DNA from: Nitrosospira lacus | Lineage (GTDB): Bacteria > Pseudomonadota > Gammaproteobacteria > Burkholderiales > Nitrosomonadaceae | Assembly: GCF_000355765.4 (NCBI RefSeq) | Contig: NZ_CP021106.3 | Coordinates: 3,195,137 to 3,259,136, forward strand | DNA: 64,000 nt | Direction: 5' to 3' | In this document: one piece after another, positions 1-64,000 of the stretch | Layout: each line of letters starts with the position of its first letter | Position numbering within the stretch: position 1 is the first letter of the stretch | Program-made: the position numbers and the translations under genes | Notes under the pieces: generated by a model | The model's input: only the letters and a program-made list of their open reading frames with translations | Databases searched by the model: none | Told to the model about the DNA's origin: nothing

Positions 1-339
1 ATCAATAAAACGGACTCGGCTATTCGCATCACTCACAATCCCACGGGTATCGTGGTGCAATGCCAGAGCGGCCGTTCGCAGCACCGCAATCGCGCGGACG
101 CGATGGCAATGCTGAAATCGCGACTGTACGAAGCGGAATTGCGTAAACGCAATGACGAGAAGCAGGCGATCGAGGACAGCAAAACCGATATAGGCTGGGG
201 ACACCAGATTCGCTCCTACGTGCTGGACCAGTCCCGCATCAAGGATTTGCGCACCGGCGTTGAAACCGGCAATACCCAGGGGGTGCTCGATGGCGGGCTG
301 GACGATTTCATTGAAGCAAGCTTAAAGCAAGGCATATAG
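1..339 (+). CDS. prfB: Peptide chain release factor 2, C-terminal part (5' end outside window)
   Basis: The open frame enters from base 1 and ends at a TAG at 337-339. Its first residues ([16 protein letters not shown]) are the segment that directly follows the catalytic GGQ loop of bacterial class I release factors; the GGQ itself lies just outside the window. The rest ([16 protein letters not shown], then [11 protein letters not shown] and the end of domain 3) is typical of RF2, which recognises UGA and UAA stop codons and triggers peptide release on the ribosome. RF2 rather than RF1 is inferred from this C-terminal sequence and from lysS following directly, the usual prfB-lysS order. The programmed frameshift site common in prfB would be near the 5' end and cannot be judged here. 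Confidence 0.93.
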
Positions 340-347
340 GAGATCTG

Positions 348-1880
348 ATGGCAACGGATGGTGTTTCGGAGAAAGACTTGGATGAGCCGCTCGGCAAATT
401 GGAGCCGGAAACGAAACTCATTGAGGAGCGCCGCGCCAAACTGGGTGTACTGCGTGAAATGGGTAACGCCTTTCCCAATGATTTTCGGCGTGAAGATTTC
501 TCATCCGATCTTTATCGGCAATATGGCGGGCACGCCAACGAAACGTTGGAAGCAACGCCAAGACTCGTAGCCATTGCGGGACGTATGGTATTGAAACGAG
601 TGATGGGCAAGGCAAGCTTCGCCACTATCCAGGACATGAGCGGGCGCATCCAGCTTTACATCACTAATGATACTACCGGCGCGGAGGCACACGAAGCTTT
701 CAAGCATTATGACCTCGGCGATATACTGGGTGCTCAGGGTGCGCTCTTCAAAACCCGGACTGGCGAGCTTTCGGTGCGCGTCACCCATCTGCGCTTGCTG
801 ACCAAATCCTTGCGCCCCCTGCCGGAAAAATTCCACGGCCTGACCGACCAGGAACAGAAGTACCGCCAGCGTTATCTCGATCTGATCACTAACGAAAATA
901 CCCGCAAGGTATTTATCACGCGCTCCAGGATCATCCAGTCCATCCGTGATTTTTTTGCCGCCGACGGTTATCTGGAAGTGGAGACACCGATGATGCACCC
1001 TATCCCCGGTGGCGCGACGGCACGGCCATTTGTCACTTACCACAATACGCTGGATATGCAATTGTATCTCCGCATCGCGCCCGAACTATATTTGAAGCGT
1101 CTGGTAGTGGGTGGAATGGAAAAAGTATTCGAGATCAATCGCAATTTCCGTAACGAGGGTATCTCTACGCGACACAACCCCGAATTCACCATGCTGGAAT
1201 TCTATGAGGCTTACCGGGATTACACGTATTTGATGAATTTCACCGAAACCATGCTGCGGGAAGTGGCGGCAAAAGTCCTAGGCACCACCAAGGTGACTTA
1301 TCAGGGACAGGAAATTGATCTTGCACAACCATTTGAGCGGCTCAGCATCACTCAGGCCATCCGGAAATTCCAGCCTGAATATACCGATACCCAACTCAAT
1401 GATCGCGCGTTCCTAATCGAGAGGTTGCAGGAACTTGGCATTACTCACAAACTGGGAGACGGTATCGGCGGCTTGCAGTTATCGCTATTCGATGAAACCA
1501 CCGAGCATTTATTGTTTGAACCCACTTTTATCATTGATTATCCGGCGGAAGTCTCCCCCCTGGCGCGGCGCAACGATGTCAATCCCGCGATAACCGACCG
1601 CTTCGAGCTCTACATAGCGGGACGAGAAATAGCCAATGGCTTTTCCGAATTGAACGACCCGGAAGATCAGGCTGCGCGCTTCCTGGAACAAGCCAGCGCC
1701 AAGGAGGCGGGAGACTCCGAAGCCATGCATTACGACGCCGATTACATACGCGCCCTGGAATACGGCCTGCCGCCCACCGCAGGTGAAGGCATCGGCATAG
1801 ACCGGCTGGTTATGCTATTCACCGATAGTCCGAGCATTCGAGACGTAATTATGTTCCCGCAACTGCGGCGTGAAGACTAA
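348..1880 (+). CDS. lysS: Lysyl-tRNA synthetase, class II
   Basis: 510 aa, normal length for bacterial LysRS. It charges tRNA-Lys with lysine in the cytoplasm. The N-terminal OB-fold anticodon-binding domain covers roughly residues 60-170 ([18 protein letters not shown]). The class II catalytic core follows, with motif 1 around [21 protein letters not shown]-type sequence, motif 2 around [11 protein letters not shown] and motif 3 near the end ([13 protein letters not shown]). The start is fixed by a GGAG that overlaps the prfB stop region (339-342), 5 bases before the ATG. The 8-base gap to prfB indicates one transcript. Confidence 0.97.
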
Positions 1881-2004
1881 AAACCCATCGGTCCGGGATA
1901 AACTCCTCCCCCATGATGCCACAGGCTCGCCTTGCATAAAGAACCCCGGGTCAAGCCGTCCGTGAAGCAAGGTGCTGGCAACGGGGGACTTATTCAGAGA
2001 CCCA

Positions 2005-3003
2005 TCAAGACCCGTCGCAATAGCCATTATCCTGAAACCAGGCCATCGCATCCTCGAGCGCTTCCGCTGCAGGCCGATAGCGATAACCCAGCACCCGTAC
2101 GGCCTTTTCGCTGGAGTAAAACATCTTTTTTTTCGCCATGCGCACACTATCCACTGTCGCACGTGGCTCAATGTTCGTCACCATTGCCATTTTTTCCATT
2201 AGCCAGGCGGCAGGCAAAACCAGCTTGACGGGAATATTGAATCGTTTTGTCCGCTTGCCTCTGATCTCGTCGATAGTCTGTAGTATTTGCAATAAAGTCA
2301 TATTTTCGCCACCCAGGATATAACGTTCCCCGGGTTCTCCATGCGCATGAGCCAGCAGATGACCATATGCGATGTCATCAGCATGGGCGATGTTCAAACC
2401 GGTATTTACATACGCCGGCATCCGGCCACATAAGGTATCAACCACGATACGTCCCGTCGGCGTGGGCTTGATGTCACGCGGCCCTATTGGCGTGGACGGA
2501 TTGACGATAACCAGCGGCAGCTTGTGTTCGTCGGTAATCCGCTGAACAATTTGTTCCGCCATGAATTTTGACCGCTTATAATGTCCGGTCATCGACACGA
2601 GACTGGAAGGGGTGTCCTCGTTGGCGGAGGTACCATCCTGATGCGTTCCCAGTGTTGCCACGCTGCTGGTGTATATCATGCGTTTCATGCCGGCTTCCGC
2701 TGCCGCGAGTATCAGCGCCTCCGTCCCTTTTACATTGATGTCATACATGGTTTCGGGATTAGGCACCCATAGGCGGTAATCTGCGGCAACATGAAACAAA
2801 CTATCGCAACCGGTCACCGCGCGCTTCAATGAGGGGGCTGAACGTAAATCACCTTCGGAAATTTCAACGGGCAGCTCATGAAGATTTCTCCGGTCACTTC
2901 CCGGCCTGACCAGACAGCGTACTTCGTGGCCAGCGTCCAGTAAACAGCGCGCGACCGCCGAACCCACAAAGCCGTTGGCGCCGGTAACCAATGATTTCAT
3001 CAT
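2005..3003 (-). CDS. hpnA: Hopanoid-associated sugar epimerase HpnA (extended SDR family)
   Basis: About 332 aa. The N-terminal Rossmann motif TGANGFVGSAVAR binds NAD(P). The short-chain dehydrogenase active site shows YKRSK, the YxxxK pair, with TSSVATLG upstream as the Ser element. Overall the sequence follows dihydroflavonol-reductase-like NAD-dependent epimerases, and its N-terminal half matches the HpnA subfamily linked to hopanoid head-group synthesis. Transcribed alone, convergent with lysS. A TTG two codons earlier (3009) is possible, but an AGG sits 6 bases before the ATG at 3003, so that start is preferred. The exact substrate in this organism is not shown by the sequence. Confidence 0.85.
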   Translation of the reverse strand: MMKSLVTGANGFVGSAVARCLLDAGHEVRCLVRPGSDRRNLHELPVEISEGDLRSAPSLKRAVTGCDSLFHVAADYRLWVPNPETMYDINVKGTEALILAAAEAGMKRMIYTSSVATLGTHQDGTSANEDTPSSLVSMTGHYKRSKFMAEQIVQRITDEHKLPLVIVNPSTPIGPRDIKPTPTGRIVVDTLCGRMPAYVNTGLNIAHADDIAYGHLLAHAHGEPGERYILGGENMTLLQILQTIDEIRGKRTKRFNIPVKLVLPAAWLMEKMAMVTNIEPRATVDSVRMAKKKMFYSSEKAVRVLGYRYRPAAEALEDAMAWFQDNGYCDGS

Positions 3004-3200
3004 GCTCAACCTTTCTTCGGCTCCCGAATTGACACCGGGAACCTATAGCCGCGATCAAAAACTCCCATTGTTGGGACTACACGCCGTACCTACTCAATTC
3101 GGCCTTATAATTGGCAGATGAGGGCGTATCAAATAAAAATCATTAAACCGGGGCGTTTCGATCCGAAGCCAGGATAATCACCCGCCTTGCCATGACTACA

Positions 3201-4850
3201 TCAGTCAGTGTGGCGCGTTGCAAGGTGCTTCTCGACATCATCCTTGCTGAAGCCCAGGGCAGCAGCCACACGATCGGCGTGGCTAACCCGGGACACACCC
3301 GGAATCAAACGATAAGTCGGGCCTTGAGGCAAAAATTCACCCTGCAGGTAACGGCCGATTCCCTTATGCTGCAAGCGCTCGCACAGCTCGTGATTATGGG
3401 TGACAAGTAATGTGCTGGCTCCAAGCTTGTGGAAACCTGCGAGAACGTATTCGGAAAGCTCCATCTTCTCCTCGAACGTTGTGCCTTCCGAAAGCTCATC
3501 CAGCACGACGAGACTGCGCGCGGTAGAGTTGAAGAATATCTCGCGTGTGCGTTTCAACTCGTGGCCGAAGCGGCCCATCCCCTCATCCAGCCGTCCCGGG
3601 TCCGGCACCTGATAGAAAATATGCTCAGCCAGCACCAGCCGCGCGGCCGCTGCGGGAATGTAACAGCCGATCTGGCCCAGAAGCTGAATCTGGACCACGG
3701 TTTTACAGTAGGCCGTCTTACCTCCGCTGTTCGGTCCCGTGATAACCAGCAAGCGTCCGGTATCATCAAGCCGTATATCGTTCGGCACGTAGTCTGGATT
3801 AGTCCCGGCAAGTAGCGGATTTCTTGCCTCCGTAACGCTCAGGGAATGGCGCTCGCCTTCCACTATTTCCGGCAGCACCATTTTTCCACCGAAGGTGAGC
3901 GAGTAGCGATGAAAGGACAGGATCTCATCAATCATGCCCAACGCATCCAGTACGCGCGCCAATTCAGGGCTCTGCCTGAATAGCTTGCGCAACGGATAGA
4001 TGACGGAGTCGCGATCGGATGCCGCGATTGCGATCAGGAGGACGGGCAGAATCGGCACAGCCAGCACAAGTATCCCATATCCCAGGTAAGCAATCCCGAA
4101 ACTGGCGAGCATGCTCTGGAAGAAATAAAGCGCTGCGCCAAGCAGCGCCAATGTCAGCAGTATTGGAAGCGGCTTGATAATCGATGGTGTGAAGCGCGGA
4201 ACGGGTAAATAACGCGGCTTTTCCTCCCGCGTCTTGAACTTTCCTTCTACCGGAAAAATCGGTCCGCGCATCAGGGAATAAATACGAGAGGCCCCAAAGT
4301 CGCGAATGACGGCAAACAAGTCTCTCAGATACGGACTTTGCGGCTGTGGCAACGTGTTCATCGCCTCGACCAGATCGACCACAAAGCCGGTGCCATCGAC
4401 AAACTGGTGGTAACCGTAGCCGCTAAATTCCATTTCATCTTTCCCATCTCTCGAGTTATCGATAGCGAGACCCCCGGTAAAGGTACCGTAGAGCAATTGA
4501 TAAAGCCCATGTTCTTCCGGCACCGCACCTTTCAGGAAATGCTGAAGCGCTTCCCGCAGACTGGAATTTGACTCAAGCTCACGCAACGCTTCCTGTTTTT
4601 TTTGAGTGAGCCCAGGGTCGGTGCCTGGCCGCGCCAGCGATCGGTAAAGCACCGATTGTCCGACATGCGTAACGGCGTGATTGCAAGAATCGAATAACTG
4701 ATCGATTTCGATCGCATCTAATGTCTTTGCATCCAGAACGCCGTTATCGGCGCCTGTTGGACGCGTGTCGCGCACACCCGCCAGCCGCTCGCCGCTGGCA
4801 AGGATAGGCGGGTGACTCAGACAGGGATCAAAGGCGACTGGATCGTTCAT
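3201..4850 (-). CDS. MutS-like ATPase with central membrane segments (MutS domain V family)
   Basis: 549 aa. The C-terminal third is a MutS-type ABC ATPase: Walker A ITGPNSGGKT near residue 370, a long segment, Walker B with LVVLDELSEGTT, then LVTHNHEL as the H-loop. Helical core-like sequence precedes it, but the N-terminal mismatch-recognition domain of true MutS is absent. A strongly hydrophobic stretch around residues 230-275 (two likely membrane helices with PILPVLLIAIAA) interrupts the core, which is not seen in mismatch-repair MutS. It is therefore a membrane-associated MutS-like protein of unknown function rather than a repair MutS. It stands alone; no strong ribosome site is visible before the ATG. 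Confidence 0.8.
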   Translation of the reverse strand: MNDPVAFDPCLSHPPILASGERLAGVRDTRPTGADNGVLDAKTLDAIEIDQLFDSCNHAVTHVGQSVLYRSLARPGTDPGLTQKKQEALRELESNSSLREALQHFLKGAVPEEHGLYQLLYGTFTGGLAIDNSRDGKDEMEFSGYGYHQFVDGTGFVVDLVEAMNTLPQPQSPYLRDLFAVIRDFGASRIYSLMRGPIFPVEGKFKTREEKPRYLPVPRFTPSIIKPLPILLTLALLGAALYFFQSMLASFGIAYLGYGILVLAVPILPVLLIAIAASDRDSVIYPLRKLFRQSPELARVLDALGMIDEILSFHRYSLTFGGKMVLPEIVEGERHSLSVTEARNPLLAGTNPDYVPNDIRLDDTGRLLVITGPNSGGKTAYCKTVVQIQLLGQIGCYIPAAAARLVLAEHIFYQVPDPGRLDEGMGRFGHELKRTREIFFNSTARSLVVLDELSEGTTFEEKMELSEYVLAGFHKLGASTLLVTHNHELCERLQHKGIGRYLQGEFLPQGPTYRLIPGVSRVSHADRVAAALGFSKDDVEKHLATRHTD

Positions 4851-5365
4851 GGCCGGTCTTGAAAATCGCTGAATAAATCCTCCATGAGTATGTTGCAGAC
4901 AAAATGAGTGATCAAAATGACTTACTGTAAAGGGCGAGGCCTTTCCACGATGTCCGGCGGCACGGTGAGTAAACCGGTTTTTCTTGCCACCTCAACTACC
5001 GATGATGGGATGGACTATCCGTCTTATACTCTGCGTTCTTCGCTCTGGATTCATCCAATCTAACCGGATTGTTAATGCGGATTTGTTTCCAAAACGTTGA
5101 GAACTGTACGGAGCACTCACAGGATTCCGTTCACAAGCTCATATCGTTCAAGGTAAAGGCGGCGAACTCTATGTCCTTCACATTCGATGCTGAAAATCTA
5201 ACATTCAACCGGTGGCGCGTCAACGCACCCAGTACCCCGCGATGCTGAATAGCCCCATACTCGGGCTATGCAACGTACCGCCCCCATGAAGGCATCCACG
5301 GAGCGCTTGCGGCAAGACCCGGAACTTACTCAGAAATTGCCTGCGTCGGAAACTGCAATACAATT
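4851..5365. other. Intergenic region between the MutS-like gene and tolC
   Basis: About 515 bases with no convincing gene on either strand. The only clear element is the tolC terminator hairpin at its right edge (5365-5390). The rest is mixed sequence with no recognised repeat and no RNA gene. Confidence 0.5.
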
Positions 5366-5390
5366 CCGTCTTTCTCTAACGAAAGACGGA
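5365..5390 (-). terminator. Rho-independent terminator of tolC
   Basis: A perfect 10-bp stem (TCCGTCTTTC paired with GAAAGACGGA) with a 6-base loop lies 4 bases past the tolC stop codon. Read on the minus strand, the stem is followed by an AT-rich AATTGTATT stretch. It closes the pcm-tolC direction of transcription. Confidence 0.75.
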
Positions 5391-5393
5391 TTA

Positions 5394-6818
5394 TTATTGA
5401 ACATGGGACACTGAACTTGGGTCTTGCCCGTTGGAAGAGGAAACACCAAAGGCGCTTCCTTTTGCCAGCACCTCATTTATCTGCCTCAGATCTTCTTCAT
5501 CCAACTCACCCGCTTCCGCCTCCAGTCTCAACTTGGACATGAGAAAATTGTAACGCGCCTGGGCGAGATCCCGCCGCGCGGAATAGTGCAATTGCTGCGC
5601 GTTTAATACATCCACTTCGGTTCTGACACCCACTTCCTGCCCCAGCTTGGTGGAATCCACCTGGCTTTGACTGGATGTTACCGCTTGCCGCAGCGCCTTC
5701 ACCTGCGCAATGCCATTGGTGACATTAAGATACTGCTGGCTCACTTGAAGTACACTATTGCGCCGGGTATTATTCAGATCCTGGAATACCTTCTCCTGGG
5801 TGGCCAGAGCCTCGCGCACACGTGATTGCACCGCGAAACCCTGAAATATCGGAAAACTCAATTGAACTCCGATTTCCTTTGAGGTCAGGTCAATTGGCCG
5901 GCCGGTGATTGTCCCCCCAACACCTCTCTGATCACTGTACAGGGCAACCAGATCGAGAGTCGGATAGTGTCCCGCCTTGGCCCGTTCCACATCCTGTTTT
6001 GCGATTTCATACACCGATTGTTGAACTTTCAGGGCAAGATTATTCTGTTCAGCCACGTTGATCCAATCCTGCATATTTGCATACTTCAGATTGAGCAGAT
6101 CAGGAAAGTTCTCGTTTGGACGTGTGAGATCATCCGGCAAACGGCCGATAATCTGTTGCAGTGCGCGTTTTCGGACTTCCAGATCGCTCCGGGCGGCAAT
6201 CTCCTGCGAGAGCGCCAAATCAAATCGTGCCTGGGCCTCGTGTGTATCGACGATGGTGGCTGTCCCGACCTGAAAGTTGCGCTTGGCTTGTGCGAGCTGT
6301 TCTCCAATGGCTCTCTTCTGGGCTTCCGCCACCTCCACGTTTATCAACGCCAATTGAATGTCAAAATAAGCCTGCGCTACACGCAGGATCAGCTCTTGGG
6401 CCGCGATGATGAACTGGGAATCCGCTTGGGCGACTTGAAGCTTGGATTGCTCGTAGATTACGAAATTTTCCTTGCGGTAAATCGGCTGGGTTGCCGTGAT
6501 CGTTATACTCGTGTTATCGATGACGACTTCGGGCGGCCTAACGCCGGTCCCGGTCCCGGTGCCGATCCCGGTCGTCACGCTCTGTATATCGATATACTGT
6601 CTCCGGCGCACACCCGCGAGTGTGATAGTCGGAAGCAGCCCGGCCCGGCCCTGCGGCAGTTTCTCCTGGGCCGCCTGATGCGCGGCGCGCGCGGCGCTGT
6701 ATTGCGCATCCTGCTCCAGCGCCTCACGATAAATTCCCATCAGGTCGGTAGCGTGGAGCGGGGTATGGAAAGCCGCGCCGGAAATTAATAACGCATAAAT
6801 ATATTGCGGAATTTTCAC
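5394..6818 (-). CDS. tolC: TolC-family outer membrane efflux channel
   Basis: 474 aa with a cleavable signal peptide (MKIPQYIYALLISGAAFHTPLHA). It then follows the TolC plan of two repeats of long alpha-helical hairpins (Ala/Gln-rich, e.g. YSAARAAHQAAQEKLPQGRAGLLPTI near residues 40-65 and the matching second repeat after about residue 255). TolC trimers form the outer-membrane and periplasmic conduit of type I secretion and RND or MFS efflux pumps. The start is GTG at 6816-6818. pcm lies 110 bases upstream on the same strand, an order common in betaproteobacteria. No inner-membrane partner is encoded nearby. Confidence 0.93.
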   Translation of the reverse strand: MKIPQYIYALLISGAAFHTPLHATDLMGIYREALEQDAQYSAARAAHQAAQEKLPQGRAGLLPTITLAGVRRRQYIDIQSVTTGIGTGTGTGVRPPEVVIDNTSITITATQPIYRKENFVIYEQSKLQVAQADSQFIIAAQELILRVAQAYFDIQLALINVEVAEAQKRAIGEQLAQAKRNFQVGTATIVDTHEAQARFDLALSQEIAARSDLEVRKRALQQIIGRLPDDLTRPNENFPDLLNLKYANMQDWINVAEQNNLALKVQQSVYEIAKQDVERAKAGHYPTLDLVALYSDQRGVGGTITGRPIDLTSKEIGVQLSFPIFQGFAVQSRVREALATQEKVFQDLNNTRRNSVLQVSQQYLNVTNGIAQVKALRQAVTSSQSQVDSTKLGQEVGVRTEVDVLNAQQLHYSARRDLAQARYNFLMSKLRLEAEAGELDEEDLRQINEVLAKGSAFGVSSSNGQDPSSVSHVQ

Positions 6819-6928
6819 TTTGATCCAGATTGCCTTATTTTGCCGGGAGAAGAAAAGCCATCGCCCGATTGAACCTGGTTAATAGGTCCGTCAGGCGGGT
6901 GCGCAATTCGCGGAGTTGATCTGGAAGA

Positions 6929-7594
6929 TCAAAATGTGAATCTCGCCGGCTGCTTTGCGTTTCTTAGCGGGGCAATGCAGGTTTCAAACAGACCAACGGT
7001 ATTGTATGCACCCGTTTTCTCTCCTTGTGCGACACAAGTGACGAGCAGCGCCTGCATCACCGGTGCATCACCCACCACCGCGAATAGGCGTCCGCCGGTT
7101 TTGAGGCTTTGCTGAAATGCCTCCGGCAAAACCGGAGTGGAGCCAGTCAGCACGATAACGTCATAAGGCCCATGCTCGGGCCAGCCACAGGCGGCATCGC
7201 CTAATTCCATCGTCACATTTCCGATCTCATGAGCCTGAAGATTTTTCTCCGCCATGGCCTTCAGTTCCGGCACGATTTCCACGCTGTAGACATATTCGCC
7301 CTTCTTTGCCAGAAGTGCGGAAAGGTAACCGCTGCCGCTGCCGACCTCCAGAATCCTGTCCGTTTTTTTTATCTGGAGTTCCTGCAAGATGCGCGCCTCA
7401 AGCTTGGGAGCAAGCATCACTTCACCGTATCCCAGCGGGATCTCCATATCGACAAACGCAAGGGAACGGTATGCTGCGGGGACAAATTCCTCACGCCGCA
7501 ACTCAAACAATAATTTAAGAACCTCCTGATCCAGCACATCCCAAGGGCGAATTTGCTGTTCCACCATATTAAACCGGATTTGTTCGAGATCCAT
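6929..7594 (-). CDS. pcm: Protein-L-isoaspartate O-methyltransferase family protein
   Basis: 221 aa from the ATG at 7594. It has the PCMT signature: RFNMVEQQIRPWDV at the N-terminus, the SAM-binding loop ILEVGSGSGYLSALLA, and the downstream GDAACGWPEHGPYDVIVLTG strand. PCMT methylates isoaspartyl residues in damaged proteins to begin their repair. The open frame extends upstream to 7720, but that extension would run through the conserved TPP aptamer antisense to it, so the internal start was chosen; an ATG at 7618 is a second possibility. Divergent from thiC, same strand as tolC. Family members with this N-terminus sit next to tolC in many betaproteobacteria. Confidence 0.87.
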   Translation of the reverse strand: MDLEQIRFNMVEQQIRPWDVLDQEVLKLLFELRREEFVPAAYRSLAFVDMEIPLGYGEVMLAPKLEARILQELQIKKTDRILEVGSGSGYLSALLAKKGEYVYSVEIVPELKAMAEKNLQAHEIGNVTMELGDAACGWPEHGPYDVIVLTGSTPVLPEAFQQSLKTGGRLFAVVGDAPVMQALLVTCVAQGEKTGAYNTVGLFETCIAPLRNAKQPARFTF

Positions 7595-7660
7595 GCCCAG
7601 CCCTATATAAATTGTCATCACAGACTTGCAATTATTCCACATTTCCATTAGCTTCACATC

Positions 7661-7754
7661 AGCAGCTAGGGGTCCGTTTCCGGAATCATCCGGTAAACCG
7701 GTGAGAGAGTCCCTTAACACCTGATACGGGTAATGCCGCCGTAGGGAAGCTGGG
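7661..7754 (+). promoter_or_regulatory. TPP riboswitch (THI element) controlling thiC
   Basis: The leader contains the conserved TPP aptamer blocks in order: a P1 arm (CAGCT at 7663-7667 pairing with AGCTG at 7748-7752), GGTGAGAGAGTCCC in the CUGAGA-like pyrimidine-sensing region, and ACCTGATACGGGTAATGCCG in the pyrophosphate-sensing region. It ends about 50 bases before the thiC start. By analogy with the family, thiamine diphosphate binding represses thiC expression. The stretch between the aptamer and the ribosome site (7755-7793) would hold the expression platform, but I see no strong intrinsic terminator there, so translational control is more likely. Confidence 0.92.
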
Positions 7755-7759
7755 ATTAG

Positions 7760-9712
<1,953 letters not shown>

Positions 9713-9754
9713 TTTCCCCAGCGCATGAGATAGCAAAAGCGCTGTGGCGCAATA

Positions 9755-9828
9755 ATCCAGAATCCGGCGGCTAACGCCCATTTATCAATGATTATGGGCT
9801 CTTGGGTGGGGCCGCTACGGATTGGGAT
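9755..9828. repeat. Possible degraded copy of the MITE-like element (copy E)
   Basis: Left end ATCCAGAATCCGGCGGCTA and right end CTACGGATTGGGAT are imperfect inverted copies of the terminal repeat found in four other places in the window. The inside holds AATGATTATGGGCTC, resembling the conserved AATCATGGTGCC core. Only 74 bases long and strongly diverged, so this could be chance. It lies in the 338-base gap between thiC and uppP; nothing else was recognised in that gap. Confidence 0.35.
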
Positions 9829-10050
9829 AATTCCTGAAACTACCTGCCCGGAAATTGGGAACTTCACATTTTGAGATCTTCTTCAGCCTGAGGCGGGGGT
9901 TCGGTGCGATAATATCCAGAATATAATCAACTGATCGAATCGCAACAACCATTCTCTATCGGATGCTCCCATTGTCCAGCAACACCCTGACTCACTTGTG
10001 CCTATGCGTGCTTATCCGGGGTCAAATGCCTTTACCCGGATAATCGCCGC

Positions 10051-10875
10051 ATGGATTGGCTTCTATTCATCAAGGCCTTGATCCTCGGCATTGTCGAGGG
10101 CTTGACCGAATTCCTCCCGATTTCCTCTACCGGCCATCTCATCCTGGTAAGTGATTTGCTCGACTTCAATGACGAGAAAGGCAAAGTATTCGCGATTGTG
10201 ATCCAGCTGGGCGCAATATTGGCGGTATGCTGGGAATATCGCGTAAAGATTGGTGGCGTGGTGATGAACATTGGCTCAAGTGAGGATGCGAACCGCTTTG
10301 TGTTGAATCTCTTCATCGCGTTTTTGCCCGCCGCGATTCTGGGTCTCCTCTTCATCAAAACAATAAAGCAATATCTGTTTCATCCGGTTCCGGTGGCTAT
10401 GGCGTTTATCATCGGAGGATTTCTGATTCTGTGGGCTGAGCGCAGAAAGCACGTGGTGGATGTAGACCGGGTGGAGGACATGGACTGGAAACATGCGCTG
10501 AAGGTTGGATTGATGCAGTGCCTCGCACTGATACCCGGTACATCACGCTCCGGCGCAACTATCATTGGCGGCCTCTTTTTTGGTTTGTCACGCAAGGCAG
10601 CTACCGAGTTCTCTTTCTTTCTGGCAATACCCATCATGTTTGCGGCCACTTTCTACGATGTCTACAAACATCGCGACATACTGCATTTCACCGATATCGG
10701 CGTATTCATTGTGGGATTTGTGGCATCGTTCATCAGCGCGCTATTGGCGGTACGCGGCTTGTTGCGTTTTATCAGCCATCATGACTTCACTGTATTCGCC
10801 TGGTATCGAATTGGATTCGGGATCATCGTGCTGGCTACCGCTTATTCCGGACTGGTCAAATGGTCGGCCGCATAG
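10051..10875 (+). CDS. uppP: Undecaprenyl-diphosphatase (UppP/BacA)
   Basis: 274 aa, very hydrophobic, with about 7-8 membrane segments. Both family signatures are present: [18 protein letters not shown] near the N-terminus with the catalytic Glu residues, and [10 protein letters not shown] at about residue 170 with the catalytic Arg. It removes a phosphate from undecaprenyl diphosphate so the lipid carrier can be reused in peptidoglycan and polysaccharide synthesis, and its loss raises bacitracin sensitivity in other bacteria. Single gene; the ribosome site is weak. Confidence 0.96.
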
Positions 10876-10928
10876 ATTTGTATCAGGATAAAAACTGCTT
10901 ACCGGTTTCTTGATTCCGGATTTCTGAC

Positions 10929-11381
10929 TCAGCCCTGTACCCACGGCAGCCCCGCGGCTTTCCACCCACCTTTGGTACCGCGATGACCGGTAGCGTCCTT
11001 GTCGCCTTCAAAGCCTTCAAGAATGTTGTAACAATTTGTGTAACCCGAGTCGGCGGCAATAGCGGCCGCTTGATGCGAGCGGCCACCACTGCGGCAAATG
11101 AACATCACCATGGATTCCTTATCCACTTGGCTGGAGAGATAATTGAGGAAGTCCGGATTGGCGCGCATGCCGGGATAGGACTGCCATTCTATTTCAACCG
11201 CACCCGGAATTCGTCCCACCCAATCCCATTCAGCCCGGGAGCGGACATCCACCAATCTGGCACCTGGAGCTTCCTGCAACAGTGTCAGTGCTTCCGCGGG
11301 AAGCAGTGCGCCTTCGTATGGCAAATTCATTTCCTTGGCGCGTTGTTGAGCTCTTTCGAGTATTGCGGTGATGGTTTCCAT
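10929..11381 (-). CDS. Rhodanese-like domain protein
   Basis: About 150 aa, a single rhodanese domain: LVDVRSRAEWDWVGRIPGA (CH2A-like region) and the active-site loop CRSGGRS with the catalytic Cys. Such proteins carry sulfane sulfur as a Cys persulfide; the physiological acceptor is unknown. An N-terminal helix of about 30 residues precedes the domain. The frame opens earlier with a TTG at 11399, but the ATG at 11381 is more plausible. Convergent with uppP and divergent from glnA. Confidence 0.85.
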   Translation of the reverse strand: METITAILERAQQRAKEMNLPYEGALLPAEALTLLQEAPGARLVDVRSRAEWDWVGRIPGAVEIEWQSYPGMRANPDFLNYLSSQVDKESMVMFICRSGGRSHQAAAIAADSGYTNCYNILEGFEGDKDATGHRGTKGGWKAAGLPWVQG

Positions 11382-11603
11382 ATGAGCTTCAGATAGCAAT
11401 GATTGAAAGATGCAATGTTATTCCTTTTTGAGGCAGGTTGTAACTCAAGCTGGCCGTGCGACGAGGAAACTGATCAGAGGCTCATGAAGCGCCAGGCAGT
11501 CCGGCATGACAGCCCCTCGTCACTATGCGGGCCTATTTTAATAGCTTGATAACACCCTTTGACACAATGTTTGATTCGTTTGAGGTAATGACGGTGCCCA
11601 TAC

Positions 11604-11612
11604 TGATATAAT
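11604..11612 (+). promoter_or_regulatory. Possible extended -10 promoter of glnA
   Basis: TGATATAAT matches an extended -10 element (TGn-TATAAT) 65 bases upstream of the glnA start. A TTGACA at 11559-11564 is too far to be its -35 partner, and the proper -35 position (around GGTAAT) is poor. No clear sigma-54 site was found. Inference only. Confidence 0.35.
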
Positions 11613-11676
11613 TCTGATTTTGTGCGCCTTGTGACATAACTTTATTAAATAATTGAATTGCGGTCTGGAGAAAAAT

Positions 11677-13086
11677 ATGGCGGTAGTCGATGTTCTTAAA
11701 ATGATCCAGGAAAACGAAATCAAGTTCGTTGATCTGCGTTTTACTGATACCCGCGGCAAGGAACAGCATGTGACACTTCCAGCCCATGCGTTTGATGCAG
11801 ATAAGCTTGAGGACGGCCACGCGTTCGATGGTTCTTCCATCGCCGGCTGGAAGGGTATTCAGGCTTCCGACATGCTGTTGATGCCCGATCCTGAAACCGC
11901 CCATATGGATCCGTTCATGGATGAAGCTACACTGCTCATAACCTGTGACGTGGTCGAGCCCTTGGATGGCAAAGGTTATGACCGTGATCCCCGTTCACTG
12001 GCAAAACGCGGCGAAGCTTACCTCAAGTCGACCGGCATCGGCGACACTGCCTATTTCGGCCCGGAACCCGAGTTCTTTATTTTTGATTCTGTCACCTGGC
12101 ATGCGGACATGTCCGGTTGTTCCGTAAAAATAGAATCCGAGGAAGCGGCGTGGAACTCCGCGGAAAAATACGAAGGGGGCAATACAGGCCACCGTCCCGC
12201 CGTAAAAGGCGGATATTTCCCCGTTCCACCGATCGATTCCCTGCATGACATCCGTTCCGCCATGTGTCTGGCGCTGGAAGAAATGGGTGTTGAAGTCGAA
12301 GTACACCATCACGAGGTTGCGACGGCCGGACAGTGCGAAATCGGCACCAAGTACAGCAGCCTGGTGAAGCGCGCTGACTGGACCCAGGTATTCAAATATG
12401 TGGTGCACAATGTTGCCCACTCTTACGGCAAAACGGCCACGTTCATGCCAAAGCCCATCGTCGGGGACAATGGTTCCGGCATGCATGTGCATCAATCAAT
12501 CTGGAAAGCTGGGCAGAATCTGTTTTCCGGAAATGGCTATGCCGGACTTTCAGAAATGGCGCTGTTTTACATCGGCGGCATTATCAAGCACGCCAAGGCC
12601 TTGAATGCCATTACCAATCCTGGCACCAATTCCTACAAGCGCCTGGTCCCGGGTTTTGAAGCACCGATCAATCTTGCCTACTCGGTAAGCAACCGCTCCG
12701 CCGCGGTGCGGATTCCTTATGCCAACAGTTCAAAGGGACGGCGCATCGAAGTACGTTTTCCCGACCCCACCGCCAACCCCTATCTGGCATTCACCGCATT
12801 GATGATGGCTGGACTGGACGGCATCCAGAACAAGATCCATCCGGGCGATCCCATGGACAAGAATCTTTATGATCTTCCTCCCGAAGAAGCAGCGAGTATT
12901 CCGAATCCCTGCGCCTCGCTCGATGAAGCGCTGGACAATCTGGACAAGGATCGCAATTTTCTCACCCGGGGCGGCGTGTTTTCGAATGATATGATCGATG
13001 CCTATATTGAGCTCAAGATGGAGGAAGTCACACGCTTTCGCATGACCACTCACCCGGTGGAGTTTGATATGTACTACAGTCTATAG
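11677..13086 (+). CDS. glnA: Glutamine synthetase, type I
   Basis: 469 aa, the length of GS-I beta enzymes. It makes glutamine from glutamate, ammonium and ATP, the main ammonium-assimilation step. Seen: DGSSIAGW in the beta-grasp region, the active-site strands [10 protein letters not shown] and [28 protein letters not shown]-type glutamate binding (here [17 protein letters not shown]), and the adenylylation loop [10 protein letters not shown] whose Tyr is the usual modification target, so GlnE-type control is likely. The ATG at 11677 follows CTGGAG at good spacing; an upstream in-frame ATG at 11653 lacks this. In an ammonia oxidiser it diverts part of the substrate into biomass. Confidence 0.97.
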
Positions 13087-13166
13087 GGCACTCTCATAAT
13101 TTTAATTGAGCGTTCACGCTGCCTCCGAACGTGACAAATAATTGGAATTTTGAAGGAAAATATTCG

Positions 13167-13826
13167 ATGAATATTCTGGCCATTTCATTCCTTGCCCTTC
13201 TTTCTCTGACGCTGGCGGGTTGTGGCGAAAAAGCGCCAGTGGAGACACCCAAGACAGAAGCACCGGCCAAACTTGCGGATGAGTTCACGTCTGAAAAAGA
13301 GATCCCATCAATATTGGAGAAAGAGTTAACGCCGGAAGAAAAGTCTGCGCTATTGGACAAGATAATGCCGTCGTCCCCAAATGAGCCAACGCCGGAAGAA
13401 AAATTTCTGAAATTAAGAAAAGATGCGGATGCTGGAGATCCCAAAGCACAAAATGGTCTCGGGGTGATGTACTACACCGGGGAAGCCATATCCAAGGACT
13501 CATCAGGCAGGATTTTAAGCAACGATCCTGAGACAGCCGCGGCGTGGTTTCACAGATCCGCTGCACAGGGGTATGCCGACGCCCAATTCAATCTCGGCTT
13601 GATGTATGCCAATGGCGAGGGAGTAGCAAAAGACGCCGCCAAGGCCGTAGAGTTATTCAAAAAAGCCGCTGATCAGGGAAATGTCGATGCGCAAAATAAT
13701 CTGGGGGTGATGTATTACTCCGGTGAAGGTGTGCCGAGAGATGCTTCCAAAGCCAAGGAGTGGTTTGAAAAAGCCGCCGCGCAGGGCAATGCGGATGCGC
13801 AAGCCAACCTTGATGCGATGAAATGA
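13167..13826 (+). CDS. Sel1-repeat lipoprotein
   Basis: 219 aa. A lipoprotein signal (MNILAISFLALLSLTLAGC) has a clear LAGC lipobox; Cys18 would be lipidated. A low-complexity Glu/Pro-rich linker follows to about residue 95, containing two copies of TPEEK. Three or more Sel1/TPR-like repeats come next (ALGVMYY-type units: NGLGVMYYTGEA, FNLGLMYANGEGVAKD, NNLGVMYYSGEGVPRD). Sel1 repeats form superhelices for protein-protein contacts. The ATG at 13167 is chosen because GAAGGAAA precedes it and the signal begins there. The partner is unknown. Shortly downstream of glnA, but with an 80-base gap. Confidence 0.82.
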   Translation: MNILAISFLALLSLTLAGCGEKAPVETPKTEAPAKLADEFTSEKEIPSILEKELTPEEKSALLDKIMPSSPNEPTPEEKFLKLRKDADAGDPKAQNGLGVMYYTGEAISKDSSGRILSNDPETAAAWFHRSAAQGYADAQFNLGLMYANGEGVAKDAAKAVELFKKAADQGNVDAQNNLGVMYYSGEGVPRDASKAKEWFEKAAAQGNADAQANLDAMK

Positions 13827-13990
13827 TCTGTTGCAGTGAACTTGCCAATCAATTAGCGGTGTCAACTGCAGTGCGATAATGCCGTATAACCAGGCTCGAG
13901 CAACAAGATCCTTCAAATATAGAGCCTGTAGATTTTCTGCATGCCCCAGCCCCATGAGCATGAACTCCCCTGCAACGCGACAGGCGGTGA

Positions 13991-15247
13991 ATGAATCCCA
14001 CCTCCATTGAGATTATTGGCGCAATCCTGTTTGGTATTGCGCTAATTCATACCTTCTCGACCAAATTCTTCGAGCGGTTGGCACATACCCGCCCGGCTCA
14101 CGCGGGGACCTGGCATTTTCTGGGCGAGGTGGAAGCGGTTTTTGGCTTCTGGGCAATGATCCTGGTCATCGCGATACTGGTCATTGAAGGCAAGGAGACC
14201 GCCATCACCTATCTTGATGGACAGAGTTTTATCGAACCCATGTTCGTGTTTGCAATCATGGTAATCGCGGGCAGCCGCCCCATCCTGCAATTCGCGATGC
14301 TTTGCGTAAAGATGACCGCGCGGCGTATTCCCTGGCCAGATGGGAAAGCATTTTATTTCATCACGCTATCTTTTGTCCCCTTGCTGGGATCCTTCATCAC
14401 CGAGCCGGCGGCCATGACACTGGCCGGTTTGATTCTCCTTCAGCGTTATTATTCCAAAGAGATTTCCACGCGGCTCAAATACGTCACCCTTGGTGTTCTA
14501 TTCGTCAACATTTCGATTGGTGGGACCATGACCTCGTTTGCCGCGCCGCCAGTCCTCATGGTAGCCGGCAAGTGGGGATGGGACAGCGCTTTCATGCTCA
14601 CGACATTCGGCTGGAAGGCCGCGCTTGCCGTGCTGGTGAATGCCCTGTCAGCCACTCTCCTGTTTCAGCGTGAATTATCGGAGATGAGGAATGAAGAGGA
14701 TACGCCGCGCGTTGGAGTTCCCGTGGCGGTAGTGCTTGTGCATCTGGCTTTTCTGATTGGAGTCATAGTGTTTGCGCATCACCCGGTTGTCTTCATCGGG
14801 CTGCTGCTCTTCTTCATCGGGTTTACTCACGCCTATGAACGCTACCAGGATCCCCTGATCCTGCGTGAAGGATTGATGGTTGGCTTTTTTCTGGCTGGCC
14901 TGGTCGTGCTGGGAGGATACCAGAAATGGTGGCTCCAACCCATATTGACGGGTATGGACAGTACCACGCTCTATTTCGGTGCCACCCTTCTCACTGCTGT
15001 CACTGACAACGCTGCGCTTACCTACCTGGGTTCTCTGCTGGAAGGAACAAGCGCGGAGTTTCGTTACGCACTTGTCGCCGGAGCCGTTACAGGAGGGGGT
15101 CTGACGGTAATTGCCAATGCACCCAACCCCGCGGGTTTTTCCATCCTCAAAGGCTCATTCAAGGATGGGGCGATTCATCCGCTAGGTTTGCTGGCAGCGG
15201 CGCTTCCCCCTACATTCGTTGCCATTCTTGCATTTCAGATGCTTTAA
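13991..15247 (+). CDS. Putative Na+/H+ antiporter family membrane protein
   Basis: 418 aa with about 10-11 membrane segments along the whole length. The sequence (N-terminus FGIALIHTFSTKFFERLAH, then GSFITEPAAMTLAGL, GGTMTSFAAPPVL and TDNAALTYLGSL) is that of the putative Na+/H+ antiporter family of the ion-transporter superfamily (Pfam Na_H_antiport_3). Buried acidic residues lie within the membrane segments around EPAA and TDNAA. Activity has not been shown for most members. Single gene between the Sel1 lipoprotein and lapA. Confidence 0.8.
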   Translation: MNPTSIEIIGAILFGIALIHTFSTKFFERLAHTRPAHAGTWHFLGEVEAVFGFWAMILVIAILVIEGKETAITYLDGQSFIEPMFVFAIMVIAGSRPILQFAMLCVKMTARRIPWPDGKAFYFITLSFVPLLGSFITEPAAMTLAGLILLQRYYSKEISTRLKYVTLGVLFVNISIGGTMTSFAAPPVLMVAGKWGWDSAFMLTTFGWKAALAVLVNALSATLLFQRELSEMRNEEDTPRVGVPVAVVLVHLAFLIGVIVFAHHPVVFIGLLLFFIGFTHAYERYQDPLILREGLMVGFFLAGLVVLGGYQKWWLQPILTGMDSTTLYFGATLLTAVTDNAALTYLGSLLEGTSAEFRYALVAGAVTGGGLTVIANAPNPAGFSILKGSFKDGAIHPLGLLAAALPPTFVAILAFQML

Positions 15248-15279
15248 GGTATTTCCGGTACGTAGCATCCTGCTCAATC

Positions 15280-15582
15280 CTAGTATCCATACGGCGCGGA
15301 TGGCGCATCTTTCTTTGTGGCGCGCAAATCATCATTCTCCATCCGTAGCATGTCGACCTGTTTACGTAGACGGCTTATAGAAATTCGCTCACGCAGCATC
15401 ACCGGTACCGTCACTAATGCACCAATGAGCGCACCCAAGCCAAAGCATGCCGCAATCACCACGGCAAGCGAAGCATCGACGCGCCACAGAAAGAATAAGA
15501 CGCTGACGGATACGGCATTCTGGACCGCAAACATGACAATCAGGAAAATAACGATGAGAGCGGAAACCAACTGTAATGGCAT
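15280..15582 (-). CDS. lapA: LapA-domain (DUF1049/YciS) inner-membrane protein
   Basis: 100 aa. Two membrane helices (LVSALIVIFLIVMFAVQNA and AVVIAACFGLGALIGALVTVPVML) are followed by a cytoplasmic coiled-coil tail (RLRKQVDMLRMENDDL). This matches the LapA/YciS family, which in enterobacteria works with LapB in lipopolysaccharide assembly and LpxC turnover. GGAG lies 6 bases before the ATG. No lapB is adjacent here, so the symbol rests on family membership alone. Confidence 0.75.
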   Translation of the reverse strand: MPLQLVSALIVIFLIVMFAVQNAVSVSVLFFLWRVDASLAVVIAACFGLGALIGALVTVPVMLRERISISRLRKQVDMLRMENDDLRATKKDAPSAPYGY

Positions 15583-15779
15583 AACGGCTCCACTCGTGGG
15601 TGGTAGTTTTCGCCCCTAATGCGGTGCCCAGCAGCCTGCCGGACTTAAAGAAAACCGGCCACAAGAATGCTTGGCCAGTTTTTCGACCTTCTCGCTTCGA
15701 TTCAAGTCTGGCGGGTTGCTATAGAACCGATCAGACCCGAACTCGAACATCGTCGCAGTGGCGCGCCAGAAAAAACCAT

Positions 15780-16610
15780 TCAGCCGCGAACCTTGCGAGC
15801 GAAGCCAGTCTCCATCCATTTTTTGATACGATTGGCGTCGCCGATGCGGGTATTCTTTCCCGCGGAATCAAGCAATACAATAATAACCGGCCTACCGGTT
15901 ATTTTTGCCTGCATCACCAGGCAGCGGCCGGCTTCGCTAAGAAAGCCGGTTTTTGATATGCCAATATCCCAACTCCCACTACGTACCAGATGGTTTGAGT
16001 TGGTAAACTGCAGGCTGCGATCGTCGTCTTCAAATTCCACCGCATGCGCGGCGGTAGTAGAAAATTCACGAATGATTTCGTAATCCTCCGCAGCATCGAC
16101 CAATTTTGCCAGATCGCGGGCCGTGGAAACGTTGGCCCGGTTTAACCCCGTGGAGTCAACAAAATAGCTATTGCCCATGCCGAGCTCAAACGCCTTGTCA
16201 TTCATTGCCACAACAAATGCGCGGATACCTCCCGGGTAACTGCGCCCCAGCGCCGCAGCAGCACGGTTTTCAGAGGACATCAACGCCAGCCGCAATAATT
16301 GCTGACGAGTAAGACTTACTCCCACCCGCAGGCGCGAGCGGGTGTTCTTGATAACGTCGATATCTGCGGCCTCTATCACGATTTCATCGTCAAGCGGCAG
16401 TTTCGCATCAAGCACCACTATCGCCGTCATCAGCTTCGTAATGGAAGCAATTGGCATCACGTTATCCGCGTTCTTGTTATAAAGAATACGTCCATGCTGC
16501 ATGTCCAGGATCAGCGCGGCTTGTGATCTGAGATTCAATCCTCCCTGCTGAGCGGATGCACCACCGGCAAATGCACACAAGGCGAAAGCCGCAAAGATAA
16601 TTTTTTTCAT
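15780..16610 (-). CDS. pbpG: D-alanyl-D-alanine endopeptidase (PBP7/PbpG type)
   Basis: 276 aa. Signal peptide MKKIIFAAFALCAFAGGASA. Peptidase S11 penicillin-binding motifs are all present: SITKLMTA (SxxK, catalytic Ser), SSENRAA (SxN) and KTGFLSEAG (KTG). Small S11 enzymes of this length without a long C-terminal domain act as periplasmic endopeptidases that cut D,D-crosslinks in peptidoglycan. Ordinary length; no operon partners. Confidence 0.9.
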   Translation of the reverse strand: MKKIIFAAFALCAFAGGASAQQGGLNLRSQAALILDMQHGRILYNKNADNVMPIASITKLMTAIVVLDAKLPLDDEIVIEAADIDVIKNTRSRLRVGVSLTRQQLLRLALMSSENRAAAALGRSYPGGIRAFVVAMNDKAFELGMGNSYFVDSTGLNRANVSTARDLAKLVDAAEDYEIIREFSTTAAHAVEFEDDDRSLQFTNSNHLVRSGSWDIGISKTGFLSEAGRCLVMQAKITGRPVIIVLLDSAGKNTRIGDANRIKKWMETGFARKVRG

Positions 16611-16803
16611 CTTGTCTTATCTATTGTAAGAATTCATCCGCTCACCCCACGGATCAGGAAATCAGCACGGTACCGGTTAAGTTAACAAATATTGAAGAAT
16701 AGGGAAAGTACTTTATCAAAATTTGCCGCAACAAATAACACCAGCAGCATTGGTGCATGCCAAGTCCCGGGCTCACCGCTGAGGCGATAAGCGGAGGAAT
16801 TCC

Positions 16804-16914
16804 TCATTCCTGAGATTTTACCGGCGCGGGATGATCGCCAGCGGGCTTGCGGAGTAACTCAAACATTCCCGCTAAAATCATAGCCAGGCCTGGTAGCGAA
16901 ATGCCATGATTCAT
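16804..16914 (-). CDS. Possible small protein of 36 aa
   Basis: An open frame encoding MNHGISLPGLAMILAGMFELL followed by a short polar tail ending KSQE, lying downstream of the GGDEF-EAL gene in the 348-base gap before pbpG. A hydrophobic stretch plus a Pro/charged tail could be a small membrane peptide; AAGGGG precedes the ATG closely. Length alone gives little support and no family is recognised. Nothing else was recognised in that gap apart from a 12-bp palindrome (GAGGAATTCCTC at 16794-16805). Confidence 0.25.
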   Translation of the reverse strand: MNHGISLPGLAMILAGMFELLRKPAGDHPAPVKSQE

Positions 16915-16958
16915 ACCCCTTACGATAATCCTGGGGCTGGCCTGGGGAAATCCGGGGG

Positions 16959-19900
16959 CTAATTCATTAGTAACTGGTGGCCATTCATAAGCACCTGCGA
17001 AGCACCTTCAAGCGGCAGTGGCCGTGAGAAATAATAGCCCTGCATCTCGTCGCAACCGTGCAGTATCAGGAAATCCAGTTGCTCCTTGGTTTCCACACCC
17101 TCGGCTACCACTTCCAGCTCCAAGCTGTGTGCAAGCTTGATCATTGCTACCGTGATGGTTGCATCGTCAGGATCGGTAGTGACATCCCGGATGAATGTGC
17201 GGTCGATCTTGAGTACATCGAGCGGGAAACGTTTGAGGTAGGCAAGGCTCGAGTAGCCAGTGCCGAAATCATCCATTGAAATTTTCACCCCAAAGGCCTT
17301 CAGGTTTTGCAGTGCATTGGCGGCTGTCTCGGCTTCTTTCATCAATACCGACTCGGTCAACTCAAATTCCAGCAAGCGGGGGTTGATTCCGGTAATCTCG
17401 AGCGTTTTTCCAATCACGGCATCGAGGTCTTGCTGCTGAAACTGCCGTGCCGAGAGATTGATCGAGACCGGATGCGGAACCAGTCCTTGATTCTGCCATT
17501 TTCCTATCTGCTCGCAGACCGTTAGTACTACCCATTCACCAACGGGCACGATCAATCCGGTATCCTCCAGAACCGAGATAAACTGGAACGGTGGCACCAG
17601 CCCCAGCGCTGGATGCCGCCAGCGCAACAACGCCTCAAAGCCGGTAATTTTGCCATTGGACAAACTTACCTTTGGCTGATAGTGAAGCACGAATTCACGC
17701 CGTGCCAATGCGCCACGCAGTTGTGTTTCCAATTTCAGGCGCGCGACCGCGCGCTCATTCATTTGCGGCAAATAAAACTGATAAATAGCAGGTCCGTGTT
17801 CCTTCGCCTGGAACATCGCGGTATCGGCATTCCTGAGCAGGCCATCCGCATCCGTGCCATCTCCGGGATAGATACTGATGCCCAGGCTGGCGGAAATATA
17901 GATTTCCTGACTTTCCAGCTCGAATGGCAGTGACAGTGCGGCAATCACTTTTTCTGCCACCACGGTTGCATCCTCGGCTTGGGCCAGGCTGGAGAGAATG
18001 AACGCGAACTCATCCCCCCCCAGACGTGCCACCGTATCGCCGGAACGCACGCACTGTTGCAGTCGTTGCGCGACCTGGACCAGTAGCGCGTCGCCGGTGC
18101 TGTGGCCCATCGTATCATTGACGATCTTGAAGCGGTCGAGATCAGCAAATACAACACCGATTCGCCCGTGGTTGCGTTGCGCCTGTTCCATCACCTGTCC
18201 GAGACGATCGAGAAACAGGCTTCGGTTGGGCAATCCCGTAAGCGGATCGAACTGGGCCAGGTAGGTAAGCCGCTCCTCCGCATTTTTGCGATTAATCGCG
18301 GCCGCGAGGACATTGGCAAGACTCTGCAAAAAACTGATGCTGGCCGGCGTGAAACGAAGCGTGTCGCGGGAATAGGCGCCTAGAATTCCACTAGGGCCGT
18401 CGGTTCCCGAGATAAGCACGCCAACCCCACTCCGGATGTCATGAGTTCTGAGGATCTCCGAGGGCGTAAAGCGAGTCTCGGTGCGAAAGTCCTCCACAAT
18501 GACAGGTTCACCGCTCAAGAGAGCAAACCGGTTCTGGGTATTCTCATCGACGGTGCATATTTGACGGCCAATCCATCCGTCTTGCCAACCCGAACCCGCT
18601 TTAAGAATAAAGGAACGGCCATCCAGAGTCATCAAAAGAATCTTGCAGAAGTCTATGTTTAAACCCTGAGAGGCAACTGTGGCCACCTGATTCCACAACT
18701 CTTCAAGATCGGTGCTGGCGAGCGCCTGTTGCCCGAATGCCGCGATGAGGCCCTGCTGCCTTGCGTGTTGCCGGATGGCTAATTCCGCCTGTTTGCGTTC
18801 AGTGATATCGATATTGGTTCCTACTACTTTTAATTCCTTATCATTCGTACCCCACGTCACTGTTTGGGCAACATGGAGATAACGCACCGTTTCATGTGCG
18901 CGCAAAATGCGAAAATCCAGGTGCTCCCGCCCTTTCTCGGCAACGATCCTGCGCAGCTTCACTTCCTGCTCTGCCAGATCATCGGGATGTACATAGGATT
19001 TCCACACCTCATAATTCATTGTGCACTCCCGTGGAACACCGTAGATCTCATACATGTGGTCATCCCAGATGATCTCGCCGGTAGCGGTATTCCACTCCCA
19101 GATGCCTATCGCGGCCGCTCCGGTGGCAAGAGCAAGACGTGTTCTTTCCTCCAGCAAAACCCGCTCTCTGCGAGCCGACTCGGCCCGGAGCCAAACATTT
19201 TCTATGACTGTGGGTAACCGCTGAAGATAGCCAGAACTTTTTACTACATAATCAGCGGCGCCCAGTTTGAGAGACTGCCGCGCAATTTCTTCATCCCCCT
19301 GCTCGGTCACGAGAATGATGGGCAAATCAAGTCCCCGAACCTGGCGAAGCTCCTTTATGACATCGGTGGCGGAAGCTCCAGGCAAACGATAGTCAAGCAA
19401 GAGAACATCCGTGACGAATTTCGGATTAGGGACTGAAAAGCAATGCAAGACTTGCTCGGCGGTCTGAAGGGATTCAATGTGGAGATGTGGGGCAATTGAA
19501 GCCAATTCCCGTTTTGTCAAGTCGATATCGTAAGCATTCGGTTCGACATATAGAACTCTCAGCGTTGTAGCCCGGCGGAACGTTTCCGTCTGGAATTTAT
19601 CCAATGCCGCACGGAGCACGAGAGCCAATGTTTCCAGGAAATTGCTCCGTTTTATGACATAGTCATCTGCACCTCCACTGAGCAATGCCACCAGGGTCTC
19701 TTCGCTGCCCGAGCTGGTAAGCACTACGACGGGCAGCGGCAGGTGCTCACCGCGAACGTGATCAAGCAAAGTTTTGCCGCTCCCATCAGGAAGATTGAGG
19801 TCGGTCAAGACCAGGTCATAACGCGCAGGAATATCCCCGTTGGCCAGCGCGACTCCAGCCGTTTCCAGACTGGTCCCATAAATCTCACGGAATCGTTCGA

Positions 19901-20024
19901 GCCGTGCGAGCGCCTCGGCTAATGTAGAAACGACTTCCAGCTGAATATCCGGCGCACGCTTTCGCAACTCGATTCGCACAAGATCAGCGTCTTGGGCATT
20001 ATCCTCAAGATAGAGGATTTTCAT
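16959..20024 (-). CDS. Receiver-receiver-PAS-GAF-GGDEF-EAL cyclic-di-GMP signalling protein
   Basis: 1021 aa from the ATG at 20024. Domain order: receiver 1 (about 1-135, phospho-acceptor Asp in LVLTDLNLPDGSG); receiver 2 (about 150-285, LLLDYRLPGAS); PAS with PAC (about 300-420, GIWEWNTATGEIIW); GAF (about 430-580); GGDEF (about 590-750, intact RLGGDEFAFIL); EAL (about 765-1010, EALLRWRHP, ELTESVLM, DDFGTGYSSLAYLKR, EGVET). Both output domains keep their signature residues, so synthesis and hydrolysis of c-di-GMP are both possible. Last gene of a minus-strand cluster after a histidine kinase and a response regulator, which may feed it phosphate. A MITE-like copy fills the gap up to its start codon. 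Confidence 0.92.
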   Translation of the reverse strand: MKILYLEDNAQDADLVRIELRKRAPDIQLEVVSTLAEALARLERFREIYGTSLETAGVALANGDIPARYDLVLTDLNLPDGSGKTLLDHVRGEHLPLPVVVLTSSGSEETLVALLSGGADDYVIKRSNFLETLALVLRAALDKFQTETFRRATTLRVLYVEPNAYDIDLTKRELASIAPHLHIESLQTAEQVLHCFSVPNPKFVTDVLLLDYRLPGASATDVIKELRQVRGLDLPIILVTEQGDEEIARQSLKLGAADYVVKSSGYLQRLPTVIENVWLRAESARRERVLLEERTRLALATGAAAIGIWEWNTATGEIIWDDHMYEIYGVPRECTMNYEVWKSYVHPDDLAEQEVKLRRIVAEKGREHLDFRILRAHETVRYLHVAQTVTWGTNDKELKVVGTNIDITERKQAELAIRQHARQQGLIAAFGQQALASTDLEELWNQVATVASQGLNIDFCKILLMTLDGRSFILKAGSGWQDGWIGRQICTVDENTQNRFALLSGEPVIVEDFRTETRFTPSEILRTHDIRSGVGVLISGTDGPSGILGAYSRDTLRFTPASISFLQSLANVLAAAINRKNAEERLTYLAQFDPLTGLPNRSLFLDRLGQVMEQAQRNHGRIGVVFADLDRFKIVNDTMGHSTGDALLVQVAQRLQQCVRSGDTVARLGGDEFAFILSSLAQAEDATVVAEKVIAALSLPFELESQEIYISASLGISIYPGDGTDADGLLRNADTAMFQAKEHGPAIYQFYLPQMNERAVARLKLETQLRGALARREFVLHYQPKVSLSNGKITGFEALLRWRHPALGLVPPFQFISVLEDTGLIVPVGEWVVLTVCEQIGKWQNQGLVPHPVSINLSARQFQQQDLDAVIGKTLEITGINPRLLEFELTESVLMKEAETAANALQNLKAFGVKISMDDFGTGYSSLAYLKRFPLDVLKIDRTFIRDVTTDPDDATITVAMIKLAHSLELEVVAEGVETKEQLDFLILHGCDEMQGYYFSRPLPLEGASQVLMNGHQLLMN

Positions 20025-20025
20025 T

Positions 20026-20144
20026 ATCCTAAATCCGGCGGTTGTGTCGAATTCACAAAAAACAAGATGCAATTCCTATGCGGCAAAGGTTCAGTATGAA
20101 TCATGGTGCCGAGCTGAGAAATGAACGGTCACCGGATGCGGGAT
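20026..20144 (-). repeat. MITE-like element, copy A (119 bp)
   Basis: Left terminal repeat ATCCTAAATCCGGCGGTTG at 20026-20044; right end TCACCGGATGCGGGAT at 20129-20144 is its imperfect inverse. The core TATGAATCATGGTGCC and the flank AACGGTCA are shared with copies B and D. It exactly fills the space between the response-regulator stop codon (20144-20146) and the start codon of the GGDEF-EAL gene (20022-20024). CATT stands on both sides as a possible target duplication. Read in gene sense, its end supplies TTTAGGATA before the ATG, a plausible ribosome site. Confidence 0.75.
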
Positions 20145-20578
20145 CATTCGCGCCGTGGCGGGCTGGCAATATTGAGAACAGTCCAGTAAAGCTCGATTTG
20201 CCTGGCTACTTCAATAAATTTATCAAAATCCACGGGCTTCACGATGTAGGAATTAGCCCCGAGCGAATAGGCCTCATGTATGTCACAGTCCTCAGCGGAG
20301 GAGGTAAGAATTACAACAGCGACGGTTCTAAAATCGGGATGTGCCCGGATGACGCGTAAAACTTCAAGTCCGCTAATTTTCGGCAATTTCAGATCAAGCA
20401 GTATCACTACGGGTATCGCCTCACCTGTTTTCCATTTTTCAATAAAGTCGAGCGCCTCCTGCCCGTCACGCGCCACCTGGAGTGGATTGTTGAGATTGTG
20501 CCGAATGAAAGCACGCCGCGTAAGGTCCACATCCATTGGATTGTCTTCAATGAGCAGTATCGGCGGAGTCATGTTCAT
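20144..20578 (-). CDS. Single-domain response regulator (CheY/Rcp1-like)
   Basis: About 144 aa, essentially one receiver domain: acidic pocket ILLIEDNPMDVDLTRRAF, phospho-acceptor Asp in VILLDLKLPKISGLEVL, conserved VVILTSSAEDCD and Lys in YIVKPVDF. There is no output domain, so it acts as a phosphorelay shuttle or by protein contact. This subfamily typically accompanies phytochrome-like or PAS histidine kinases. The start is uncertain: ATG at 20578 or 20572; the frame opens to 20686 but runs into repeat copy B. Lies between the PAS kinase and the c-di-GMP protein. Confidence 0.88.
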   Translation of the reverse strand: MNMTPPILLIEDNPMDVDLTRRAFIRHNLNNPLQVARDGQEALDFIEKWKTGEAIPVVILLDLKLPKISGLEVLRVIRAHPDFRTVAVVILTSSAEDCDIHEAYSLGANSYIVKPVDFDKFIEVARQIELYWTVLNIASPPRRE

Positions 20579-20600
20579 AGTGTAGTGCATCAGAAATATC

Positions 20601-20838
20601 ATCCCAAATCCGGCAGTCGGACTGGGTGAAGTATGTGGTTTTTGGGGTGCAGGGCAAGGCACAACAACGCGGAATCGCTGTTCCATTCAGAGAGTTGCAA
20701 CGCAGGCCTATGCCGCAAAAACCGCACACTTTCCCGGTAGCGAACTCACTCACAAGATGAAAACCAAGTGGCGCAAAATATCGTTATGAATCATAGCGCC
20801 AAACTGACATAGGAGCGGTCAACTGCCGGATTCAGGAT
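20601..20838 (-). repeat. MITE-like element, copy B (238 bp)
   Basis: Ends ATCCCAAATCCGGCAGTCG (20601-20619) and CAACTGCCGGATTCAGGAT (20820-20838) are nearly perfect inverted repeats of each other. The left inner 75 bases (GGTTTTTGGGGTGCAGGGC and following) are nearly the same as in copy C; the right inner part (ATGAATCATAGCGCC, GAGCGGTCAA) is shared with A, C and D. It lies between the response regulator and the histidine kinase, about 22 bases upstream of the regulator's start, in the same orientation to the gene as copies A and C. Confidence 0.8.
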
Positions 20839-20920
20839 CATTAGGCAATGACTATGGTTCAGCCAAGACATACAGAGACTTATCGTTATTTTTATGCAAC
20901 AATATTTCCGGCGCACAATG

Positions 20921-22927
20921 CTAACCATCCCTGGAAAGCGCTACGGGCTCCGTACCGGATAATGGCAATGCCAGAAAAAAAGTTGCGCCGGCACCCGGTT
21001 GGCTTTCCGCCCAAACCCGTCCTCCTATTCGCTCCATTGCCTTGTGTACCATTGCAAGCCCAATGCCAGTACCGGGATACTCTTCGGCACGATGGAGGCG
21101 CTGGAATATCTCGAAAATTTTGTCGTAGAAACGCATATCAAATCCAATCCCATTGTCTCGCACCGAGAGAACGCAATCACTGCTCGCAGCCTGCGCCCGG
21201 ATTTCGATTGCCGGTTCAGACGCATATCCGGAGAACTTGAAGGCATTGTCAATCAGATTGCGCAGTGCTATCGCGAGGCCATCCGGGTCGACACTGACGT
21301 GAAAATCGCTGACCTCGACAGTAAGACGCACATTCCTGGAGCGGGCCTGGTACTGGTCCAAGAGATTGGATACAAAACTGGAAAGCTCTATAGCCGTCCT
21401 GGATACCCCTCGCCGTTCAAGCCTTGAATAGGCGAGCAGATCGTCGATTAGATTTGTCATATGCTTCGTTGCTGTCCGCACGTTTATCAGAAAATTCCGG
21501 CCTTCCTCATCGAATTGATCGTGGTATTCCTCTAATAAAAGGCGGCTATAGCCGTCTATTCCACGGAGGGGCGCCCTGAGGTCATGCGAGACGGAATAGC
21601 AAAAATTTTCCATCTCCTTGCTCTTGGCCAGGAGCTGGGCGGTACGCTCGTCCACCTTATGCTCAAGGTTTACCTTTGCATCCCATAGTGCGTCTTCAGC
21701 ATTTTTTCGCTCGGTGATATCCTTGATGATAAGAAATGCCAATTCCTTGTCATCACCATAATGTGAAAGCGCCCCGGAATAACTGAAGATACGCTCCCAA
21801 TCTCTGTCCACGCGCCCAATCCGCAGCTCCAGATCCTGCAAATGCTCACCCCTGAGGATGCGTGTCAATGGCCATTGGTCGAATGGCAAGGCGATTCCTT
21901 CGACGCTCGAAAGTTCATAGAGCTGTGCAAAAGTATGGTGATTAAGCGGCATTTCCTCCGTATCGCCGATATCATGCATCTTCAGCGCCGCCGGATTCCA
22001 ATGCAGCGGTTGGCCTGCGAGGTCGGAAATGATAAGACCTTCACTCATATTTCCCATTACTACCTCAAACCGCCTCTCCACTTCACGCCGAGCCTTTTCC
22101 CCCAGCCTCTGTTCATTTACATCCGTGTTGGTTCCAAACCACTGCGTTACCCGGCCTTCCACGTTCCTTAATGGCTCTGCCCGAGTCAGAAATATACGAA
22201 ACTGCCCATCCGCTCCGCGTAATGGAAACTCCATGTCGAACGCTTTCCCGGCGGCGGTGGCACTGGTCCAGCGCTCCATTACTTTAGGCAGCATTTCGGG
22301 GTGGTGCACCTTCTGCCAACCCAATCCTTCCATTTCTTCCGGCGTTGTGCCCGTGTAGCCATACCAGCGCTGGTTATACCAGCTTCTCGACCCATCGGCC
22401 TCGGCTATCCAGGCAAGCTGCGGGATGGTGTTGACTATGGTCCGGAACCGCTCCTCACTCTCCCTTAGCGCAAATTCGGCACGACGGCGAGTGGTGATAT
22501 CGAGAATGATTGCCAGGAATACCGCGCGCCCTGATTGGATAAATAGCTGCAGGTGAACTTCGACCGGATAAAGTGTGCCATCGGCACGCAGATGCATGGT
22601 TTCAAAAATGAGTATTTTCATCTCCCCATGCAGAAGCGGATTGGTCATGGTTCTGAATGACGTTTCATCAAATTCCGGCTTGATATCCAGGGGCGTCATC
22701 ATCCGCAGCCTATCCATGCTATAGCCAAGGTTGAGTTGTGCCCGGCTGCTCACATACTCGAAATGCAGCGTCTGGGTATCAAAAAGATAAATTTCATTCA
22801 AACTCTGTTCAAGAATGCCGTCAACCCGGATGCACGTATTTTCAATCTGCCCGGGTTCGCAGGCCACGCGAGTCATCTCGGAGGCACATGTAACCCTTCC
22901 TGCAAGGTTCTTGATTGGAGATATCAT
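20921..22927 (-). CDS. Multi-PAS sensor histidine kinase
   Basis: About 668 aa from the ATG at 22927. At least three PAS/PAC units cover roughly residues 30-420 (with GMIISD-like GLIISDLAGQPLHWN and a PAC ending IKDITERKNAE). A coiled coil follows, then the DHp domain with phospho-acceptor His in SVSHDLRAPLRG and the HATPase domain (LIDNAFKFSGYA N-box, VRDNGIGFD G1, GTGIGLAMVHKA G2). No membrane helix is visible, so it is probably a cytoplasmic sensor of redox, gas or light, by analogy with similar kinases. The C-terminal half resembles bacteriophytochrome-type kinases, whose partner is a single receiver protein like the one encoded next. Confidence 0.9.
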   Translation of the reverse strand: MISPIKNLAGRVTCASEMTRVACEPGQIENTCIRVDGILEQSLNEIYLFDTQTLHFEYVSSRAQLNLGYSMDRLRMMTPLDIKPEFDETSFRTMTNPLLHGEMKILIFETMHLRADGTLYPVEVHLQLFIQSGRAVFLAIILDITTRRRAEFALRESEERFRTIVNTIPQLAWIAEADGSRSWYNQRWYGYTGTTPEEMEGLGWQKVHHPEMLPKVMERWTSATAAGKAFDMEFPLRGADGQFRIFLTRAEPLRNVEGRVTQWFGTNTDVNEQRLGEKARREVERRFEVVMGNMSEGLIISDLAGQPLHWNPAALKMHDIGDTEEMPLNHHTFAQLYELSSVEGIALPFDQWPLTRILRGEHLQDLELRIGRVDRDWERIFSYSGALSHYGDDKELAFLIIKDITERKNAEDALWDAKVNLEHKVDERTAQLLAKSKEMENFCYSVSHDLRAPLRGIDGYSRLLLEEYHDQFDEEGRNFLINVRTATKHMTNLIDDLLAYSRLERRGVSRTAIELSSFVSNLLDQYQARSRNVRLTVEVSDFHVSVDPDGLAIALRNLIDNAFKFSGYASEPAIEIRAQAASSDCVLSVRDNGIGFDMRFYDKIFEIFQRLHRAEEYPGTGIGLAMVHKAMERIGGRVWAESQPGAGATFFLALPLSGTEPVALSRDG

Positions 22928-23400
22928 TATGAAAACCTGGCGCTCTTGATCTTTCTTTTTCCAAAAAAATAAATATGCATATCGCTTTATCGTTCCAGGT
23001 GTTAAATTCAATCAATCCGTACGATCAGCTTGCTATTTCTGTCGCGCTGCTCAACATATCAGGCGAAGATGATCCGCCCGAGCCAATGGGCGAAATTCGT
23101 GCCCTTTTACTTTTGGCTGGACGCGATCCTTTTTGTGACAGCGCTGTAATGAATCGGCATCGTAATCATTCGATCGTTTATCGTCTTCCTCAATCGATGA
23201 ATCCGGAATACGCTGCGAGGCTGGTTCGGCCAACCATAAGCGCTATGAAACCTTAAAACGAGCGCAATGGATAGCTGTAAGATCTTACAGCTTGGCACAG
23301 GTAAAATTATGACTTGAATACCTGGACCAAACCGCCCTGCGGGGACGACTAGTTTTTTAAACTAAAAAGGGGAGGAGTATCACCCCGTTTGGAGATAAAC
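22928..23400. other. Intergenic region between the histidine kinase and exbB
   Basis: About 470 bases between divergent transcription units. Short open frames here have no support. The clear feature is the 20-bp perfect palindrome at 23273-23292, listed separately. A promoter for the exb operon must lie in this stretch but no strong -35/-10 pair stood out. Confidence 0.5.
23273..23292. promoter_or_regulatory. Perfect 20-bp palindrome upstream of exbB
   Basis: AGCTGTAAGATCTTACAGCT reads the same on both strands. It has no T-tract, and a gapless palindrome suits a dimeric regulator site better than an RNA hairpin. It sits 109 bases before the exbB start. It does not look like a Fur box. Operator function is an inference. 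Confidence 0.45.
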
Positions 23401-24033
23401 ATGCAAGAACTACAAGCAACCTGGACCGCGTTAAAACTCGGCGGGTTAATTATTGTGCCTTTATCTTTGCTGGCGGTAATCGCTTTGGCCATCATGCTCG
23501 AGAAAGCCTTTGTCTACTGGCGTTATGCGCGCCTGTCGCATGATTTGCTGAACCTCGTCGAAACCTATGGTTTTGCGTGGGCCGACCTCGAAAAAATATT
23601 ATCGGGATTGGATGAGCGCCATTACTACAAGCGATTCTTCGAGGTAGTGATCAGCAATAGACATCGGCCATCGTGGTGGACCGAGTCTCGCGCGGCGGAT
23701 GAAGCCCAGCTGATCGAAACCTCTCTTGCCAGCCGGCTATGGATACTGGAAACAATCGTCACCGCCGCGCCATTGCTCGGGCTTGTGGGAACAGTCGTCG
23801 GGATGATGCGTGCTTTCCAGATTATCGGTGGAGAGGGAATCGTCAATCCCACTGCCGTAACGGGAGGCGTGGCCGAGGCACTCATCGCGACTGTGGTGGG
23901 TCTGGTGATCGCATTGATCGCCTTGTTCGGATTCAATTATTTCTCGCGCTTGCAATCACAAATAATGGATGAGATGGAACGCCTTGGAACGCGCCTGATT
24001 GATCACATCCGCCTCGACCAGGAGGGACGGTAA
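23401..24033 (+). CDS. exbB: ExbB/TolQ/MotA-family proton channel protein
   Basis: 210 aa with three membrane segments: near residues 15-35, 120-140 (TAAPLLGLVGTVVGMMRAF, the conserved channel-lining helix) and 155-185. The family forms a pentamer around ExbD dimers and couples proton flow to work across the envelope. The ATG at 23401 is preceded by GGAG at good spacing; an in-frame ATG four codons earlier is less likely. First gene of a three-gene operon with exbD and a TonB-like gene, so energising of outer-membrane transport is likely, but the TonB-like partner is unusual. Confidence 0.88.
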   Translation: MQELQATWTALKLGGLIIVPLSLLAVIALAIMLEKAFVYWRYARLSHDLLNLVETYGFAWADLEKILSGLDERHYYKRFFEVVISNRHRPSWWTESRAADEAQLIETSLASRLWILETIVTAAPLLGLVGTVVGMMRAFQIIGGEGIVNPTAVTGGVAEALIATVVGLVIALIALFGFNYFSRLQSQIMDEMERLGTRLIDHIRLDQEGR

Positions 24034-24035
24034 CG

Positions 24036-24437
24036 ATGAAGCTGCGTAAATCCAGAGCGTTTCGCAAAGGGCGTATCGAAATTATCCCGATGATCGACGT
24101 CATGTTCTTCCTGCTTGCGACATTTATGTTGTCTTCATTATCAATGCAAAATCTCGATTCCTTACAGGTGAATCTTCCCCAGGGTTCAGCCGAAAAACTC
24201 AATGCCAAGACTCCCGTGACGCTGACGGTGACAAGCGACAGCCAAATTCTTATCAACCGTACTCCCGTCACATTGGACACGCTGGCCGATACGCTAAAAC
24301 CACTACTGCAAGATTCGGAACAGAAGCTGATTGTGTCTGCCGACAGCGATGCGCCGCAGGGCATTGTCGTGCAGGCGATGTTGCGCGCCCGCACTGCCGG
24401 AGCGCAACACTTTCTGATCGCGGTGAAGCACGAGTAA
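24036..24437 (+). CDS. exbD: ExbD/TolR-family protein
   Basis: 133 aa. Short cytoplasmic N-terminus, then one membrane helix (IIPMIDVMFFLLATFMLSSLS) holding the conserved Asp that takes part in proton transfer, then a periplasmic domain (VTLTVTSDSQILINRTPVTLDTL and VVQAMLRARTAGAQHFLIAV) of the TolR/ExbD type. Starts 2 bases after the exbB stop, so translational coupling is likely. Confidence 0.9.
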   Translation: MKLRKSRAFRKGRIEIIPMIDVMFFLLATFMLSSLSMQNLDSLQVNLPQGSAEKLNAKTPVTLTVTSDSQILINRTPVTLDTLADTLKPLLQDSEQKLIVSADSDAPQGIVVQAMLRARTAGAQHFLIAVKHE

Positions 24438-24447
24438 CGCACTCAGC

Positions 24448-25257
24448 ATGCGGTATTCCAGAGCGAAGGAGGTTCGAGTCTGGTGGCCATTGCCACTGGC
24501 GGCCCTCCTCTGGCTGATTATCATCTGGGGATTCGGATTTTTCCTCACCTCTCCCGAGGTGAAAACCGAAACGCCCCCTCCGGTCCAGGCAAGCTTTATA
24601 GAATTACCTGAAGAAAAAAAGGAACAGAAATCGGCGGCCATACCTCAGAAGAGTCCCAAGGTACCGCCCCGGCCTAAATCTCAGCCGCGTCTGGGTGCCG
24701 AAAAAGCAAAACCGATTCCGCGCGAAAAAGGAACCGCCAAGAAGGAAGCAAAAGCGGAACGCACCCCAGCCCCCAAGCCGGAGCCCCCAAAGGATCTGAC
24801 GGATTACATGAAGGAAGCCAAGGAGCGCCGCACTGCGGGAGGAATTTTTGAGGATGAGCCCACGGAGCCCAAAAATGTTGAACGCGAGGCCACTGAAGAA
24901 GAACTCAGAATGGCTAACGTCAAGCGTAATCTTCGGGAACCCGGTACGAGTGGAATATTTCAAATCACCCGGATGGGAGTTCGATCTGCACAGTTTTTAT
25001 TTCGTGCCTGGAGAACGGATGCCAGTAACCCCCGGCGCGAAGTAGTTGAAGTTGCTGCCGGTCCGGATGGTGACATACAGCGCGCTGTCGTTCGTAAGAT
25101 GATAGAACTGATTCGCCAGTACCACAAAGAAGAATTTCAATGGGAATCGTACCGCCTCGACCGCGTGGTGACCCTGTCCGCACGCATGGAAGATAGCAAG
25201 GGATTGGAGGATTTTCTGATACGAGAGTTTTTTGACGCAAACTATGGACTTCGATAA
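24448..25257 (+). CDS. TonB-like protein with unusual C-terminal domain
   Basis: 269 aa. The N-terminus has one membrane anchor (LPLAALLWLIIIWGFGFFL), then a Pro/Lys/Glu-rich periplasmic stretch (about residues 50-120), the TonB plan. The C-terminal 110 residues, however, are not the usual TonB fold sequence (no YP...A...G.V.L pattern). They contain FLFRAWRTDASNPRREVVEVAAG, AVVRKMIELIRQYH and FLIREFFDANYG. The third gene of the exbB-exbD operon, 10 bases downstream, so it is probably the energy-transducing partner, but its receptor or target cannot be named from the sequence. Confidence 0.7.
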   Translation: MRYSRAKEVRVWWPLPLAALLWLIIIWGFGFFLTSPEVKTETPPPVQASFIELPEEKKEQKSAAIPQKSPKVPPRPKSQPRLGAEKAKPIPREKGTAKKEAKAERTPAPKPEPPKDLTDYMKEAKERRTAGGIFEDEPTEPKNVEREATEEELRMANVKRNLREPGTSGIFQITRMGVRSAQFLFRAWRTDASNPRREVVEVAAGPDGDIQRAVVRKMIELIRQYHKEEFQWESYRLDRVVTLSARMEDSKGLEDFLIREFFDANYGLR

Positions 25258-25328
25258 GGGGGGCAATTTGCAATATCCACGCTGGGTGGCATTAGCTTCG
25301 TTGACCGGCTATTCCAGCTCCCGCCTTG

Positions 25329-27149
25329 TTACCGCTTCAAATATTTATCCAGAAACTCCAGTATCCGGCGATTGGCCTCGATCTGGTTTTTCTTCTTTGT
25401 GAAGCTGTGACCTTCATCATCGAAGACAACGTATTCCACCGGGACATTATGCCGTTTGACGGCCTCCACGATCCCGTCACTCTCCGCCTTGATGACACGA
25501 GGATCGTTGGTGCCCTGAATAACCATCAGGGGCTTTCGTATTTCCCTGGCGTGAAAAAGCGGCGAGGTCGCGACGAGAAAGTCTATGTCCTTCACCGGGT
25601 CGCCAATCTCATCGTAAATGGCTTTGCGCACCGATTCCCAGTAGAGGGGTATGCTTTCCAGCGTTCGCAGCCAATTGCTGACGCCAAAGATGTCCACGCC
25701 CACCTTGAAAACCTCGGGGCGGAAGGCCAGCGCCGCCAGTGTCATATAACCGCCATAGCTGGCGCCCATGATGCCGATGCGCTCATGGTCGATGTAACCG
25801 AGGCTGGCGAGATAGGTTTTAGCCTCCACGCAGTCCCATAGCGGTTCCCGCCCATGTTTACGATTGGCGGCAGTAAAAAAGGTTTTGCCATACCCGGAAC
25901 TGCCGCGATTATTGATTCCCAGCACGGCGTAGCCATGATTCACGAGGTATTGGATCTGGGCGTTATAACCGCGCATGGTCTGACCGCCTGGTCCGCCATG
26001 AACATACACTATGGCGGGCGCCTTATTGGTCACCGAGGCGTCATGCGGTTTGTAATAGATGGAAGGTATCACCATCCCATCAAAAGACCTGAAGCGAACC
26101 ACTTGCGCTTCCACCAGATCTGACGGGTCGATATCCGGGTTCAGGCTTTGGGTAAGCTGCCTGATCTGCCCTGGCTGTCCGGTCCCCAAATCATAGACGA
26201 ACAGATTATCGGGAGAACGATCACCGTTCACGTAAAAGGCCATGCGAGCGCTGGTCCGGGAGAAGACCACGCCCCGAATCTCTCCTTCCGGAAGCACGGG
26301 AAGCTGCACAGCCTTTTCCTCATTCCCCTCGGTCACAACAATCCGGATCACGATGCTGCCGTCCTGGTTAACACCCGTCACCCGGAAACGTCCGTCTCTG
26401 GAAAAATAAGTGGAGATCACATCCCAATCGGCACTTTCATGATCTCGTATGTCACCCGTGACCAGGTCATAGGTGCACAAGCGCTTGAATTCGCTGCCCT
26501 CATTGGTGAGAAAAAAAAGCCTTTGAGAAACCGGATCGAACGTCTCGGCACGGAAACTGATGGCGCCTTCGTGCGGAGTGAGGTGTTTTATTTCCTGCCG
26601 GTCAACATTGAACAGATAAATATCGCTGTCGGAGGTCGTATTGGCCCTGTTCAGCGCAATCCAGCGCTCATCACGGCTGATCGGACCCAGGTCGAACCCC
26701 AGTTCATTCTTATAGAGTAAAGTGCGGACATAGGTCTGCGCGTCATAACGGTAAATATCGAAGAATTTAGGATCACGCTCATTACTGGAAACAAAAAAAG
26801 CACTCCCGTCCGGGCGCCAATCCATGAACTGCGCCTTGAGCTTCTCGCCCGGGGTCAAGTCTTTTTCCGTGCCATCCAGATCCAGCAGGAAAAGATGAAA
26901 ATTCTCGTCGCCACCGTGATCCCGCGTAAAAAGAACACGGTCATCGCCCGGAAAGAAGCTGACGGAAAAAGTGCTGTCGATTGTGGACCGGGTTAGCGGT
27001 TCCAGCGTGCCTCCCTCAACCGGCAGCGTGTAAGCATTGAAGATACCGGACGCATTGCTGCTGAAAAGAATACGCTCCTCACCGGTACTGAACGACGCAC
27101 CTAACATGGAGGTCGTCGCCATGAATTGTTCTATGGTGTAGCGTTTCAT
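25329..27149 (-). CDS. S9 family peptidase (prolyl oligopeptidase/acylaminoacyl-peptidase type)
   Basis: 606 aa. The N-terminal two thirds is a beta-propeller with TolB/WD-like strands (ERILFSSNASGIFNAYTLP, DDRVLFTRDHGGDENFHLF, and so on). The C-terminal alpha/beta-hydrolase has the nucleophile elbow GASYGGYM (Ser), GTNDPRV with the Asp, and DDEGHSF with the His. The propeller restricts access to short peptides in this family. No signal peptide, so cytoplasmic. Convergent with the exb operon; no operon partners. Confidence 0.92.
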   Translation of the reverse strand: MKRYTIEQFMATTSMLGASFSTGEERILFSSNASGIFNAYTLPVEGGTLEPLTRSTIDSTFSVSFFPGDDRVLFTRDHGGDENFHLFLLDLDGTEKDLTPGEKLKAQFMDWRPDGSAFFVSSNERDPKFFDIYRYDAQTYVRTLLYKNELGFDLGPISRDERWIALNRANTTSDSDIYLFNVDRQEIKHLTPHEGAISFRAETFDPVSQRLFFLTNEGSEFKRLCTYDLVTGDIRDHESADWDVISTYFSRDGRFRVTGVNQDGSIVIRIVVTEGNEEKAVQLPVLPEGEIRGVVFSRTSARMAFYVNGDRSPDNLFVYDLGTGQPGQIRQLTQSLNPDIDPSDLVEAQVVRFRSFDGMVIPSIYYKPHDASVTNKAPAIVYVHGGPGGQTMRGYNAQIQYLVNHGYAVLGINNRGSSGYGKTFFTAANRKHGREPLWDCVEAKTYLASLGYIDHERIGIMGASYGGYMTLAALAFRPEVFKVGVDIFGVSNWLRTLESIPLYWESVRKAIYDEIGDPVKDIDFLVATSPLFHAREIRKPLMVIQGTNDPRVIKAESDGIVEAVKRHNVPVEYVVFDDEGHSFTKKKNQIEANRRILEFLDKYLKR

Positions 27150-27475
27150 GGGGGATAGAAACCTGGCTGACCGGTTATGCTCGCATGCAAGCGCATGGAA
27201 CCGATAATATTATTACCCAAATGAGCAACGTCGACCACTAAAAAAGAACGCAGGGGCCGCCGCCATTGATGGAACCACCACGTGGAGCTACCCATCCAAA
27301 GAGACAAATCTCCCCCAAAATGGTTCGCTCATACTGTCCTTTCGTCTCTTGACACGAAACCGTTCAGCTTTCCGGCGGGAAAATACCATTCAAAGCAATG
27401 CAGTAATTCTGAGTATTGGCGGCATGATTGTGGAGCGGGGTTTCTTGAATCGTCAGTGTCTTACGCTATCTCATC
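27150..27475. other. Intergenic region between the S9 peptidase and the EEP gene
   Basis: About 325 bases, with promoters expected for the S9 peptidase at the left edge. No RNA gene, repeat or terminator was recognised. Confidence 0.4.
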
Positions 27476-28714
27476 CTACAACTCCAGCACCGTAATATTC
27501 GGGCAATGATCGCTTGTCACGATGGATTGCCGGTATGTTTTTACCACAGCAATCCTGCGTGAACTGAGCTCGCGACTCTGCGATTGCCAGATGGCATTGC
27601 TGATAACAATATGATCCAACCCTTTTAAACCGGTGCAGCCTCGCTCGGTCGAAGTCAGCGGGACCTGATGCATCACGGGAAACCCGTCAGCGATCTCTTG
27701 CCAGAGATAGCTGCTCTTGACTCCTCCCCACTCATCTTTTGTGTTCGACCCCGCCGGGTCCGAGCCGTCGGTGCGGACTTCTGAAATTGCGACCGGTGCC
27801 CTTTCCTCCTCGTCTATCCGGCGATTGAAATCGCCGAAGAGGACGAAACGTGGAGTTTCCGTAGCTACCTTCTCGACCCAATCCTCGATAATGGGAACTT
27901 GCCGGTTAAGGATTTCGCACGCCGGGTCCGGATCAGTCAGTTTGTGACCCGCGAACCCCCGGCCCGTTTTTAAATTGGCACAGCCGGACTTGAGATGAAT
28001 ATTCAGGAAAGACACCGGGGCGCCATTGATCACCAGTCGCAGCGCCAGGCCGGGCCTGACGCGGTGGCCAACCGGCTCGCCCTGAAACTGCTCCCCGATT
28101 GCCAGATGCGGGTTCGGTACACAACTGCTCGCATTGGATGGAACTGATGAAATCGATTTATCCCAGGCGAACGCCAAGGTTTGAAAGGCGTCGTGCGGCG
28201 CAACACAGACATCAAACTGTCCGGCAAAATCGCCAAGCACTTGCTCTATCACCTCCCGGGACTTTACTTCCTGGAACGCAATGATCTTGATATTTTCATT
28301 CTGGATCAGATTCTCGACAGTGGCGCGCAAACCGCTTAACTTCGCATTGTAGTTCTCCACCGTCTCTGCCCTGGCTGGATGCTTTCTTTTCCCATATGCG
28401 TTGCAGGGAGCGGTCATCATCATCGCCTCAAAGCCACCGGCCGCCACCATGGTTGCTTCCCGGCACCGCCTTGTACGGATTTCCTCTTCCGGTGCCGCGC
28501 GCTGCGTACCACGGGGAGTCCTGATGCGGCTGTTACACCAGTTGACCTCGGGCACGCTGCAAACCTCGACATGACGTATAAAGTCGTCAATGGTCCCCGC
28601 CCATGCCATGTTAAAGGTGGCAATCCCGACTGGTGCGGTTTCCCGGGCCTGCGCGCTGATCGGCAAACCAAGGGATAGAAATGCCAAAAGGAAAATGAAT
28701 CGGGAAAGAGGCAC
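27476..28714 (-). CDS. Exported endonuclease/exonuclease/phosphatase-family protein
   Basis: 412 aa, with signal peptide MPLSRFIFLLAFLSLGLPISAQA. The EEP fold is shown by the strand-and-metal motifs FNMAWAG near the N-terminus, FQEVKS (Glu), NIHLKS, FGDFNRR (Asp-x-Asn) and TSDHCPNI (Asp-His) at the end. Members hydrolyse phosphodiesters in nucleic acids or lipids; the substrate here is unknown. The mature part is cysteine-rich (at least eight Cys), suggesting disulfides in the periplasm or outside. GTG start. It follows a small lipoprotein gene with a 10-base gap, so the two probably form an operon. Confidence 0.82.
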   Translation of the reverse strand: MPLSRFIFLLAFLSLGLPISAQARETAPVGIATFNMAWAGTIDDFIRHVEVCSVPEVNWCNSRIRTPRGTQRAAPEEEIRTRRCREATMVAAGGFEAMMMTAPCNAYGKRKHPARAETVENYNAKLSGLRATVENLIQNENIKIIAFQEVKSREVIEQVLGDFAGQFDVCVAPHDAFQTLAFAWDKSISSVPSNASSCVPNPHLAIGEQFQGEPVGHRVRPGLALRLVINGAPVSFLNIHLKSGCANLKTGRGFAGHKLTDPDPACEILNRQVPIIEDWVEKVATETPRFVLFGDFNRRIDEEERAPVAISEVRTDGSDPAGSNTKDEWGGVKSSYLWQEIADGFPVMHQVPLTSTERGCTGLKGLDHIVISNAIWQSQSRELSSRRIAVVKTYRQSIVTSDHCPNITVLEL

Positions 28715-28724
28715 GAAACGCGAG

Positions 28725-29045
28725 TTAGGACTTAGGCTGTCCGGGGGTCTTGCATTTTATTTCCCATAAAAGCGTCCTTCTTGCAGAACCTGCTCCCAAT
28801 GCTTCCAGGAAAACAGGCGTTTGCTCGTCAATGAGTGTATATCCTGATTTACAAATTTCATTCGCGCGTTTCGCCAATGTTCGCGTTGCCCAATCCCGGC
28901 TGGACTGACAAGGTTTAAAATCAGTTTTGATGAAATAGCGTGTCGTCCCGTCATTTAATCTCATCGAAGTCTGCTCATACGCGGGCTTGCTCGCACAACC
29001 CGCCAATGATGCGACAGTCAATAATGCGATTAGGATAATTTTCAT
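28725..29045 (-). CDS. Small lipoprotein
   Basis: 106 aa. Lipoprotein signal MKIILIALLTVASLAGC with LAGC lipobox, then about 90 residues with three more cysteines and no recognised domain (RYFIKTDFKPCQSSRDWATRTLAKRANEICKSG). First gene of a pair with the exported EEP protein. Function unknown. Confidence 0.7.
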   Translation of the reverse strand: MKIILIALLTVASLAGCASKPAYEQTSMRLNDGTTRYFIKTDFKPCQSSRDWATRTLAKRANEICKSGYTLIDEQTPVFLEALGAGSARRTLLWEIKCKTPGQPKS

Positions 29046-29830
29046 TATTTCATGAGCATGCGTGTAAAGAGCGCTGATATGAGAAGCGGGCGAAGCTCAG
29101 TGGAAGGAGAGATAAGAAATTGTGCATAAACACCCCTACGTTGCAAACGTTTGCATATTCATAATCAAGAGGGTGTCCTTCACATTGAAGTCTGAAATCC
29201 CCGTCATTACTGTGTTTCATTGTTAAAGCTAATACAAGTTACCACGTTTGTTACCACGGTTATACTCTTGATACCCTCTTTTTTAAACCTATCGGAAGGG
29301 GATCATAAACCGCCTCTTTTCTGGATACCAAACTGGATACTGCTAAAATATTAATTTTACCACCCCGGCGCATTGAGCGGATATACCTCATCGCTTTGGC
29401 AAAATAACCTCACAGTATCTTGTTCCTGCCTGGTTAAGGCTGCGTCTAAATTCGCTTCACTGTTCTTTTCTAGAACCTCTAGCAAGATCTCTCGAAGCGG
29501 CATGTGTACTGCCCCAGTTGAGAATTTTTTCCAGCATCCGAGATTCTTCGCGACTGCCGCTTGATAAATAGGACTGACACAATCAGCACGACGTACGCTA
29601 GCTTCACTTGCTCGCGTCTTGCCAACTCAGTCTCTAAAGCCTTCTGCTGGTCCGCCGTCCTGTGCCCTGCTGTTGGCAACCCTATCGTTAGTAGTTGAAG
29701 CGCGAACAAGTGGTGGCATTTTGCAAGCCTTGTGCCGATGAAGAATACCGAGCAGTGGGCGATGCTATCTCAAAGCAAACGAGTTTTCGCGCACGGTGAT
29801 GCCGTTTGCAAACCTCGGACTTCTGCTTAT
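29046..29830. other. Left edge of the accessory island, no clear genes
   Basis: 785 bases with only short, weak open frames (the longest, 29479-29709 minus, encodes a Lys/Glu-rich helix and a hydrophobic stretch but has no family). Direct repeats with 12-bp spacing occur at 29238-29258 and 29321-29340 (separate entry). The sequence is AT-rich and unlike the coding regions on both sides. This is the likely left boundary zone of the island, but no copy of the tRNA-Ser 3' end was found in it. Confidence 0.5.
29238..29340. repeat. Two pairs of short direct repeats, 12-bp period
   Basis: GTTACCACG occurs at 29238-29246 and 29250-29258; CTGGATAC occurs at 29321-29328 and 29333-29340. Both pairs have a 12-base start-to-start distance. 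Paired short direct repeats like these are typical of arm-type integrase sites at island ends; here they may mark the left end or the scar of an earlier element. Confidence 0.4.
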
Positions 29831-32359
29831 CTATCTGACATCTATTCTTGGGGCAATAGAAAGTCGAGCCCGCACTTCCTCATAGATCTGCGTGACCCCC
29901 GGCATTGCGAACGTTACAGCTAGCGCAAACGGAATAGGCTCATCGATCACCGGACCTTGGTCGGGTTCTCGTCGAACGGTCAATGTTACAACTTGATTTG
30001 TGCCTATCACTGGGGCCTGTGCTCCTTCCCAACGTCGTGAGTAGACTGTGCCACGGCGACCTTGATTTTGATCTGGTTGTGCCTTGGCCGCATCAACTCG
30101 CAAAGAAAACAACTCGTCCGACTCGGTGAGAGTGAGTCGAACGGCTCGGTAAGACTGTCGGCCTGGCAAAACTGGCGTAAACCAGGCCAGGGTTGCATGC
30201 AGTGCGTGTAGCTTTGCCTGTCCATTTATGCAAATAGGGATTGGAACCTGAACCGTGACCGCTTGTTCACGCGGTAATGTGCCGGTGGCCCAAAAGGTGG
30301 CTCGATCTTCAGTGCAAGCGACAGCCGCATCAGGATCAGCCAGGCCGAACCCGAGAAATCTCCTGATGTTATCCTTCTGACGAACATGCTGCCTATTGTC
30401 AGATGGTCCCAACACTTGTTTGATCAGCTGGGAGGCAGCCGGTGGCCAAGACGCGGTATGAACCAGTAAAGCCTTCAGCAGTGTCGCACGCAGGGCGTGG
30501 TTTAGCGATCTAAATGCGTCTCCGTATGCTGTTTCAAGCGCGTCGTGGATCTGGTGACAAGCGCGGGAGGCTAAGGCGGCAGCAGCACTTGTCCCATTGG
30601 TGAAGTGCTCAACGCTTTCAACCCCATTGCGTGGTGGTGCTGCAACTTTGAGTCCGTGAGCACGGGCTGGTCCGCTCGGCCTGACTGACAGTGTGGCCCC
30701 ACTCGCGACAAAGCTCACGTACTCTTTGGCCCCGGGCATCAGAATGTCGGGCTTTACGCTATTCGCGAAACCCGGACCAAGCGCGCTGGACGGATTGGGA
30801 GTCGTAAGGTTTGGGAAAGGATCAACGTTTACCCGCGCAAGTCGTCGGTCAGCCGGGGAAACAGCATCCACGTTGACAGCCCCAACCGTTACGCTGTTCA
30901 CCGATTCAGAGGGCGAAAGGAGCCGCCGCTCGGCGACCAAACGCCCTACTGCGAACATTGCTTCGCGCGCCCGTTGGGCATCCTCCGAACGTTCGAACTG
31001 ACCGAAGTTCGCAAAGCCCGGAATAGCAAACGGTGCCGTATGATTACCCGCACTTATAACAAAAAGAATCCCAAACCGGTACGAGAGGCGATCGATAAGT
31101 CGTGCCCAGGCCGACATTCGCCCTTGAAATGGCTTTCGCGAGTTGCCGAGTGAAATGTTGACAATCAAAATGTCTGGTGCCGAAGGCTCATCCCCCTCTC
31201 GCATTGCCGAGATGGCCTGGTAGACCATGTCAATGATCAGCCGATCGTCTGGGAACCTATCATTCGCACCAAGAATAGGTACTAAGTGAAGTCGCCGCCC
31301 AAGCCTTTGCTCCGCCTTATTCCGATCTCCGCACATAATCAGCGATGCCATTGCGGTGCCATGATGGCGATCGGTAACTTGAGCAAATGGCTCCAAGCCG
31401 AATTGATCATCAACGACCAATGCTCCCGCCAAAAGAGGATGTTGAGCAACTGGAACACCATCAAGCAAAGCTAGGATTGGGGAGCGATCAACGACCAACG
31501 GCTCTTCCGGTGCAGTATCCTCAGCTTCTCCAACTTCTATTGTCGTTGCTATGCTTTGTGGTCGGATGTACATTACTGGATCAAGGCCCACGATGCTTTC
31601 CGGCGACATGTTGATAATGCTTCGAACCATGACAACAGTTAATTCGGCCAAAATTGCGTGATACCCAATGTCGGCAATCCGGCAACGGCTAATGACATGT
31701 CCTCCAGCTGCTATGATTACGTTGCGCAAATCTGTTTCTGACTCATCAGCACGTGCCTCGCTTGCCCTATAAACAAGCTCGATTTCGAGCCGAATTCGCT
31801 CGGCATCAGCCCTGAATGCAATCTCTTCAGCGATAATATCTCGCTCCTCGGCTTGGACGCGATCTTGTGGCCCCCATGGCCGAATATTTCTCAATGTCGC
31901 GAATACATCGCGCCACGGAGCAAAACCTATTCCCAAGTCTTCCCCCTGGGTCCACCGAAACCATAGCGACGCGATATTGCTCAGAGCCTGAGCATCGGGT
32001 ACTAACAGATAGACGGTTGGCTCTCTGTCTTGTGCGTCCCCATCAAGCTCTTCCTCGTCAATTAATTCGAGGCCGGGGACGCGTCTGATGGAATTGATGA
32101 ATGACTGAACTGATCCCCGAACTTCGAAAACGAGCATACGCTCTGGCGCGAGTGCAGTCGGGTCACTTCGAAGTTCGATACCGCTCTGATCACGCTCTAG
32201 AATAGATGCCAGTCGATCGAATTTCGGACCGAATGCTGACATCTGATGATCGACACTAAATTGCTCAGGTCTTGGTGGGACTCTTCGGCGCCCGGGTGGT
32301 CTTTGTTGTGGTCCGCTGACGTTTAGCCAAAGGAGGGGTTTGTTTGGGTCGATCGACAT
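29831..32359 (-). CDS. Subtilisin-like (S8) serine peptidase paired with an AAA+ ATPase
   Basis: 842 aa. The S8 catalytic triad is visible: Asp300 in ILALLDGVP, His333 in DRHHGTAMAS and Ser591 in NGTSAAAA, with the oxyanion Asn in SAGNH (about 439). No signal peptide. About 280 residues precede the catalytic domain (with a charged helical stretch near 165-210), and about 220 follow it, probably a beta-rich domain. Intracellular, unlike secreted subtilases. Its ATG at 32359 lies 95 bases inside the preceding AAA+ gene and has a good AGAGG six bases upstream; a downstream ATG at 32242 without a ribosome site is the alternative. The ATPase probably activates it or delivers its substrate. Confidence 0.85.
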   Translation of the reverse strand: MSIDPNKPLLWLNVSGPQQRPPGRRRVPPRPEQFSVDHQMSAFGPKFDRLASILERDQSGIELRSDPTALAPERMLVFEVRGSVQSFINSIRRVPGLELIDEEELDGDAQDREPTVYLLVPDAQALSNIASLWFRWTQGEDLGIGFAPWRDVFATLRNIRPWGPQDRVQAEERDIIAEEIAFRADAERIRLEIELVYRASEARADESETDLRNVIIAAGGHVISRCRIADIGYHAILAELTVVMVRSIINMSPESIVGLDPVMYIRPQSIATTIEVGEAEDTAPEEPLVVDRSPILALLDGVPVAQHPLLAGALVVDDQFGLEPFAQVTDRHHGTAMASLIMCGDRNKAEQRLGRRLHLVPILGANDRFPDDRLIIDMVYQAISAMREGDEPSAPDILIVNISLGNSRKPFQGRMSAWARLIDRLSYRFGILFVISAGNHTAPFAIPGFANFGQFERSEDAQRAREAMFAVGRLVAERRLLSPSESVNSVTVGAVNVDAVSPADRRLARVNVDPFPNLTTPNPSSALGPGFANSVKPDILMPGAKEYVSFVASGATLSVRPSGPARAHGLKVAAPPRNGVESVEHFTNGTSAAAALASRACHQIHDALETAYGDAFRSLNHALRATLLKALLVHTASWPPAASQLIKQVLGPSDNRQHVRQKDNIRRFLGFGLADPDAAVACTEDRATFWATGTLPREQAVTVQVPIPICINGQAKLHALHATLAWFTPVLPGRQSYRAVRLTLTESDELFSLRVDAAKAQPDQNQGRRGTVYSRRWEGAQAPVIGTNQVVTLTVRREPDQGPVIDEPIPFALAVTFAMPGVTQIYEEVRARLSIAPRIDVR

Positions 32360-33335
32360 TCGTTACCTCTGGTTTCACACGGCTAGCCCACAAGTCGAGT
32401 TCAACTCGAATCGCAGAATCGATACTGACTTCACCAAGTCCGAGAATATGGCGTCGCCGCACGTTTTGGCAGAAATCGCGCGCTTCTGCATACGACATTG
32501 CTCCCAGCCAATCCGCCAATATCAATGCCGAAACCTTTGGCTTCTCCGACCAAGACTCGATAATCTTATGAAGGAACGCTGCGATCTCGTTTTCCTGAGG
32601 CGCTGGGAATGCCATTCTCAATTGAAATCGCCGCCAAACCGCACGATCCAAGAGTTCGGCATGGTTTGTCGCCGCTATAGTCAGCACATAACTTGGCAGT
32701 TGATCGATTTGCATCAACAAGAATGAGACGACCCGCTTGATTTCACCAGTCTCGTGTGTGTCGCCCCGCTCTTTACCAATCGAATCGAATTCGTCGAAGA
32801 ACAAGACGCAAGGCTGCGTTCGAACATAATCAAAAAGCTTGCGGAGGCGCGTATTGGTTTCACCAAGATAACTACCAATAAGCGCATCATAACGAACGAC
32901 GAAAAACGGCAGAGCAAGTGCCTCTGCAACAGCCTCGGCATAGGATGTTTTGCCGTTCCCAGGGGGGCCCGATAGAAGAACCTTGTGGCGTGGCTCGTAC
33001 CCGTGTGCCCGTAGCACGTCTGCTCGCATGTGCTCTTCAATGAGCTGCTTACCTTCAGCGCGAGCTGGAAGAGTCAAGACCAAATCTTCGAATCGAACCC
33101 GCGGCGTCAGTTCAAGAATAATATCGCGGCCGTTGCCCTGAATCGGTTGAGCATTGGTTAAGACTGGCGGTGTGACCGAGACGGCTTGAAGTGCCCGCTG
33201 AAGCCGATCCGCCAAGATGTGATGGCTCTTCGCACGCTCGTCCGCCATAAGCGCCTCGACCGTCGAGCGCAACATAGCCTTATCACCAACGGCGCCAGCG
33301 CGAACAAGTGAAAGGATGAGATCGCTCTTAGCCAT
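32265..33335 (-). CDS. AAA+ ATPase (FtsH/spastin-like module), partner of the S8 peptidase
   Basis: 356 aa. An N-terminal helical region (1-80) is followed by a classical AAA+ domain: Walker A GPPGNGKT (123-130), Walker B LFFDEFD (178-184), sensor-1 Asn in AATNH (about 224), arginine fingers in WRRF (about 235), and a helical lid. The C-terminus is basic (KRQRTTTKTTRAPKSPTKT), possibly a nucleic-acid or partner-contact tail, and is encoded in the segment shared with the peptidase gene. Transcribed first, followed by the overlapping peptidase, so the two are translationally linked. Confidence 0.88.
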   Translation of the reverse strand: MAKSDLILSLVRAGAVGDKAMLRSTVEALMADERAKSHHILADRLQRALQAVSVTPPVLTNAQPIQGNGRDIILELTPRVRFEDLVLTLPARAEGKQLIEEHMRADVLRAHGYEPRHKVLLSGPPGNGKTSYAEAVAEALALPFFVVRYDALIGSYLGETNTRLRKLFDYVRTQPCVLFFDEFDSIGKERGDTHETGEIKRVVSFLLMQIDQLPSYVLTIAATNHAELLDRAVWRRFQLRMAFPAPQENEIAAFLHKIIESWSEKPKVSALILADWLGAMSYAEARDFCQNVRRRHILGLGEVSIDSAIRVELDLWASRVKPEVTNVDRPKQTPPLAKRQRTTTKTTRAPKSPTKT

Positions 33336-33617
33336 AATTAAATGTAACGGTAGTATTGACGACGCATGGTTAATTGCTTCTAAAATTCACATAGATGAGT
33401 GAACTAATTGTTTATCTTCCCATGTCCCGCTGACTTTTACTAGCATTTTGATCAGGTACTTTTGTGACACCAATCAGCCATTTTGTTTAAACTTTTGAGC
33501 GTCTGCTTTGACTTTATTCTGTTAAAAAAGTTGATAGCGTTTCAAAAGCAGGCCCATAGAGTTTTAAAACTGTGCGAATTGAAATAAGCTAAGCTTGGCT
33601 TGGCATTGACAAAAATA

Positions 33618-34136
33618 TTAAGTATTGGATTTGTCTGGCGCAGGGACGAACGAAACCTGCACGTTTTGCTCTACGTGCGGCTTCTGGCTATTATCCTTGT
33701 CGAACAAGCCAAAGTGCTTGCATAGATGCTCTTGTGCTCTATTTTTATCCCACACCTTGATCTTGCGCACTCCTGCCGGATCAACCTCGATGGACGCGAT
33801 AGCCGCAGCAGTCGCATCATCAAGTTCATGGATTGCCTTTAGCGATCCATCGGCATTAAACAGCTTGCGTACATCAGAGAAGGCGAGCGCCGATACCTCG
33901 CGTATCACCTTCTCGGCGGTTACTTCACATCGCTTGGCAATTTCTTTCTGCTTTTCCTCGATAACCTTTTGCACCTTAACATTGCTTAACAGTCTAGAAG
34001 CCGCCGCTTCGGCGGAATTGCTGCGCGCGCCATACCCAGCGCGGATATACGCGGCAGTAGCATTAAGGTCAACACAATACTCTTCTGCGAATCTCCGCTG
34101 TTTTAGCGTAAGTTCGAGTTGATCTTTTTGGCTCAT
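33618..34136 (-). CDS. Phage terminase small subunit (TerS)
   Basis: 172 aa from the ATG at 34136 (GAGG 8 bases upstream). The N-terminal helix-turn-helix (LTLKQRRFAEEYCVDLNATAAYIRAGYGARSNSAEAAASRLLSN) is the Terminase_2 pattern used to bind packaging sites. The central helical part (VIEEKQKEIAKRCEVTAEKV) is for oligomerisation. No large terminase subunit, portal or capsid genes are near, so this is a satellite-type or remnant packaging gene. The 43-bp-period repeats begin 87 bases upstream. Confidence 0.85.
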   Translation of the reverse strand: MSQKDQLELTLKQRRFAEEYCVDLNATAAYIRAGYGARSNSAEAAASRLLSNVKVQKVIEEKQKEIAKRCEVTAEKVIREVSALAFSDVRKLFNADGSLKAIHELDDATAAAIASIEVDPAGVRKIKVWDKNRAQEHLCKHFGLFDKDNSQKPHVEQNVQVSFVPAPDKSNT

Positions 34137-34222
34137 TTCAAATACCTCATCAAGTACCTCTGGCGCTGCCCGCATTGGAACGGTTTCAATAAATCAGCAA
34201 TAGTATGGCTATATAGAAAGGT

Positions 34223-34359
34223 GCACGGCGGGCGTGTCATAACGTTTTTGAAATTAGCTCATATAGCACGGCGGGCGTGTCATATTCCCTACTTTCTTTT
34301 TTTGGGTCACCCGCTGGACGTGTCATATCGTTCTTATTTAACCCGCCGGGCGTGTGAGT
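34223..34359. repeat. Iteron-like array: three 19-bp repeats at exact 43-bp spacing plus a fourth
   Basis: GCACGGCGGGCGTGTCATA at 34223-34241 and again unchanged at 34266-34284; a variant ACCCGCTGGACGTGTCATA at 34309-34327; and ACCCGCCGGGCGTGTGAGT at 34341-34359. The first three start exactly 43 bases apart, about four helical turns, so bound proteins would face the same side. The fourth is 32 bases further and runs into the 3' end of the HTH gene. The array lies between terS and the HTH gene; a replication origin, a packaging site or a regulator site are all possible. Confidence 0.75.
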
Positions 34360-34790
34360 GAATTTGATTTTAACGGCGGCAGGGGTTCATGCTTACGCCA
34401 CAAGCTCATCGGCCTTTCGGTGGCTTTGATGTCAAGCTTACCGCCGCATTCATCAATGGCAAAGAAGGTCAATGCATAGAGCTGGGCACGTTTGCGGTCG
34501 CCATATCGGCTAACCTCGATCAATTCCTTATCAAGCAGCTCTCGCCTTGCTTTGTTGAGGGTATCGCGGGATTTCCACCCGCGCTTTTTCATGGTTGTCC
34601 ATGCGAGACACAAATCACCATTATTTAAGCCCTTGAATTGCGCCGACAGGTCGATCAGCAGCTTGACCGCGTGTGCGGAAAGGCTAATGTAAACCTGACT
34701 TTCCAGTAGGCAATGAGGCAGAGCTGCGAATCCACCAGGCTCTCGGCGCTCCGGCGAAAGCCAGTTTTTCTTTTTCCTGTCCCAAGCCAT
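34338..34790 (-). CDS. Helix-turn-helix protein of satellite/prophage type
   Basis: 150 aa. Residues 15-100 read as a winged-helix region (FAALPHCLLESQVYISLSAHAVKLLIDL, KSRDTLNKARRELLDKELIEVSRYG), followed by a polar tail. Such proteins in phage-like islands act as replication or regulatory proteins; no catalytic motif is seen. Its last codons (LTRPAG-stop) are written by the fourth iteron, so gene and repeat have evolved together. AlpA ends 5 bases upstream. Confidence 0.65.
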   Translation of the reverse strand: MAWDRKKKNWLSPERREPGGFAALPHCLLESQVYISLSAHAVKLLIDLSAQFKGLNNGDLCLAWTTMKKRGWKSRDTLNKARRELLDKELIEVSRYGDRKRAQLYALTFFAIDECGGKLDIKATERPMSLWRKHEPLPPLKSNSLTRPAG

Positions 34791-34794
34791 GTAT

Positions 34795-35016
34795 TTATTT
34801 CGCAGTCCGTTCGATTAGAGCGCGAATATCTTCCACCCTCCAGGCAGTAATACGACGACCTAAGGTTCGGACTGGCTGTGGATAATGCCCGGATTTGACG
34901 CCCGCCCACCAGGTTGACTTACTTACGGGGATTACAGCGGGGATAGGAGGTTTTGCTTTCGGATTACCGATAATTTGAGGCAGGCGCAAATAACCGGCTT
35001 CAGGTAGTTGGTACAT
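34795..35016 (-). CDS. alpA: AlpA-family regulator/excisionase-like protein
   Basis: 73 aa. The MerR-like winged-helix pattern of AlpA proteins is visible: YLRLPQIIG, then VSKSTWWAGVKSGHYPQPVRTLGRRITAWRVEDIRALI. AlpA controls integrase/excisionase expression in P4-like and PICI-type islands. It heads the alpA-HTH-terS gene order, which supports a phage-satellite identity. Confidence 0.82.
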   Translation of the reverse strand: MYQLPEAGYLRLPQIIGNPKAKPPIPAVIPVSKSTWWAGVKSGHYPQPVRTLGRRITAWRVEDIRALIERTAK

Positions 35017-35159
35017 TGTGGATTACTCCCGTCTAAATAAGACCATCGCTGGCCGACAGGCGAATCCTAGTTTATCCGGCAATTGATAAATACGAAAAGG
35101 GGTTTCCTTTTAAGAGTAGCACCTCTTGTAAACCGGCGCCAACACTGGCGTTTCGGGTA

Positions 35160-35891
35160 TCACTGTTCTTCCGGCTTGCGTCCGGTTGGCGCCCATTCAG
35201 GGCGAATGAGGGTTGCGGCTTTCCAGGCAAGAGTTGATGAAAATCCATTTTGCTCAAACCATGCTGCGACTTTCCCATTGTCAGGATGTGTGTCACGCTC
35301 ATTTCGGTCGGCGTTTGCCCAAAATTTCTCCGCAGCCTGATTCATTCTTACCAATTTTTCAGACAAATAGCCGTGGTTCGTTAGTGTCATCTTTCCTGAC
35401 ACGCCGGTTTTTATCGGCATCGTAAATCCCTCAGCTACGGTCATGTGCAACTCTGATGGGATCATTGGTGAATAATTCAGCTCCCGGTCACCAGGGCGCT
35501 CTTCTAATCGAATATGGCTATCTGAACCATAGAAACGGGTAAACGCTTGCTCAAATTCATCTTTCCAGACGAATACGCCAGCCGGTAAAAGCGGTATCGA
35601 ATCGCGCCGCCAGACAAGATTATTCTCATCTTTAATCTTTTCACTCAACTGGAGCTTGTCGGACAAGGCTTGCAAACCGGCCGTAATACCGTCCCATTCT
35701 TTGGGCAACATGCTCGCCGGTACGCCATTGGAAGACAGATGATGGGCGGTAATACCCTTGAGTTTTTTCGGCAAATCGATATTCGCCAGCGATGCAGCCA
35801 CATTGATCGGAGACATCAGCCCGCCGGTAATAAAAGGTATTGCGCGAACCGGGATTACTTCCCGGCTATCAATAAGTAGGATGACATTCAT
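35160..35891 (-). CDS. Island protein of unknown function
   Basis: 243 aa. No domain recognised. The C-terminal part is the most family-like: MNQAAEKFWANADRNERDTHPDNGKVAAWFEQNGFSSTLAWKAATLIRP reads as a small helical domain followed by PEWAPTGRKPEEQ. It is upstream of alpA on the same strand with a 143-base gap, and divergent from the helicase operon. Confidence 0.6.
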   Translation of the reverse strand: MNVILLIDSREVIPVRAIPFITGGLMSPINVAASLANIDLPKKLKGITAHHLSSNGVPASMLPKEWDGITAGLQALSDKLQLSEKIKDENNLVWRRDSIPLLPAGVFVWKDEFEQAFTRFYGSDSHIRLEERPGDRELNYSPMIPSELHMTVAEGFTMPIKTGVSGKMTLTNHGYLSEKLVRMNQAAEKFWANADRNERDTHPDNGKVAAWFEQNGFSSTLAWKAATLIRPEWAPTGRKPEEQ

Positions 35892-36034
35892 AACGTATTT
35901 TTCTTATTGGTTATTTGGGACGACTGATAAAGCTCGAAACAGCCGCACTGGCATTCCAAGAATAAGGAATATGCTGATTTTACGGTATGGGCAGCATGCT
36001 ATACACTTGCGCGCAATAAAACGGAGAGAGAAAC

Positions 36035-36070
36035 ATGTCTTATTTACAGCACGCGATGACTGATGGCTAA
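36035..36070 (+). CDS. Possible 11-aa leader peptide ahead of the helicase operon
   Basis: MSYLQHAMTDG-stop, with a strong purine-rich ribosome site (CGGAGAGAGAAAC) directly before the ATG. It overlaps the next small frame by 8 bases. The strong ribosome site with no long gene behind it suggests a leader peptide or translational-coupling device. Low support. Confidence 0.3.
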   Translation: MSYLQHAMTDG

Positions 36071-36176
36071 GCGAGAATTACAGGTGAAGGAAGTACGCGT
36101 ACCGCACCGGGTAGAATACGCGCTTTGCGCAGTCGTTGAGGAAAGCAAAACGGGAACGTGTGATATAGGGAACTGA
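36063..36176 (+). CDS. Possible 37-aa small protein coupled to the helicase gene
   Basis: Encodes MAKRELQVKEVRVPHRVEYA and 17 more residues; the TGA at 36174-36176 touches the helicase ATG at 36177. It overlaps the 11-aa frame before it. Stop-start contact on both sides implies translational coupling if expressed. It has no recognised family. Confidence 0.3.
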   Translation: MAKRELQVKEVRVPHRVEYALCAVVEESKTGTCDIGN

Positions 36177-39100
36177 ATGACAATAAAAACAATTGCAAAT
36201 AGCCACGGCATCCGTGACAACCATGGACGCGGCAAAGTAGCGGATTTCCTGGTCGAAAAAATATCGGACAACAGCGTTCTATCTGTCGTCTCGGCCTATT
36301 TCACCATTTATGCTTACGAGGCGTTGGCAAACCAACTCGATCGCGTCCAGACCGTGCGCTTCCTGTTTGGCGAACCGCGCTTCATTGCGACGCTTGATCC
36401 GGAAAAGACGGACAAGAAATTCTTCAAGATTGAAGATGAGGGACTCGAACTCTCCAATCGGCTACAACAGAAGGAAATCGCCCGCCGTTGCGCAAACTGG
36501 ATTAAGGCCAAAGTCGAAATCCGCTCGATCCGCCAAGCCAATCTGCTACACGGCAAGCTTTACCACATTCACGACGGGCACCGCGAGCACGCCATCTTGG
36601 GTAGTTCCAATTTCACCCGCCGCGGTCTCGGATTATCCGCCACTCCGAACATAGAGCTCAATCTGATCGTTGATAGCGACCGCGACCGGGCGGATCTCAA
36701 GGCCTGGTTTGACGACGTCTGGGCCGACGCCAAGCTGGTCGCCGACGTCAAAGATGAGGTGCTGCGTTACCTCGCCCAACTTTATGTCGATCATGCGCCC
36801 GAATTCATTTACTTCAAGACGCTGTTTCACGTTTTTGAACGCTTCCTGTCCGAGCAAGCCGACGATGCGCGTCTGTTCGAGCAAACTGCAATCGTCGATA
36901 CTGAAATCTGGAAGACATTGTTTGACTTCCAGAAGGATGGGGTCAAAGGGGCCATACACAAGATTAACTCACATAATGGGTGCGTCCTGGCCGATAGTGT
37001 CGGCCTAGGGAAGACCTATTCCGCACTGGCAGTAATCAAATATTTCGAGTTACGCAACCACCGCGTACTTGTTCTTTGCCCAAAGAAGCTGCGCGATAAC
37101 TGGACTGTGTATCTCGCCCAGAACAACAGTGATTTGAATCCATTCCTTCGGGATCGCTTCGCCTACACGGTGCTCTCCCATACCGACTTGTCCCGCGAAA
37201 GCGGAAAAGTGGATGGGGTTGACCTCGCCACCCTGAACTGGGGTAATTTCGACCTCATCGTCATCGACGAATCCCACAATTTTCGTAACAACGTAAAGGG
37301 TAAACGCGACGAGGATGGCAAAGTCGTCCGCAAGAGCCGCTACGAGCGGCTGATGGAAGACATCATCCAAACGGGAGTAAAAACCAAGGTGATGCTACTC
37401 TCCGCCACGCCGGTGAACAATGACCTCAAGGATTTACGCAACCAGATCTATTTCGTTACCGAAGGACATGATGCCGTATTCTCGCAAAGCTTGGGTATTC
37501 GCAGCATCAAAGATACCCTCTCTACCGCTCAAAGAACCTTCATGGAATGGGCCAAGCGCGCTGGCGAGAAGGACGCCAAAGAATTGATGGATCGTCTGCC
37601 GGCAGGTTTTTTCACCCTGCTTGACGAGCTTACCATTGCCCGGTCCCGCAAGCATATAAAGCGTTACTACCGCGCCTCTCTGGCAGTCATCGGTCAATTT
37701 CCGAGGCGTGCCAAGCCACAGTCGATTTACGCCGACATAGACACCAAGCATCGCTTCCCTACCTATGATCGGCTGAATCAGGAAATCGGGAAATACAAGC
37801 TTTCCCTGTTCAAACCGTCTGAATATGTATTGCCGCAGTTTAAGCACCTTTACACGGGGGAAAGCGTTATCAAGAACTTCAGCCAGGAAAAACGGGAAGA
37901 CTTCCTTATTGGCATGATGAAGGTCAATTTCCTTAAGCGTTTGGAGAGTTCCGTGCGTTCTTTCGCCATCACCATGGACCGCACGGTCAGAAAGCTCGAA
38001 GACCTGGAAGCGCGTATCGGCAAATTTCGCGAGTTGCGCGATGCCAAAGCACAGGAATTGCAACCGGAACTGTTCGTCATGGAGGCAGAAGAAGACGAGG
38101 AACTGCGTGAGGCCTTTGAGGTCGGGACGCTCAAATATCGCCTGGAGCACATGGACGTTGATCGATGGCTGGCAGATTTGACCAGCGACAAGCAGCAGCT
38201 ATCCATGCTTGCGGAAAGCGCCGATGGCGTAGCCCCGGAGCGCGATGCCAAACTTGCTGAACTGAAAAAGATCATCGAACACAAGGTCAGGCACCCCAGC
38301 ATCAACAACCTCGGGGACGAGAATCGCAAAATAATCGTCTTCTGCGCCTTCGCCGACACAGCAGCCTACCTCTATGAAGAGATTGAAGGGTGGGCGCGTA
38401 ATAGATTGGGTGTCCACATTGCCTTGGTTTCCGGCGGTGCCAAACCCAACCGCACCACCTTCGGCCAAGCGGATTTCACTCAGATACTCACCAACTTTTC
38501 TCCCCGCGCGAAGCAGCGAGCAAAGATGAAATCGATGCCCCAGGATAGGGAAATCGACATCCTGATCGCCACGGACTGCATCTCCGAAGGCCAGAATCTC
38601 CATGATTGTGACCTGCTGGTGAACTACGACATTCACTGGAACCCGGTACGCATCATCCAGCGCTTCGGCCGGATCGATCGCATCGGCAGCGAGAACAAGG
38701 AAATCCAGCTCATCAATTTCTGGCCGACACCCGACCTCAACAAATACATCAACCTGAAGAATCGGGTCGAGGCACGCATGGCGCTCGTGGACATCGCCGC
38801 CACCGCCGAAGACAACATCCTGGAGGCCGAGGATTTGAGGGAGCTGATTCAGGAAGACCTGCGTTACCGCGACAAACAGTTACTGCGCCTCAAAGACGAA
38901 GTGCTCGATCTGGAGGATTTCAACGAATCGGTCGCCCTTAACGAATTCACCCTCGACGATTTCCGCATGGAACTCGCGTCCTACATCGAAGCCAACCGAG
39001 AAAAGCTTGAACAGGCGCCTTTTGGTCTCTACGCCGTCGTGCCGCCTCATACCGATCATCAAACCATCAAGCCCGGCGCCATCTACTGCCTCAAACAACG

Positions 39101-39503
39101 TATCGATGCCAGCGGCAACGAAGCAGTGAATCCACTACAGCCTTATTTTCTGGTCTATATCCGCGATGATGGCGAAGTGCGCTACAACTTCACCAGCCCG
39201 AAACAGATACTCGAAATCTTCCGGGCGGTAGGTCAGGGCAAGACCGAGCCCTATGCCCAGCTATGCGAACTCTTCGATTCGAAAACCAAGAATGGAGAGG
39301 ACATGAGCCAATACAGCAGTCTGTTAGACCGTGCCGTTACCGCCATCGCCGCGCAATTCGAGCGAAAAAATGCCGGCAATCTTTTTTCCGGGCGTGGTGG
39401 CAAGCTCACCGACGCGAGTAAGCAAGTAAAATCTGCCGGGGATTTTGATCTCATCACTTGGCTGGTCATCAAGAGTACAGAGAAGGCACCCACCGATGCT
39501 TGA
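36177..39503 (+). CDS. PLD-nuclease/SNF2-like helicase (helicase subunit of a Hma-like defence operon)
   Basis: 1108 aa. An N-terminal PLD-type nuclease domain (about 20-190; LLHGKLYHI with His-x-Lys at 125-127, and ILGSSNFTRRGLG) is fused to a superfamily 2 helicase: motif I ADSVGLGKT (272-280), DESH box IVIDESHNFRN (364-367), motif III LLSATPVNNDL, then the second RecA domain ending IIQRFGRIDRIGS (motif VI). The final 200 residues are acidic and helical. A good AGGG precedes the ATG. First of three overlapping genes (8-base ATGCTTGA overlap with the methyltransferase). PLD plus helicase plus adenine methylase recalls DISARM as well, but drmA/drmB are absent. Confidence 0.88.
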   Translation: MTIKTIANSHGIRDNHGRGKVADFLVEKISDNSVLSVVSAYFTIYAYEALANQLDRVQTVRFLFGEPRFIATLDPEKTDKKFFKIEDEGLELSNRLQQKEIARRCANWIKAKVEIRSIRQANLLHGKLYHIHDGHREHAILGSSNFTRRGLGLSATPNIELNLIVDSDRDRADLKAWFDDVWADAKLVADVKDEVLRYLAQLYVDHAPEFIYFKTLFHVFERFLSEQADDARLFEQTAIVDTEIWKTLFDFQKDGVKGAIHKINSHNGCVLADSVGLGKTYSALAVIKYFELRNHRVLVLCPKKLRDNWTVYLAQNNSDLNPFLRDRFAYTVLSHTDLSRESGKVDGVDLATLNWGNFDLIVIDESHNFRNNVKGKRDEDGKVVRKSRYERLMEDIIQTGVKTKVMLLSATPVNNDLKDLRNQIYFVTEGHDAVFSQSLGIRSIKDTLSTAQRTFMEWAKRAGEKDAKELMDRLPAGFFTLLDELTIARSRKHIKRYYRASLAVIGQFPRRAKPQSIYADIDTKHRFPTYDRLNQEIGKYKLSLFKPSEYVLPQFKHLYTGESVIKNFSQEKREDFLIGMMKVNFLKRLESSVRSFAITMDRTVRKLEDLEARIGKFRELRDAKAQELQPELFVMEAEEDEELREAFEVGTLKYRLEHMDVDRWLADLTSDKQQLSMLAESADGVAPERDAKLAELKKIIEHKVRHPSINNLGDENRKIIVFCAFADTAAYLYEEIEGWARNRLGVHIALVSGGAKPNRTTFGQADFTQILTNFSPRAKQRAKMKSMPQDREIDILIATDCISEGQNLHDCDLLVNYDIHWNPVRIIQRFGRIDRIGSENKEIQLINFWPTPDLNKYINLKNRVEARMALVDIAATAEDNILEAEDLRELIQEDLRYRDKQLLRLKDEVLDLEDFNESVALNEFTLDDFRMELASYIEANREKLEQAPFGLYAVVPPHTDHQTIKPGAIYCLKQRIDASGNEAVNPLQPYFLVYIRDDGEVRYNFTSPKQILEIFRAVGQGKTEPYAQLCELFDSKTKNGEDMSQYSSLLDRAVTAIAAQFERKNAGNLFSGRGGKLTDASKQVKSAGDFDLITWLVIKSTEKAPTDA

Positions 39504-42500
39504 GTTTAATCCACAAAAGCTGGGCGCGCTGCGTACCGCACTGACGAATTTCCAGAATCGCCCACTAAGCGAGGCTAGTTCAGAGCTACTATCATTGCTT
39601 GGATACAAGAGCGACAAGACCGCCGACTTCGGCTCCAAGCCAGAGCAATTCATTGCGGCTGTAGAAGATGCTGCGCACAGCACTTTCAACCGTGACAGAG
39701 CGCATGTTTCCCGATGGAAGCAGTGCGCCCTTTTGTTCCAGCTTACTAACGATGAAATCCCTTCGCTTGCACTTGGGCAGCAAGTCTTGGCCACCGATAC
39801 CAGGCTGGCGCGGAGCCTCATCGAATCCTTTGTTTTTCTGGCCATCGAATTGCAGGGGGAGAACTGGTCTCGTACCAACCTTGCTGCTATCGCAAGGGAA
39901 CTGAATCGTCACTTTCCCATGCCCGCCATCGTGATCTTTAAATACTGCGATCTAGTTTCTCTGGTAGTGATCGACCGACGCGCCAACAAGCGCGACACTA
40001 GCCGTGACGTTATCGATAACCGCATCACTGTCATTAAGGACGTGCGGAGTAAAAATCCTCACCGCGCCCATTTGGACATCCTGGCCGGGCTGGCACTGGA
40101 AAATCTAGGCGAAAAAAAACGCCGCCCGACCAACTTCCGTGAGCTGTACGACGCCTGGATCGTCGCACTCTCTACACAAGCGCTCAATAAGCGTTTTTAT
40201 ACCGAGCTTTCTCGGTGGTATTTTTGGGCAGTGAAACAGGTTGCCTTTCCACCGGGCGGTGGCGAAGACGAATCCAAGCGCAATTCTGTTGCCGTCATCC
40301 GGTTGCTCACGCGTCTGATCTTCGTTTGGTTCATCAAGGAAAAAGGGTTGATCCAGGAAGATCTGTTTGAAGCTGCACAACTCAAAACGTTGCTTAAATC
40401 CGACCCTTCGGCAAACGGTGAAGACAGCACGTATTACCTCGCTATTTTACAAAACCTGTTCTTCGCCAGTCTTAATGTTGAAATGGGCTTAGACCGTAAA
40501 TGGGCAGCGGACGGCGGAGGCATGAAAAGCGACAGGCTGATTCATTCGCTCTATCGTCACAAGGAAATGTTTCGTGACCCGGACCAAGTTCTCAAGGAAT
40601 ACTTCTCGAAAATCCCCTTCTTAAATGGGGGCCTGTTCGAGTGTCTGGATCGAGAACTCACCGAACGTGACTTTCAACGCAACCCGGAACTGAAATCCAT
40701 AGCTGTCAAAGAAGGTAATGGTTACGTGCTGCGTGTGGATGGCTTTTCCCGCCGCAAGGATGCGCAGCCTGTCGTTCCCAACAAGTTATTTTTTGGTGGT
40801 GAAATGCAGGCCGATCTCGGTGTCGACCTTGGCACCAAGGGCAAGCTTATCGACGTTTATGGACTGATTGATATTTTTAGACGCTACAAATTCACTGTAG
40901 ATGAAAACACCCCAGCGGAAGAGGAAGTCGCCCTTGATCCCGAACTGCTCGGTAAGGTTTTCGAGAACCTGCTCGCGAGCTACAACGAGGACACACAAGC
41001 TACCGCCCGCAAATTATCCGGCTCGTTCTACACGCCACGCGAGGTGGTGGACTACATGGTAGATGAAGTGCTTATCGCGTACTTTGATCGAGCTTTGCAT
41101 ACACCTCAGACTAAGAGCGTTGGCAAACGGAAAGCCATGTTATCCCACGCCGTCAACGAATTTCTTGACCTCGGCAACCAACCCGGTGAGCTTGCATTGA
41201 ACATCACTCCCGCGAAAGCGGGAATCCAAAAAACTGAAGCTGATGAGTTGGTTTCAACTTGTCGCGGGAGTAATGATATTGAGGTGCGTCTGCGCAGCTT
41301 ACTTTCCTACGTAGACACCCCGCACGAATTCAGCTTGGTGGAAGTGAAATCGATCATTGCAGCCATCGAGCAACTGAAAGTTCTTGACCCCGCCTGCGGT
41401 TCCGGCGCATTCCCGATGGGAGTGCTGCAAAAACTTGTGCATATACTTAGGAAGCTGGACCCCAACAACGAACTGTGGAAAACGCAAAACCGCACCCCGT
41501 TGGCGGCGCAACTCGCGGAAGCAAAAAAAATCCGCGACCTGTCTTTACACGCAGCCAAGGTGGAGGAAGCGGAAAGCGCGCTCACAAAATTCGACCGTGA
41601 CTTCGCCAACGCCAAACACGCCGATTACACCCGCAAACTCTATCTTATTGAAAAATGCATCCACGGCGTAGACATTCAACCTATCGCCGTGCAGATCGCT
41701 AAGCTGCGTTTTTTCATCGCGCTGGTGGTGAGTCAGGAAATGGATAAATCAAGAGATAACTGGGGTATCACTGCGTTACCTAACTTGGAAACCAAGATTG
41801 TCGCTGCCGATAGCCTCACTCCAATTCGTGATGTAAAAAGTAACTTGACCGAGAACTACCAGCTTGGTCATGACGCCATCAAAGCGATTGAAGCGGGCCT
41901 GCACGATGCCAGCGAAAATTATTTCTCTGCACGAACCACCAAAACCAAACGCAAGTTCCGCGAGATCATCCAAAACTTGCGTGACCAGCTAGCCAGCGAA
42001 CTGGAGCAAAGCGGATTCTCTACAGCAAAAGCCCAGCAACTGGTGCATTGGAACCCCTTCGATCAGAATACTGCCGCTGATTTTTTCGATCCGGAGTGGA
42101 TGTTCCAGTTGGGTAACGGCTTTGACGTGGTGATTGGTAATCCACCCTATGTGCGGCAGGAAGAGATCAAGCACCTCAAAGACGGCCTCAAGGCACATTA
42201 TGATTGTTACACCGGCACTGCCGATCTCTACGTTTATTTCTATGAACGTTCCATCAAGCTACTCAAACCTCACGGCGCGTTTGCCTTCATCACCTCCAAC
42301 AAATGGTATCGCGCCAAATACGGCGAAAAGCTGCGCGACTGGATGAACTGCAACACCAAGCTTAGGCGCATCATCGACTTCGGCGATGAGACCGTATTCA
42401 CGGCGATTGCCTACCCCACTATTGTCATCGCAACGCGCCGCGCACAGACGGTCAAGACACCGGGGCAAGATGAGGATGTGCTGGCGCTCAATTGGACGCA

Positions 42501-43635
42501 GGAGCACCCGGTCGAACAGTTTCCCCAAGTATTCGCCGAAACGGCCTTCCCTGTACCACAGGCGGAACTATCCAAGAACGGTTGGCAATTGGAGCCACCC
42601 GTAAAGCGTCGCCTTCTGGAACGTATCCGCACCGCAGGCAAGCCGCTGGGAGAATACGTCCGGGGCCGTTTCTATTACGGCATCAAGACCGGCTTCAACG
42701 ACGCCTTCGTCATCAACGGTGCGAGTCGCGCCCAGCTGATCGCCAAAGACCCGAAATCAGCGGAGATCATCAAGCCCTTCCTGCGAGGGCGCGATGTGAA
42801 GCGGTGGCAGGTTGAGTTTTCTGACCAATACCTCATCAAGATTGAGTCATCGGAAAACAAAGGCCATCCGTGGTCAGGTAAATCGAAAAAGGAAGCGGAG
42901 GAGGTTTTTGCCACAACATATCCCGCAATTTACGAGCACTTCCAATCGCTACGAGATGTTGAGTTGGATAAACCCGATGCTCGTGGTTGTCGCAACAAGT
43001 TCGAGCAACTCCAGCGCAGAGATGATCAAGGCAAGTTTTTTTGGGAACTACGATCATGTATCTATTGGCAGGAGTTTGAACAACCGAAGATTGTGGTGCC
43101 GGCCATTGCAGAAGCACCGAGTTTCGCGCCTGATTTTAAGGGGCATTACAGCAACAATAAGAGCACGATATTTCTTCCGCCAAAAATCAATTTTGCGCTC
43201 GGCGCTTTAAATTCCAGTATCAATGCGTGGCTTGCCACACAGGTTTGTTCAACCAAGCAAGGTGGGTTCCTCGACTTCGAGCCAAGATACTCCGGGCAGT
43301 TGATTATCCCATCGGCTGACATCGCTCAGATTACGCTGGTGGAAGCTGCCGTTTCTGCCGTCCTTGTAACCCGCGATGTCCACTTGGAGCAACTCATCAG
43401 CGGCCTCATCTATGAACTCTTCTTCCCCGAAGACCTGCACCGCGTCGGCATTCGCCTGTTTGACGCTTGCGAAAAGGCAGGCATCGCCAACCTCGCCACT
43501 CTCCAGGGTCAGGTACTGGTCGATGAAGCCAACAATCTGGCCGCCCGCATCTTCGTTACCAACAACCCCATCTACGCCATGCTCTTCGACCTGCAAGCCT
43601 TGGACGTGGTGCGCATCATTGAGGGACGAGAATGA
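39496..43635 (+). CDS. Large Eco57I-type adenine-specific DNA methyltransferase
   Basis: 1379 aa from the ATG at 39496 (the frame opens earlier, but this start overlaps the helicase stop and starts conserved sequence). Motif I LDPACGSGAFPMG is at about 630-642 and motif IV NPPYVRQEEI at about 882, typical of gamma-class N6-adenine methylases of the PglX/type IIG group. The N-terminal 500 residues are helical (FKYCDLVSLVVIDRRANKRD and later); the C-terminal 350 probably form the target-recognition part. No obvious nuclease motif. Residues about 569-594 (ITPAKAGIQ and on) come from an inserted palindromic repeat, read in frame. ATGA overlap with the next gene. Confidence 0.88.
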   Translation: MLEFNPQKLGALRTALTNFQNRPLSEASSELLSLLGYKSDKTADFGSKPEQFIAAVEDAAHSTFNRDRAHVSRWKQCALLFQLTNDEIPSLALGQQVLATDTRLARSLIESFVFLAIELQGENWSRTNLAAIARELNRHFPMPAIVIFKYCDLVSLVVIDRRANKRDTSRDVIDNRITVIKDVRSKNPHRAHLDILAGLALENLGEKKRRPTNFRELYDAWIVALSTQALNKRFYTELSRWYFWAVKQVAFPPGGGEDESKRNSVAVIRLLTRLIFVWFIKEKGLIQEDLFEAAQLKTLLKSDPSANGEDSTYYLAILQNLFFASLNVEMGLDRKWAADGGGMKSDRLIHSLYRHKEMFRDPDQVLKEYFSKIPFLNGGLFECLDRELTERDFQRNPELKSIAVKEGNGYVLRVDGFSRRKDAQPVVPNKLFFGGEMQADLGVDLGTKGKLIDVYGLIDIFRRYKFTVDENTPAEEEVALDPELLGKVFENLLASYNEDTQATARKLSGSFYTPREVVDYMVDEVLIAYFDRALHTPQTKSVGKRKAMLSHAVNEFLDLGNQPGELALNITPAKAGIQKTEADELVSTCRGSNDIEVRLRSLLSYVDTPHEFSLVEVKSIIAAIEQLKVLDPACGSGAFPMGVLQKLVHILRKLDPNNELWKTQNRTPLAAQLAEAKKIRDLSLHAAKVEEAESALTKFDRDFANAKHADYTRKLYLIEKCIHGVDIQPIAVQIAKLRFFIALVVSQEMDKSRDNWGITALPNLETKIVAADSLTPIRDVKSNLTENYQLGHDAIKAIEAGLHDASENYFSARTTKTKRKFREIIQNLRDQLASELEQSGFSTAKAQQLVHWNPFDQNTAADFFDPEWMFQLGNGFDVVIGNPPYVRQEEIKHLKDGLKAHYDCYTGTADLYVYFYERSIKLLKPHGAFAFITSNKWYRAKYGEKLRDWMNCNTKLRRIIDFGDETVFTAIAYPTIVIATRRAQTVKTPGQDEDVLALNWTQEHPVEQFPQVFAETAFPVPQAELSKNGWQLEPPVKRRLLERIRTAGKPLGEYVRGRFYYGIKTGFNDAFVINGASRAQLIAKDPKSAEIIKPFLRGRDVKRWQVEFSDQYLIKIESSENKGHPWSGKSKKEAEEVFATTYPAIYEHFQSLRDVELDKPDARGCRNKFEQLQRRDDQGKFFWELRSCIYWQEFEQPKIVVPAIAEAPSFAPDFKGHYSNNKSTIFLPPKINFALGALNSSINAWLATQVCSTKQGGFLDFEPRYSGQLIIPSADIAQITLVEAAVSAVLVTRDVHLEQLISGLIYELFFPEDLHRVGIRLFDACEKAGIANLATLQGQVLVDEANNLAARIFVTNNPIYAMLFDLQALDVVRIIEGRE
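41202..41276. repeat. Palindromic PAKAGIQ-type repeat inserted in the methyltransferase gene
   Basis: Starts ATCACTCCCGCGAAAGCGGG and ends CGCGGGAGTAATGAT, an inverted pair (ATcACTCCCGCG / ATtACTCCCGCG). The CCCGCGAAAGCGGGAATCC core is the widespread intergenic palindromic repeat whose translation gives the well-known PAKAGIQ peptide. Here it is translated in frame (ITPAKAGIQKTEADE and on) in the linker just before methylase motif I, with no stop codon. ATTGA lies near both sides (41196-41200 and 41278-41282). Confidence 0.75.
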
Positions 43636-45566
43636 CAGCGCACCTTCAGTCGCTGCGCATCAAGCGTCTGACACTCACCGACTTCCGTGCCTTCCCCGGT
43701 CCAGCGCCGACGGATTTCGATCTCGACGGCAAGAACCTGCTGGTCTATGGCGAGAACGGGGCGGGTAAGTCGTCCATCTTTCATGCACTAAACGGTTTCT
43801 TTTCACTCAAACCCAAGAAACCGCTACGTGAACATAAGAACGTATTCTCTGGCCAACCGGATAACAATTGTAGGGTTAGCGTGGAATTTACCGATGGCGC
43901 GGCGGCAGTAGATTGGACGGTTTCCAAGCACCCGGGTGCCGTTGATTTGTCAGTTCCAGTAGATAACTGGTACAAATATTTTTACCGCAATGCCGATTCG
44001 CGTGTTGTTACAACTGCATTACGGCGCACCTGTCTGGATTATCGATCGCTGCTGGATACCAACTACAAACACCATGACGATGCGATTAACCTATTCGACA
44101 TTGCGGTTGAGCATTTGCTGCGGGATTTCCCGGTTGTTGTTGAGGGTGGAAAGAATGCGAGCATCGGTGAGCTCTGGGCCAAGGTGTTAAAGGCCAAACC
44201 CAGCCAACACACATCCGCCGCCATTACACGCATGAACCAAGCATGCCTGGAATTCAATACCGCTTTCCGTAACGCCATTCCTGCACTGCTTCCCCACATC
44301 AACGCACTGATGCGAGAACTGGGCTGGGACGATGTGGAACTCAAGGGGTTTCGGACACCAGGACTTACCTATAACAACGCGCGGCTGAAACAGCATCGGG
44401 CCATCGAGGGCCAGGTGCTGACACCGGAATTGACCTTCCGCGACCATCCATTGCCTGCTCCGCAGATTTTCCTGAACGAGGCTAGGCTTTCAGCACTCGG
44501 GCTGGCGATCTATCTTGCCGGGCGCCTCGCTTGCACCCCGACAGCCACGACAGACGCGCTGAAGCTTCTGGTGTTGGACGATGTGCTGATCGGCCTGGAT
44601 CACTCCAACCGATTGCCGGTTCTTGATGTGCTACGCAAGCATTTTTTTGATTGGCAGATCGTCTTGCTCACCCATGACCGAGTTTGGTTCGAGATGGCGC
44701 GCTTTCATATTGGCAACAGCGGGCAATGGAAATGCCTGGAGGTCTTTGAAGGCGAGGATGCGACGCGAGGAATCCCAGCACCGACAGTTCGTTCTGCTGG
44801 TGACAAGGCGGCGAGGGTCAGCCTCGATCAGGCTCGTACCTTTCTCGCTGACCATCACATTTCGGCAGCTGCCAATTACACGCGCGCAGCCTTCGAACTC
44901 ACGTTGAAGTCTTTCTGTGAGCGGTTTGGTGTGCCAGTGACATTCAAGACTGACCCTCGCCATTTGGATACAGACAAGCTGCTTTGCGCTGTGGAAGTCT
45001 GGTTCAGGACTCATGCGGGGAAGGGGTTTTTGGCAGGTGTTATTGAGAGGGTTAAGCTATTCCGCAAGGTTGTGCTCAACCCCCACTCCCATGCTTCGCC
45101 TCCCGACATTGCGCGCGCCGAAGTGAAAGGTGCAATAGCGGCGGTTGAGAATCTACTTGCCATTTTGGATCCCGGTGGCGTGGAGGGCGACCCGCTCCAG
45201 GCTGCACAAAAACTGATTGCGAAAACATCTCCTTCGATTGAAGATCTGCACGCTGCGCTAGGATTTCTGCGCGCGGCGTTCCTTTTCAGTCTTCGCCGAT
45301 TCGGTGACCGCAAGCATTTGCATATCACCTTCACGGAGCAGGCAATCAACGGTTTGACTCTGTGGAAAGCTGTTATAGCTGACCAATCGAGACTATTCCC
45401 CTCACCGCATGACGGCGTTCCGACTCAGGTCGAGGCCGAGCGCCGCTGGCTGATCTCGCCTGTCAGCGCCGCCGATCTAGCGGCCCTGACCCACGCGGAC
45501 CTCGTTCGACTTACCGGATTACTGGCGCCGGCCGGTTCGTTGGAGTTAATACTCGATTCACTTTAA
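43632..45566 (+). CDS. RecF/SMC-like AAA ATPase (third gene of the Hma-like operon)
   Basis: 644 aa. Walker A GENGAGKSS (40-48) follows the RecF/SMC-type start IKRLTLTDFRAFPG. The ABC-ATPase C-part has a Walker B LLVLDDVLIGLD near 314 and the H-loop LLTHDRVWF; between them lies a helical insertion (about 90-290) without long coiled coil. After about residue 395 there is an extra C-terminal domain (ADHHISAAANYTRAAFELTLKSF) of unknown function. The start ATG overlaps the methyltransferase stop (ATGA). Probably hydrolyses ATP to sense or clamp DNA ends; its exact role in this system is inferred. Confidence 0.85.
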   Translation: MTAHLQSLRIKRLTLTDFRAFPGPAPTDFDLDGKNLLVYGENGAGKSSIFHALNGFFSLKPKKPLREHKNVFSGQPDNNCRVSVEFTDGAAAVDWTVSKHPGAVDLSVPVDNWYKYFYRNADSRVVTTALRRTCLDYRSLLDTNYKHHDDAINLFDIAVEHLLRDFPVVVEGGKNASIGELWAKVLKAKPSQHTSAAITRMNQACLEFNTAFRNAIPALLPHINALMRELGWDDVELKGFRTPGLTYNNARLKQHRAIEGQVLTPELTFRDHPLPAPQIFLNEARLSALGLAIYLAGRLACTPTATTDALKLLVLDDVLIGLDHSNRLPVLDVLRKHFFDWQIVLLTHDRVWFEMARFHIGNSGQWKCLEVFEGEDATRGIPAPTVRSAGDKAARVSLDQARTFLADHHISAAANYTRAAFELTLKSFCERFGVPVTFKTDPRHLDTDKLLCAVEVWFRTHAGKGFLAGVIERVKLFRKVVLNPHSHASPPDIARAEVKGAIAAVENLLAILDPGGVEGDPLQAAQKLIAKTSPSIEDLHAALGFLRAAFLFSLRRFGDRKHLHITFTEQAINGLTLWKAVIADQSRLFPSPHDGVPTQVEAERRWLISPVSAADLAALTHADLVRLTGLLAPAGSLELILDSL

Positions 45567-45783
45567 GGTACTTCGAGAGCAACGTGCAAAATGATCTCGC
45601 ACGTCCAAATGCACCCCTTGACGGCAAAGAAACCGCTCAACAAACTTTTGCACACTACGGCCACCTTGATGATGAAGATCTAAAAACGGAAATTACCGTT
45701 GAAGGGAATTTGGACAGTGGCGGCGCAGGAAGAAGTGTAACTCTGTCGCCCGTCTCGCCGCTTGTTTGCTGTGCGGCAAGCTA

Positions 45784-46026
45784 TCAAGCCGCTTTGGTTT
45801 TTAGTGGGATAACCATTGCCCCACGCTGGGCGGCAGCAGGTTGTGCCCCCACCATTGGAACAGTTTGACCCGCCATCGAGCCGCGCGCCACCCTCATAGG
45901 CCCGCGCAACTTTTCGTGCGCATGGTCAAGGGCAAGCTCCACCACGTCGCGGGCAGTGCCGTTGTCGTGCGCAAGAGTGGAAAATGAACTGCGCCAGCCG
46001 TGGGGCGAATGTTTCCCATTAAGAGC
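45784..46026 (-). pseudogene. Decayed integrase C-terminus
   Basis: Translating the minus strand just past the stop of the intact integrase, in another frame, gives KHSPHGWRSSFSTLAHDN followed by DVVELALDHAHEK, the catalytic HxxR region and following helix of a tyrosine recombinase. It then reads on into unrelated residues to a TGA at 45784-45786. No start and no N-terminal part remain. It is the relic of a second, different integrase at this site. Confidence 0.72.
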
Positions 46027-47251
46027 CTTGACCGTACAATGGGATCACCTTCGCACCAGCTTCTATTGAATCCAAATAATCCGCCCACTGTTGCATCATT
46101 CGCTTGCGCTCGGGCAGATACTCAGCGCGATTATAGGCACCCCTCACTTCGTTGCGTTCGCAATGGGCAAGCTGACGCTCAATCACATCCGGATTGAAGC
46201 CGGTCTCGTTGAGGATTGTAGAGGCTACAGCACGGAAACCGTGCCCTGTCATTTTTCCCTTGTAGCCGAGGCGATAAAGCGCAAACAGCATGGTGTTATT
46301 GCTGATGGGCTTGTCCTGGTTGCGGCCGGGGAATACGAAGCGGCTGCCACCTGATATTTCCTTGAGTTCCGCCAGCATCGTGAGTGCCTGCCCTGACAGC
46401 GGGACAACATGTTCCGCTTTCATCTTCATGCGCCCGGCTGGGATGATCCACAAGGCATTATTCAGATCGAATTCCCCCCACTCCGCGCCTATTAGTTCAT
46501 TGGTGCGTACAAAGGTTTGCGCAAGCAGTTGCAAAGCAAGACGGGTTTGCTTGTCGCCGGTTTCATCATACTTGGCGATCGCACGTAACAACTCTGGCAA
46601 TTCCTCGGGACGGACAGCGGCTTGATGCTGTTTCTTGTGTGGGGTCAGCGCACCGCGCAAGTCGGTGGATAGATCGTGGGTACAGCGCCCGGTGGCAATG
46701 CCATAGCGAAACACCTGCCCGCATACTTGCAGGACACGATGGGCTAGATCGTATGCGCCACGGGCTTCTATCTTGCGAACGGTTTGGAGTAGTTCAGGCG
46801 CTTGAATCTCACCGATGGGGCGCTTACCCAGTGTTGGGAAGATATTGTTTTCCAAACGCCGTCTTACGTCGCTTGCATGGTGTGGCACCCAGGTATGCAG
46901 TTGCTTGTTGTACCACTCCATTGCCACCGCCTCGAAGGAATTTACATTGGCGAGCTTCTTACGCAGGTTAGTAGCTTTACGTTCGGCGGAGGGGTCGAGG
47001 TCAGCATCCAGCACTTTACGCTGCTCATCGCGCTTAATGCGGGCCTTCTTGAGGGAAATTTGCGGGTAAGAACCAAAGGACAGAGACTTCTCCTTGCTCG
47101 CAATCCAATAGCGCAAACGCCAGAATTTGCGGCCATCCTCGTAAATCCATAACAATAAGCCGCCCCCATCATGTAGCTTATGAATTTTCTTTCCCTGACT
47201 GGTGGCATTCCGACAATCGGCGTCACTCAGCAAATTTAATTTCGATGCCAT
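46019..47251 (-). CDS. int: P4-type tyrosine integrase of the island
   Basis: 410 aa. An N-terminal Arm-DNA-binding domain (DUF4102 type; residues 20-90, KLHDGGGLLLWIYEDGRKFWRLRY) precedes a core-binding domain and the catalytic domain with Arg249 (VRTNEL), Lys278, His337-Arg340 (GHGFR), His363 and Tyr373 (GAYNRAEY). All catalytic residues are present, so it looks functional. It integrates and excises mobile islands by site-specific recombination. It lies between a free Arm domain and the integrase relic, 600 bases from the 3' end of tRNA-Ser. Confidence 0.93.
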   Translation of the reverse strand: MASKLNLLSDADCRNATSQGKKIHKLHDGGGLLLWIYEDGRKFWRLRYWIASKEKSLSFGSYPQISLKKARIKRDEQRKVLDADLDPSAERKATNLRKKLANVNSFEAVAMEWYNKQLHTWVPHHASDVRRRLENNIFPTLGKRPIGEIQAPELLQTVRKIEARGAYDLAHRVLQVCGQVFRYGIATGRCTHDLSTDLRGALTPHKKQHQAAVRPEELPELLRAIAKYDETGDKQTRLALQLLAQTFVRTNELIGAEWGEFDLNNALWIIPAGRMKMKAEHVVPLSGQALTMLAELKEISGGSRFVFPGRNQDKPISNNTMLFALYRLGYKGKMTGHGFRAVASTILNETGFNPDVIERQLAHCERNEVRGAYNRAEYLPERKRMMQQWADYLDSIEAGAKVIPLYGQGS

Positions 47252-47253
47252 AT

Positions 47254-47682
47254 CTACCCCACCGTAGCCTGGAGAAAAGCCCTTAACGCTTCCGTTTGAG
47301 ATCGGGTCAGGGTTACAACGCGGATTGATGTCTCGATAGTCAACTCGCCATCGTCAGATAAGATGAGCCTGAATTGATTTCGATGACTTGAGGCCTTTGC
47401 AGCATGCCTCCTTGCATCCTTACGCAGCTCGGAGGGATTTAATCCATTCTTGAGCTGAGCCCTGATTTGATCGCGCTCATTGCGAGCATCATCAATTGTG
47501 ACGGAAGGATATACTCCCAAGGAGAGGCTATTTTCCTTGCCTGCCTGGCGATAACGGTATCGCCAGTATTTTCTGCCATCAGAGTAAACCCAAAGATACA
47601 GACCGTCCCCATCAGCTAGCTTGAGAATACGCTGCTGATCACATCGGGCACTTGCGCATATCTGATCACTTAGGACGCCCAT
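47254..47682 (-). CDS. Free-standing Arm-DNA-binding domain protein
   Basis: 142 aa. Residues 1-85 are the integrase Arm domain (RILKLADGDGLYLWVYSDGRKYWRYRYRQAGKENSLSLGVYPSVTI), clearly related to but distinct from that of the neighbouring integrase. The second half has no catalytic domain and ends FLQATVG. AAGGA precedes the ATG at good spacing; its stop is 2 bases before the integrase start, so the two are co-transcribed. It may be a truncated integrase or an accessory DNA-binding protein (for example a directionality helper). Confidence 0.75.
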   Translation of the reverse strand: MGVLSDQICASARCDQQRILKLADGDGLYLWVYSDGRKYWRYRYRQAGKENSLSLGVYPSVTIDDARNERDQIRAQLKNGLNPSELRKDARRHAAKASSHRNQFRLILSDDGELTIETSIRVVTLTRSQTEALRAFLQATVG

Positions 47683-47691
47683 CGATCAATC

Positions 47692-47739
47692 CTTGGTAAA
47701 TTTTTCCAAACTTGGTAACACACCAAGTAATTTACCAAG
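47692..47739. repeat. CTTGGTAA repeats near the right end of the island
   Basis: CTTGGTAA at 47692-47699 and 47711-47718, and inverted as TTACCAAG at 47732-47739, with ACCAAGTAA between. Short repeated sites beside the integrase and the tRNA 3' end resemble arm-type integrase sites; they also overlap the promoter zone of the Arm-domain gene. Confidence 0.5.
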
Positions 47740-47853
47740 AAAATGTTACGGATGCAACTGGACGTTACTACACCACCCTGGACAATAACTACGCATAACT
47801 ACCTGTATTTACCAGTGTTTCTGGACTATATTGGATGGGCTTGGATGCTAGAT

Positions 47854-47946
47854 TGGCGGAGAGGGTGGGATTCGAACCCACGTGCCAGGTTACCCTGACC
47901 ATCTGATTTCGAGTCAGCGCCGTTATGGCCACTTCGGTACCTCTCC
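47854..47946 (-). tRNA. serU-like: tRNA-Ser (anticodon CGA)
   Basis: 93 nt. The 7-bp acceptor stem GGAGAGG/CCTCTCC, anticodon stem CTGACT/AATCAG-type with CGA in the loop, a long variable arm and the T-loop GTTCGAATC are all visible. The 3' end includes an encoded CCA (47854-47856 on the minus strand). It decodes UCG. The 3' end points into the island, next to the integrase, the classic integration arrangement. Confidence 0.95.
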
Positions 47947-48048
47947 ATTGCGTAGCGGATATTTTACCAGTTTATCCCGCGTTTATCTTGCGCTCGTTCA
48001 GCGCAAAAACATGGCAGAATGTTCCTGTATTCTGCCCGCCTCTCATCC

Positions 48049-49443
48049 ATGCGCAACCTCTCTCGCCCGTTTGTTATTCTTATTGTTTGCGGTCTCACGC
48101 TTACCGCCTGCGATACGTTTGAGAAGCCGGTGCTACCGTTCGACAAGACTAATGAACTGGTGGTCATTACTATTAACAGCCCTGATACCTACTACGAAAA
48201 TGCCGACGGCAGCTATGCCGGACTGGAGTTTGACCTTGCTTCCGAATTCGCGCGAGACCTGGGCATGCAGATAAAATTCAGGATAGCGCCTGGATTGGAT
48301 CAGGTACTGACGAAGTTGGAGGAGCATAAGGGACATTTCGCCGCAGGTTTAACCGTTGGCACCAAGCATGAACTGCACGCTCGTTTTGGCCCTGTTTATC
48401 AGCGTATCCAACCTCAGGTTGTCTACAATACTGACTACCGCAGACCCAGGAATATCCCTCAGCTCGTAGGAAAAACCATCGAGATCGCGCGAGGGACAAC
48501 CTATGCCGAACAGCTCAATAAAGCAATGCAGCAAGCTCCCGGCCTGAAATGGACTGAAGTGGATATCACGGGCGAAGATCTGCTGGCAAAACTCGCGGAA
48601 GGAAAAATCGACTATGTAGTGGCCGACTCCACGCAGATAAATCAGGCCAAGAATTTCTATCCCAATCTCGACGCCGCCTTCGATCTGGGCGAACCCGTCG
48701 GCAAGGCGTGGGCGTTTTCACCCTATGCCGAGCGGGAATTATTGGAGAAGACTCGGAAGTTTTTTGACCGTATCGAACAGGATGGTACCCTGATGCGCCT
48801 GCTGGACCGGTATTACGGTCACATCCAGCGGCTTGAGCAGGCGGATGTAAGTGGCATCCTGGATAAAAGGCGCACGCTGCTACCGGATTTGCGTGGCCAT
48901 TTTCATGAGGCCGAGGAATTGACGGGGATCGACTGGCGCCTGATCGCGGCATTGGCATATCAGGAGTCCCACTGGAATCATCTGGCGGTTTCACCCGCCA
49001 ATGTACGGGGCATCATGATGTTAACGGAGACGACCGCCGACCGGATGAAAGTAACCGATCGGCTGGACACGCGACAGAACATACTCGCTGGCGCGCGTTA
49101 CCTGCGATCGCTCATGGACAGGTTACCTACCCGCATCCTGGAACCCGACCGCACCTGGATCGCGCTGGCGGCATATAATCAAGGCGCCAGTCACATCGAG
49201 GATGCGCGCATTCTGGCGCAGCGTCTCGAATTGAACCCGGATTCATGGGTGGATCTGAAAAAGACGTTGCCGTTATTGAGCCTCAGCAAATACTTCCAGA
49301 ATTTGAAACACGGCTATGCGCGCGGCGGCGAAGCGGTGATCCTGACAGAATCCGTGCGGACTTACTACAACATTTTACTGAAATATGAACGCCCTTATTC
49401 CTGGGGATTTCCGGTTGCCAATGAAACCGGCGCGCTATCCTGA
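48049..49443 (+). CDS. mltF: Membrane-bound lytic murein transglycosylase F
   Basis: 464 aa from the ATG at 48049; an ATG at 48019 is also possible. A short signal with lipobox (VCGLTLTAC) is followed by a periplasmic solute-binding-like domain (residues 40-265, ELVVITINSPDTYYENADGSYAGLEFDLA) and a lytic transglycosylase domain with the catalytic Glu in YQESHWNHLAVSPANVRGIMML. MltF cleaves peptidoglycan glycan strands and is anchored in the outer membrane. The SBP module is regulatory. Neither start has a strong ribosome site. Confidence 0.9.
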   Translation: MRNLSRPFVILIVCGLTLTACDTFEKPVLPFDKTNELVVITINSPDTYYENADGSYAGLEFDLASEFARDLGMQIKFRIAPGLDQVLTKLEEHKGHFAAGLTVGTKHELHARFGPVYQRIQPQVVYNTDYRRPRNIPQLVGKTIEIARGTTYAEQLNKAMQQAPGLKWTEVDITGEDLLAKLAEGKIDYVVADSTQINQAKNFYPNLDAAFDLGEPVGKAWAFSPYAERELLEKTRKFFDRIEQDGTLMRLLDRYYGHIQRLEQADVSGILDKRRTLLPDLRGHFHEAEELTGIDWRLIAALAYQESHWNHLAVSPANVRGIMMLTETTADRMKVTDRLDTRQNILAGARYLRSLMDRLPTRILEPDRTWIALAAYNQGASHIEDARILAQRLELNPDSWVDLKKTLPLLSLSKYFQNLKHGYARGGEAVILTESVRTYYNILLKYERPYSWGFPVANETGALS

Positions 49444-49642
49444 GGAGCCTCCAAATGATTCCCCAAGTCTTGCCAATTCGATAAGGCATACTACTTGGCG
49501 GAACGGAATGCGGTGCGGAGATTATCCATCCCCATCGATTCGTCCCTGAATAATAGTTGTTGAGTGATTGAAGCAGTCGGGCTATATTGAAGCTGTCAAT
49601 TTGTGACCCGTTTCTAACCAACTTCAACTTAGGGAGGATGCC

Positions 49643-50281
49643 ATGACTTTACGCTTAGGCGATATTGCACCTGATTTCGAGCAAGATTCCTCAATCGGCA
49701 AGATTAAATTCCATAAATGGATCGGAGATTCCTGGGCTGTACTGTTTTCGCATCCCGCCGATTACACGCCCGTTTGCACCACCGAACTGGGGATGACCGC
49801 GAAACTCAAGTCTGAATTCGACAAGCGCAATGTCAAGGCGATCGGGCTATCGGTTGATCCGGTGGACAAGCACACAGGATGGATCAAGGATATTGAAGAA
49901 ACACAAAATTGCAGCGTCAACTTTCCCATCATCGCGGATGTGGACAAGAAGGTCGCGGCCCTCTATGACATGATTCATCCGAATCAGTCTGAAACCATGA
50001 CTGTCCGTTCGTTGTTCATCATCGATCCAAAAAAGAAAGTGCGCCTCATCATCACGTATCCCATGAGTACCGGCCGGAACTTTGACGAAGTACTGCGGGT
50101 TCTCGATGCGCTCCAACTGACCGATAATTGTTCAGTGGCGACCCCGGCCAACTGGAAGGATGGAGATGACGTGATTATCCCACTGACAATTCAGGACGAA
50201 GCAGTCATCAAGCAAAAATTCCCGAAAGGTTATAAGGCGCCTCGCCCCTACCTGCGCGTGACGCCGCAGCCGAATAAATAA
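49643..50281 (+). CDS. 1-Cys peroxiredoxin (Prx6 family)
   Basis: 212 aa. Peroxidatic Cys in HPADYTPVCTTELG, and the C-terminal Prx6 region FPKGYKAPRPYLR. It reduces H2O2 and organic hydroperoxides; a single Cys suggests it needs an external reductant. GGGAGGATGCC gives a strong ribosome site for the ATG at 49643. Followed by its own terminator. Useful in an aerobic ammonia oxidiser. Confidence 0.93.
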   Translation: MTLRLGDIAPDFEQDSSIGKIKFHKWIGDSWAVLFSHPADYTPVCTTELGMTAKLKSEFDKRNVKAIGLSVDPVDKHTGWIKDIEETQNCSVNFPIIADVDKKVAALYDMIHPNQSETMTVRSLFIIDPKKKVRLIITYPMSTGRNFDEVLRVLDALQLTDNCSVATPANWKDGDDVIIPLTIQDEAVIKQKFPKGYKAPRPYLRVTPQPNK

Positions 50282-50306
50282 CAACCCGCCATTCGATTCG
50301 GAAATG

Positions 50307-50335
50307 AAAAGCGCCCCAGTCCAGGGCGCTTTTTT
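50307..50335. terminator. Bidirectional Rho-independent terminator between prx and cysG
   Basis: An 8-bp stem AAGCGCCC/GGGCGCTT with a 7-base loop, followed by TTTTT on the plus strand and preceded by AAAA, which gives a T-run on the minus strand. It can stop transcription of both the peroxiredoxin and the convergent cysG. Confidence 0.8.
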
Positions 50336-50434
50336 GTAGGGCAATGAAATGGACTCCTCCCTCCCTACGGCATCGAAGTGTGCCAGACTGCAGTTTCGAT
50401 CAAACTGTCAGCAGAAGGAGGAATCTTCATTATC

Positions 50435-51847
50435 CTACAGCTTTTTATTTGTGCTTTCAGGCTCGAACCAGGCAAGTCGCCGGTGCAGTTTAACGACCTC
50501 GCCAACAATGATAAGAGTCGGGGGGGCAAGATGGGCTGTTGCGGTCAGGTCCGGAAGGCTTTCCAGCGTACCGGTCAGTACCCGCTGGTTGCGAGTGCTC
50601 GCCTGCTGCACGATGGCTGCGGGTGTCGTGGCGGACATCCCATGCGCAATCAATTGCCGGCACAGCACGGGTAATCCAAGCAGCCCCATGTAGATCACGA
50701 TGGTCTGGTTTGGCCGTGCCAGCATGGGCCAATCCAGGTCGACGCTGCCGTCCTTGAGATGGCCGGTCACGAAGACGCAGGACTGGGCGTAATCGCGATG
50801 AGTGAGCGGAATACCGGCATAGGATGCCGCCCCGGATGCGGCTGTAATGCCGGGTACCACCTGGAAAGGAATACTCTGCCCGGATAGCGTTTCGATTTCC
50901 TCGCCGCCGCGGCCGAATATGAAGGGGTCGCCCCCTTTCAGCCGCAGTACGCGTTTACCTTCTTTCGCCAACCGCACGAGTAATTCATTGATGGATTCCT
51001 GGGGCATGACATGCTTGCTCCGCTCCTTACCGGCATAGATACGGGACGCATCGCGACGCACCATATCGAGTATCTCGGGCGACACCAGGCGGTCATACAC
51101 AACCACATCTGCTTGCTGCATCAGGCGCATCGCGCGAAAAGTCAGCAGTTCGGGGTCTCCCGGCCCGGCGCCCACGAGATAAACTTCTCCCTGCACGGCT
51201 TCGTCCGCTTCGCTTTTCAGCGAATGCTCCAGGTAGTCCTGTGCCGCCCGGTCCCGCCCGGCGAAGACCATCTCGGCAAATGGCCCTTGCAATGCTTTTT
51301 CCCAGAATATGCGCCGCTTCTCCGGATGCGAGAAATGCAATTTCACTCGCTCACGGAAACCGGCGGCGTAAGCCGCGAGGCGGCCATACGCGGCCGGTAT
51401 CATGGTTTCCAGACGAGCCCGCAGCAACCTTGCCAATACCGGCGATGCGCCGCCACTCGAAACCGCGACCAGAATAGGGGAACGATCTACAATGGAAGGC
51501 ATGATGAAGGAACAAAGCGCCGGATTGTCCACGACATTGACGGGGATGTGCAATTGTCCTGCCGCCTCGGAAACTTCCCGATTGACTGCCGGGTCGCCGG
51601 TAGCGGCAATAACCAAGACCGTATCGCCCAGATGATCGGGGCGAAAGGCTTCGGTGCGATGAGTGATGACCCCTGGGGGCTGTTCGCGCAATTGCTCGCT
51701 CAGTTCGGCACATAGCTCGGGCGCTATTATTGTGATGCGGGCATGCGCGCGCAACAGCAATGCAATCTTGCGGGCGGCGACTTCCCCGCCGCCAATCACC
51801 AGGCAATTGCGATTTTTAATGTTGACAAAGATGGGCAGGAAATCCAT
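50435..51847 (-). CDS. cysG: Siroheme synthase (CysG)
   Basis: 470 aa. The N-terminal half is the precorrin-2 dehydrogenase/ferrochelatase (NAD motif [13 protein letters not shown]), and the C-terminal half is uroporphyrinogen-III methyltransferase ([21 protein letters not shown] and GRGGEE region). The enzyme makes siroheme for sulfite and nitrite reductases. The start at 51847 is 2 bases from repeat copy C, which ends TTTAGGATAA in gene sense and so provides the ribosome site. Confidence 0.95.
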
Positions 51848-51849
51848 TT

Positions 51850-52242
51850 ATCCTAAATCCGGTAGTTGGACGGGGTAAAGTGCGCGGTTTTTGGGGTACA
51901 GGGCCAGGCGCAACGACGCGGGATGGTGCAACCGCGCAGGATGGAAGAGTACCTTCTGCAGGAAGGTATGACTCCGTAGCGGGGTGCGGGCGCGCCATGC
52001 GTGGAACATCAGCACGGTCGCGGCATCCCCTGCGCTGCCCGATCCCCACTTCACGGGGCACCTCGTGCGACGCTCCGGGGCGCCCCATTCCAAGAAATTG
52101 CACCACAGCCATGTACCGCAAAAACGATGCAATTCATCCCATAGTGGCTTCACCCGGAAGGTAAGCGTCAGATAATAAGAAATATTGTTATTACTCATAA
52201 CACCGGTGTATTAAATGAGCGATCAACCACTGGGTTCAGGAT
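51850..52242 (-). repeat. MITE-like element, copy C (393 bp)
   Basis: Left end ATCCTAAATCCGGTAGTTG (51850-51868) and right end CAACCACTGGGTTCAGGAT (52224-52242), imperfect inverses. The left 75 bases match copy B closely (GGTTTTTGGGGTACAGGGCC), and the right 60 match B (CATAACACCGGTG, GAGCGATCAACC). The longest copy; its extra middle has no open reading frame of weight. It is inserted directly before cysG. Confidence 0.75.
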
Positions 52243-52536
52243 TGTTCCATTTTAAAGAAGCTATAACCTGGTTTGCCGCCACTTGACCTTTTGGGGATTT
52301 TTATGAGTTCGCTACAACTCCCGGGCTCGCAATAACGATTGCGCATTCCGTATTACTTTACCCGAAAATTCATTAGAGTGAGTTGGCCCACGCCTCGCGA
52401 CCCATTTCCTTTTCGTGAAAAAACATGAATGCACCCTTCGAACATGGAATGCACTCTTCTTTTAGGGAGTTCATTTTTCATGGCTCCGCTTATTTGCTAT
52501 GATGCGTGTCTTGCTGAGCGCGGAATAGCTTCCTTT
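52243..52536. promoter_or_regulatory. Upstream region and possible promoter of the PHP gene
   Basis: Between repeat C and the PHP gene. An extended -10, TGCTATGAT at 52495-52503, lies 34 bases before the PHP start, which also supports the short start. A poor -35. Nothing else was recognised in this stretch. Confidence 0.4.
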
Positions 52537-53379
52537 ATGCCCAATATCGACCTCCATTGCCATTCGACGGTTTCCGACGGCTTGCTATCGCCCACGCTGT
52601 TGGTGGAACATGCAGCCGCACGCGGGGTGGATGTGCTGGCGCTAACCGATCATGATGACGTTGCCGGACTGGAGGAAGCGCGCCGGGTCGCCGCCGGGAA
52701 GAATATTACGTTTATCGACGGTGTGGAAATCTCTGTTGACTGGCGCGGACAGACCCTGCATATTGTCGGGCTTGGTATAGATCCCGCGCATTCGCAACTG
52801 GCCGACGGCCTGAAGTCCATTCGCGATGGACGCACCGTGCGCGCCCTCAATATTGCCGCGCAACTGGATAAATTTGGTATCCATGGCAGTTTTGAAGGTG
52901 CTTTCGCCCACGCCGGGAATGGACGGTTGATAGGCCGTACACATTTTGCTCGTTTTCTGGTCCAGCAAGGTTACGCCAAAGACGTAAGATCCGTATTCAA
53001 GAAATATCTCGTTAAAGGAAAACCCGGTTACGCGCCGCACCAGTGGGCACCATTAAGCGATGCGGTCAACTGGATACGCAATAGCGGCGGCAGAGCCGTC
53101 ATTGCTCACCCGGCACGCTATAAATTGGGCAAAGACGCGCTGGATGAGTTGATGCGAGAATTTCGCACCTTGGGCGGCGAGGCTATCGAGGTCATCACCG
53201 CCAGTCACACGCCAGAGCAATCTCTGCTGTTTGCAAATCATAGCCGGCGTATGGGTTTGCTGGCGTCGCGCGGCTCGGATTTTCACGGACCGGGCGAGAG
53301 CTATTTTGACTTGGGCCGGATGCCGGAATTGCCGGCCAACTGTACACCCGTATGGCATGATTGGAAGCAGGTGATGTAG
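52537..53379 (+). CDS. PHP-domain phosphatase/nuclease (TrpH/RNase AM-like)
   Basis: 280 aa from the ATG at 52537; an earlier frame extends to 52429, but a promoter-like sequence lies in it. PHP metal motifs: DLHCHSTVSDG, LTDHDDVAG, HPARYKL and GSDFHGP. The family includes the 3',5'-nucleoside bisphosphate phosphatase/5'-3' exoribonuclease encoded near trp or yciO genes; the gene order PHP-yciO-site-2 protease-trpS-scpAB supports that assignment. Confidence 0.85.
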   Translation: MPNIDLHCHSTVSDGLLSPTLLVEHAAARGVDVLALTDHDDVAGLEEARRVAAGKNITFIDGVEISVDWRGQTLHIVGLGIDPAHSQLADGLKSIRDGRTVRALNIAAQLDKFGIHGSFEGAFAHAGNGRLIGRTHFARFLVQQGYAKDVRSVFKKYLVKGKPGYAPHQWAPLSDAVNWIRNSGGRAVIAHPARYKLGKDALDELMREFRTLGGEAIEVITASHTPEQSLLFANHSRRMGLLASRGSDFHGPGESYFDLGRMPELPANCTPVWHDWKQVM

Positions 53380-53636
53380 TGGAGGGGTACGCCCCGCTTC
53401 CACAATCTCTCATCCTCCAATAACTATAATGCCGTCACTTTGCCGTACTGTTCGCAAGCAAATTATTTTCCTGGCTGTCTGGCGAATTCGAAGAACCGAG
53501 GCGAGAAAATGGCAGGCCGAGGATAGCGTTTGAAGACTTTGAAGGCCAATCAATGCGCTGGCGCCGGCTCTCGATCTTGAGATTTTTTTAGAATTGCCCT
53601 TAAAACTTATAACTGCAATCAGAAACTGTTTCTCGC

Positions 53637-54269
53637 GTGGCTCAATTCTTTTCCATTCACCCGGCAAATCCGCAGTTGCGCTTGATAAGACAAGCTGCGG
53701 CCATCGTACGTGCCGGCGGCGTGCTCGCTTATCCAACCGATTCCTGTTATGCGCTGGGTGGCCACTTGGGGGACAAAACGGTCATGACACGCATTCGCGC
53801 CATACGGCAAGTGGATGAGCACCATCACTTTACGCTGATGTGCCGGAATCTGGCCGAGATCTCGCATTATGCGAAAGTCGATAATCGACAATACCGGTTA
53901 CTCAAGGCGAGCACACCCGGCAGCTATACGTTCATATTTCAGGCCACGCGCGAAGTGCCACGCCGCTTGCAGCATCCGAAACGCAACACTATCGGCCTGA
54001 GGATACCTGACCATCCGGTAGTGCAGGCACTTCTGGCAGAGCTGAACGAGCCGCTGTTGAGTTCCACTTTGATGCTGCCTGGAGACGAGTTTCCTCTCAA
54101 TGATGCCGGGGAAATCCGTGATCGCCTCGAACATCATGTAGAACTGGTATTGGATGGCGGCGCCTGCGGCCTGGAGATGAGTACCGTGGTCGATCTGACC
54201 GGTGACGAGCCGATACTCGTACGGCAAGGAAAGGGCAGTCTCGCGCCATTCGGAATCGTGCATGGATAG
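53637..54269 (+). CDS. yciO: YciO/Sua5/YrdC-family protein (threonylcarbamoyl-AMP synthase-like)
   Basis: 210 aa, GTG start. The YrdC fold is shown by LAYPTDSCYALGGHL (start strand), FTLMCRNL, TIGLRIPDHP and PLLSSTLMLP (ATP/threonine pocket). It may contribute to t6A tRNA modification, though YciO-type members are not always active TsaC enzymes. It overlaps the next gene by 8 bases (ATGGATAG), so the two are translationally coupled. The 257-base gap before it holds nothing recognised. Confidence 0.85.
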   Translation: MAQFFSIHPANPQLRLIRQAAAIVRAGGVLAYPTDSCYALGGHLGDKTVMTRIRAIRQVDEHHHFTLMCRNLAEISHYAKVDNRQYRLLKASTPGSYTFIFQATREVPRRLQHPKRNTIGLRIPDHPVVQALLAELNEPLLSSTLMLPGDEFPLNDAGEIRDRLEHHVELVLDGGACGLEMSTVVDLTGDEPILVRQGKGSLAPFGIVHG

Positions 54270-54909
54270 CGTTATCCAGAACATCGCTATTTATGCGCTG
54301 CCAGTGATTTTCGCCATCACCCTGCACGAGGCTGCGCACGGGTATGTAGCTAAGCATTTCGGCGATCTCACGGCCTATGCGCAAGGACGCGTCAGTCTGA
54401 ATCCAGTTCGGCATATCGATCCGGTGGGTACGATTCTGCTTCCGTTGTTAACACTGCTGCTGGGCGGGATTCTATTTGGCTGGGCAAAGCCGGTACCGGT
54501 TAATTTCTCGGCACTGCGCCATCCGAAACAGGATATGCTTTGGGTAGCGTTGGCCGGACCGGGCGCGAATCTCTTCATGGCCTTGCTTTGGGCGTTGGTA
54601 ATCAAGCTGGGGATCGGCCTGCCGGAAAGCGATCTGGCAAGACCCATGATACTGATGGGCGAAGCAGGCATCAAAATCAATGTGATACTAATGGTGCTGA
54701 ATCTCTTGCCGCTGCCACCGCTGGATGGCGGGCGGATTGCGGTAAGCCTGCTGCCTCACCATATGGCACACAGTTTTTCGAAGATTGAGCCTTATGGCTT
54801 TATGATCCTGTTATTGTTATTGATCACCGGCGTGCTCGGTGCGATCATCGGGCCTTTTATCAGTATCACGATACAAATGGTGGTGTTGTTTTTTGGTCTG
54901 GAAGTTTAA
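54262..54909 (+). CDS. Site-2 protease family (M50) membrane metalloprotease
   Basis: 215 aa with about five membrane segments. The zinc motif HEAAH is in the first (VIFAITLHEAAHGYVAKHFGD), and the NxxPxPPLDGG-type motif LNLLPLPPLDGGRI carries the third ligand Asp. These proteases cut membrane-spanning substrates. Start codon overlaps the yciO stop. The open frame starts earlier in another gene, so 54262 was chosen. Confidence 0.9.
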   Translation: MDSVIQNIAIYALPVIFAITLHEAAHGYVAKHFGDLTAYAQGRVSLNPVRHIDPVGTILLPLLTLLLGGILFGWAKPVPVNFSALRHPKQDMLWVALAGPGANLFMALLWALVIKLGIGLPESDLARPMILMGEAGIKINVILMVLNLLPLPPLDGGRIAVSLLPHHMAHSFSKIEPYGFMILLLLLITGVLGAIIGPFISITIQMVVLFFGLEV

Positions 54910-54935
54910 TCAGGGATTATCTAAGGGCAAGCAAC

Positions 54936-56138
54936 ATGTTCGCTGATCGCGTTTTATCGGGGATGCGCCCCACCGGCGGCCTTCATTTAGGGCATTACCA
55001 CGGGGTGCTGAAGAACTGGGTGGAGCTGCAGCACCAATTCGAATGCCTTTTTTTTGTTGCCGACTGGCATGCACTCACCACGCATTACGATACTCCGGAG
55101 GTCATCGAGCAACATGTCTGGGACATGGTGATAGATTGGCTGGCCGCCGGGGTGGACCCGGCACAGGCGACCTTATTCATCCAATCCCGGGTGCCCGCCC
55201 ATGCCGAGTTGCATGTCTTGCTTTCGATGATTACCCCGCTGGGCTGGCTGGAACGCGTTCCATCCTACAAGGATCAGCAGGAGAAATTGTCGGAGAAGGA
55301 TCTGAGCACCTACGGCTTTCTGGGGTATCCCCTGCTTCAGAGTGCAGACATCCTTATTTATCGGGCCACTCGGGTTCCGGTAGGGGAGGATCAAGCGCCG
55401 CATATCGAATTTACCCGCGAGATCACGCGCCGCTTCAACCATATTTTTGGCAAGGAAGCCGGCTTCCAAGAAAAAGCCGAATTGGCCATAAAAAAACTTG
55501 GCTCCAAGAAATCCAGGGTCTATCGCGAACTACGGAATCGTTACCAGGAGCAGGGCGACGATGGCGCGCTGGCCGCTGCAAAATCGCTGCTTGAGGAGCA
55601 GCAGAACTTGAGCATGGGCGACCAGGAACGGTTGTTTGGCTACCTCGAGGGCGGCGGTAAAATGATACTTTCCGAGCCTGAAGTCATGCTTACGCCGGCA
55701 TCGAAAATGCCGGGGCTGGATGGACAAAAAATGTCCAAATCCTACAACAACACCATCAATCTGCGGGAAGATGAGGCCAGCGTCATCAAGAAAATCCGCA
55801 CGATGCCAACCGATCCGGCGCGCGTCCGGCGCAGCGACCCGGGTGATCCCGCCAAATGTCCGCTATGGCAATTCCACCTGGTGTACTCGAATGCAGAGAC
55901 CAAGGAATGGGTACAACGGGGATGCACGACCGCCGGTATCGGCTGTCTGGAATGCAAGCAGCCCGTCATTGACGCAATACTGGCGGAACAGAAACCCATG
56001 CATGAGCGTGCCCGGATGTATGAAGAAGATCCCACGCTGGTACGCAACATCATCGCTGATGGATGTGAGAGAGCGGACAAATTGGCACAGGAAACGATGC
56101 GTGACGTCAGGGAGGCGATGGGGTTGAATTATTTTTAA
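54936..56138 (+). CDS. trpS: Tryptophanyl-tRNA synthetase
   Basis: 400 aa, the long form with an extra segment around residues 195-235 (LRNRYQEQGDDGALAAAKSLLEEQQ) compared with the 330-aa enzyme. Class I motifs: HLGHYHG (HIGH) and GQKMSKSYNN (KMSKS). It charges tRNA-Trp. Followed by a 149-base gap to scpA, so the scp genes may have their own promoter. Confidence 0.95.
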   Translation: MFADRVLSGMRPTGGLHLGHYHGVLKNWVELQHQFECLFFVADWHALTTHYDTPEVIEQHVWDMVIDWLAAGVDPAQATLFIQSRVPAHAELHVLLSMITPLGWLERVPSYKDQQEKLSEKDLSTYGFLGYPLLQSADILIYRATRVPVGEDQAPHIEFTREITRRFNHIFGKEAGFQEKAELAIKKLGSKKSRVYRELRNRYQEQGDDGALAAAKSLLEEQQNLSMGDQERLFGYLEGGGKMILSEPEVMLTPASKMPGLDGQKMSKSYNNTINLREDEASVIKKIRTMPTDPARVRRSDPGDPAKCPLWQFHLVYSNAETKEWVQRGCTTAGIGCLECKQPVIDAILAEQKPMHERARMYEEDPTLVRNIIADGCERADKLAQETMRDVREAMGLNYF

Positions 56139-56287
56139 GACACGCCCATCAGATTCATGGGGGATTATTTGTCAATTTGCTTGCCCCGTTCATGCCTTCC
56201 GTTTGCCAGTCATGTACCAGCTGAGGGCAAGCCAATGCCGAGTGCGCCTGTGATGGTTCCGTTAATAATGGAAGGTGACTTCCCGGA

Positions 56288-57097
56288 ATGAATGACTTCC
56301 TTCATCCGGTGGTCAATGACCCGGTCGCGAAGATCCACGGTGAACCGCTAAGGGAGTTACCATCGGATTTGTACATTCCCCCAGATGCGCTGGAGGTGTT
56401 TCTGGACACCTTCCAAGGGCCTCTTGACTTGCTGCTCTATCTTATCCGCAAACATAATCTGGATGTGCTGGATATACCCATGGCCGAACTTACGCGGCAA
56501 TACATGGCCTATGTGGAGATGATGCGGGCCAATCAATTGGAGCTGGCGGCAGAATATCTTCTGATGGCCGCGGTGCTGATCGAAATCAAATCACGTATGC
56601 TGCTGCCGCGCCCCGTCGATAGGGCCGAGGAAGAGGGCGATCCGCGCGCCGAACTGGTGCGCCGTTTGATGGAATATGAGCAGATGAAACTCGCGGCACA
56701 GCGGCTTAACGAATTGCCACAGGCGGAACGTGATTTCGCGTTGACGCAGGTATCGATCGATCGGGCCGTGGTCAGGCATCTGCCGGACGTCAGCATGGAT
56801 GACCTGCGTAGCGCCTGGCTTGCGTTGATGGCCCGCTCGCAGGCGAATCGCCGTCATCGTATCACTCGCGATGAGCTTTCTGTTCGTGCGCACATGAGCC
56901 GCATCTTGCGTCATCTCCATGGCCATCGGTTTATCGAGTTCAGCGAACTATTCAGTGCTACCGCCGGAGTAGCGGAAATCGTGGTAACTTTTCTTGCGTT
57001 GCTGGAGCTGGTCAGGGAAAATCAGGTGGAAGTGGCGCAGCCTCAGGCTTTCGGGACTATTTATGTCAGACCCATCAGTTTCCTTGCCCCCGTCTAA
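56288..57097 (+). CDS. scpA: Segregation and condensation protein A
   Basis: 269 aa. The ScpA kleisin signature is at the N-terminus (FQGPLDLLLYLIRKHNLDVLDIPMAELTRQY), a helical middle follows, and the C-terminal winged helix ends AFGTIYVRPIS. It bridges the SMC head domains in the condensin complex. Overlaps scpB by 35 bases. Confidence 0.94.
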   Translation: MNDFLHPVVNDPVAKIHGEPLRELPSDLYIPPDALEVFLDTFQGPLDLLLYLIRKHNLDVLDIPMAELTRQYMAYVEMMRANQLELAAEYLLMAAVLIEIKSRMLLPRPVDRAEEEGDPRAELVRRLMEYEQMKLAAQRLNELPQAERDFALTQVSIDRAVVRHLPDVSMDDLRSAWLALMARSQANRRHRITRDELSVRAHMSRILRHLHGHRFIEFSELFSATAGVAEIVVTFLALLELVRENQVEVAQPQAFGTIYVRPISFLAPV

Positions 57098-57680
57098 TTT
57101 CACCGGCTCATCCAGCCCCGGCGAGATAAAGCGAATCCTGGAAACGGCGTTGCTTACTAGTCAGGAGCCGCTGCCCCTGTCGGAACTGAGAAAATTGTTT
57201 GACGAAGAGCTGGGGGCGGAAATTCTGCGCAGGCTGCTGGAAGAATTGCGCGAGGACTGGGGTGAAAAAGGGGTGGAGCTGGTAAAGGTTGCTGGTGGCT
57301 GGCGTTTTCGAGCCAAGCCGGAAATGCAGAAATTCCTTGATCGGCTTGATCCTCAAAAGCCCCCGCGCTATTCACGCGCGGTCCTTGAAACGCTCGCCAT
57401 TATTGCCTATCGCCAACCGGTGACGCGCGGCGACATTGAGGAAATCCGTGGTGTCGCGGTTTCAGGCTCGATACTTAAAGCACTTGAGTCACGTGGCTGG
57501 ATCAGTGCCGTTGGGCATCGAGATGTTCCCGGCAGGCCGGTCTTGTATGCGACGACCATGAGTTTTCTTAATGATCTTAATCTGCGCGCTCTGGAGGAAT
57601 TGCCGCCGTTGGAAGAATTGGGTACGCTACTCGAGCCCGGTGAAAATATGGGAAGCATGGAATTATTACCGTCTCCCTGA
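57063..57680 (+). CDS. scpB: Segregation and condensation protein B
   Basis: 205 aa from the ATG at 57063. Two winged-helix domains: [26 protein letters not shown] and [42 protein letters not shown]-type (here [19 protein letters not shown]). A dimer that binds ScpA. Overlaps the 3' end of scpA, so it is coupled to it. Confidence 0.94.
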   Translation: [205 protein letters not shown]

Positions 57681-57827
57681 CCCGTCGCGGGTGCAGGCTA
57701 TGAAGGGGTAATCCAGTTCATGCGGATCTCGCATAGTGTGCGGGTAGAGTCTGGCGGCAGCATTCCGCTGATCCGGGGAAAGAGTGCGTCGTAGGGATAA
57801 TGGGATAGTGAGGCTATGGAGCAAGCG

Positions 57828-58454
57828 ATGCGAACAATCCTGGTGGCAAACCCCAAGGGGGGATGTGGGAAAACCACGCTGGCAACCAATCTGGCCGCTT
57901 ATCTGGCCGGACAGAATCAGCGGGTTGTCATGTGGGATCTGGATCGTCAAAAATCATCCCTGGACTGGCTCGCATTGCGTCCCTCGGAATTGCCGACCAT
58001 CACCAGCCTGGATGCGGATCGCAACGAGATCCATCCGGATATTCCAGAAAACAACGATTGGCTTGTGCTGGATTCTCCAGCAGGAATGCACGGTAAAAAC
58101 CTTGCCCACGCATTGAAACTTGCACACAAAGTCATGGTGCCGGTCCAGCCTTCGGTATTCGACATGGCCGCCACCCGCGATTTTCTGGATCAGCTGATGG
58201 AAGAAAAATCCGTGCGAAAACACAAAGCATTCATTGGTATCATTGGTATGCGTGTGGATCCCCGTACGCGCGCGGCAGCTACCCTGGAGCAATTCCTGCA
58301 GCAGTATGACCTTCCTGTTCTTACTTATCTACGCGACACGATGGTGTATGTCAACGCCGCTTTCAATGGCAAAAGTATTTTTGATTTGCCGCCCTATCAG
58401 ACTGAACGCGATATCTCGCAGTGGCAACCGATTATTGAATGGGTGAATAGTTAA
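57828..58454 (+). CDS. ParA/MinD-family ATPase
   Basis: 208 aa from the ATG at 57828, which has GGAG six bases before it; the ATG at 57816 is the alternative. Deviant Walker A ANPKGGCGKTTLATN, and VMWDLDRQKSSLDW as the A'/switch strand. Members position plasmids, chromosomes, or large complexes by ATP-dependent gradients. Monocistronic; no ParB-like gene beside it. Confidence 0.87.
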   Translation: MRTILVANPKGGCGKTTLATNLAAYLAGQNQRVVMWDLDRQKSSLDWLALRPSELPTITSLDADRNEIHPDIPENNDWLVLDSPAGMHGKNLAHALKLAHKVMVPVQPSVFDMAATRDFLDQLMEEKSVRKHKAFIGIIGMRVDPRTRAAATLEQFLQQYDLPVLTYLRDTMVYVNAAFNGKSIFDLPPYQTERDISQWQPIIEWVNS

Positions 58455-58552
58455 GAGGCCCGTCTGCGAGTTCCGAAGCTTGCCGGCAATGTGCTCCGCA
58501 AGGTAAGTCCATCGAAAATTTCCTTGTAGGATCTGAGCGTGTTTTGATTGTC

Positions 58553-60643
58553 TCAATGCACATGATCGCCGGGTGGAGGGAGGATTTCCTTTTCGCGGTT
58601 GAGCTGGGCGAGCTGCTGCATGAGCATGCCGGTATTGTCCCATCCCGGGCCATCGGCTTCGGGGATCCAGCGCGCGCGCAGGTAGCCGAAGCGGTCGACC
58701 AGGAATTCCATGTGCCTGGGCAGGGTGCCCTCGCCCAGCAGGTCGGGCTTGTTGAGCGTGCGCCGGAACAGGGTGTAGCTGCGCACGATCTCGGGGGCCC
58801 CCTGGGTGATCACCGGGAAGGGAACCTGGGCGATGATTTGCGCGATTTCCTGCGAATCCGGGTCATCCTCCGGCACCGCCAGCAGCACCGTGCTGGCAGC
58901 CCCAAGCTGGGCATGGAGCGTGCTCAGCTGCTCCAGCCGCTCGCGCGAGGCCGGCCAGGAGAACAGGACCAGCAGCACGTTCTTCTGGTTGCGGAAGTCT
59001 TTGAGGGTGCCGCTTGAGCCGTCGTGCGCGGTATAGGAGAAGTTGGGCGGGCCCAGGGACGGCTGGGGCTGGTCGGGCACGACGCGCGGGCTCATCAGGC
59101 GTGCCTGGTAGCCGCGCGACATGGCGTGCAGGAAGTTGACCACGTCCCAGCGCTCTTCTTCCGAGAGTTTGTCGGCAAATACCGGCATGCCGGTATCGGG
59201 AATGCCGAAGGTCAGCCAGTGGAAGAAGTCGCCCGCGGTATGCTTGGCGGTGTGCGGTTCGGTCAGCATGTCCACCGGGGGCTTGGCAAAGGTCTTGGCC
59301 AGCACGCCGTTGCCCTTGCCCTGGAGGCCATGGCAGGCCACGCAGTTCTCGGCGAACAGGGTGGAGCCGTTGGCAATGGAGATGGTGTCGAACGGCACCG
59401 GGGTCTTGCGATAGGTTTCCGGGTAGGCATCGATGGCCAGCGGCGGCAGGCCCACCGCCAAGGCAAGCACCGCGACCAGCGCCGGGATGCCGATGCGCCG
59501 CTTCCTGTCCCAGTGCCGGGCGCGCCCGTAGGCGATCGCGCCGGCGGCCAGGACCAAGAGGGCGATTCCTGTCCAGGCGCGCAGCATGACGCTCTCTTCT
59601 CCCCAGGTGGCGGCCAGGGAGAAGCGGAATGAGTAGGGCCAGGTCTGGATGATGGCGTGCTTGGCCGGGACGGTGTTGGCCACGATGGTGGCCAGGAGTA
59701 CGATCCCCAGTCCGAGGATGAATTCGACGCTGACCCACTTGCGCAGCCGCTGTCCCGCCGCCAGGGCCTTGTCCGCGTTCTGCGGCGAGATCTGGGAGAG
59801 CAGCGGCAGCCAGGTGGCGCGCGCACGCGCGGCGATGACCAGGACTACGGCCAGCAGGCCGATCTTGGCATTGAGCAGCCAGCCGTACTGGGTGGATACC
59901 ATGGCGGCGTAGGTGGTGTCGACCATGCGGTCGGTGATGATGATGCCGGTGGCGATGACGGCCAGCATGACCGGCAGGGCCATGACCGAGAAGCGCTTGA
60001 GCGCCTGGGCGCCGGCCTGCACCGCTTCTTCGCGCGCCTGGAACAGTTCGTGGATGCGGGTGATGGCACCGGTCTGGATGCCGGGGTGGGGGGCCGCATG
60101 CACGGGAGTGGTGCAGGCGAAGCAGACGACGAGGAAAGCCGGCAGTGCGCCGAACCAGACGCTGGCCAGGATGATGTGCAGGGCGTAGGGCAGGATCGAG
60201 GCCACCGAGAGTTCTTCGGCTGCGGAATGGCTCGCGAGCGAGCCCACCACCAGTGTGAGGGAGGCGACCGTCGCGCACAGGAGGTAGCGCCAGCGCGCCG
60301 CGGGGGCATAGCGGATGTAGAGGGCGATGCCGGCGACCAGGAGGGCCAGGAGCGCGCGCCCCGCCCAGATGTGTCCCATGCGGGTATTTTGCATGAGGGC
60401 GAGCCAGGCCTGCGGCCGCCAGGCGTTTTCGGCCACGCCGGTGGCCTGCGCCGTGGTGGTGATGAGGATGCCCAGCAGGCCCACCAGCAGCAGCAGGCCC
60501 AGCCACGGCAGGGCGCGCTGCAGTCGGGTAACCCAGGGGGAGTGGAACGATCCGGCAATGGCCAGAAAGACGCAACTGCCGACCAGGATCATGTTGGACG
60601 CAAGCTGTAACCAGCGCAGGAGCGTCGCGATGACCTCGATCAT
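58553..60643 (-). CDS. copD: CopD-cytochrome c-redoxin fusion protein of the amo cluster
   Basis: 696 aa. The N-terminal part (1-360) has about eight membrane helices with the CopD copper-resistance domain (ALPAFLVVCFACTTPVH; RFSLAATWGEESVMLRAW). Then a class I cytochrome c with ENCVACHGLQGKGNG (CxxCH) and an axial Met in DTGMPVFAD, and a C-terminal redoxin-like domain (NVLLVLFSWPASRERLEQL) without an obvious CxxC, ending with a HVH tail. CopD is thought to move copper across the inner membrane; the extra domains suggest an electron-transfer link. Its ATG overlaps the copC stop. Confidence 0.88.
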   Translation of the reverse strand: MIEVIATLLRWLQLASNMILVGSCVFLAIAGSFHSPWVTRLQRALPWLGLLLLVGLLGILITTTAQATGVAENAWRPQAWLALMQNTRMGHIWAGRALLALLVAGIALYIRYAPAARWRYLLCATVASLTLVVGSLASHSAAEELSVASILPYALHIILASVWFGALPAFLVVCFACTTPVHAAPHPGIQTGAITRIHELFQAREEAVQAGAQALKRFSVMALPVMLAVIATGIIITDRMVDTTYAAMVSTQYGWLLNAKIGLLAVVLVIAARARATWLPLLSQISPQNADKALAAGQRLRKWVSVEFILGLGIVLLATIVANTVPAKHAIIQTWPYSFRFSLAATWGEESVMLRAWTGIALLVLAAGAIAYGRARHWDRKRRIGIPALVAVLALAVGLPPLAIDAYPETYRKTPVPFDTISIANGSTLFAENCVACHGLQGKGNGVLAKTFAKPPVDMLTEPHTAKHTAGDFFHWLTFGIPDTGMPVFADKLSEEERWDVVNFLHAMSRGYQARLMSPRVVPDQPQPSLGPPNFSYTAHDGSSGTLKDFRNQKNVLLVLFSWPASRERLEQLSTLHAQLGAASTVLLAVPEDDPDSQEIAQIIAQVPFPVITQGAPEIVRSYTLFRRTLNKPDLLGEGTLPRHMEFLVDRFGYLRARWIPEADGPGWDNTGMLMQQLAQLNREKEILPPPGDHVH

Positions 60644-61047
60644 TTCTCTTGCGCTTTGCTCTTTACGGTAAAGTCATAGGACGAGTCAACCACGTGGCCG
60701 TCCACCGATAATACCCGGAACTTTACCGTGTACTTGCCAGCGGCCAGTTCCGGCAGGGGCAGAACGATGGCTCTGGGGTCGTCAGGCGCAATCGTGGGCT
60801 TGGCGTCGGTGACAGGGGTCTTGCCGGCGTTGAGTACGGTCAGCGCCGCGTAATCCTTTTCGATTTCTTCATTGAACCAGAGCCGTACCTGCCCCGGTGT
60901 GACGGTGAGCACCGCGCGGCGCGGCGGTTCCGCCTTGACCAGCATCGCATGCGCCAGGGCGGGCGCGCTGTGCAGGCTCGCCATCGCCATGATCAGCATG
61001 CTGCCCGCCATGATCCGCTTGAGGGCGGAGGCCATCCATGATTCCAT
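60640..61047 (-). CDS. copC: Copper-resistance/copper-binding protein CopC
   Basis: 135 aa from the ATG at 61047, with a strong GAGGAG five bases before it. Signal peptide ending in PALA; the mature protein begins with HAMLVKAEPP (His1, the copper brace ligand) and has SVDGHVVDS near the end with the other His. A periplasmic Cu(II) protein of the CopC family, thought to deliver copper to CopD or to copper enzymes like ammonia monooxygenase. Confidence 0.92.
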   Translation of the reverse strand: MESWMASALKRIMAGSMLIMAMASLHSAPALAHAMLVKAEPPRRAVLTVTPGQVRLWFNEEIEKDYAALTVLNAGKTPVTDAKPTIAPDDPRAIVLPLPELAAGKYTVKFRVLSVDGHVVDSSYDFTVKSKAQEK

Positions 61048-61068
61048 TCTGACTCCTCGTTCAGTCCG

Positions 61069-61087
61069 CCGCCCCAAAGCGGGGCGG
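61069..61087. other. Stem-loop between orf5 and copC
   Basis: 7-bp GC stem CCGCCCC/GGGGCGG with AAAGC loop, just ahead of the copC ribosome site. No T-tract, so perhaps an mRNA-processing or stabilising hairpin. Confidence 0.4.
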
Positions 61088-61157
61088 GGTGTCTATTTGA
61101 CTGTATTGCTTGCGTATGGTTCGGCTTGACCGGCAGCCCTCCGGCCTGGCCGCGGGC

Positions 61158-61733
61158 TCAGGCGGGGGCGGATTTGCGCCGCCCGCGCAGGAGGAAGACC
61201 GCCGCCGCGCCGATGATGGCCGCGATGGCGACGATCAGGTAGGGCGAGGTGCCCTTGGGCTCGCCTACCGAGAAGGGGAAGCGCGAGACATATTCCGATT
61301 TTTCGCCCACGGTCACGAGACCGACGAATTTGCCGGGCTGCATGAAGTCGTATTCAAAGTTGATGGAGCCATTGGGGTAAACCTTGGCCGGTATGTGCAG
61401 GATGGTGATTTCGTCCAGGTTGCCTTCGGCGCCCGCCTGCGCGCCGGTGTCGCGGATGATGCGCACTTCCGTGGGCAGGGGGCGCAGCGCTTCTTCGATG
61501 TAATCGAGCGCGACCACGGTGCGGCCCGTGGCCGGAATGTCTTCGCAGAATTCCTTCTCCTGCGTGGCTTCCGGCTGGTAGCCGGTAAAGTGCATGGTGT
61601 ACGGGCCGATCGTGAGTTTGCAGATGTCGTCCGCGAGGGAGAGGCCGCCGTGCGCCTGTACCTGCGCGGAAAAGGGCAGGCCGATCGTGAGCATTAAACC
61701 TATCAAGGCAGGTTTCAGTGTGTGTAAGGACAT
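61158..61733 (-). CDS. orf5: amo-cluster protein Orf5 (membrane-anchored)
   Basis: 191 aa from the ATG at 61733 (a GTG at 61745 is the alternative). Signal peptide with a cleavage-like AQVQAHGG, a periplasmic domain with two Cys (ADDICKLTIG, EFCEDI), one C-terminal membrane helix (YLIVAIAAIIGAAAVFLL) and a basic tail. It is related to Orf4, as both share Cys spacing and a YQP motif. Found downstream of amoCAB in betaproteobacterial ammonia oxidisers; probably a copper- or membrane-linked accessory factor. Confidence 0.85.
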   Translation of the reverse strand: MSLHTLKPALIGLMLTIGLPFSAQVQAHGGLSLADDICKLTIGPYTMHFTGYQPEATQEKEFCEDIPATGRTVVALDYIEEALRPLPTEVRIIRDTGAQAGAEGNLDEITILHIPAKVYPNGSINFEYDFMQPGKFVGLVTVGEKSEYVSRFPFSVGEPKGTSPYLIVAIAAIIGAAAVFLLRGRRKSAPA

Positions 61734-61797
61734 TATCAAGATCACCTATAAAGGAATGTTGAATCGTGCATTCTTGCCGTGAGTCCGCACCTTGCGC

Positions 61798-62373
61798 CTA
61801 GGAGCGGCGGGAGGCTCGCCAGCGCTGCATGCGCTTGGATTTCATGAGCTTGTAGCCAAACAGGGTCAGTACCAGCAGGGCTATCAGGGGTCCCACCGCG
61901 GTGCGGAATATGTGTGCATAGTTGATCATCTGCACCCGCAGGGGATACTGGTAGCGCAGCGGAGGCTGTCCTTCGGCGGTAATGATGACCGTGTACAGCC
62001 CCTGATCCAGGCTGGCCTCGCCCTTGATCACGCCATCCGGGTGGTAGCTCGGGCGCAGGTAGGTCACGGTTTCATCTTCGGTTTCGTTGGTGCCTTTTAT
62101 TACCCGCAGGCCGATCGGCATGTCGCGCAGCGCCAGGTCCACCAGGTCCACTACCAGGTAGGTGTCCCCGCCCTTGGGAATTTCTGTGCAGTATTGCGCG
62201 CTGGGTTCAAATTGGGGCTGGTAGGCGCTCAGATGCACCATGCTGTCACCAATCCGGCGCACGCAGCTGTCTTCTTCCATCGAGACTTTACCATGCGCCG
62301 CCACCGCGCCGGCGTGAAGCGCCGCAGCCAGGATGAGAACCGCGGCGCACGCCTGTCTCATTTGCCTAACCAC
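61798..62373 (-). CDS. orf4: amo-cluster protein Orf4 (membrane-anchored)
   Basis: 191 aa. GTG start at 62373 with GGAGG at good spacing; the ATG at 62361 lacks this. Signal peptide ending VAAHG, a periplasmic domain with two Cys (EDSCVRRIGDSMVHLSAYQP, QYCTEI), one C-terminal helix (VGPLIALLVLTLFGYKLM) and a basic tail. Paralogue of Orf5. The upstream region carries copy D of the MITE-like element. Confidence 0.87.
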   Translation of the reverse strand: MVRQMRQACAAVLILAAALHAGAVAAHGKVSMEEDSCVRRIGDSMVHLSAYQPQFEPSAQYCTEIPKGGDTYLVVDLVDLALRDMPIGLRVIKGTNETEDETVTYLRPSYHPDGVIKGEASLDQGLYTVIITAEGQPPLRYQYPLRVQMINYAHIFRTAVGPLIALLVLTLFGYKLMKSKRMQRWRASRRS

Positions 62374-62416
62374 GAACGGGTCCTCCCGTCTGGATATTAC
62401 GAGGGTTCACTGTTCA

Positions 62417-62532
62417 ACCTAATCCGGTAGCGAGCGAACTTACTATCAAGCTGAAGCTCAAGTGATGCAATAAGTCTTTGCGAATCATGGTGCTAATATA
62501 AAAAACAAACGGTCAGCGAGCAAATTCAGGTC
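62417..62532 (-). repeat. MITE-like element, copy D (about 116 bp, diverged)
   Basis: Ends ACCTAATCCGGTAGCGAG and, inverted, ACCTGAATTTGCTCGCTGAC. The inner GAATCATGGTGC and AACGGTCA blocks match copy A base for base. Ends are more decayed than in copies A-C. It lies between the amoB terminator and orf4. Confidence 0.6.
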
Positions 62533-62576
62533 CATCTGCGTCCCTTCGATGCGAGGGGATGGGTTGTTGCGGCACA

Positions 62577-62628
62577 TTAAAAAACACCGATCCACCTTTC
62601 CGTCTGGCGACGGGGGCGGACCGGTGTC
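62577..62628 (-). terminator. Rho-independent terminator after amoB
   Basis: Read on the minus strand: ACACCGGTCCGCC pairs with GGTGGATCGGTGT, with TTTTTTAA after the stem. It lies 14 bases past the amoB stop and would separate amoCAB transcription from orf4-orf5-copCD. Confidence 0.8.
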
Positions 62629-62641
62629 ATGCCTGGGTTGC

Positions 62642-64000
<1,359 letters not shown>

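What the first reader, a model, noticed from the sequence alone, without database searches (positions are those of the whole stretch)
29200..47946. PICI-like phage-satellite island in an ammonia oxidiser, loaded with two defence-like modules
Integrase next to the 3' end of tRNA-Ser, alpA, an HTH protein, a lone terminase small subunit and iteron-like repeats form a satellite backbone without any structural genes. Two protein systems with defence-like architecture fill the rest. Seen: the gene content and order. Known: PICIs and P4-like satellites carry int, alpA and terS and often defence cargo. Inference: that this island is such a satellite and that it acts against phage in Nitrosospira-like hosts, where satellites are, to my knowledge, hardly described.
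Basis: partly seen in the sequence, partly recalled or inferred. Interest (0 to 1): 0.75.

Follow-up and report, generated by a model that had tools for sequence, protein, structure and literature searches.

The report
TerS-carrying phage satellite in Nitrosospira
This 18.7-kb island in a soil ammonia-oxidising bacterium looks like a phage satellite, a genetic parasite that borrows another virus's particles, and it carries two sets of antiviral-type genes; related elements occur in several relatives and a likely virus partner has been found.

Summary
Window 29162-47873 is an island at the 3' end of tRNA-Ser: int, a 243-aa gene, AlpA, a winged-helix protein with four iterons, lone TerS, no structural gene found, plus IetAS and a PLD-SNF2/N6-methylase/SMC-ATPase operon. 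The flank shared with G012 and G015 stops at its left end; the left att copy is decayed (12/20). The site is a hotspot (Mza, Druantia, Cas9 in relatives). New support for the satellite reading: (1) TerS relatives (57-65%) sit in compact int-x-alpA-replication-terS elements in Nitrosospira; 0 of 16 places read had TerL, portal or coat in the stretch held. (2) The int-alpA-initiator backbone recurs in four short viral contigs with capsid, protease and portal genes. (3) The nearest phage TerS (65%) precedes a P22/Sf6-type TerL and portal; that TerL groups with extra copies in Nitrosospira. Unexpectedly, all 23 genus genomes carry a conserved P22/Sf6-like packaging cassette, a possible resident helper. 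Induction, packaging and anti-phage activity are untested; the decayed att leaves mobility open. A new variant of a known kind: PICI-like, with an O/RepA-like initiator where PICIs have a primase.

The parts
47854..47946 (-). tRNA-Ser(CGA); its 3' end (47854-47873) is the att core on the int side
   Evidence: ARAGORN; Rfam; 20/20 and 19/20 copies of this core bound other inserts in G012 and G015
29162..29181 (.). decayed left att copy, 12 of 20 identical to the tRNA-Ser 3' end; AGAGGGTG occurs in the window only here (29168) and at 47860, both strands searched
   Evidence: most favourable of ten length/offset choices, a 16-mer: 41 of 6572 null windows as good; for the 20-mer 126 of 6572; the flank shared with G012 and G015 stops at 29159
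29169..29276 (.). conserved element left end with GTTACCACG repeats (candidate integrase arm sites)
   Evidence: 72-73% identical to left ends of inserts in G006 and G021
29831..32359 (-). ietS, subtilase of the IetAS defence pair
   Evidence: PADLOC IetS E 1.3e-277; Peptidase_S8
32265..33335 (-). ietA, AAA ATPase of IetAS
   Evidence: PADLOC IetA E 1.1e-146
33618..34175 (-). terS, lone terminase small subunit
   Evidence: Terminase_2 E 4e-36; satellite terS median omega 0.166, n=14, 47 of 91 pairs usable; 65% to phage TerS in L205
34226..34359 (.). four iterons like CGGCGGGCGTGTCATA (34226, 34269, 34312, 34344), candidate replication origin at the 3' end of the initiator gene
   Evidence: similar arrays in L084, L086, L087, L144, L149; not found in L156, L088, L089, L091
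34338..34790 (-). 150-aa winged-helix protein, putative iteron-binding replication initiator
   Evidence: PHROG replication families in relatives; RepA/DnaD-like top matches, none significant
34795..35016 (-). AlpA-like regulator/excisionase
35160..35891 (-). 243-aa protein of unknown function in the gene position between int and alpA
   Evidence: no Pfam/PHROG hit; C-terminal 83 aa 61% identical to the gene between int and alpA in L088
36177..39503 (+). PLD (HKD) nuclease-SNF2 helicase fusion
   Evidence: Pfam PLDc_2, SNF2, Helicase_C; PADLOC 'HKD+Snf2' E 6.7e-128
39445..43635 (+). Eco57I-type N6-adenine methylase with TaqI_C specificity domain
   Evidence: Pfam; PADLOC type IIG E 2.3e-106
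43632..45566 (+). SMC/Rad50-like ABC ATPase
   Evidence: Pfam SMC_N; same three-gene order in L331 and L332
46019..47251 (-). tyrosine integrase
   Evidence: Pfam; 83-88% to integrases of other Nitrosospira elements at tRNA-Ser genes
47254..47682 (-). standalone integrase-arm-like protein beside int
   Evidence: PHROG/NCBIfam; 56% homologues beside int in L084 and G020

Best explanation
The island is a PICI-like phage satellite with a large anti-phage cargo. Integrase plus AlpA would excise it from tRNA-Ser; the 150-aa winged-helix protein would bind the iterons at the end of its own gene and start replication; on infection or induction of a P22/Sf6-type phage, the satellite TerS would pair with that phage's TerL and direct headful packaging of satellite DNA into helper particles. 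Between transfers the cargo (IetAS, and an R-M-like nuclease-helicase/methylase/ATPase system) would protect host and satellite from competing phages. Shown here: gene content, ends, site variability, the genus-wide element family, purifying selection, and the phage TerS-TerL match. Inferred: excision, initiator function, TerS-TerL pairing, packaging and defence activity.
For: Besides the window, 16 terS places in the genus were read with up to about 10 kb either side: 15 of 16 have a replication gene before terS, 10 of 16 an integrase or integrase fragment on the same stretch; none lies with a phrog_2 TerL match, and none has a match to the L205 TerL or portal, the core coat, or the L286 capsid, protease or portal (52 stretches, hits only in the four viral contigs). 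TerS is under purifying selection (median omega 0.166). In the TerS tree 14 satellite sequences form a group (support 0.63; 0.97 without the window) with phage L205 as sister (0.67). L205 has TerS, Terminase_3 TerL (6.5e-43) and P22 portal (1.2e-112) in order; its TerL groups with extra copies in G010 and G021 (0.90; with the G005 one 0.34). The backbone int-alpA-initiator occurs in L285-L288, 4 of 4 with capsid, protease and portal. Iteron arrays recur in 5 of 9 relatives. At the same tRNA-Ser, elements with an 83-87% identical integrase in G011, G020 and G021 carry swapped replication and end modules; an 88% integrase marks a second own-genome element at tRNA-Ser(TGA).
Against: The left att copy is decayed; the core's other genome matches (2-3 mismatches) lie elsewhere, one of them at the second element's own tRNA-Ser, so excision may no longer work. 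No primase in this island. No second copy of this TerS, as a matching prophage would have, in this genome. The initiator assignment rests on weak hits of relatives, not of the window protein itself; the AlphaFold model is poor (pLDDT 49.7); L156, 77% identical in that protein, shows no such iteron array. No pac-like conserved stretch inside terS (275 of 1000 permutations as strong). 18.7 kb is large against the 9.5-kb average quoted for PICIs (PMC10803314). Six of 16 terS places showed no integrase; several are fragmentary.
Confidence: 0.7

Rival explanations
1. A former satellite, now fixed: the att copy has decayed and the island is kept as a chromosomal defence island; int, alpA and terS are leftovers.
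For: Left att only 12/20 identical; the right-end arm-like repeats differ from the left-end ones; two large defence-type operons make the island 18.7 kb; G006 keeps the same left end with an Mza defence system and no match to this integrase.
Against: int, alpA, initiator and terS are intact open frames, and int, initiator and terS families are under purifying selection; left ends in G006 and G021 are imperfect too.
Confidence: 0.2
2. An ordinary tRNA-borne integrative island that is not phage-related; the TerS was picked up by chance from a prophage.
For: Tyrosine integrase, AlpA and variable cargo are common on non-satellite islands (recalled); own-genome L084 and G011 L156 have int-alpA-initiator and related 314-316-aa proteins (the L084 one ParB-like) but no terS seen.
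Against: TerS recurs after the replication block in many separate elements with several replication types; the same backbone carries capsid genes in viral contigs.
Confidence: 0.07
3. A degraded prophage that has lost its head, tail and lysis genes.
For: TerS is a phage gene with 65% identity to a P22-like phage TerS.
Against: None of the 12 main ORFs matches another structural, tail or lysis family; many elements show the same reduced, ordered layout, which decay would not repeat.
Confidence: 0.03

Closest known systems
Gram-negative PICIs (Fillol-Salom 2018, PMC6092414; passages seen)
   Same: int, AlpA, replication block with origin, sometimes a lone terS, helper particles, accessory and phage-resistance genes
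   Different: No primase in this island; initiator of O/RepA/DnaD-like type with iterons; 18.7 kb; cargo on both sides of the backbone; no helper shown
PICMI (PMC10803314; passages seen)
   Same: int, often a variable gene between int and alpA, AlpA, replication gene, defence cargo; Nitrosospira relatives with a DUF3987 protein (L143, L148) are very close in layout
   Different: PICMIs are modelled on int-alpA-primase next to fis, and the word 'terminase' does not occur in that paper's text; this island has terS and no primase
Capsid-forming PICIs (capsid making and 14-kb size from PMC10803314 passages; gene order recalled)
   Same: Backbone int-alpA-winged-helix protein is shared with L285-L288, which carry capsid, protease and portal
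   Different: No match to those capsid, protease or portal genes in the window island or the Nitrosospira relatives searched
IetAS defence (PADLOC models; NCBIfam IteA/IteS)
   Same: Near full-length PADLOC match of both proteins, adjacent genes
   Different: Far below NCBIfam equivalog cut-offs (90 vs 900 and 220 vs 510 bits), so a divergent branch
CxC-ABC-ATPase-centric / Pbe-type and BREX-related type-2 systems (PMC10853773; PMC12839542; passages seen)
   Same: HKD nuclease fused to an SF2/SNF2 helicase plus DNA methylase plus ATPase
   Different: ATPase is SMC/Rad50-like by Pfam rather than DUF499; no DndE or DUF3780 hit among the three proteins, though not every small ORF beside them was scanned; methylase is of the type IIG Eco57I kind

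Membership tests
PICI (Gram-negative) | integrase and specific att site | tested here: met
   int next to tRNA-Ser 3' end; ends located by comparison with G012/G015, though the left att copy is decayed
PICI (Gram-negative) | AlpA (or MerR) regulator | tested here: met
   12 of 13 family members match Phage_AlpA at E <= 0.05; the window member itself does not, but is 77% identical to one that does
PICI (Gram-negative) | pri-rep replication module with ori | tested here: inconclusive
   no primase in the island; initiator-like protein with iterons instead; other Nitrosospira elements have primase-type genes
PICI (Gram-negative) | no structural or lysis genes; optional lone terS | tested here: met
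PICI (Gram-negative) | helper-induced excision, replication and packaging | not testable with these tools
   needs culture and phage
PICMI | int, alpA and primase (DUF3987/DUF5906), fis site | tested here: not met
   no primase, tRNA-Ser site
cf-PICI | own capsid genes | tested here: not met
   none in the window; present in L285-L288
IetAS | S8 peptidase plus AAA ATPase pair | tested here: met
   anti-phage activity not tested
Hma | helicase, m5C methylase, ATPase (PMC8565338, passages) | tested here: not met
   methylase is Eco57I N6 type; the helicase's best PADLOC model is C3a139 (6.7e-128), HmaA only 4.6e-26

The most novel reading that the evidence does not exclude
The satellites of Nitrosospira may parasitise not only infecting phages but the genus's own vertically kept P22/Sf6-like packaging cassette (TerL, portal and TerS in 23 of 23 genomes, under strong purifying selection): the satellite TerS would replace the cassette's Sf6-type TerS and retarget a resident, possibly gene-transfer-agent-like particle to satellite DNA. 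That would be a satellite whose helper is a host-domesticated particle.
Probability: 0.2. Interest if true: 0.87.

Novelty: new variant of a known kind. Interest (0 to 1): 0.64.

Why it matters
Ammonia-oxidising bacteria drive soil nitrification, yet I found little on how satellites and defence genes move among them: no paper in the held library has both 'phage satellite' and 'Nitrosospira', and the single hit for 'phage satellites' plus 'ammonia-oxidizing' is an antibiotics review (listing only). Soil Nitrosospira viruses and proviruses are described (PMC11849493, passages; the word 'satellite' does not occur there). Here are a family of satellites, a TerS-TerL phage lineage as helper candidate, and a tRNA hotspot that collects Mza, Druantia, Cas9 and IetAS. 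The satellite-helper pairing becomes testable with cultured Nitrosospira. The swap of replication blocks before a constant TerS is a natural experiment on what a TerS-bearing satellite needs.

Tried and rejected
Exact direct repeat of the tRNA end: none in the window; in the whole genome the 20-nt core has only the tRNA itself exactly, and four places with 2-3 mismatches, one of them the tRNA-Ser(TGA) of the second element. Empty site in a relative: none found; G012 and G015 are filled with other inserts; five genomes (G003, G007, G008, G009, G013) have only 4.4-4.9 kb between the flanks, with no match to any island protein (two of the five were read gene by gene). The cl12 protein (numbered cl9 from then on) as a second TerS family: rejected for lack of any Pfam or PHROG terminase match. 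Pac signal inside terS by synonymous conservation: not significant (275/1000). AlphaFold of the initiator: low confidence; Foldseek top hits are replication initiators and DnaD but none reaches E 0.001; the best solved-structure profile hit is a replication initiator at E 0.23. phrog_2 as prophage marker: it hits every genome because of the core cassette; the hits near E 1e-4 were not followed. Own-genome Mu-like prophage as TerS donor: rejected, its TerS is Mu Gp27 type. p243 function: unresolved.

Limits. Element counts rest on mechanical ORF calling, so short genes can be missed, and the small gene called cl7 in four elements was not tested by a family search. Three weak TerS fragment matches (G020 contig 17, G017 contig 65, G001 contig 45) were not read. 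L285-L288 are short contigs (11-17 kb): only nine L286 ORFs and one L288 ORF were scanned with Pfam, so a cut prophage is not excluded there. In one search many pairs were skipped as saturated (TerL 150 of 210, satellite TerS 44 of 91, initiator 27 of 36). Rz/Rz1 and scaffold names are my reading of the sequences, not from a call.
Full report
What is there. Between tRNA-Ser(CGA) (47854-47946) and about 29162 lies an 18.7-kb island. On the minus strand, from the tRNA inwards: a standalone integrase-arm-like protein, a full tyrosine integrase, then (beyond a plus-strand operon) a 243-aa protein, an AlpA-like protein, a 150-aa winged-helix protein, a terminase small subunit, IetA and IetS. The plus-strand operon between int and the 243-aa gene encodes a PLD-SNF2 fusion, an Eco57I-type methylase and an SMC-like ATPase.

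Ends. The right flank is shared by 22 of 22 genus relatives; in 17 of 22 the match begins within six bases of the tRNA 3' end, in the other five (G004, G010, G011, G020, G021) earlier, and three of these (G011, G020, G021) have a closely related integrase there. The left flank is shared with the two nearest relatives, G012 and G015, up to 29159. In G015 a copy of the tRNA end (19 of 20) follows directly, 30.8 kb from its tRNA; in G012 an exact 20-bp copy bounds a different insert. In the window the copy is decayed (12/20), but AGAGGGTG occurs in the window only at 29168 and 47860, and the next 108 bases resemble the left ends of inserts in G021 and G006. So both flanks are the same in three genomes and the contents differ: a real insertion, with a weak left att. 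A second own-genome element with an 88% identical integrase sits at tRNA-Ser(TGA) (L084).

The site is a hotspot. Where both flanks lie on one contig, the tRNA-to-left-flank distance runs from 4.4 (G007) to about 70 kb (G022). PADLOC finds five Mza proteins in G006 (clustered with a five-gene set in G021), Cas9 and Cas1 in G010, and DruE with a weaker DruF in G020 at this site.

The satellite family. TerS homologues occur in 12 of 23 genus genomes at E 0.001 (own included), 9 of 23 with a strong match. Sixteen places outside the window were read: 15 of 16 have a replication gene before terS (the exception is a TerS fragment, L151), 10 of 16 an integrase or fragment; 6 of 16 an AlpA-cluster gene that matches Phage_AlpA, one more by cluster only (G021), and four another small gene (cl7) in that position that was not tested. 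Replication proteins are of several kinds: DUF927-Toprim, DUF3987, DUF3631, PriCT_2/AAA_25, or the window-type initiator (L144, L149). No TerL, portal or coat match was found within these stretches. One weak TerS relative, G005 contig 38 (37%), is different: it sits in a P22-like cassette beside TerL. TerS, int and initiator families are under purifying selection (median omega 0.166, 0.075, 0.142).

Replication block. The window 150-aa protein has no family hit alone. Of 13 aligned members, 7 match phrog_678 (replication initiation O-like, best 3.9e-5), and every family hit by any member is a replication initiator or DnaD-like loader. Four iterons lie at the 3' end of the gene with spacings 43, 43 and 32. 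Of nine relatives looked at, five have at least three like units there: L084 (43, 43), L086 (42, 43), L144 (32, 42, 44), L149 (44, 42), L087 (74, 44); L156, L088, L089 and L091 do not at that cut-off. This supports an iteron-binding initiator with its origin; it does not prove it. Homologues occur in 27 of 300 genomes of the order, own included.

Helper evidence. Among viral contigs, the closest TerS (65%) is in L205, followed by Terminase_3 TerL and a P22 portal. Its TerL is 75-83% identical to a TerL present in 23 of 23 genus genomes and groups with extra copies of G010 and G021 (support 0.90) and, weakly, G005 (0.34). In the TerS tree 14 satellite sequences group (0.63; 0.97 without the window) with L205 as sister (0.67), and one divergent sequence, L152, lies outside. 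Against named phages the best TerS identity is 39% over 82% of the length. Thus a Nitrosospira P22-like phage carrying this TerS type is the best helper candidate. This genome has no other copy of this TerS.

Core cassette. The universal TerL resembles a PDB 'gene 2 protein' (E 2.5e-62). Upstream is a TerS of another family, matching PDB 'gene 1 protein'/'terminase small subunit' entries (E 8.5e-17); that both sets are from phage Sf6 is recalled. Downstream are portal, a beta-helix protein in many, a scaffold-like gene and a major capsid protein (E 3.4e-20). TerL, portal and this TerS are found in 23 of 23 genomes and coat in 21 of 23; the two without coat, G002 and G013, are cut by contig ends. 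L205 and the G005 contig-38 copy lack this TerS; L205 has a Terminase_2 one, and the G005 copy has the 37% relative. Flanking genes are shared in many genomes (17 and 12 of 27 loci for two of them). Omega is 0.057 for coat and 0.056 for TerL, though most TerL pairs were saturated and skipped. It may be a domesticated prophage or gene transfer agent and a possible resident helper.

Backbone in viral contigs. Four contigs with a related initiator (51-53%) carry AlpA and int (before the initiator in three; [quoted passage not shown] That is like capsid-forming satellites, but the contigs are short.

Cargo. IetAS is a known defence pair; this one is divergent from NCBIfam models. The three-gene operon is rare: 2 of 348 other order genomes have the ATPase at E 1e-30, both with all three genes in the same order (PLD-SNF2 80-82%, methylase 55-56%, ATPase 62-64%, cut short in L332) within about 1.5 kb of an integrase, one also near an AlpA-like gene. 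The nearest described kinds are HKD-helicase/methylase/ATPase systems (passages). I could not establish that this exact set is undescribed.

Conclusion. A PICI-like satellite of a new variant, probability about 0.7 for the mechanism as stated; the family-level satellite claim is firmer than the claim that this copy is still mobile.

Noticed in passing
own genome C1:1941368-1942618 and surroundings (L170:9131-18519); homologues in L301-L323: A conserved P22/Sf6-like packaging cassette (TerS, TerL, portal in 23 of 23 Nitrosospira genomes) under strong purifying selection, with no integrase of the window family nearby in the own genome: possible domesticated prophage or podovirus-like gene transfer agent.
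   Followed up: partly
L084:10879-15671 (own genome C1:3098001-3118000) and L156:12997-17697: Second own-genome element at tRNA-Ser(TGA) with int 88%, AlpA and initiator about 80% identical to the window island and a ParB-like protein; a similar one in G011 at tRNA-Ser(CGA); no terS seen in either.
   Followed up: partly
window 47254-47682: Standalone copy of an integrase arm-binding domain beside int, also in L084 and G020 (about 56%); could regulate excision.
   Followed up: no
L087:9811-10428, L088:8627-9289, L091:10074-10754, L041:1371-2051, L155:15893-16555: Unknown ~220-aa family (IKNPPVVFAKQANI-like motif) occupies the terS position in related elements; no Pfam or PHROG match for the four scanned.
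   Followed up: partly
L168:11332-13421 (own genome C1:2298001-2318000): Mu-like prophage genes: Gp27-type TerS and Terminase_6N TerL.
   Followed up: partly
L331:7694-19527, L332:1771-13270: PLD-SNF2/methylase/SMC operon near an integrase in two other genomes of the order, one also near an AlpA-like gene: a travelling cassette.
   Followed up: partly
window 7658-7764: TPP riboswitch (Rfam RF00059, 62.3 bits).
   Followed up: no
window 59001-61000: G+C rises to about 67%; only two other 1-kb blocks exceed 60%.
   Followed up: no
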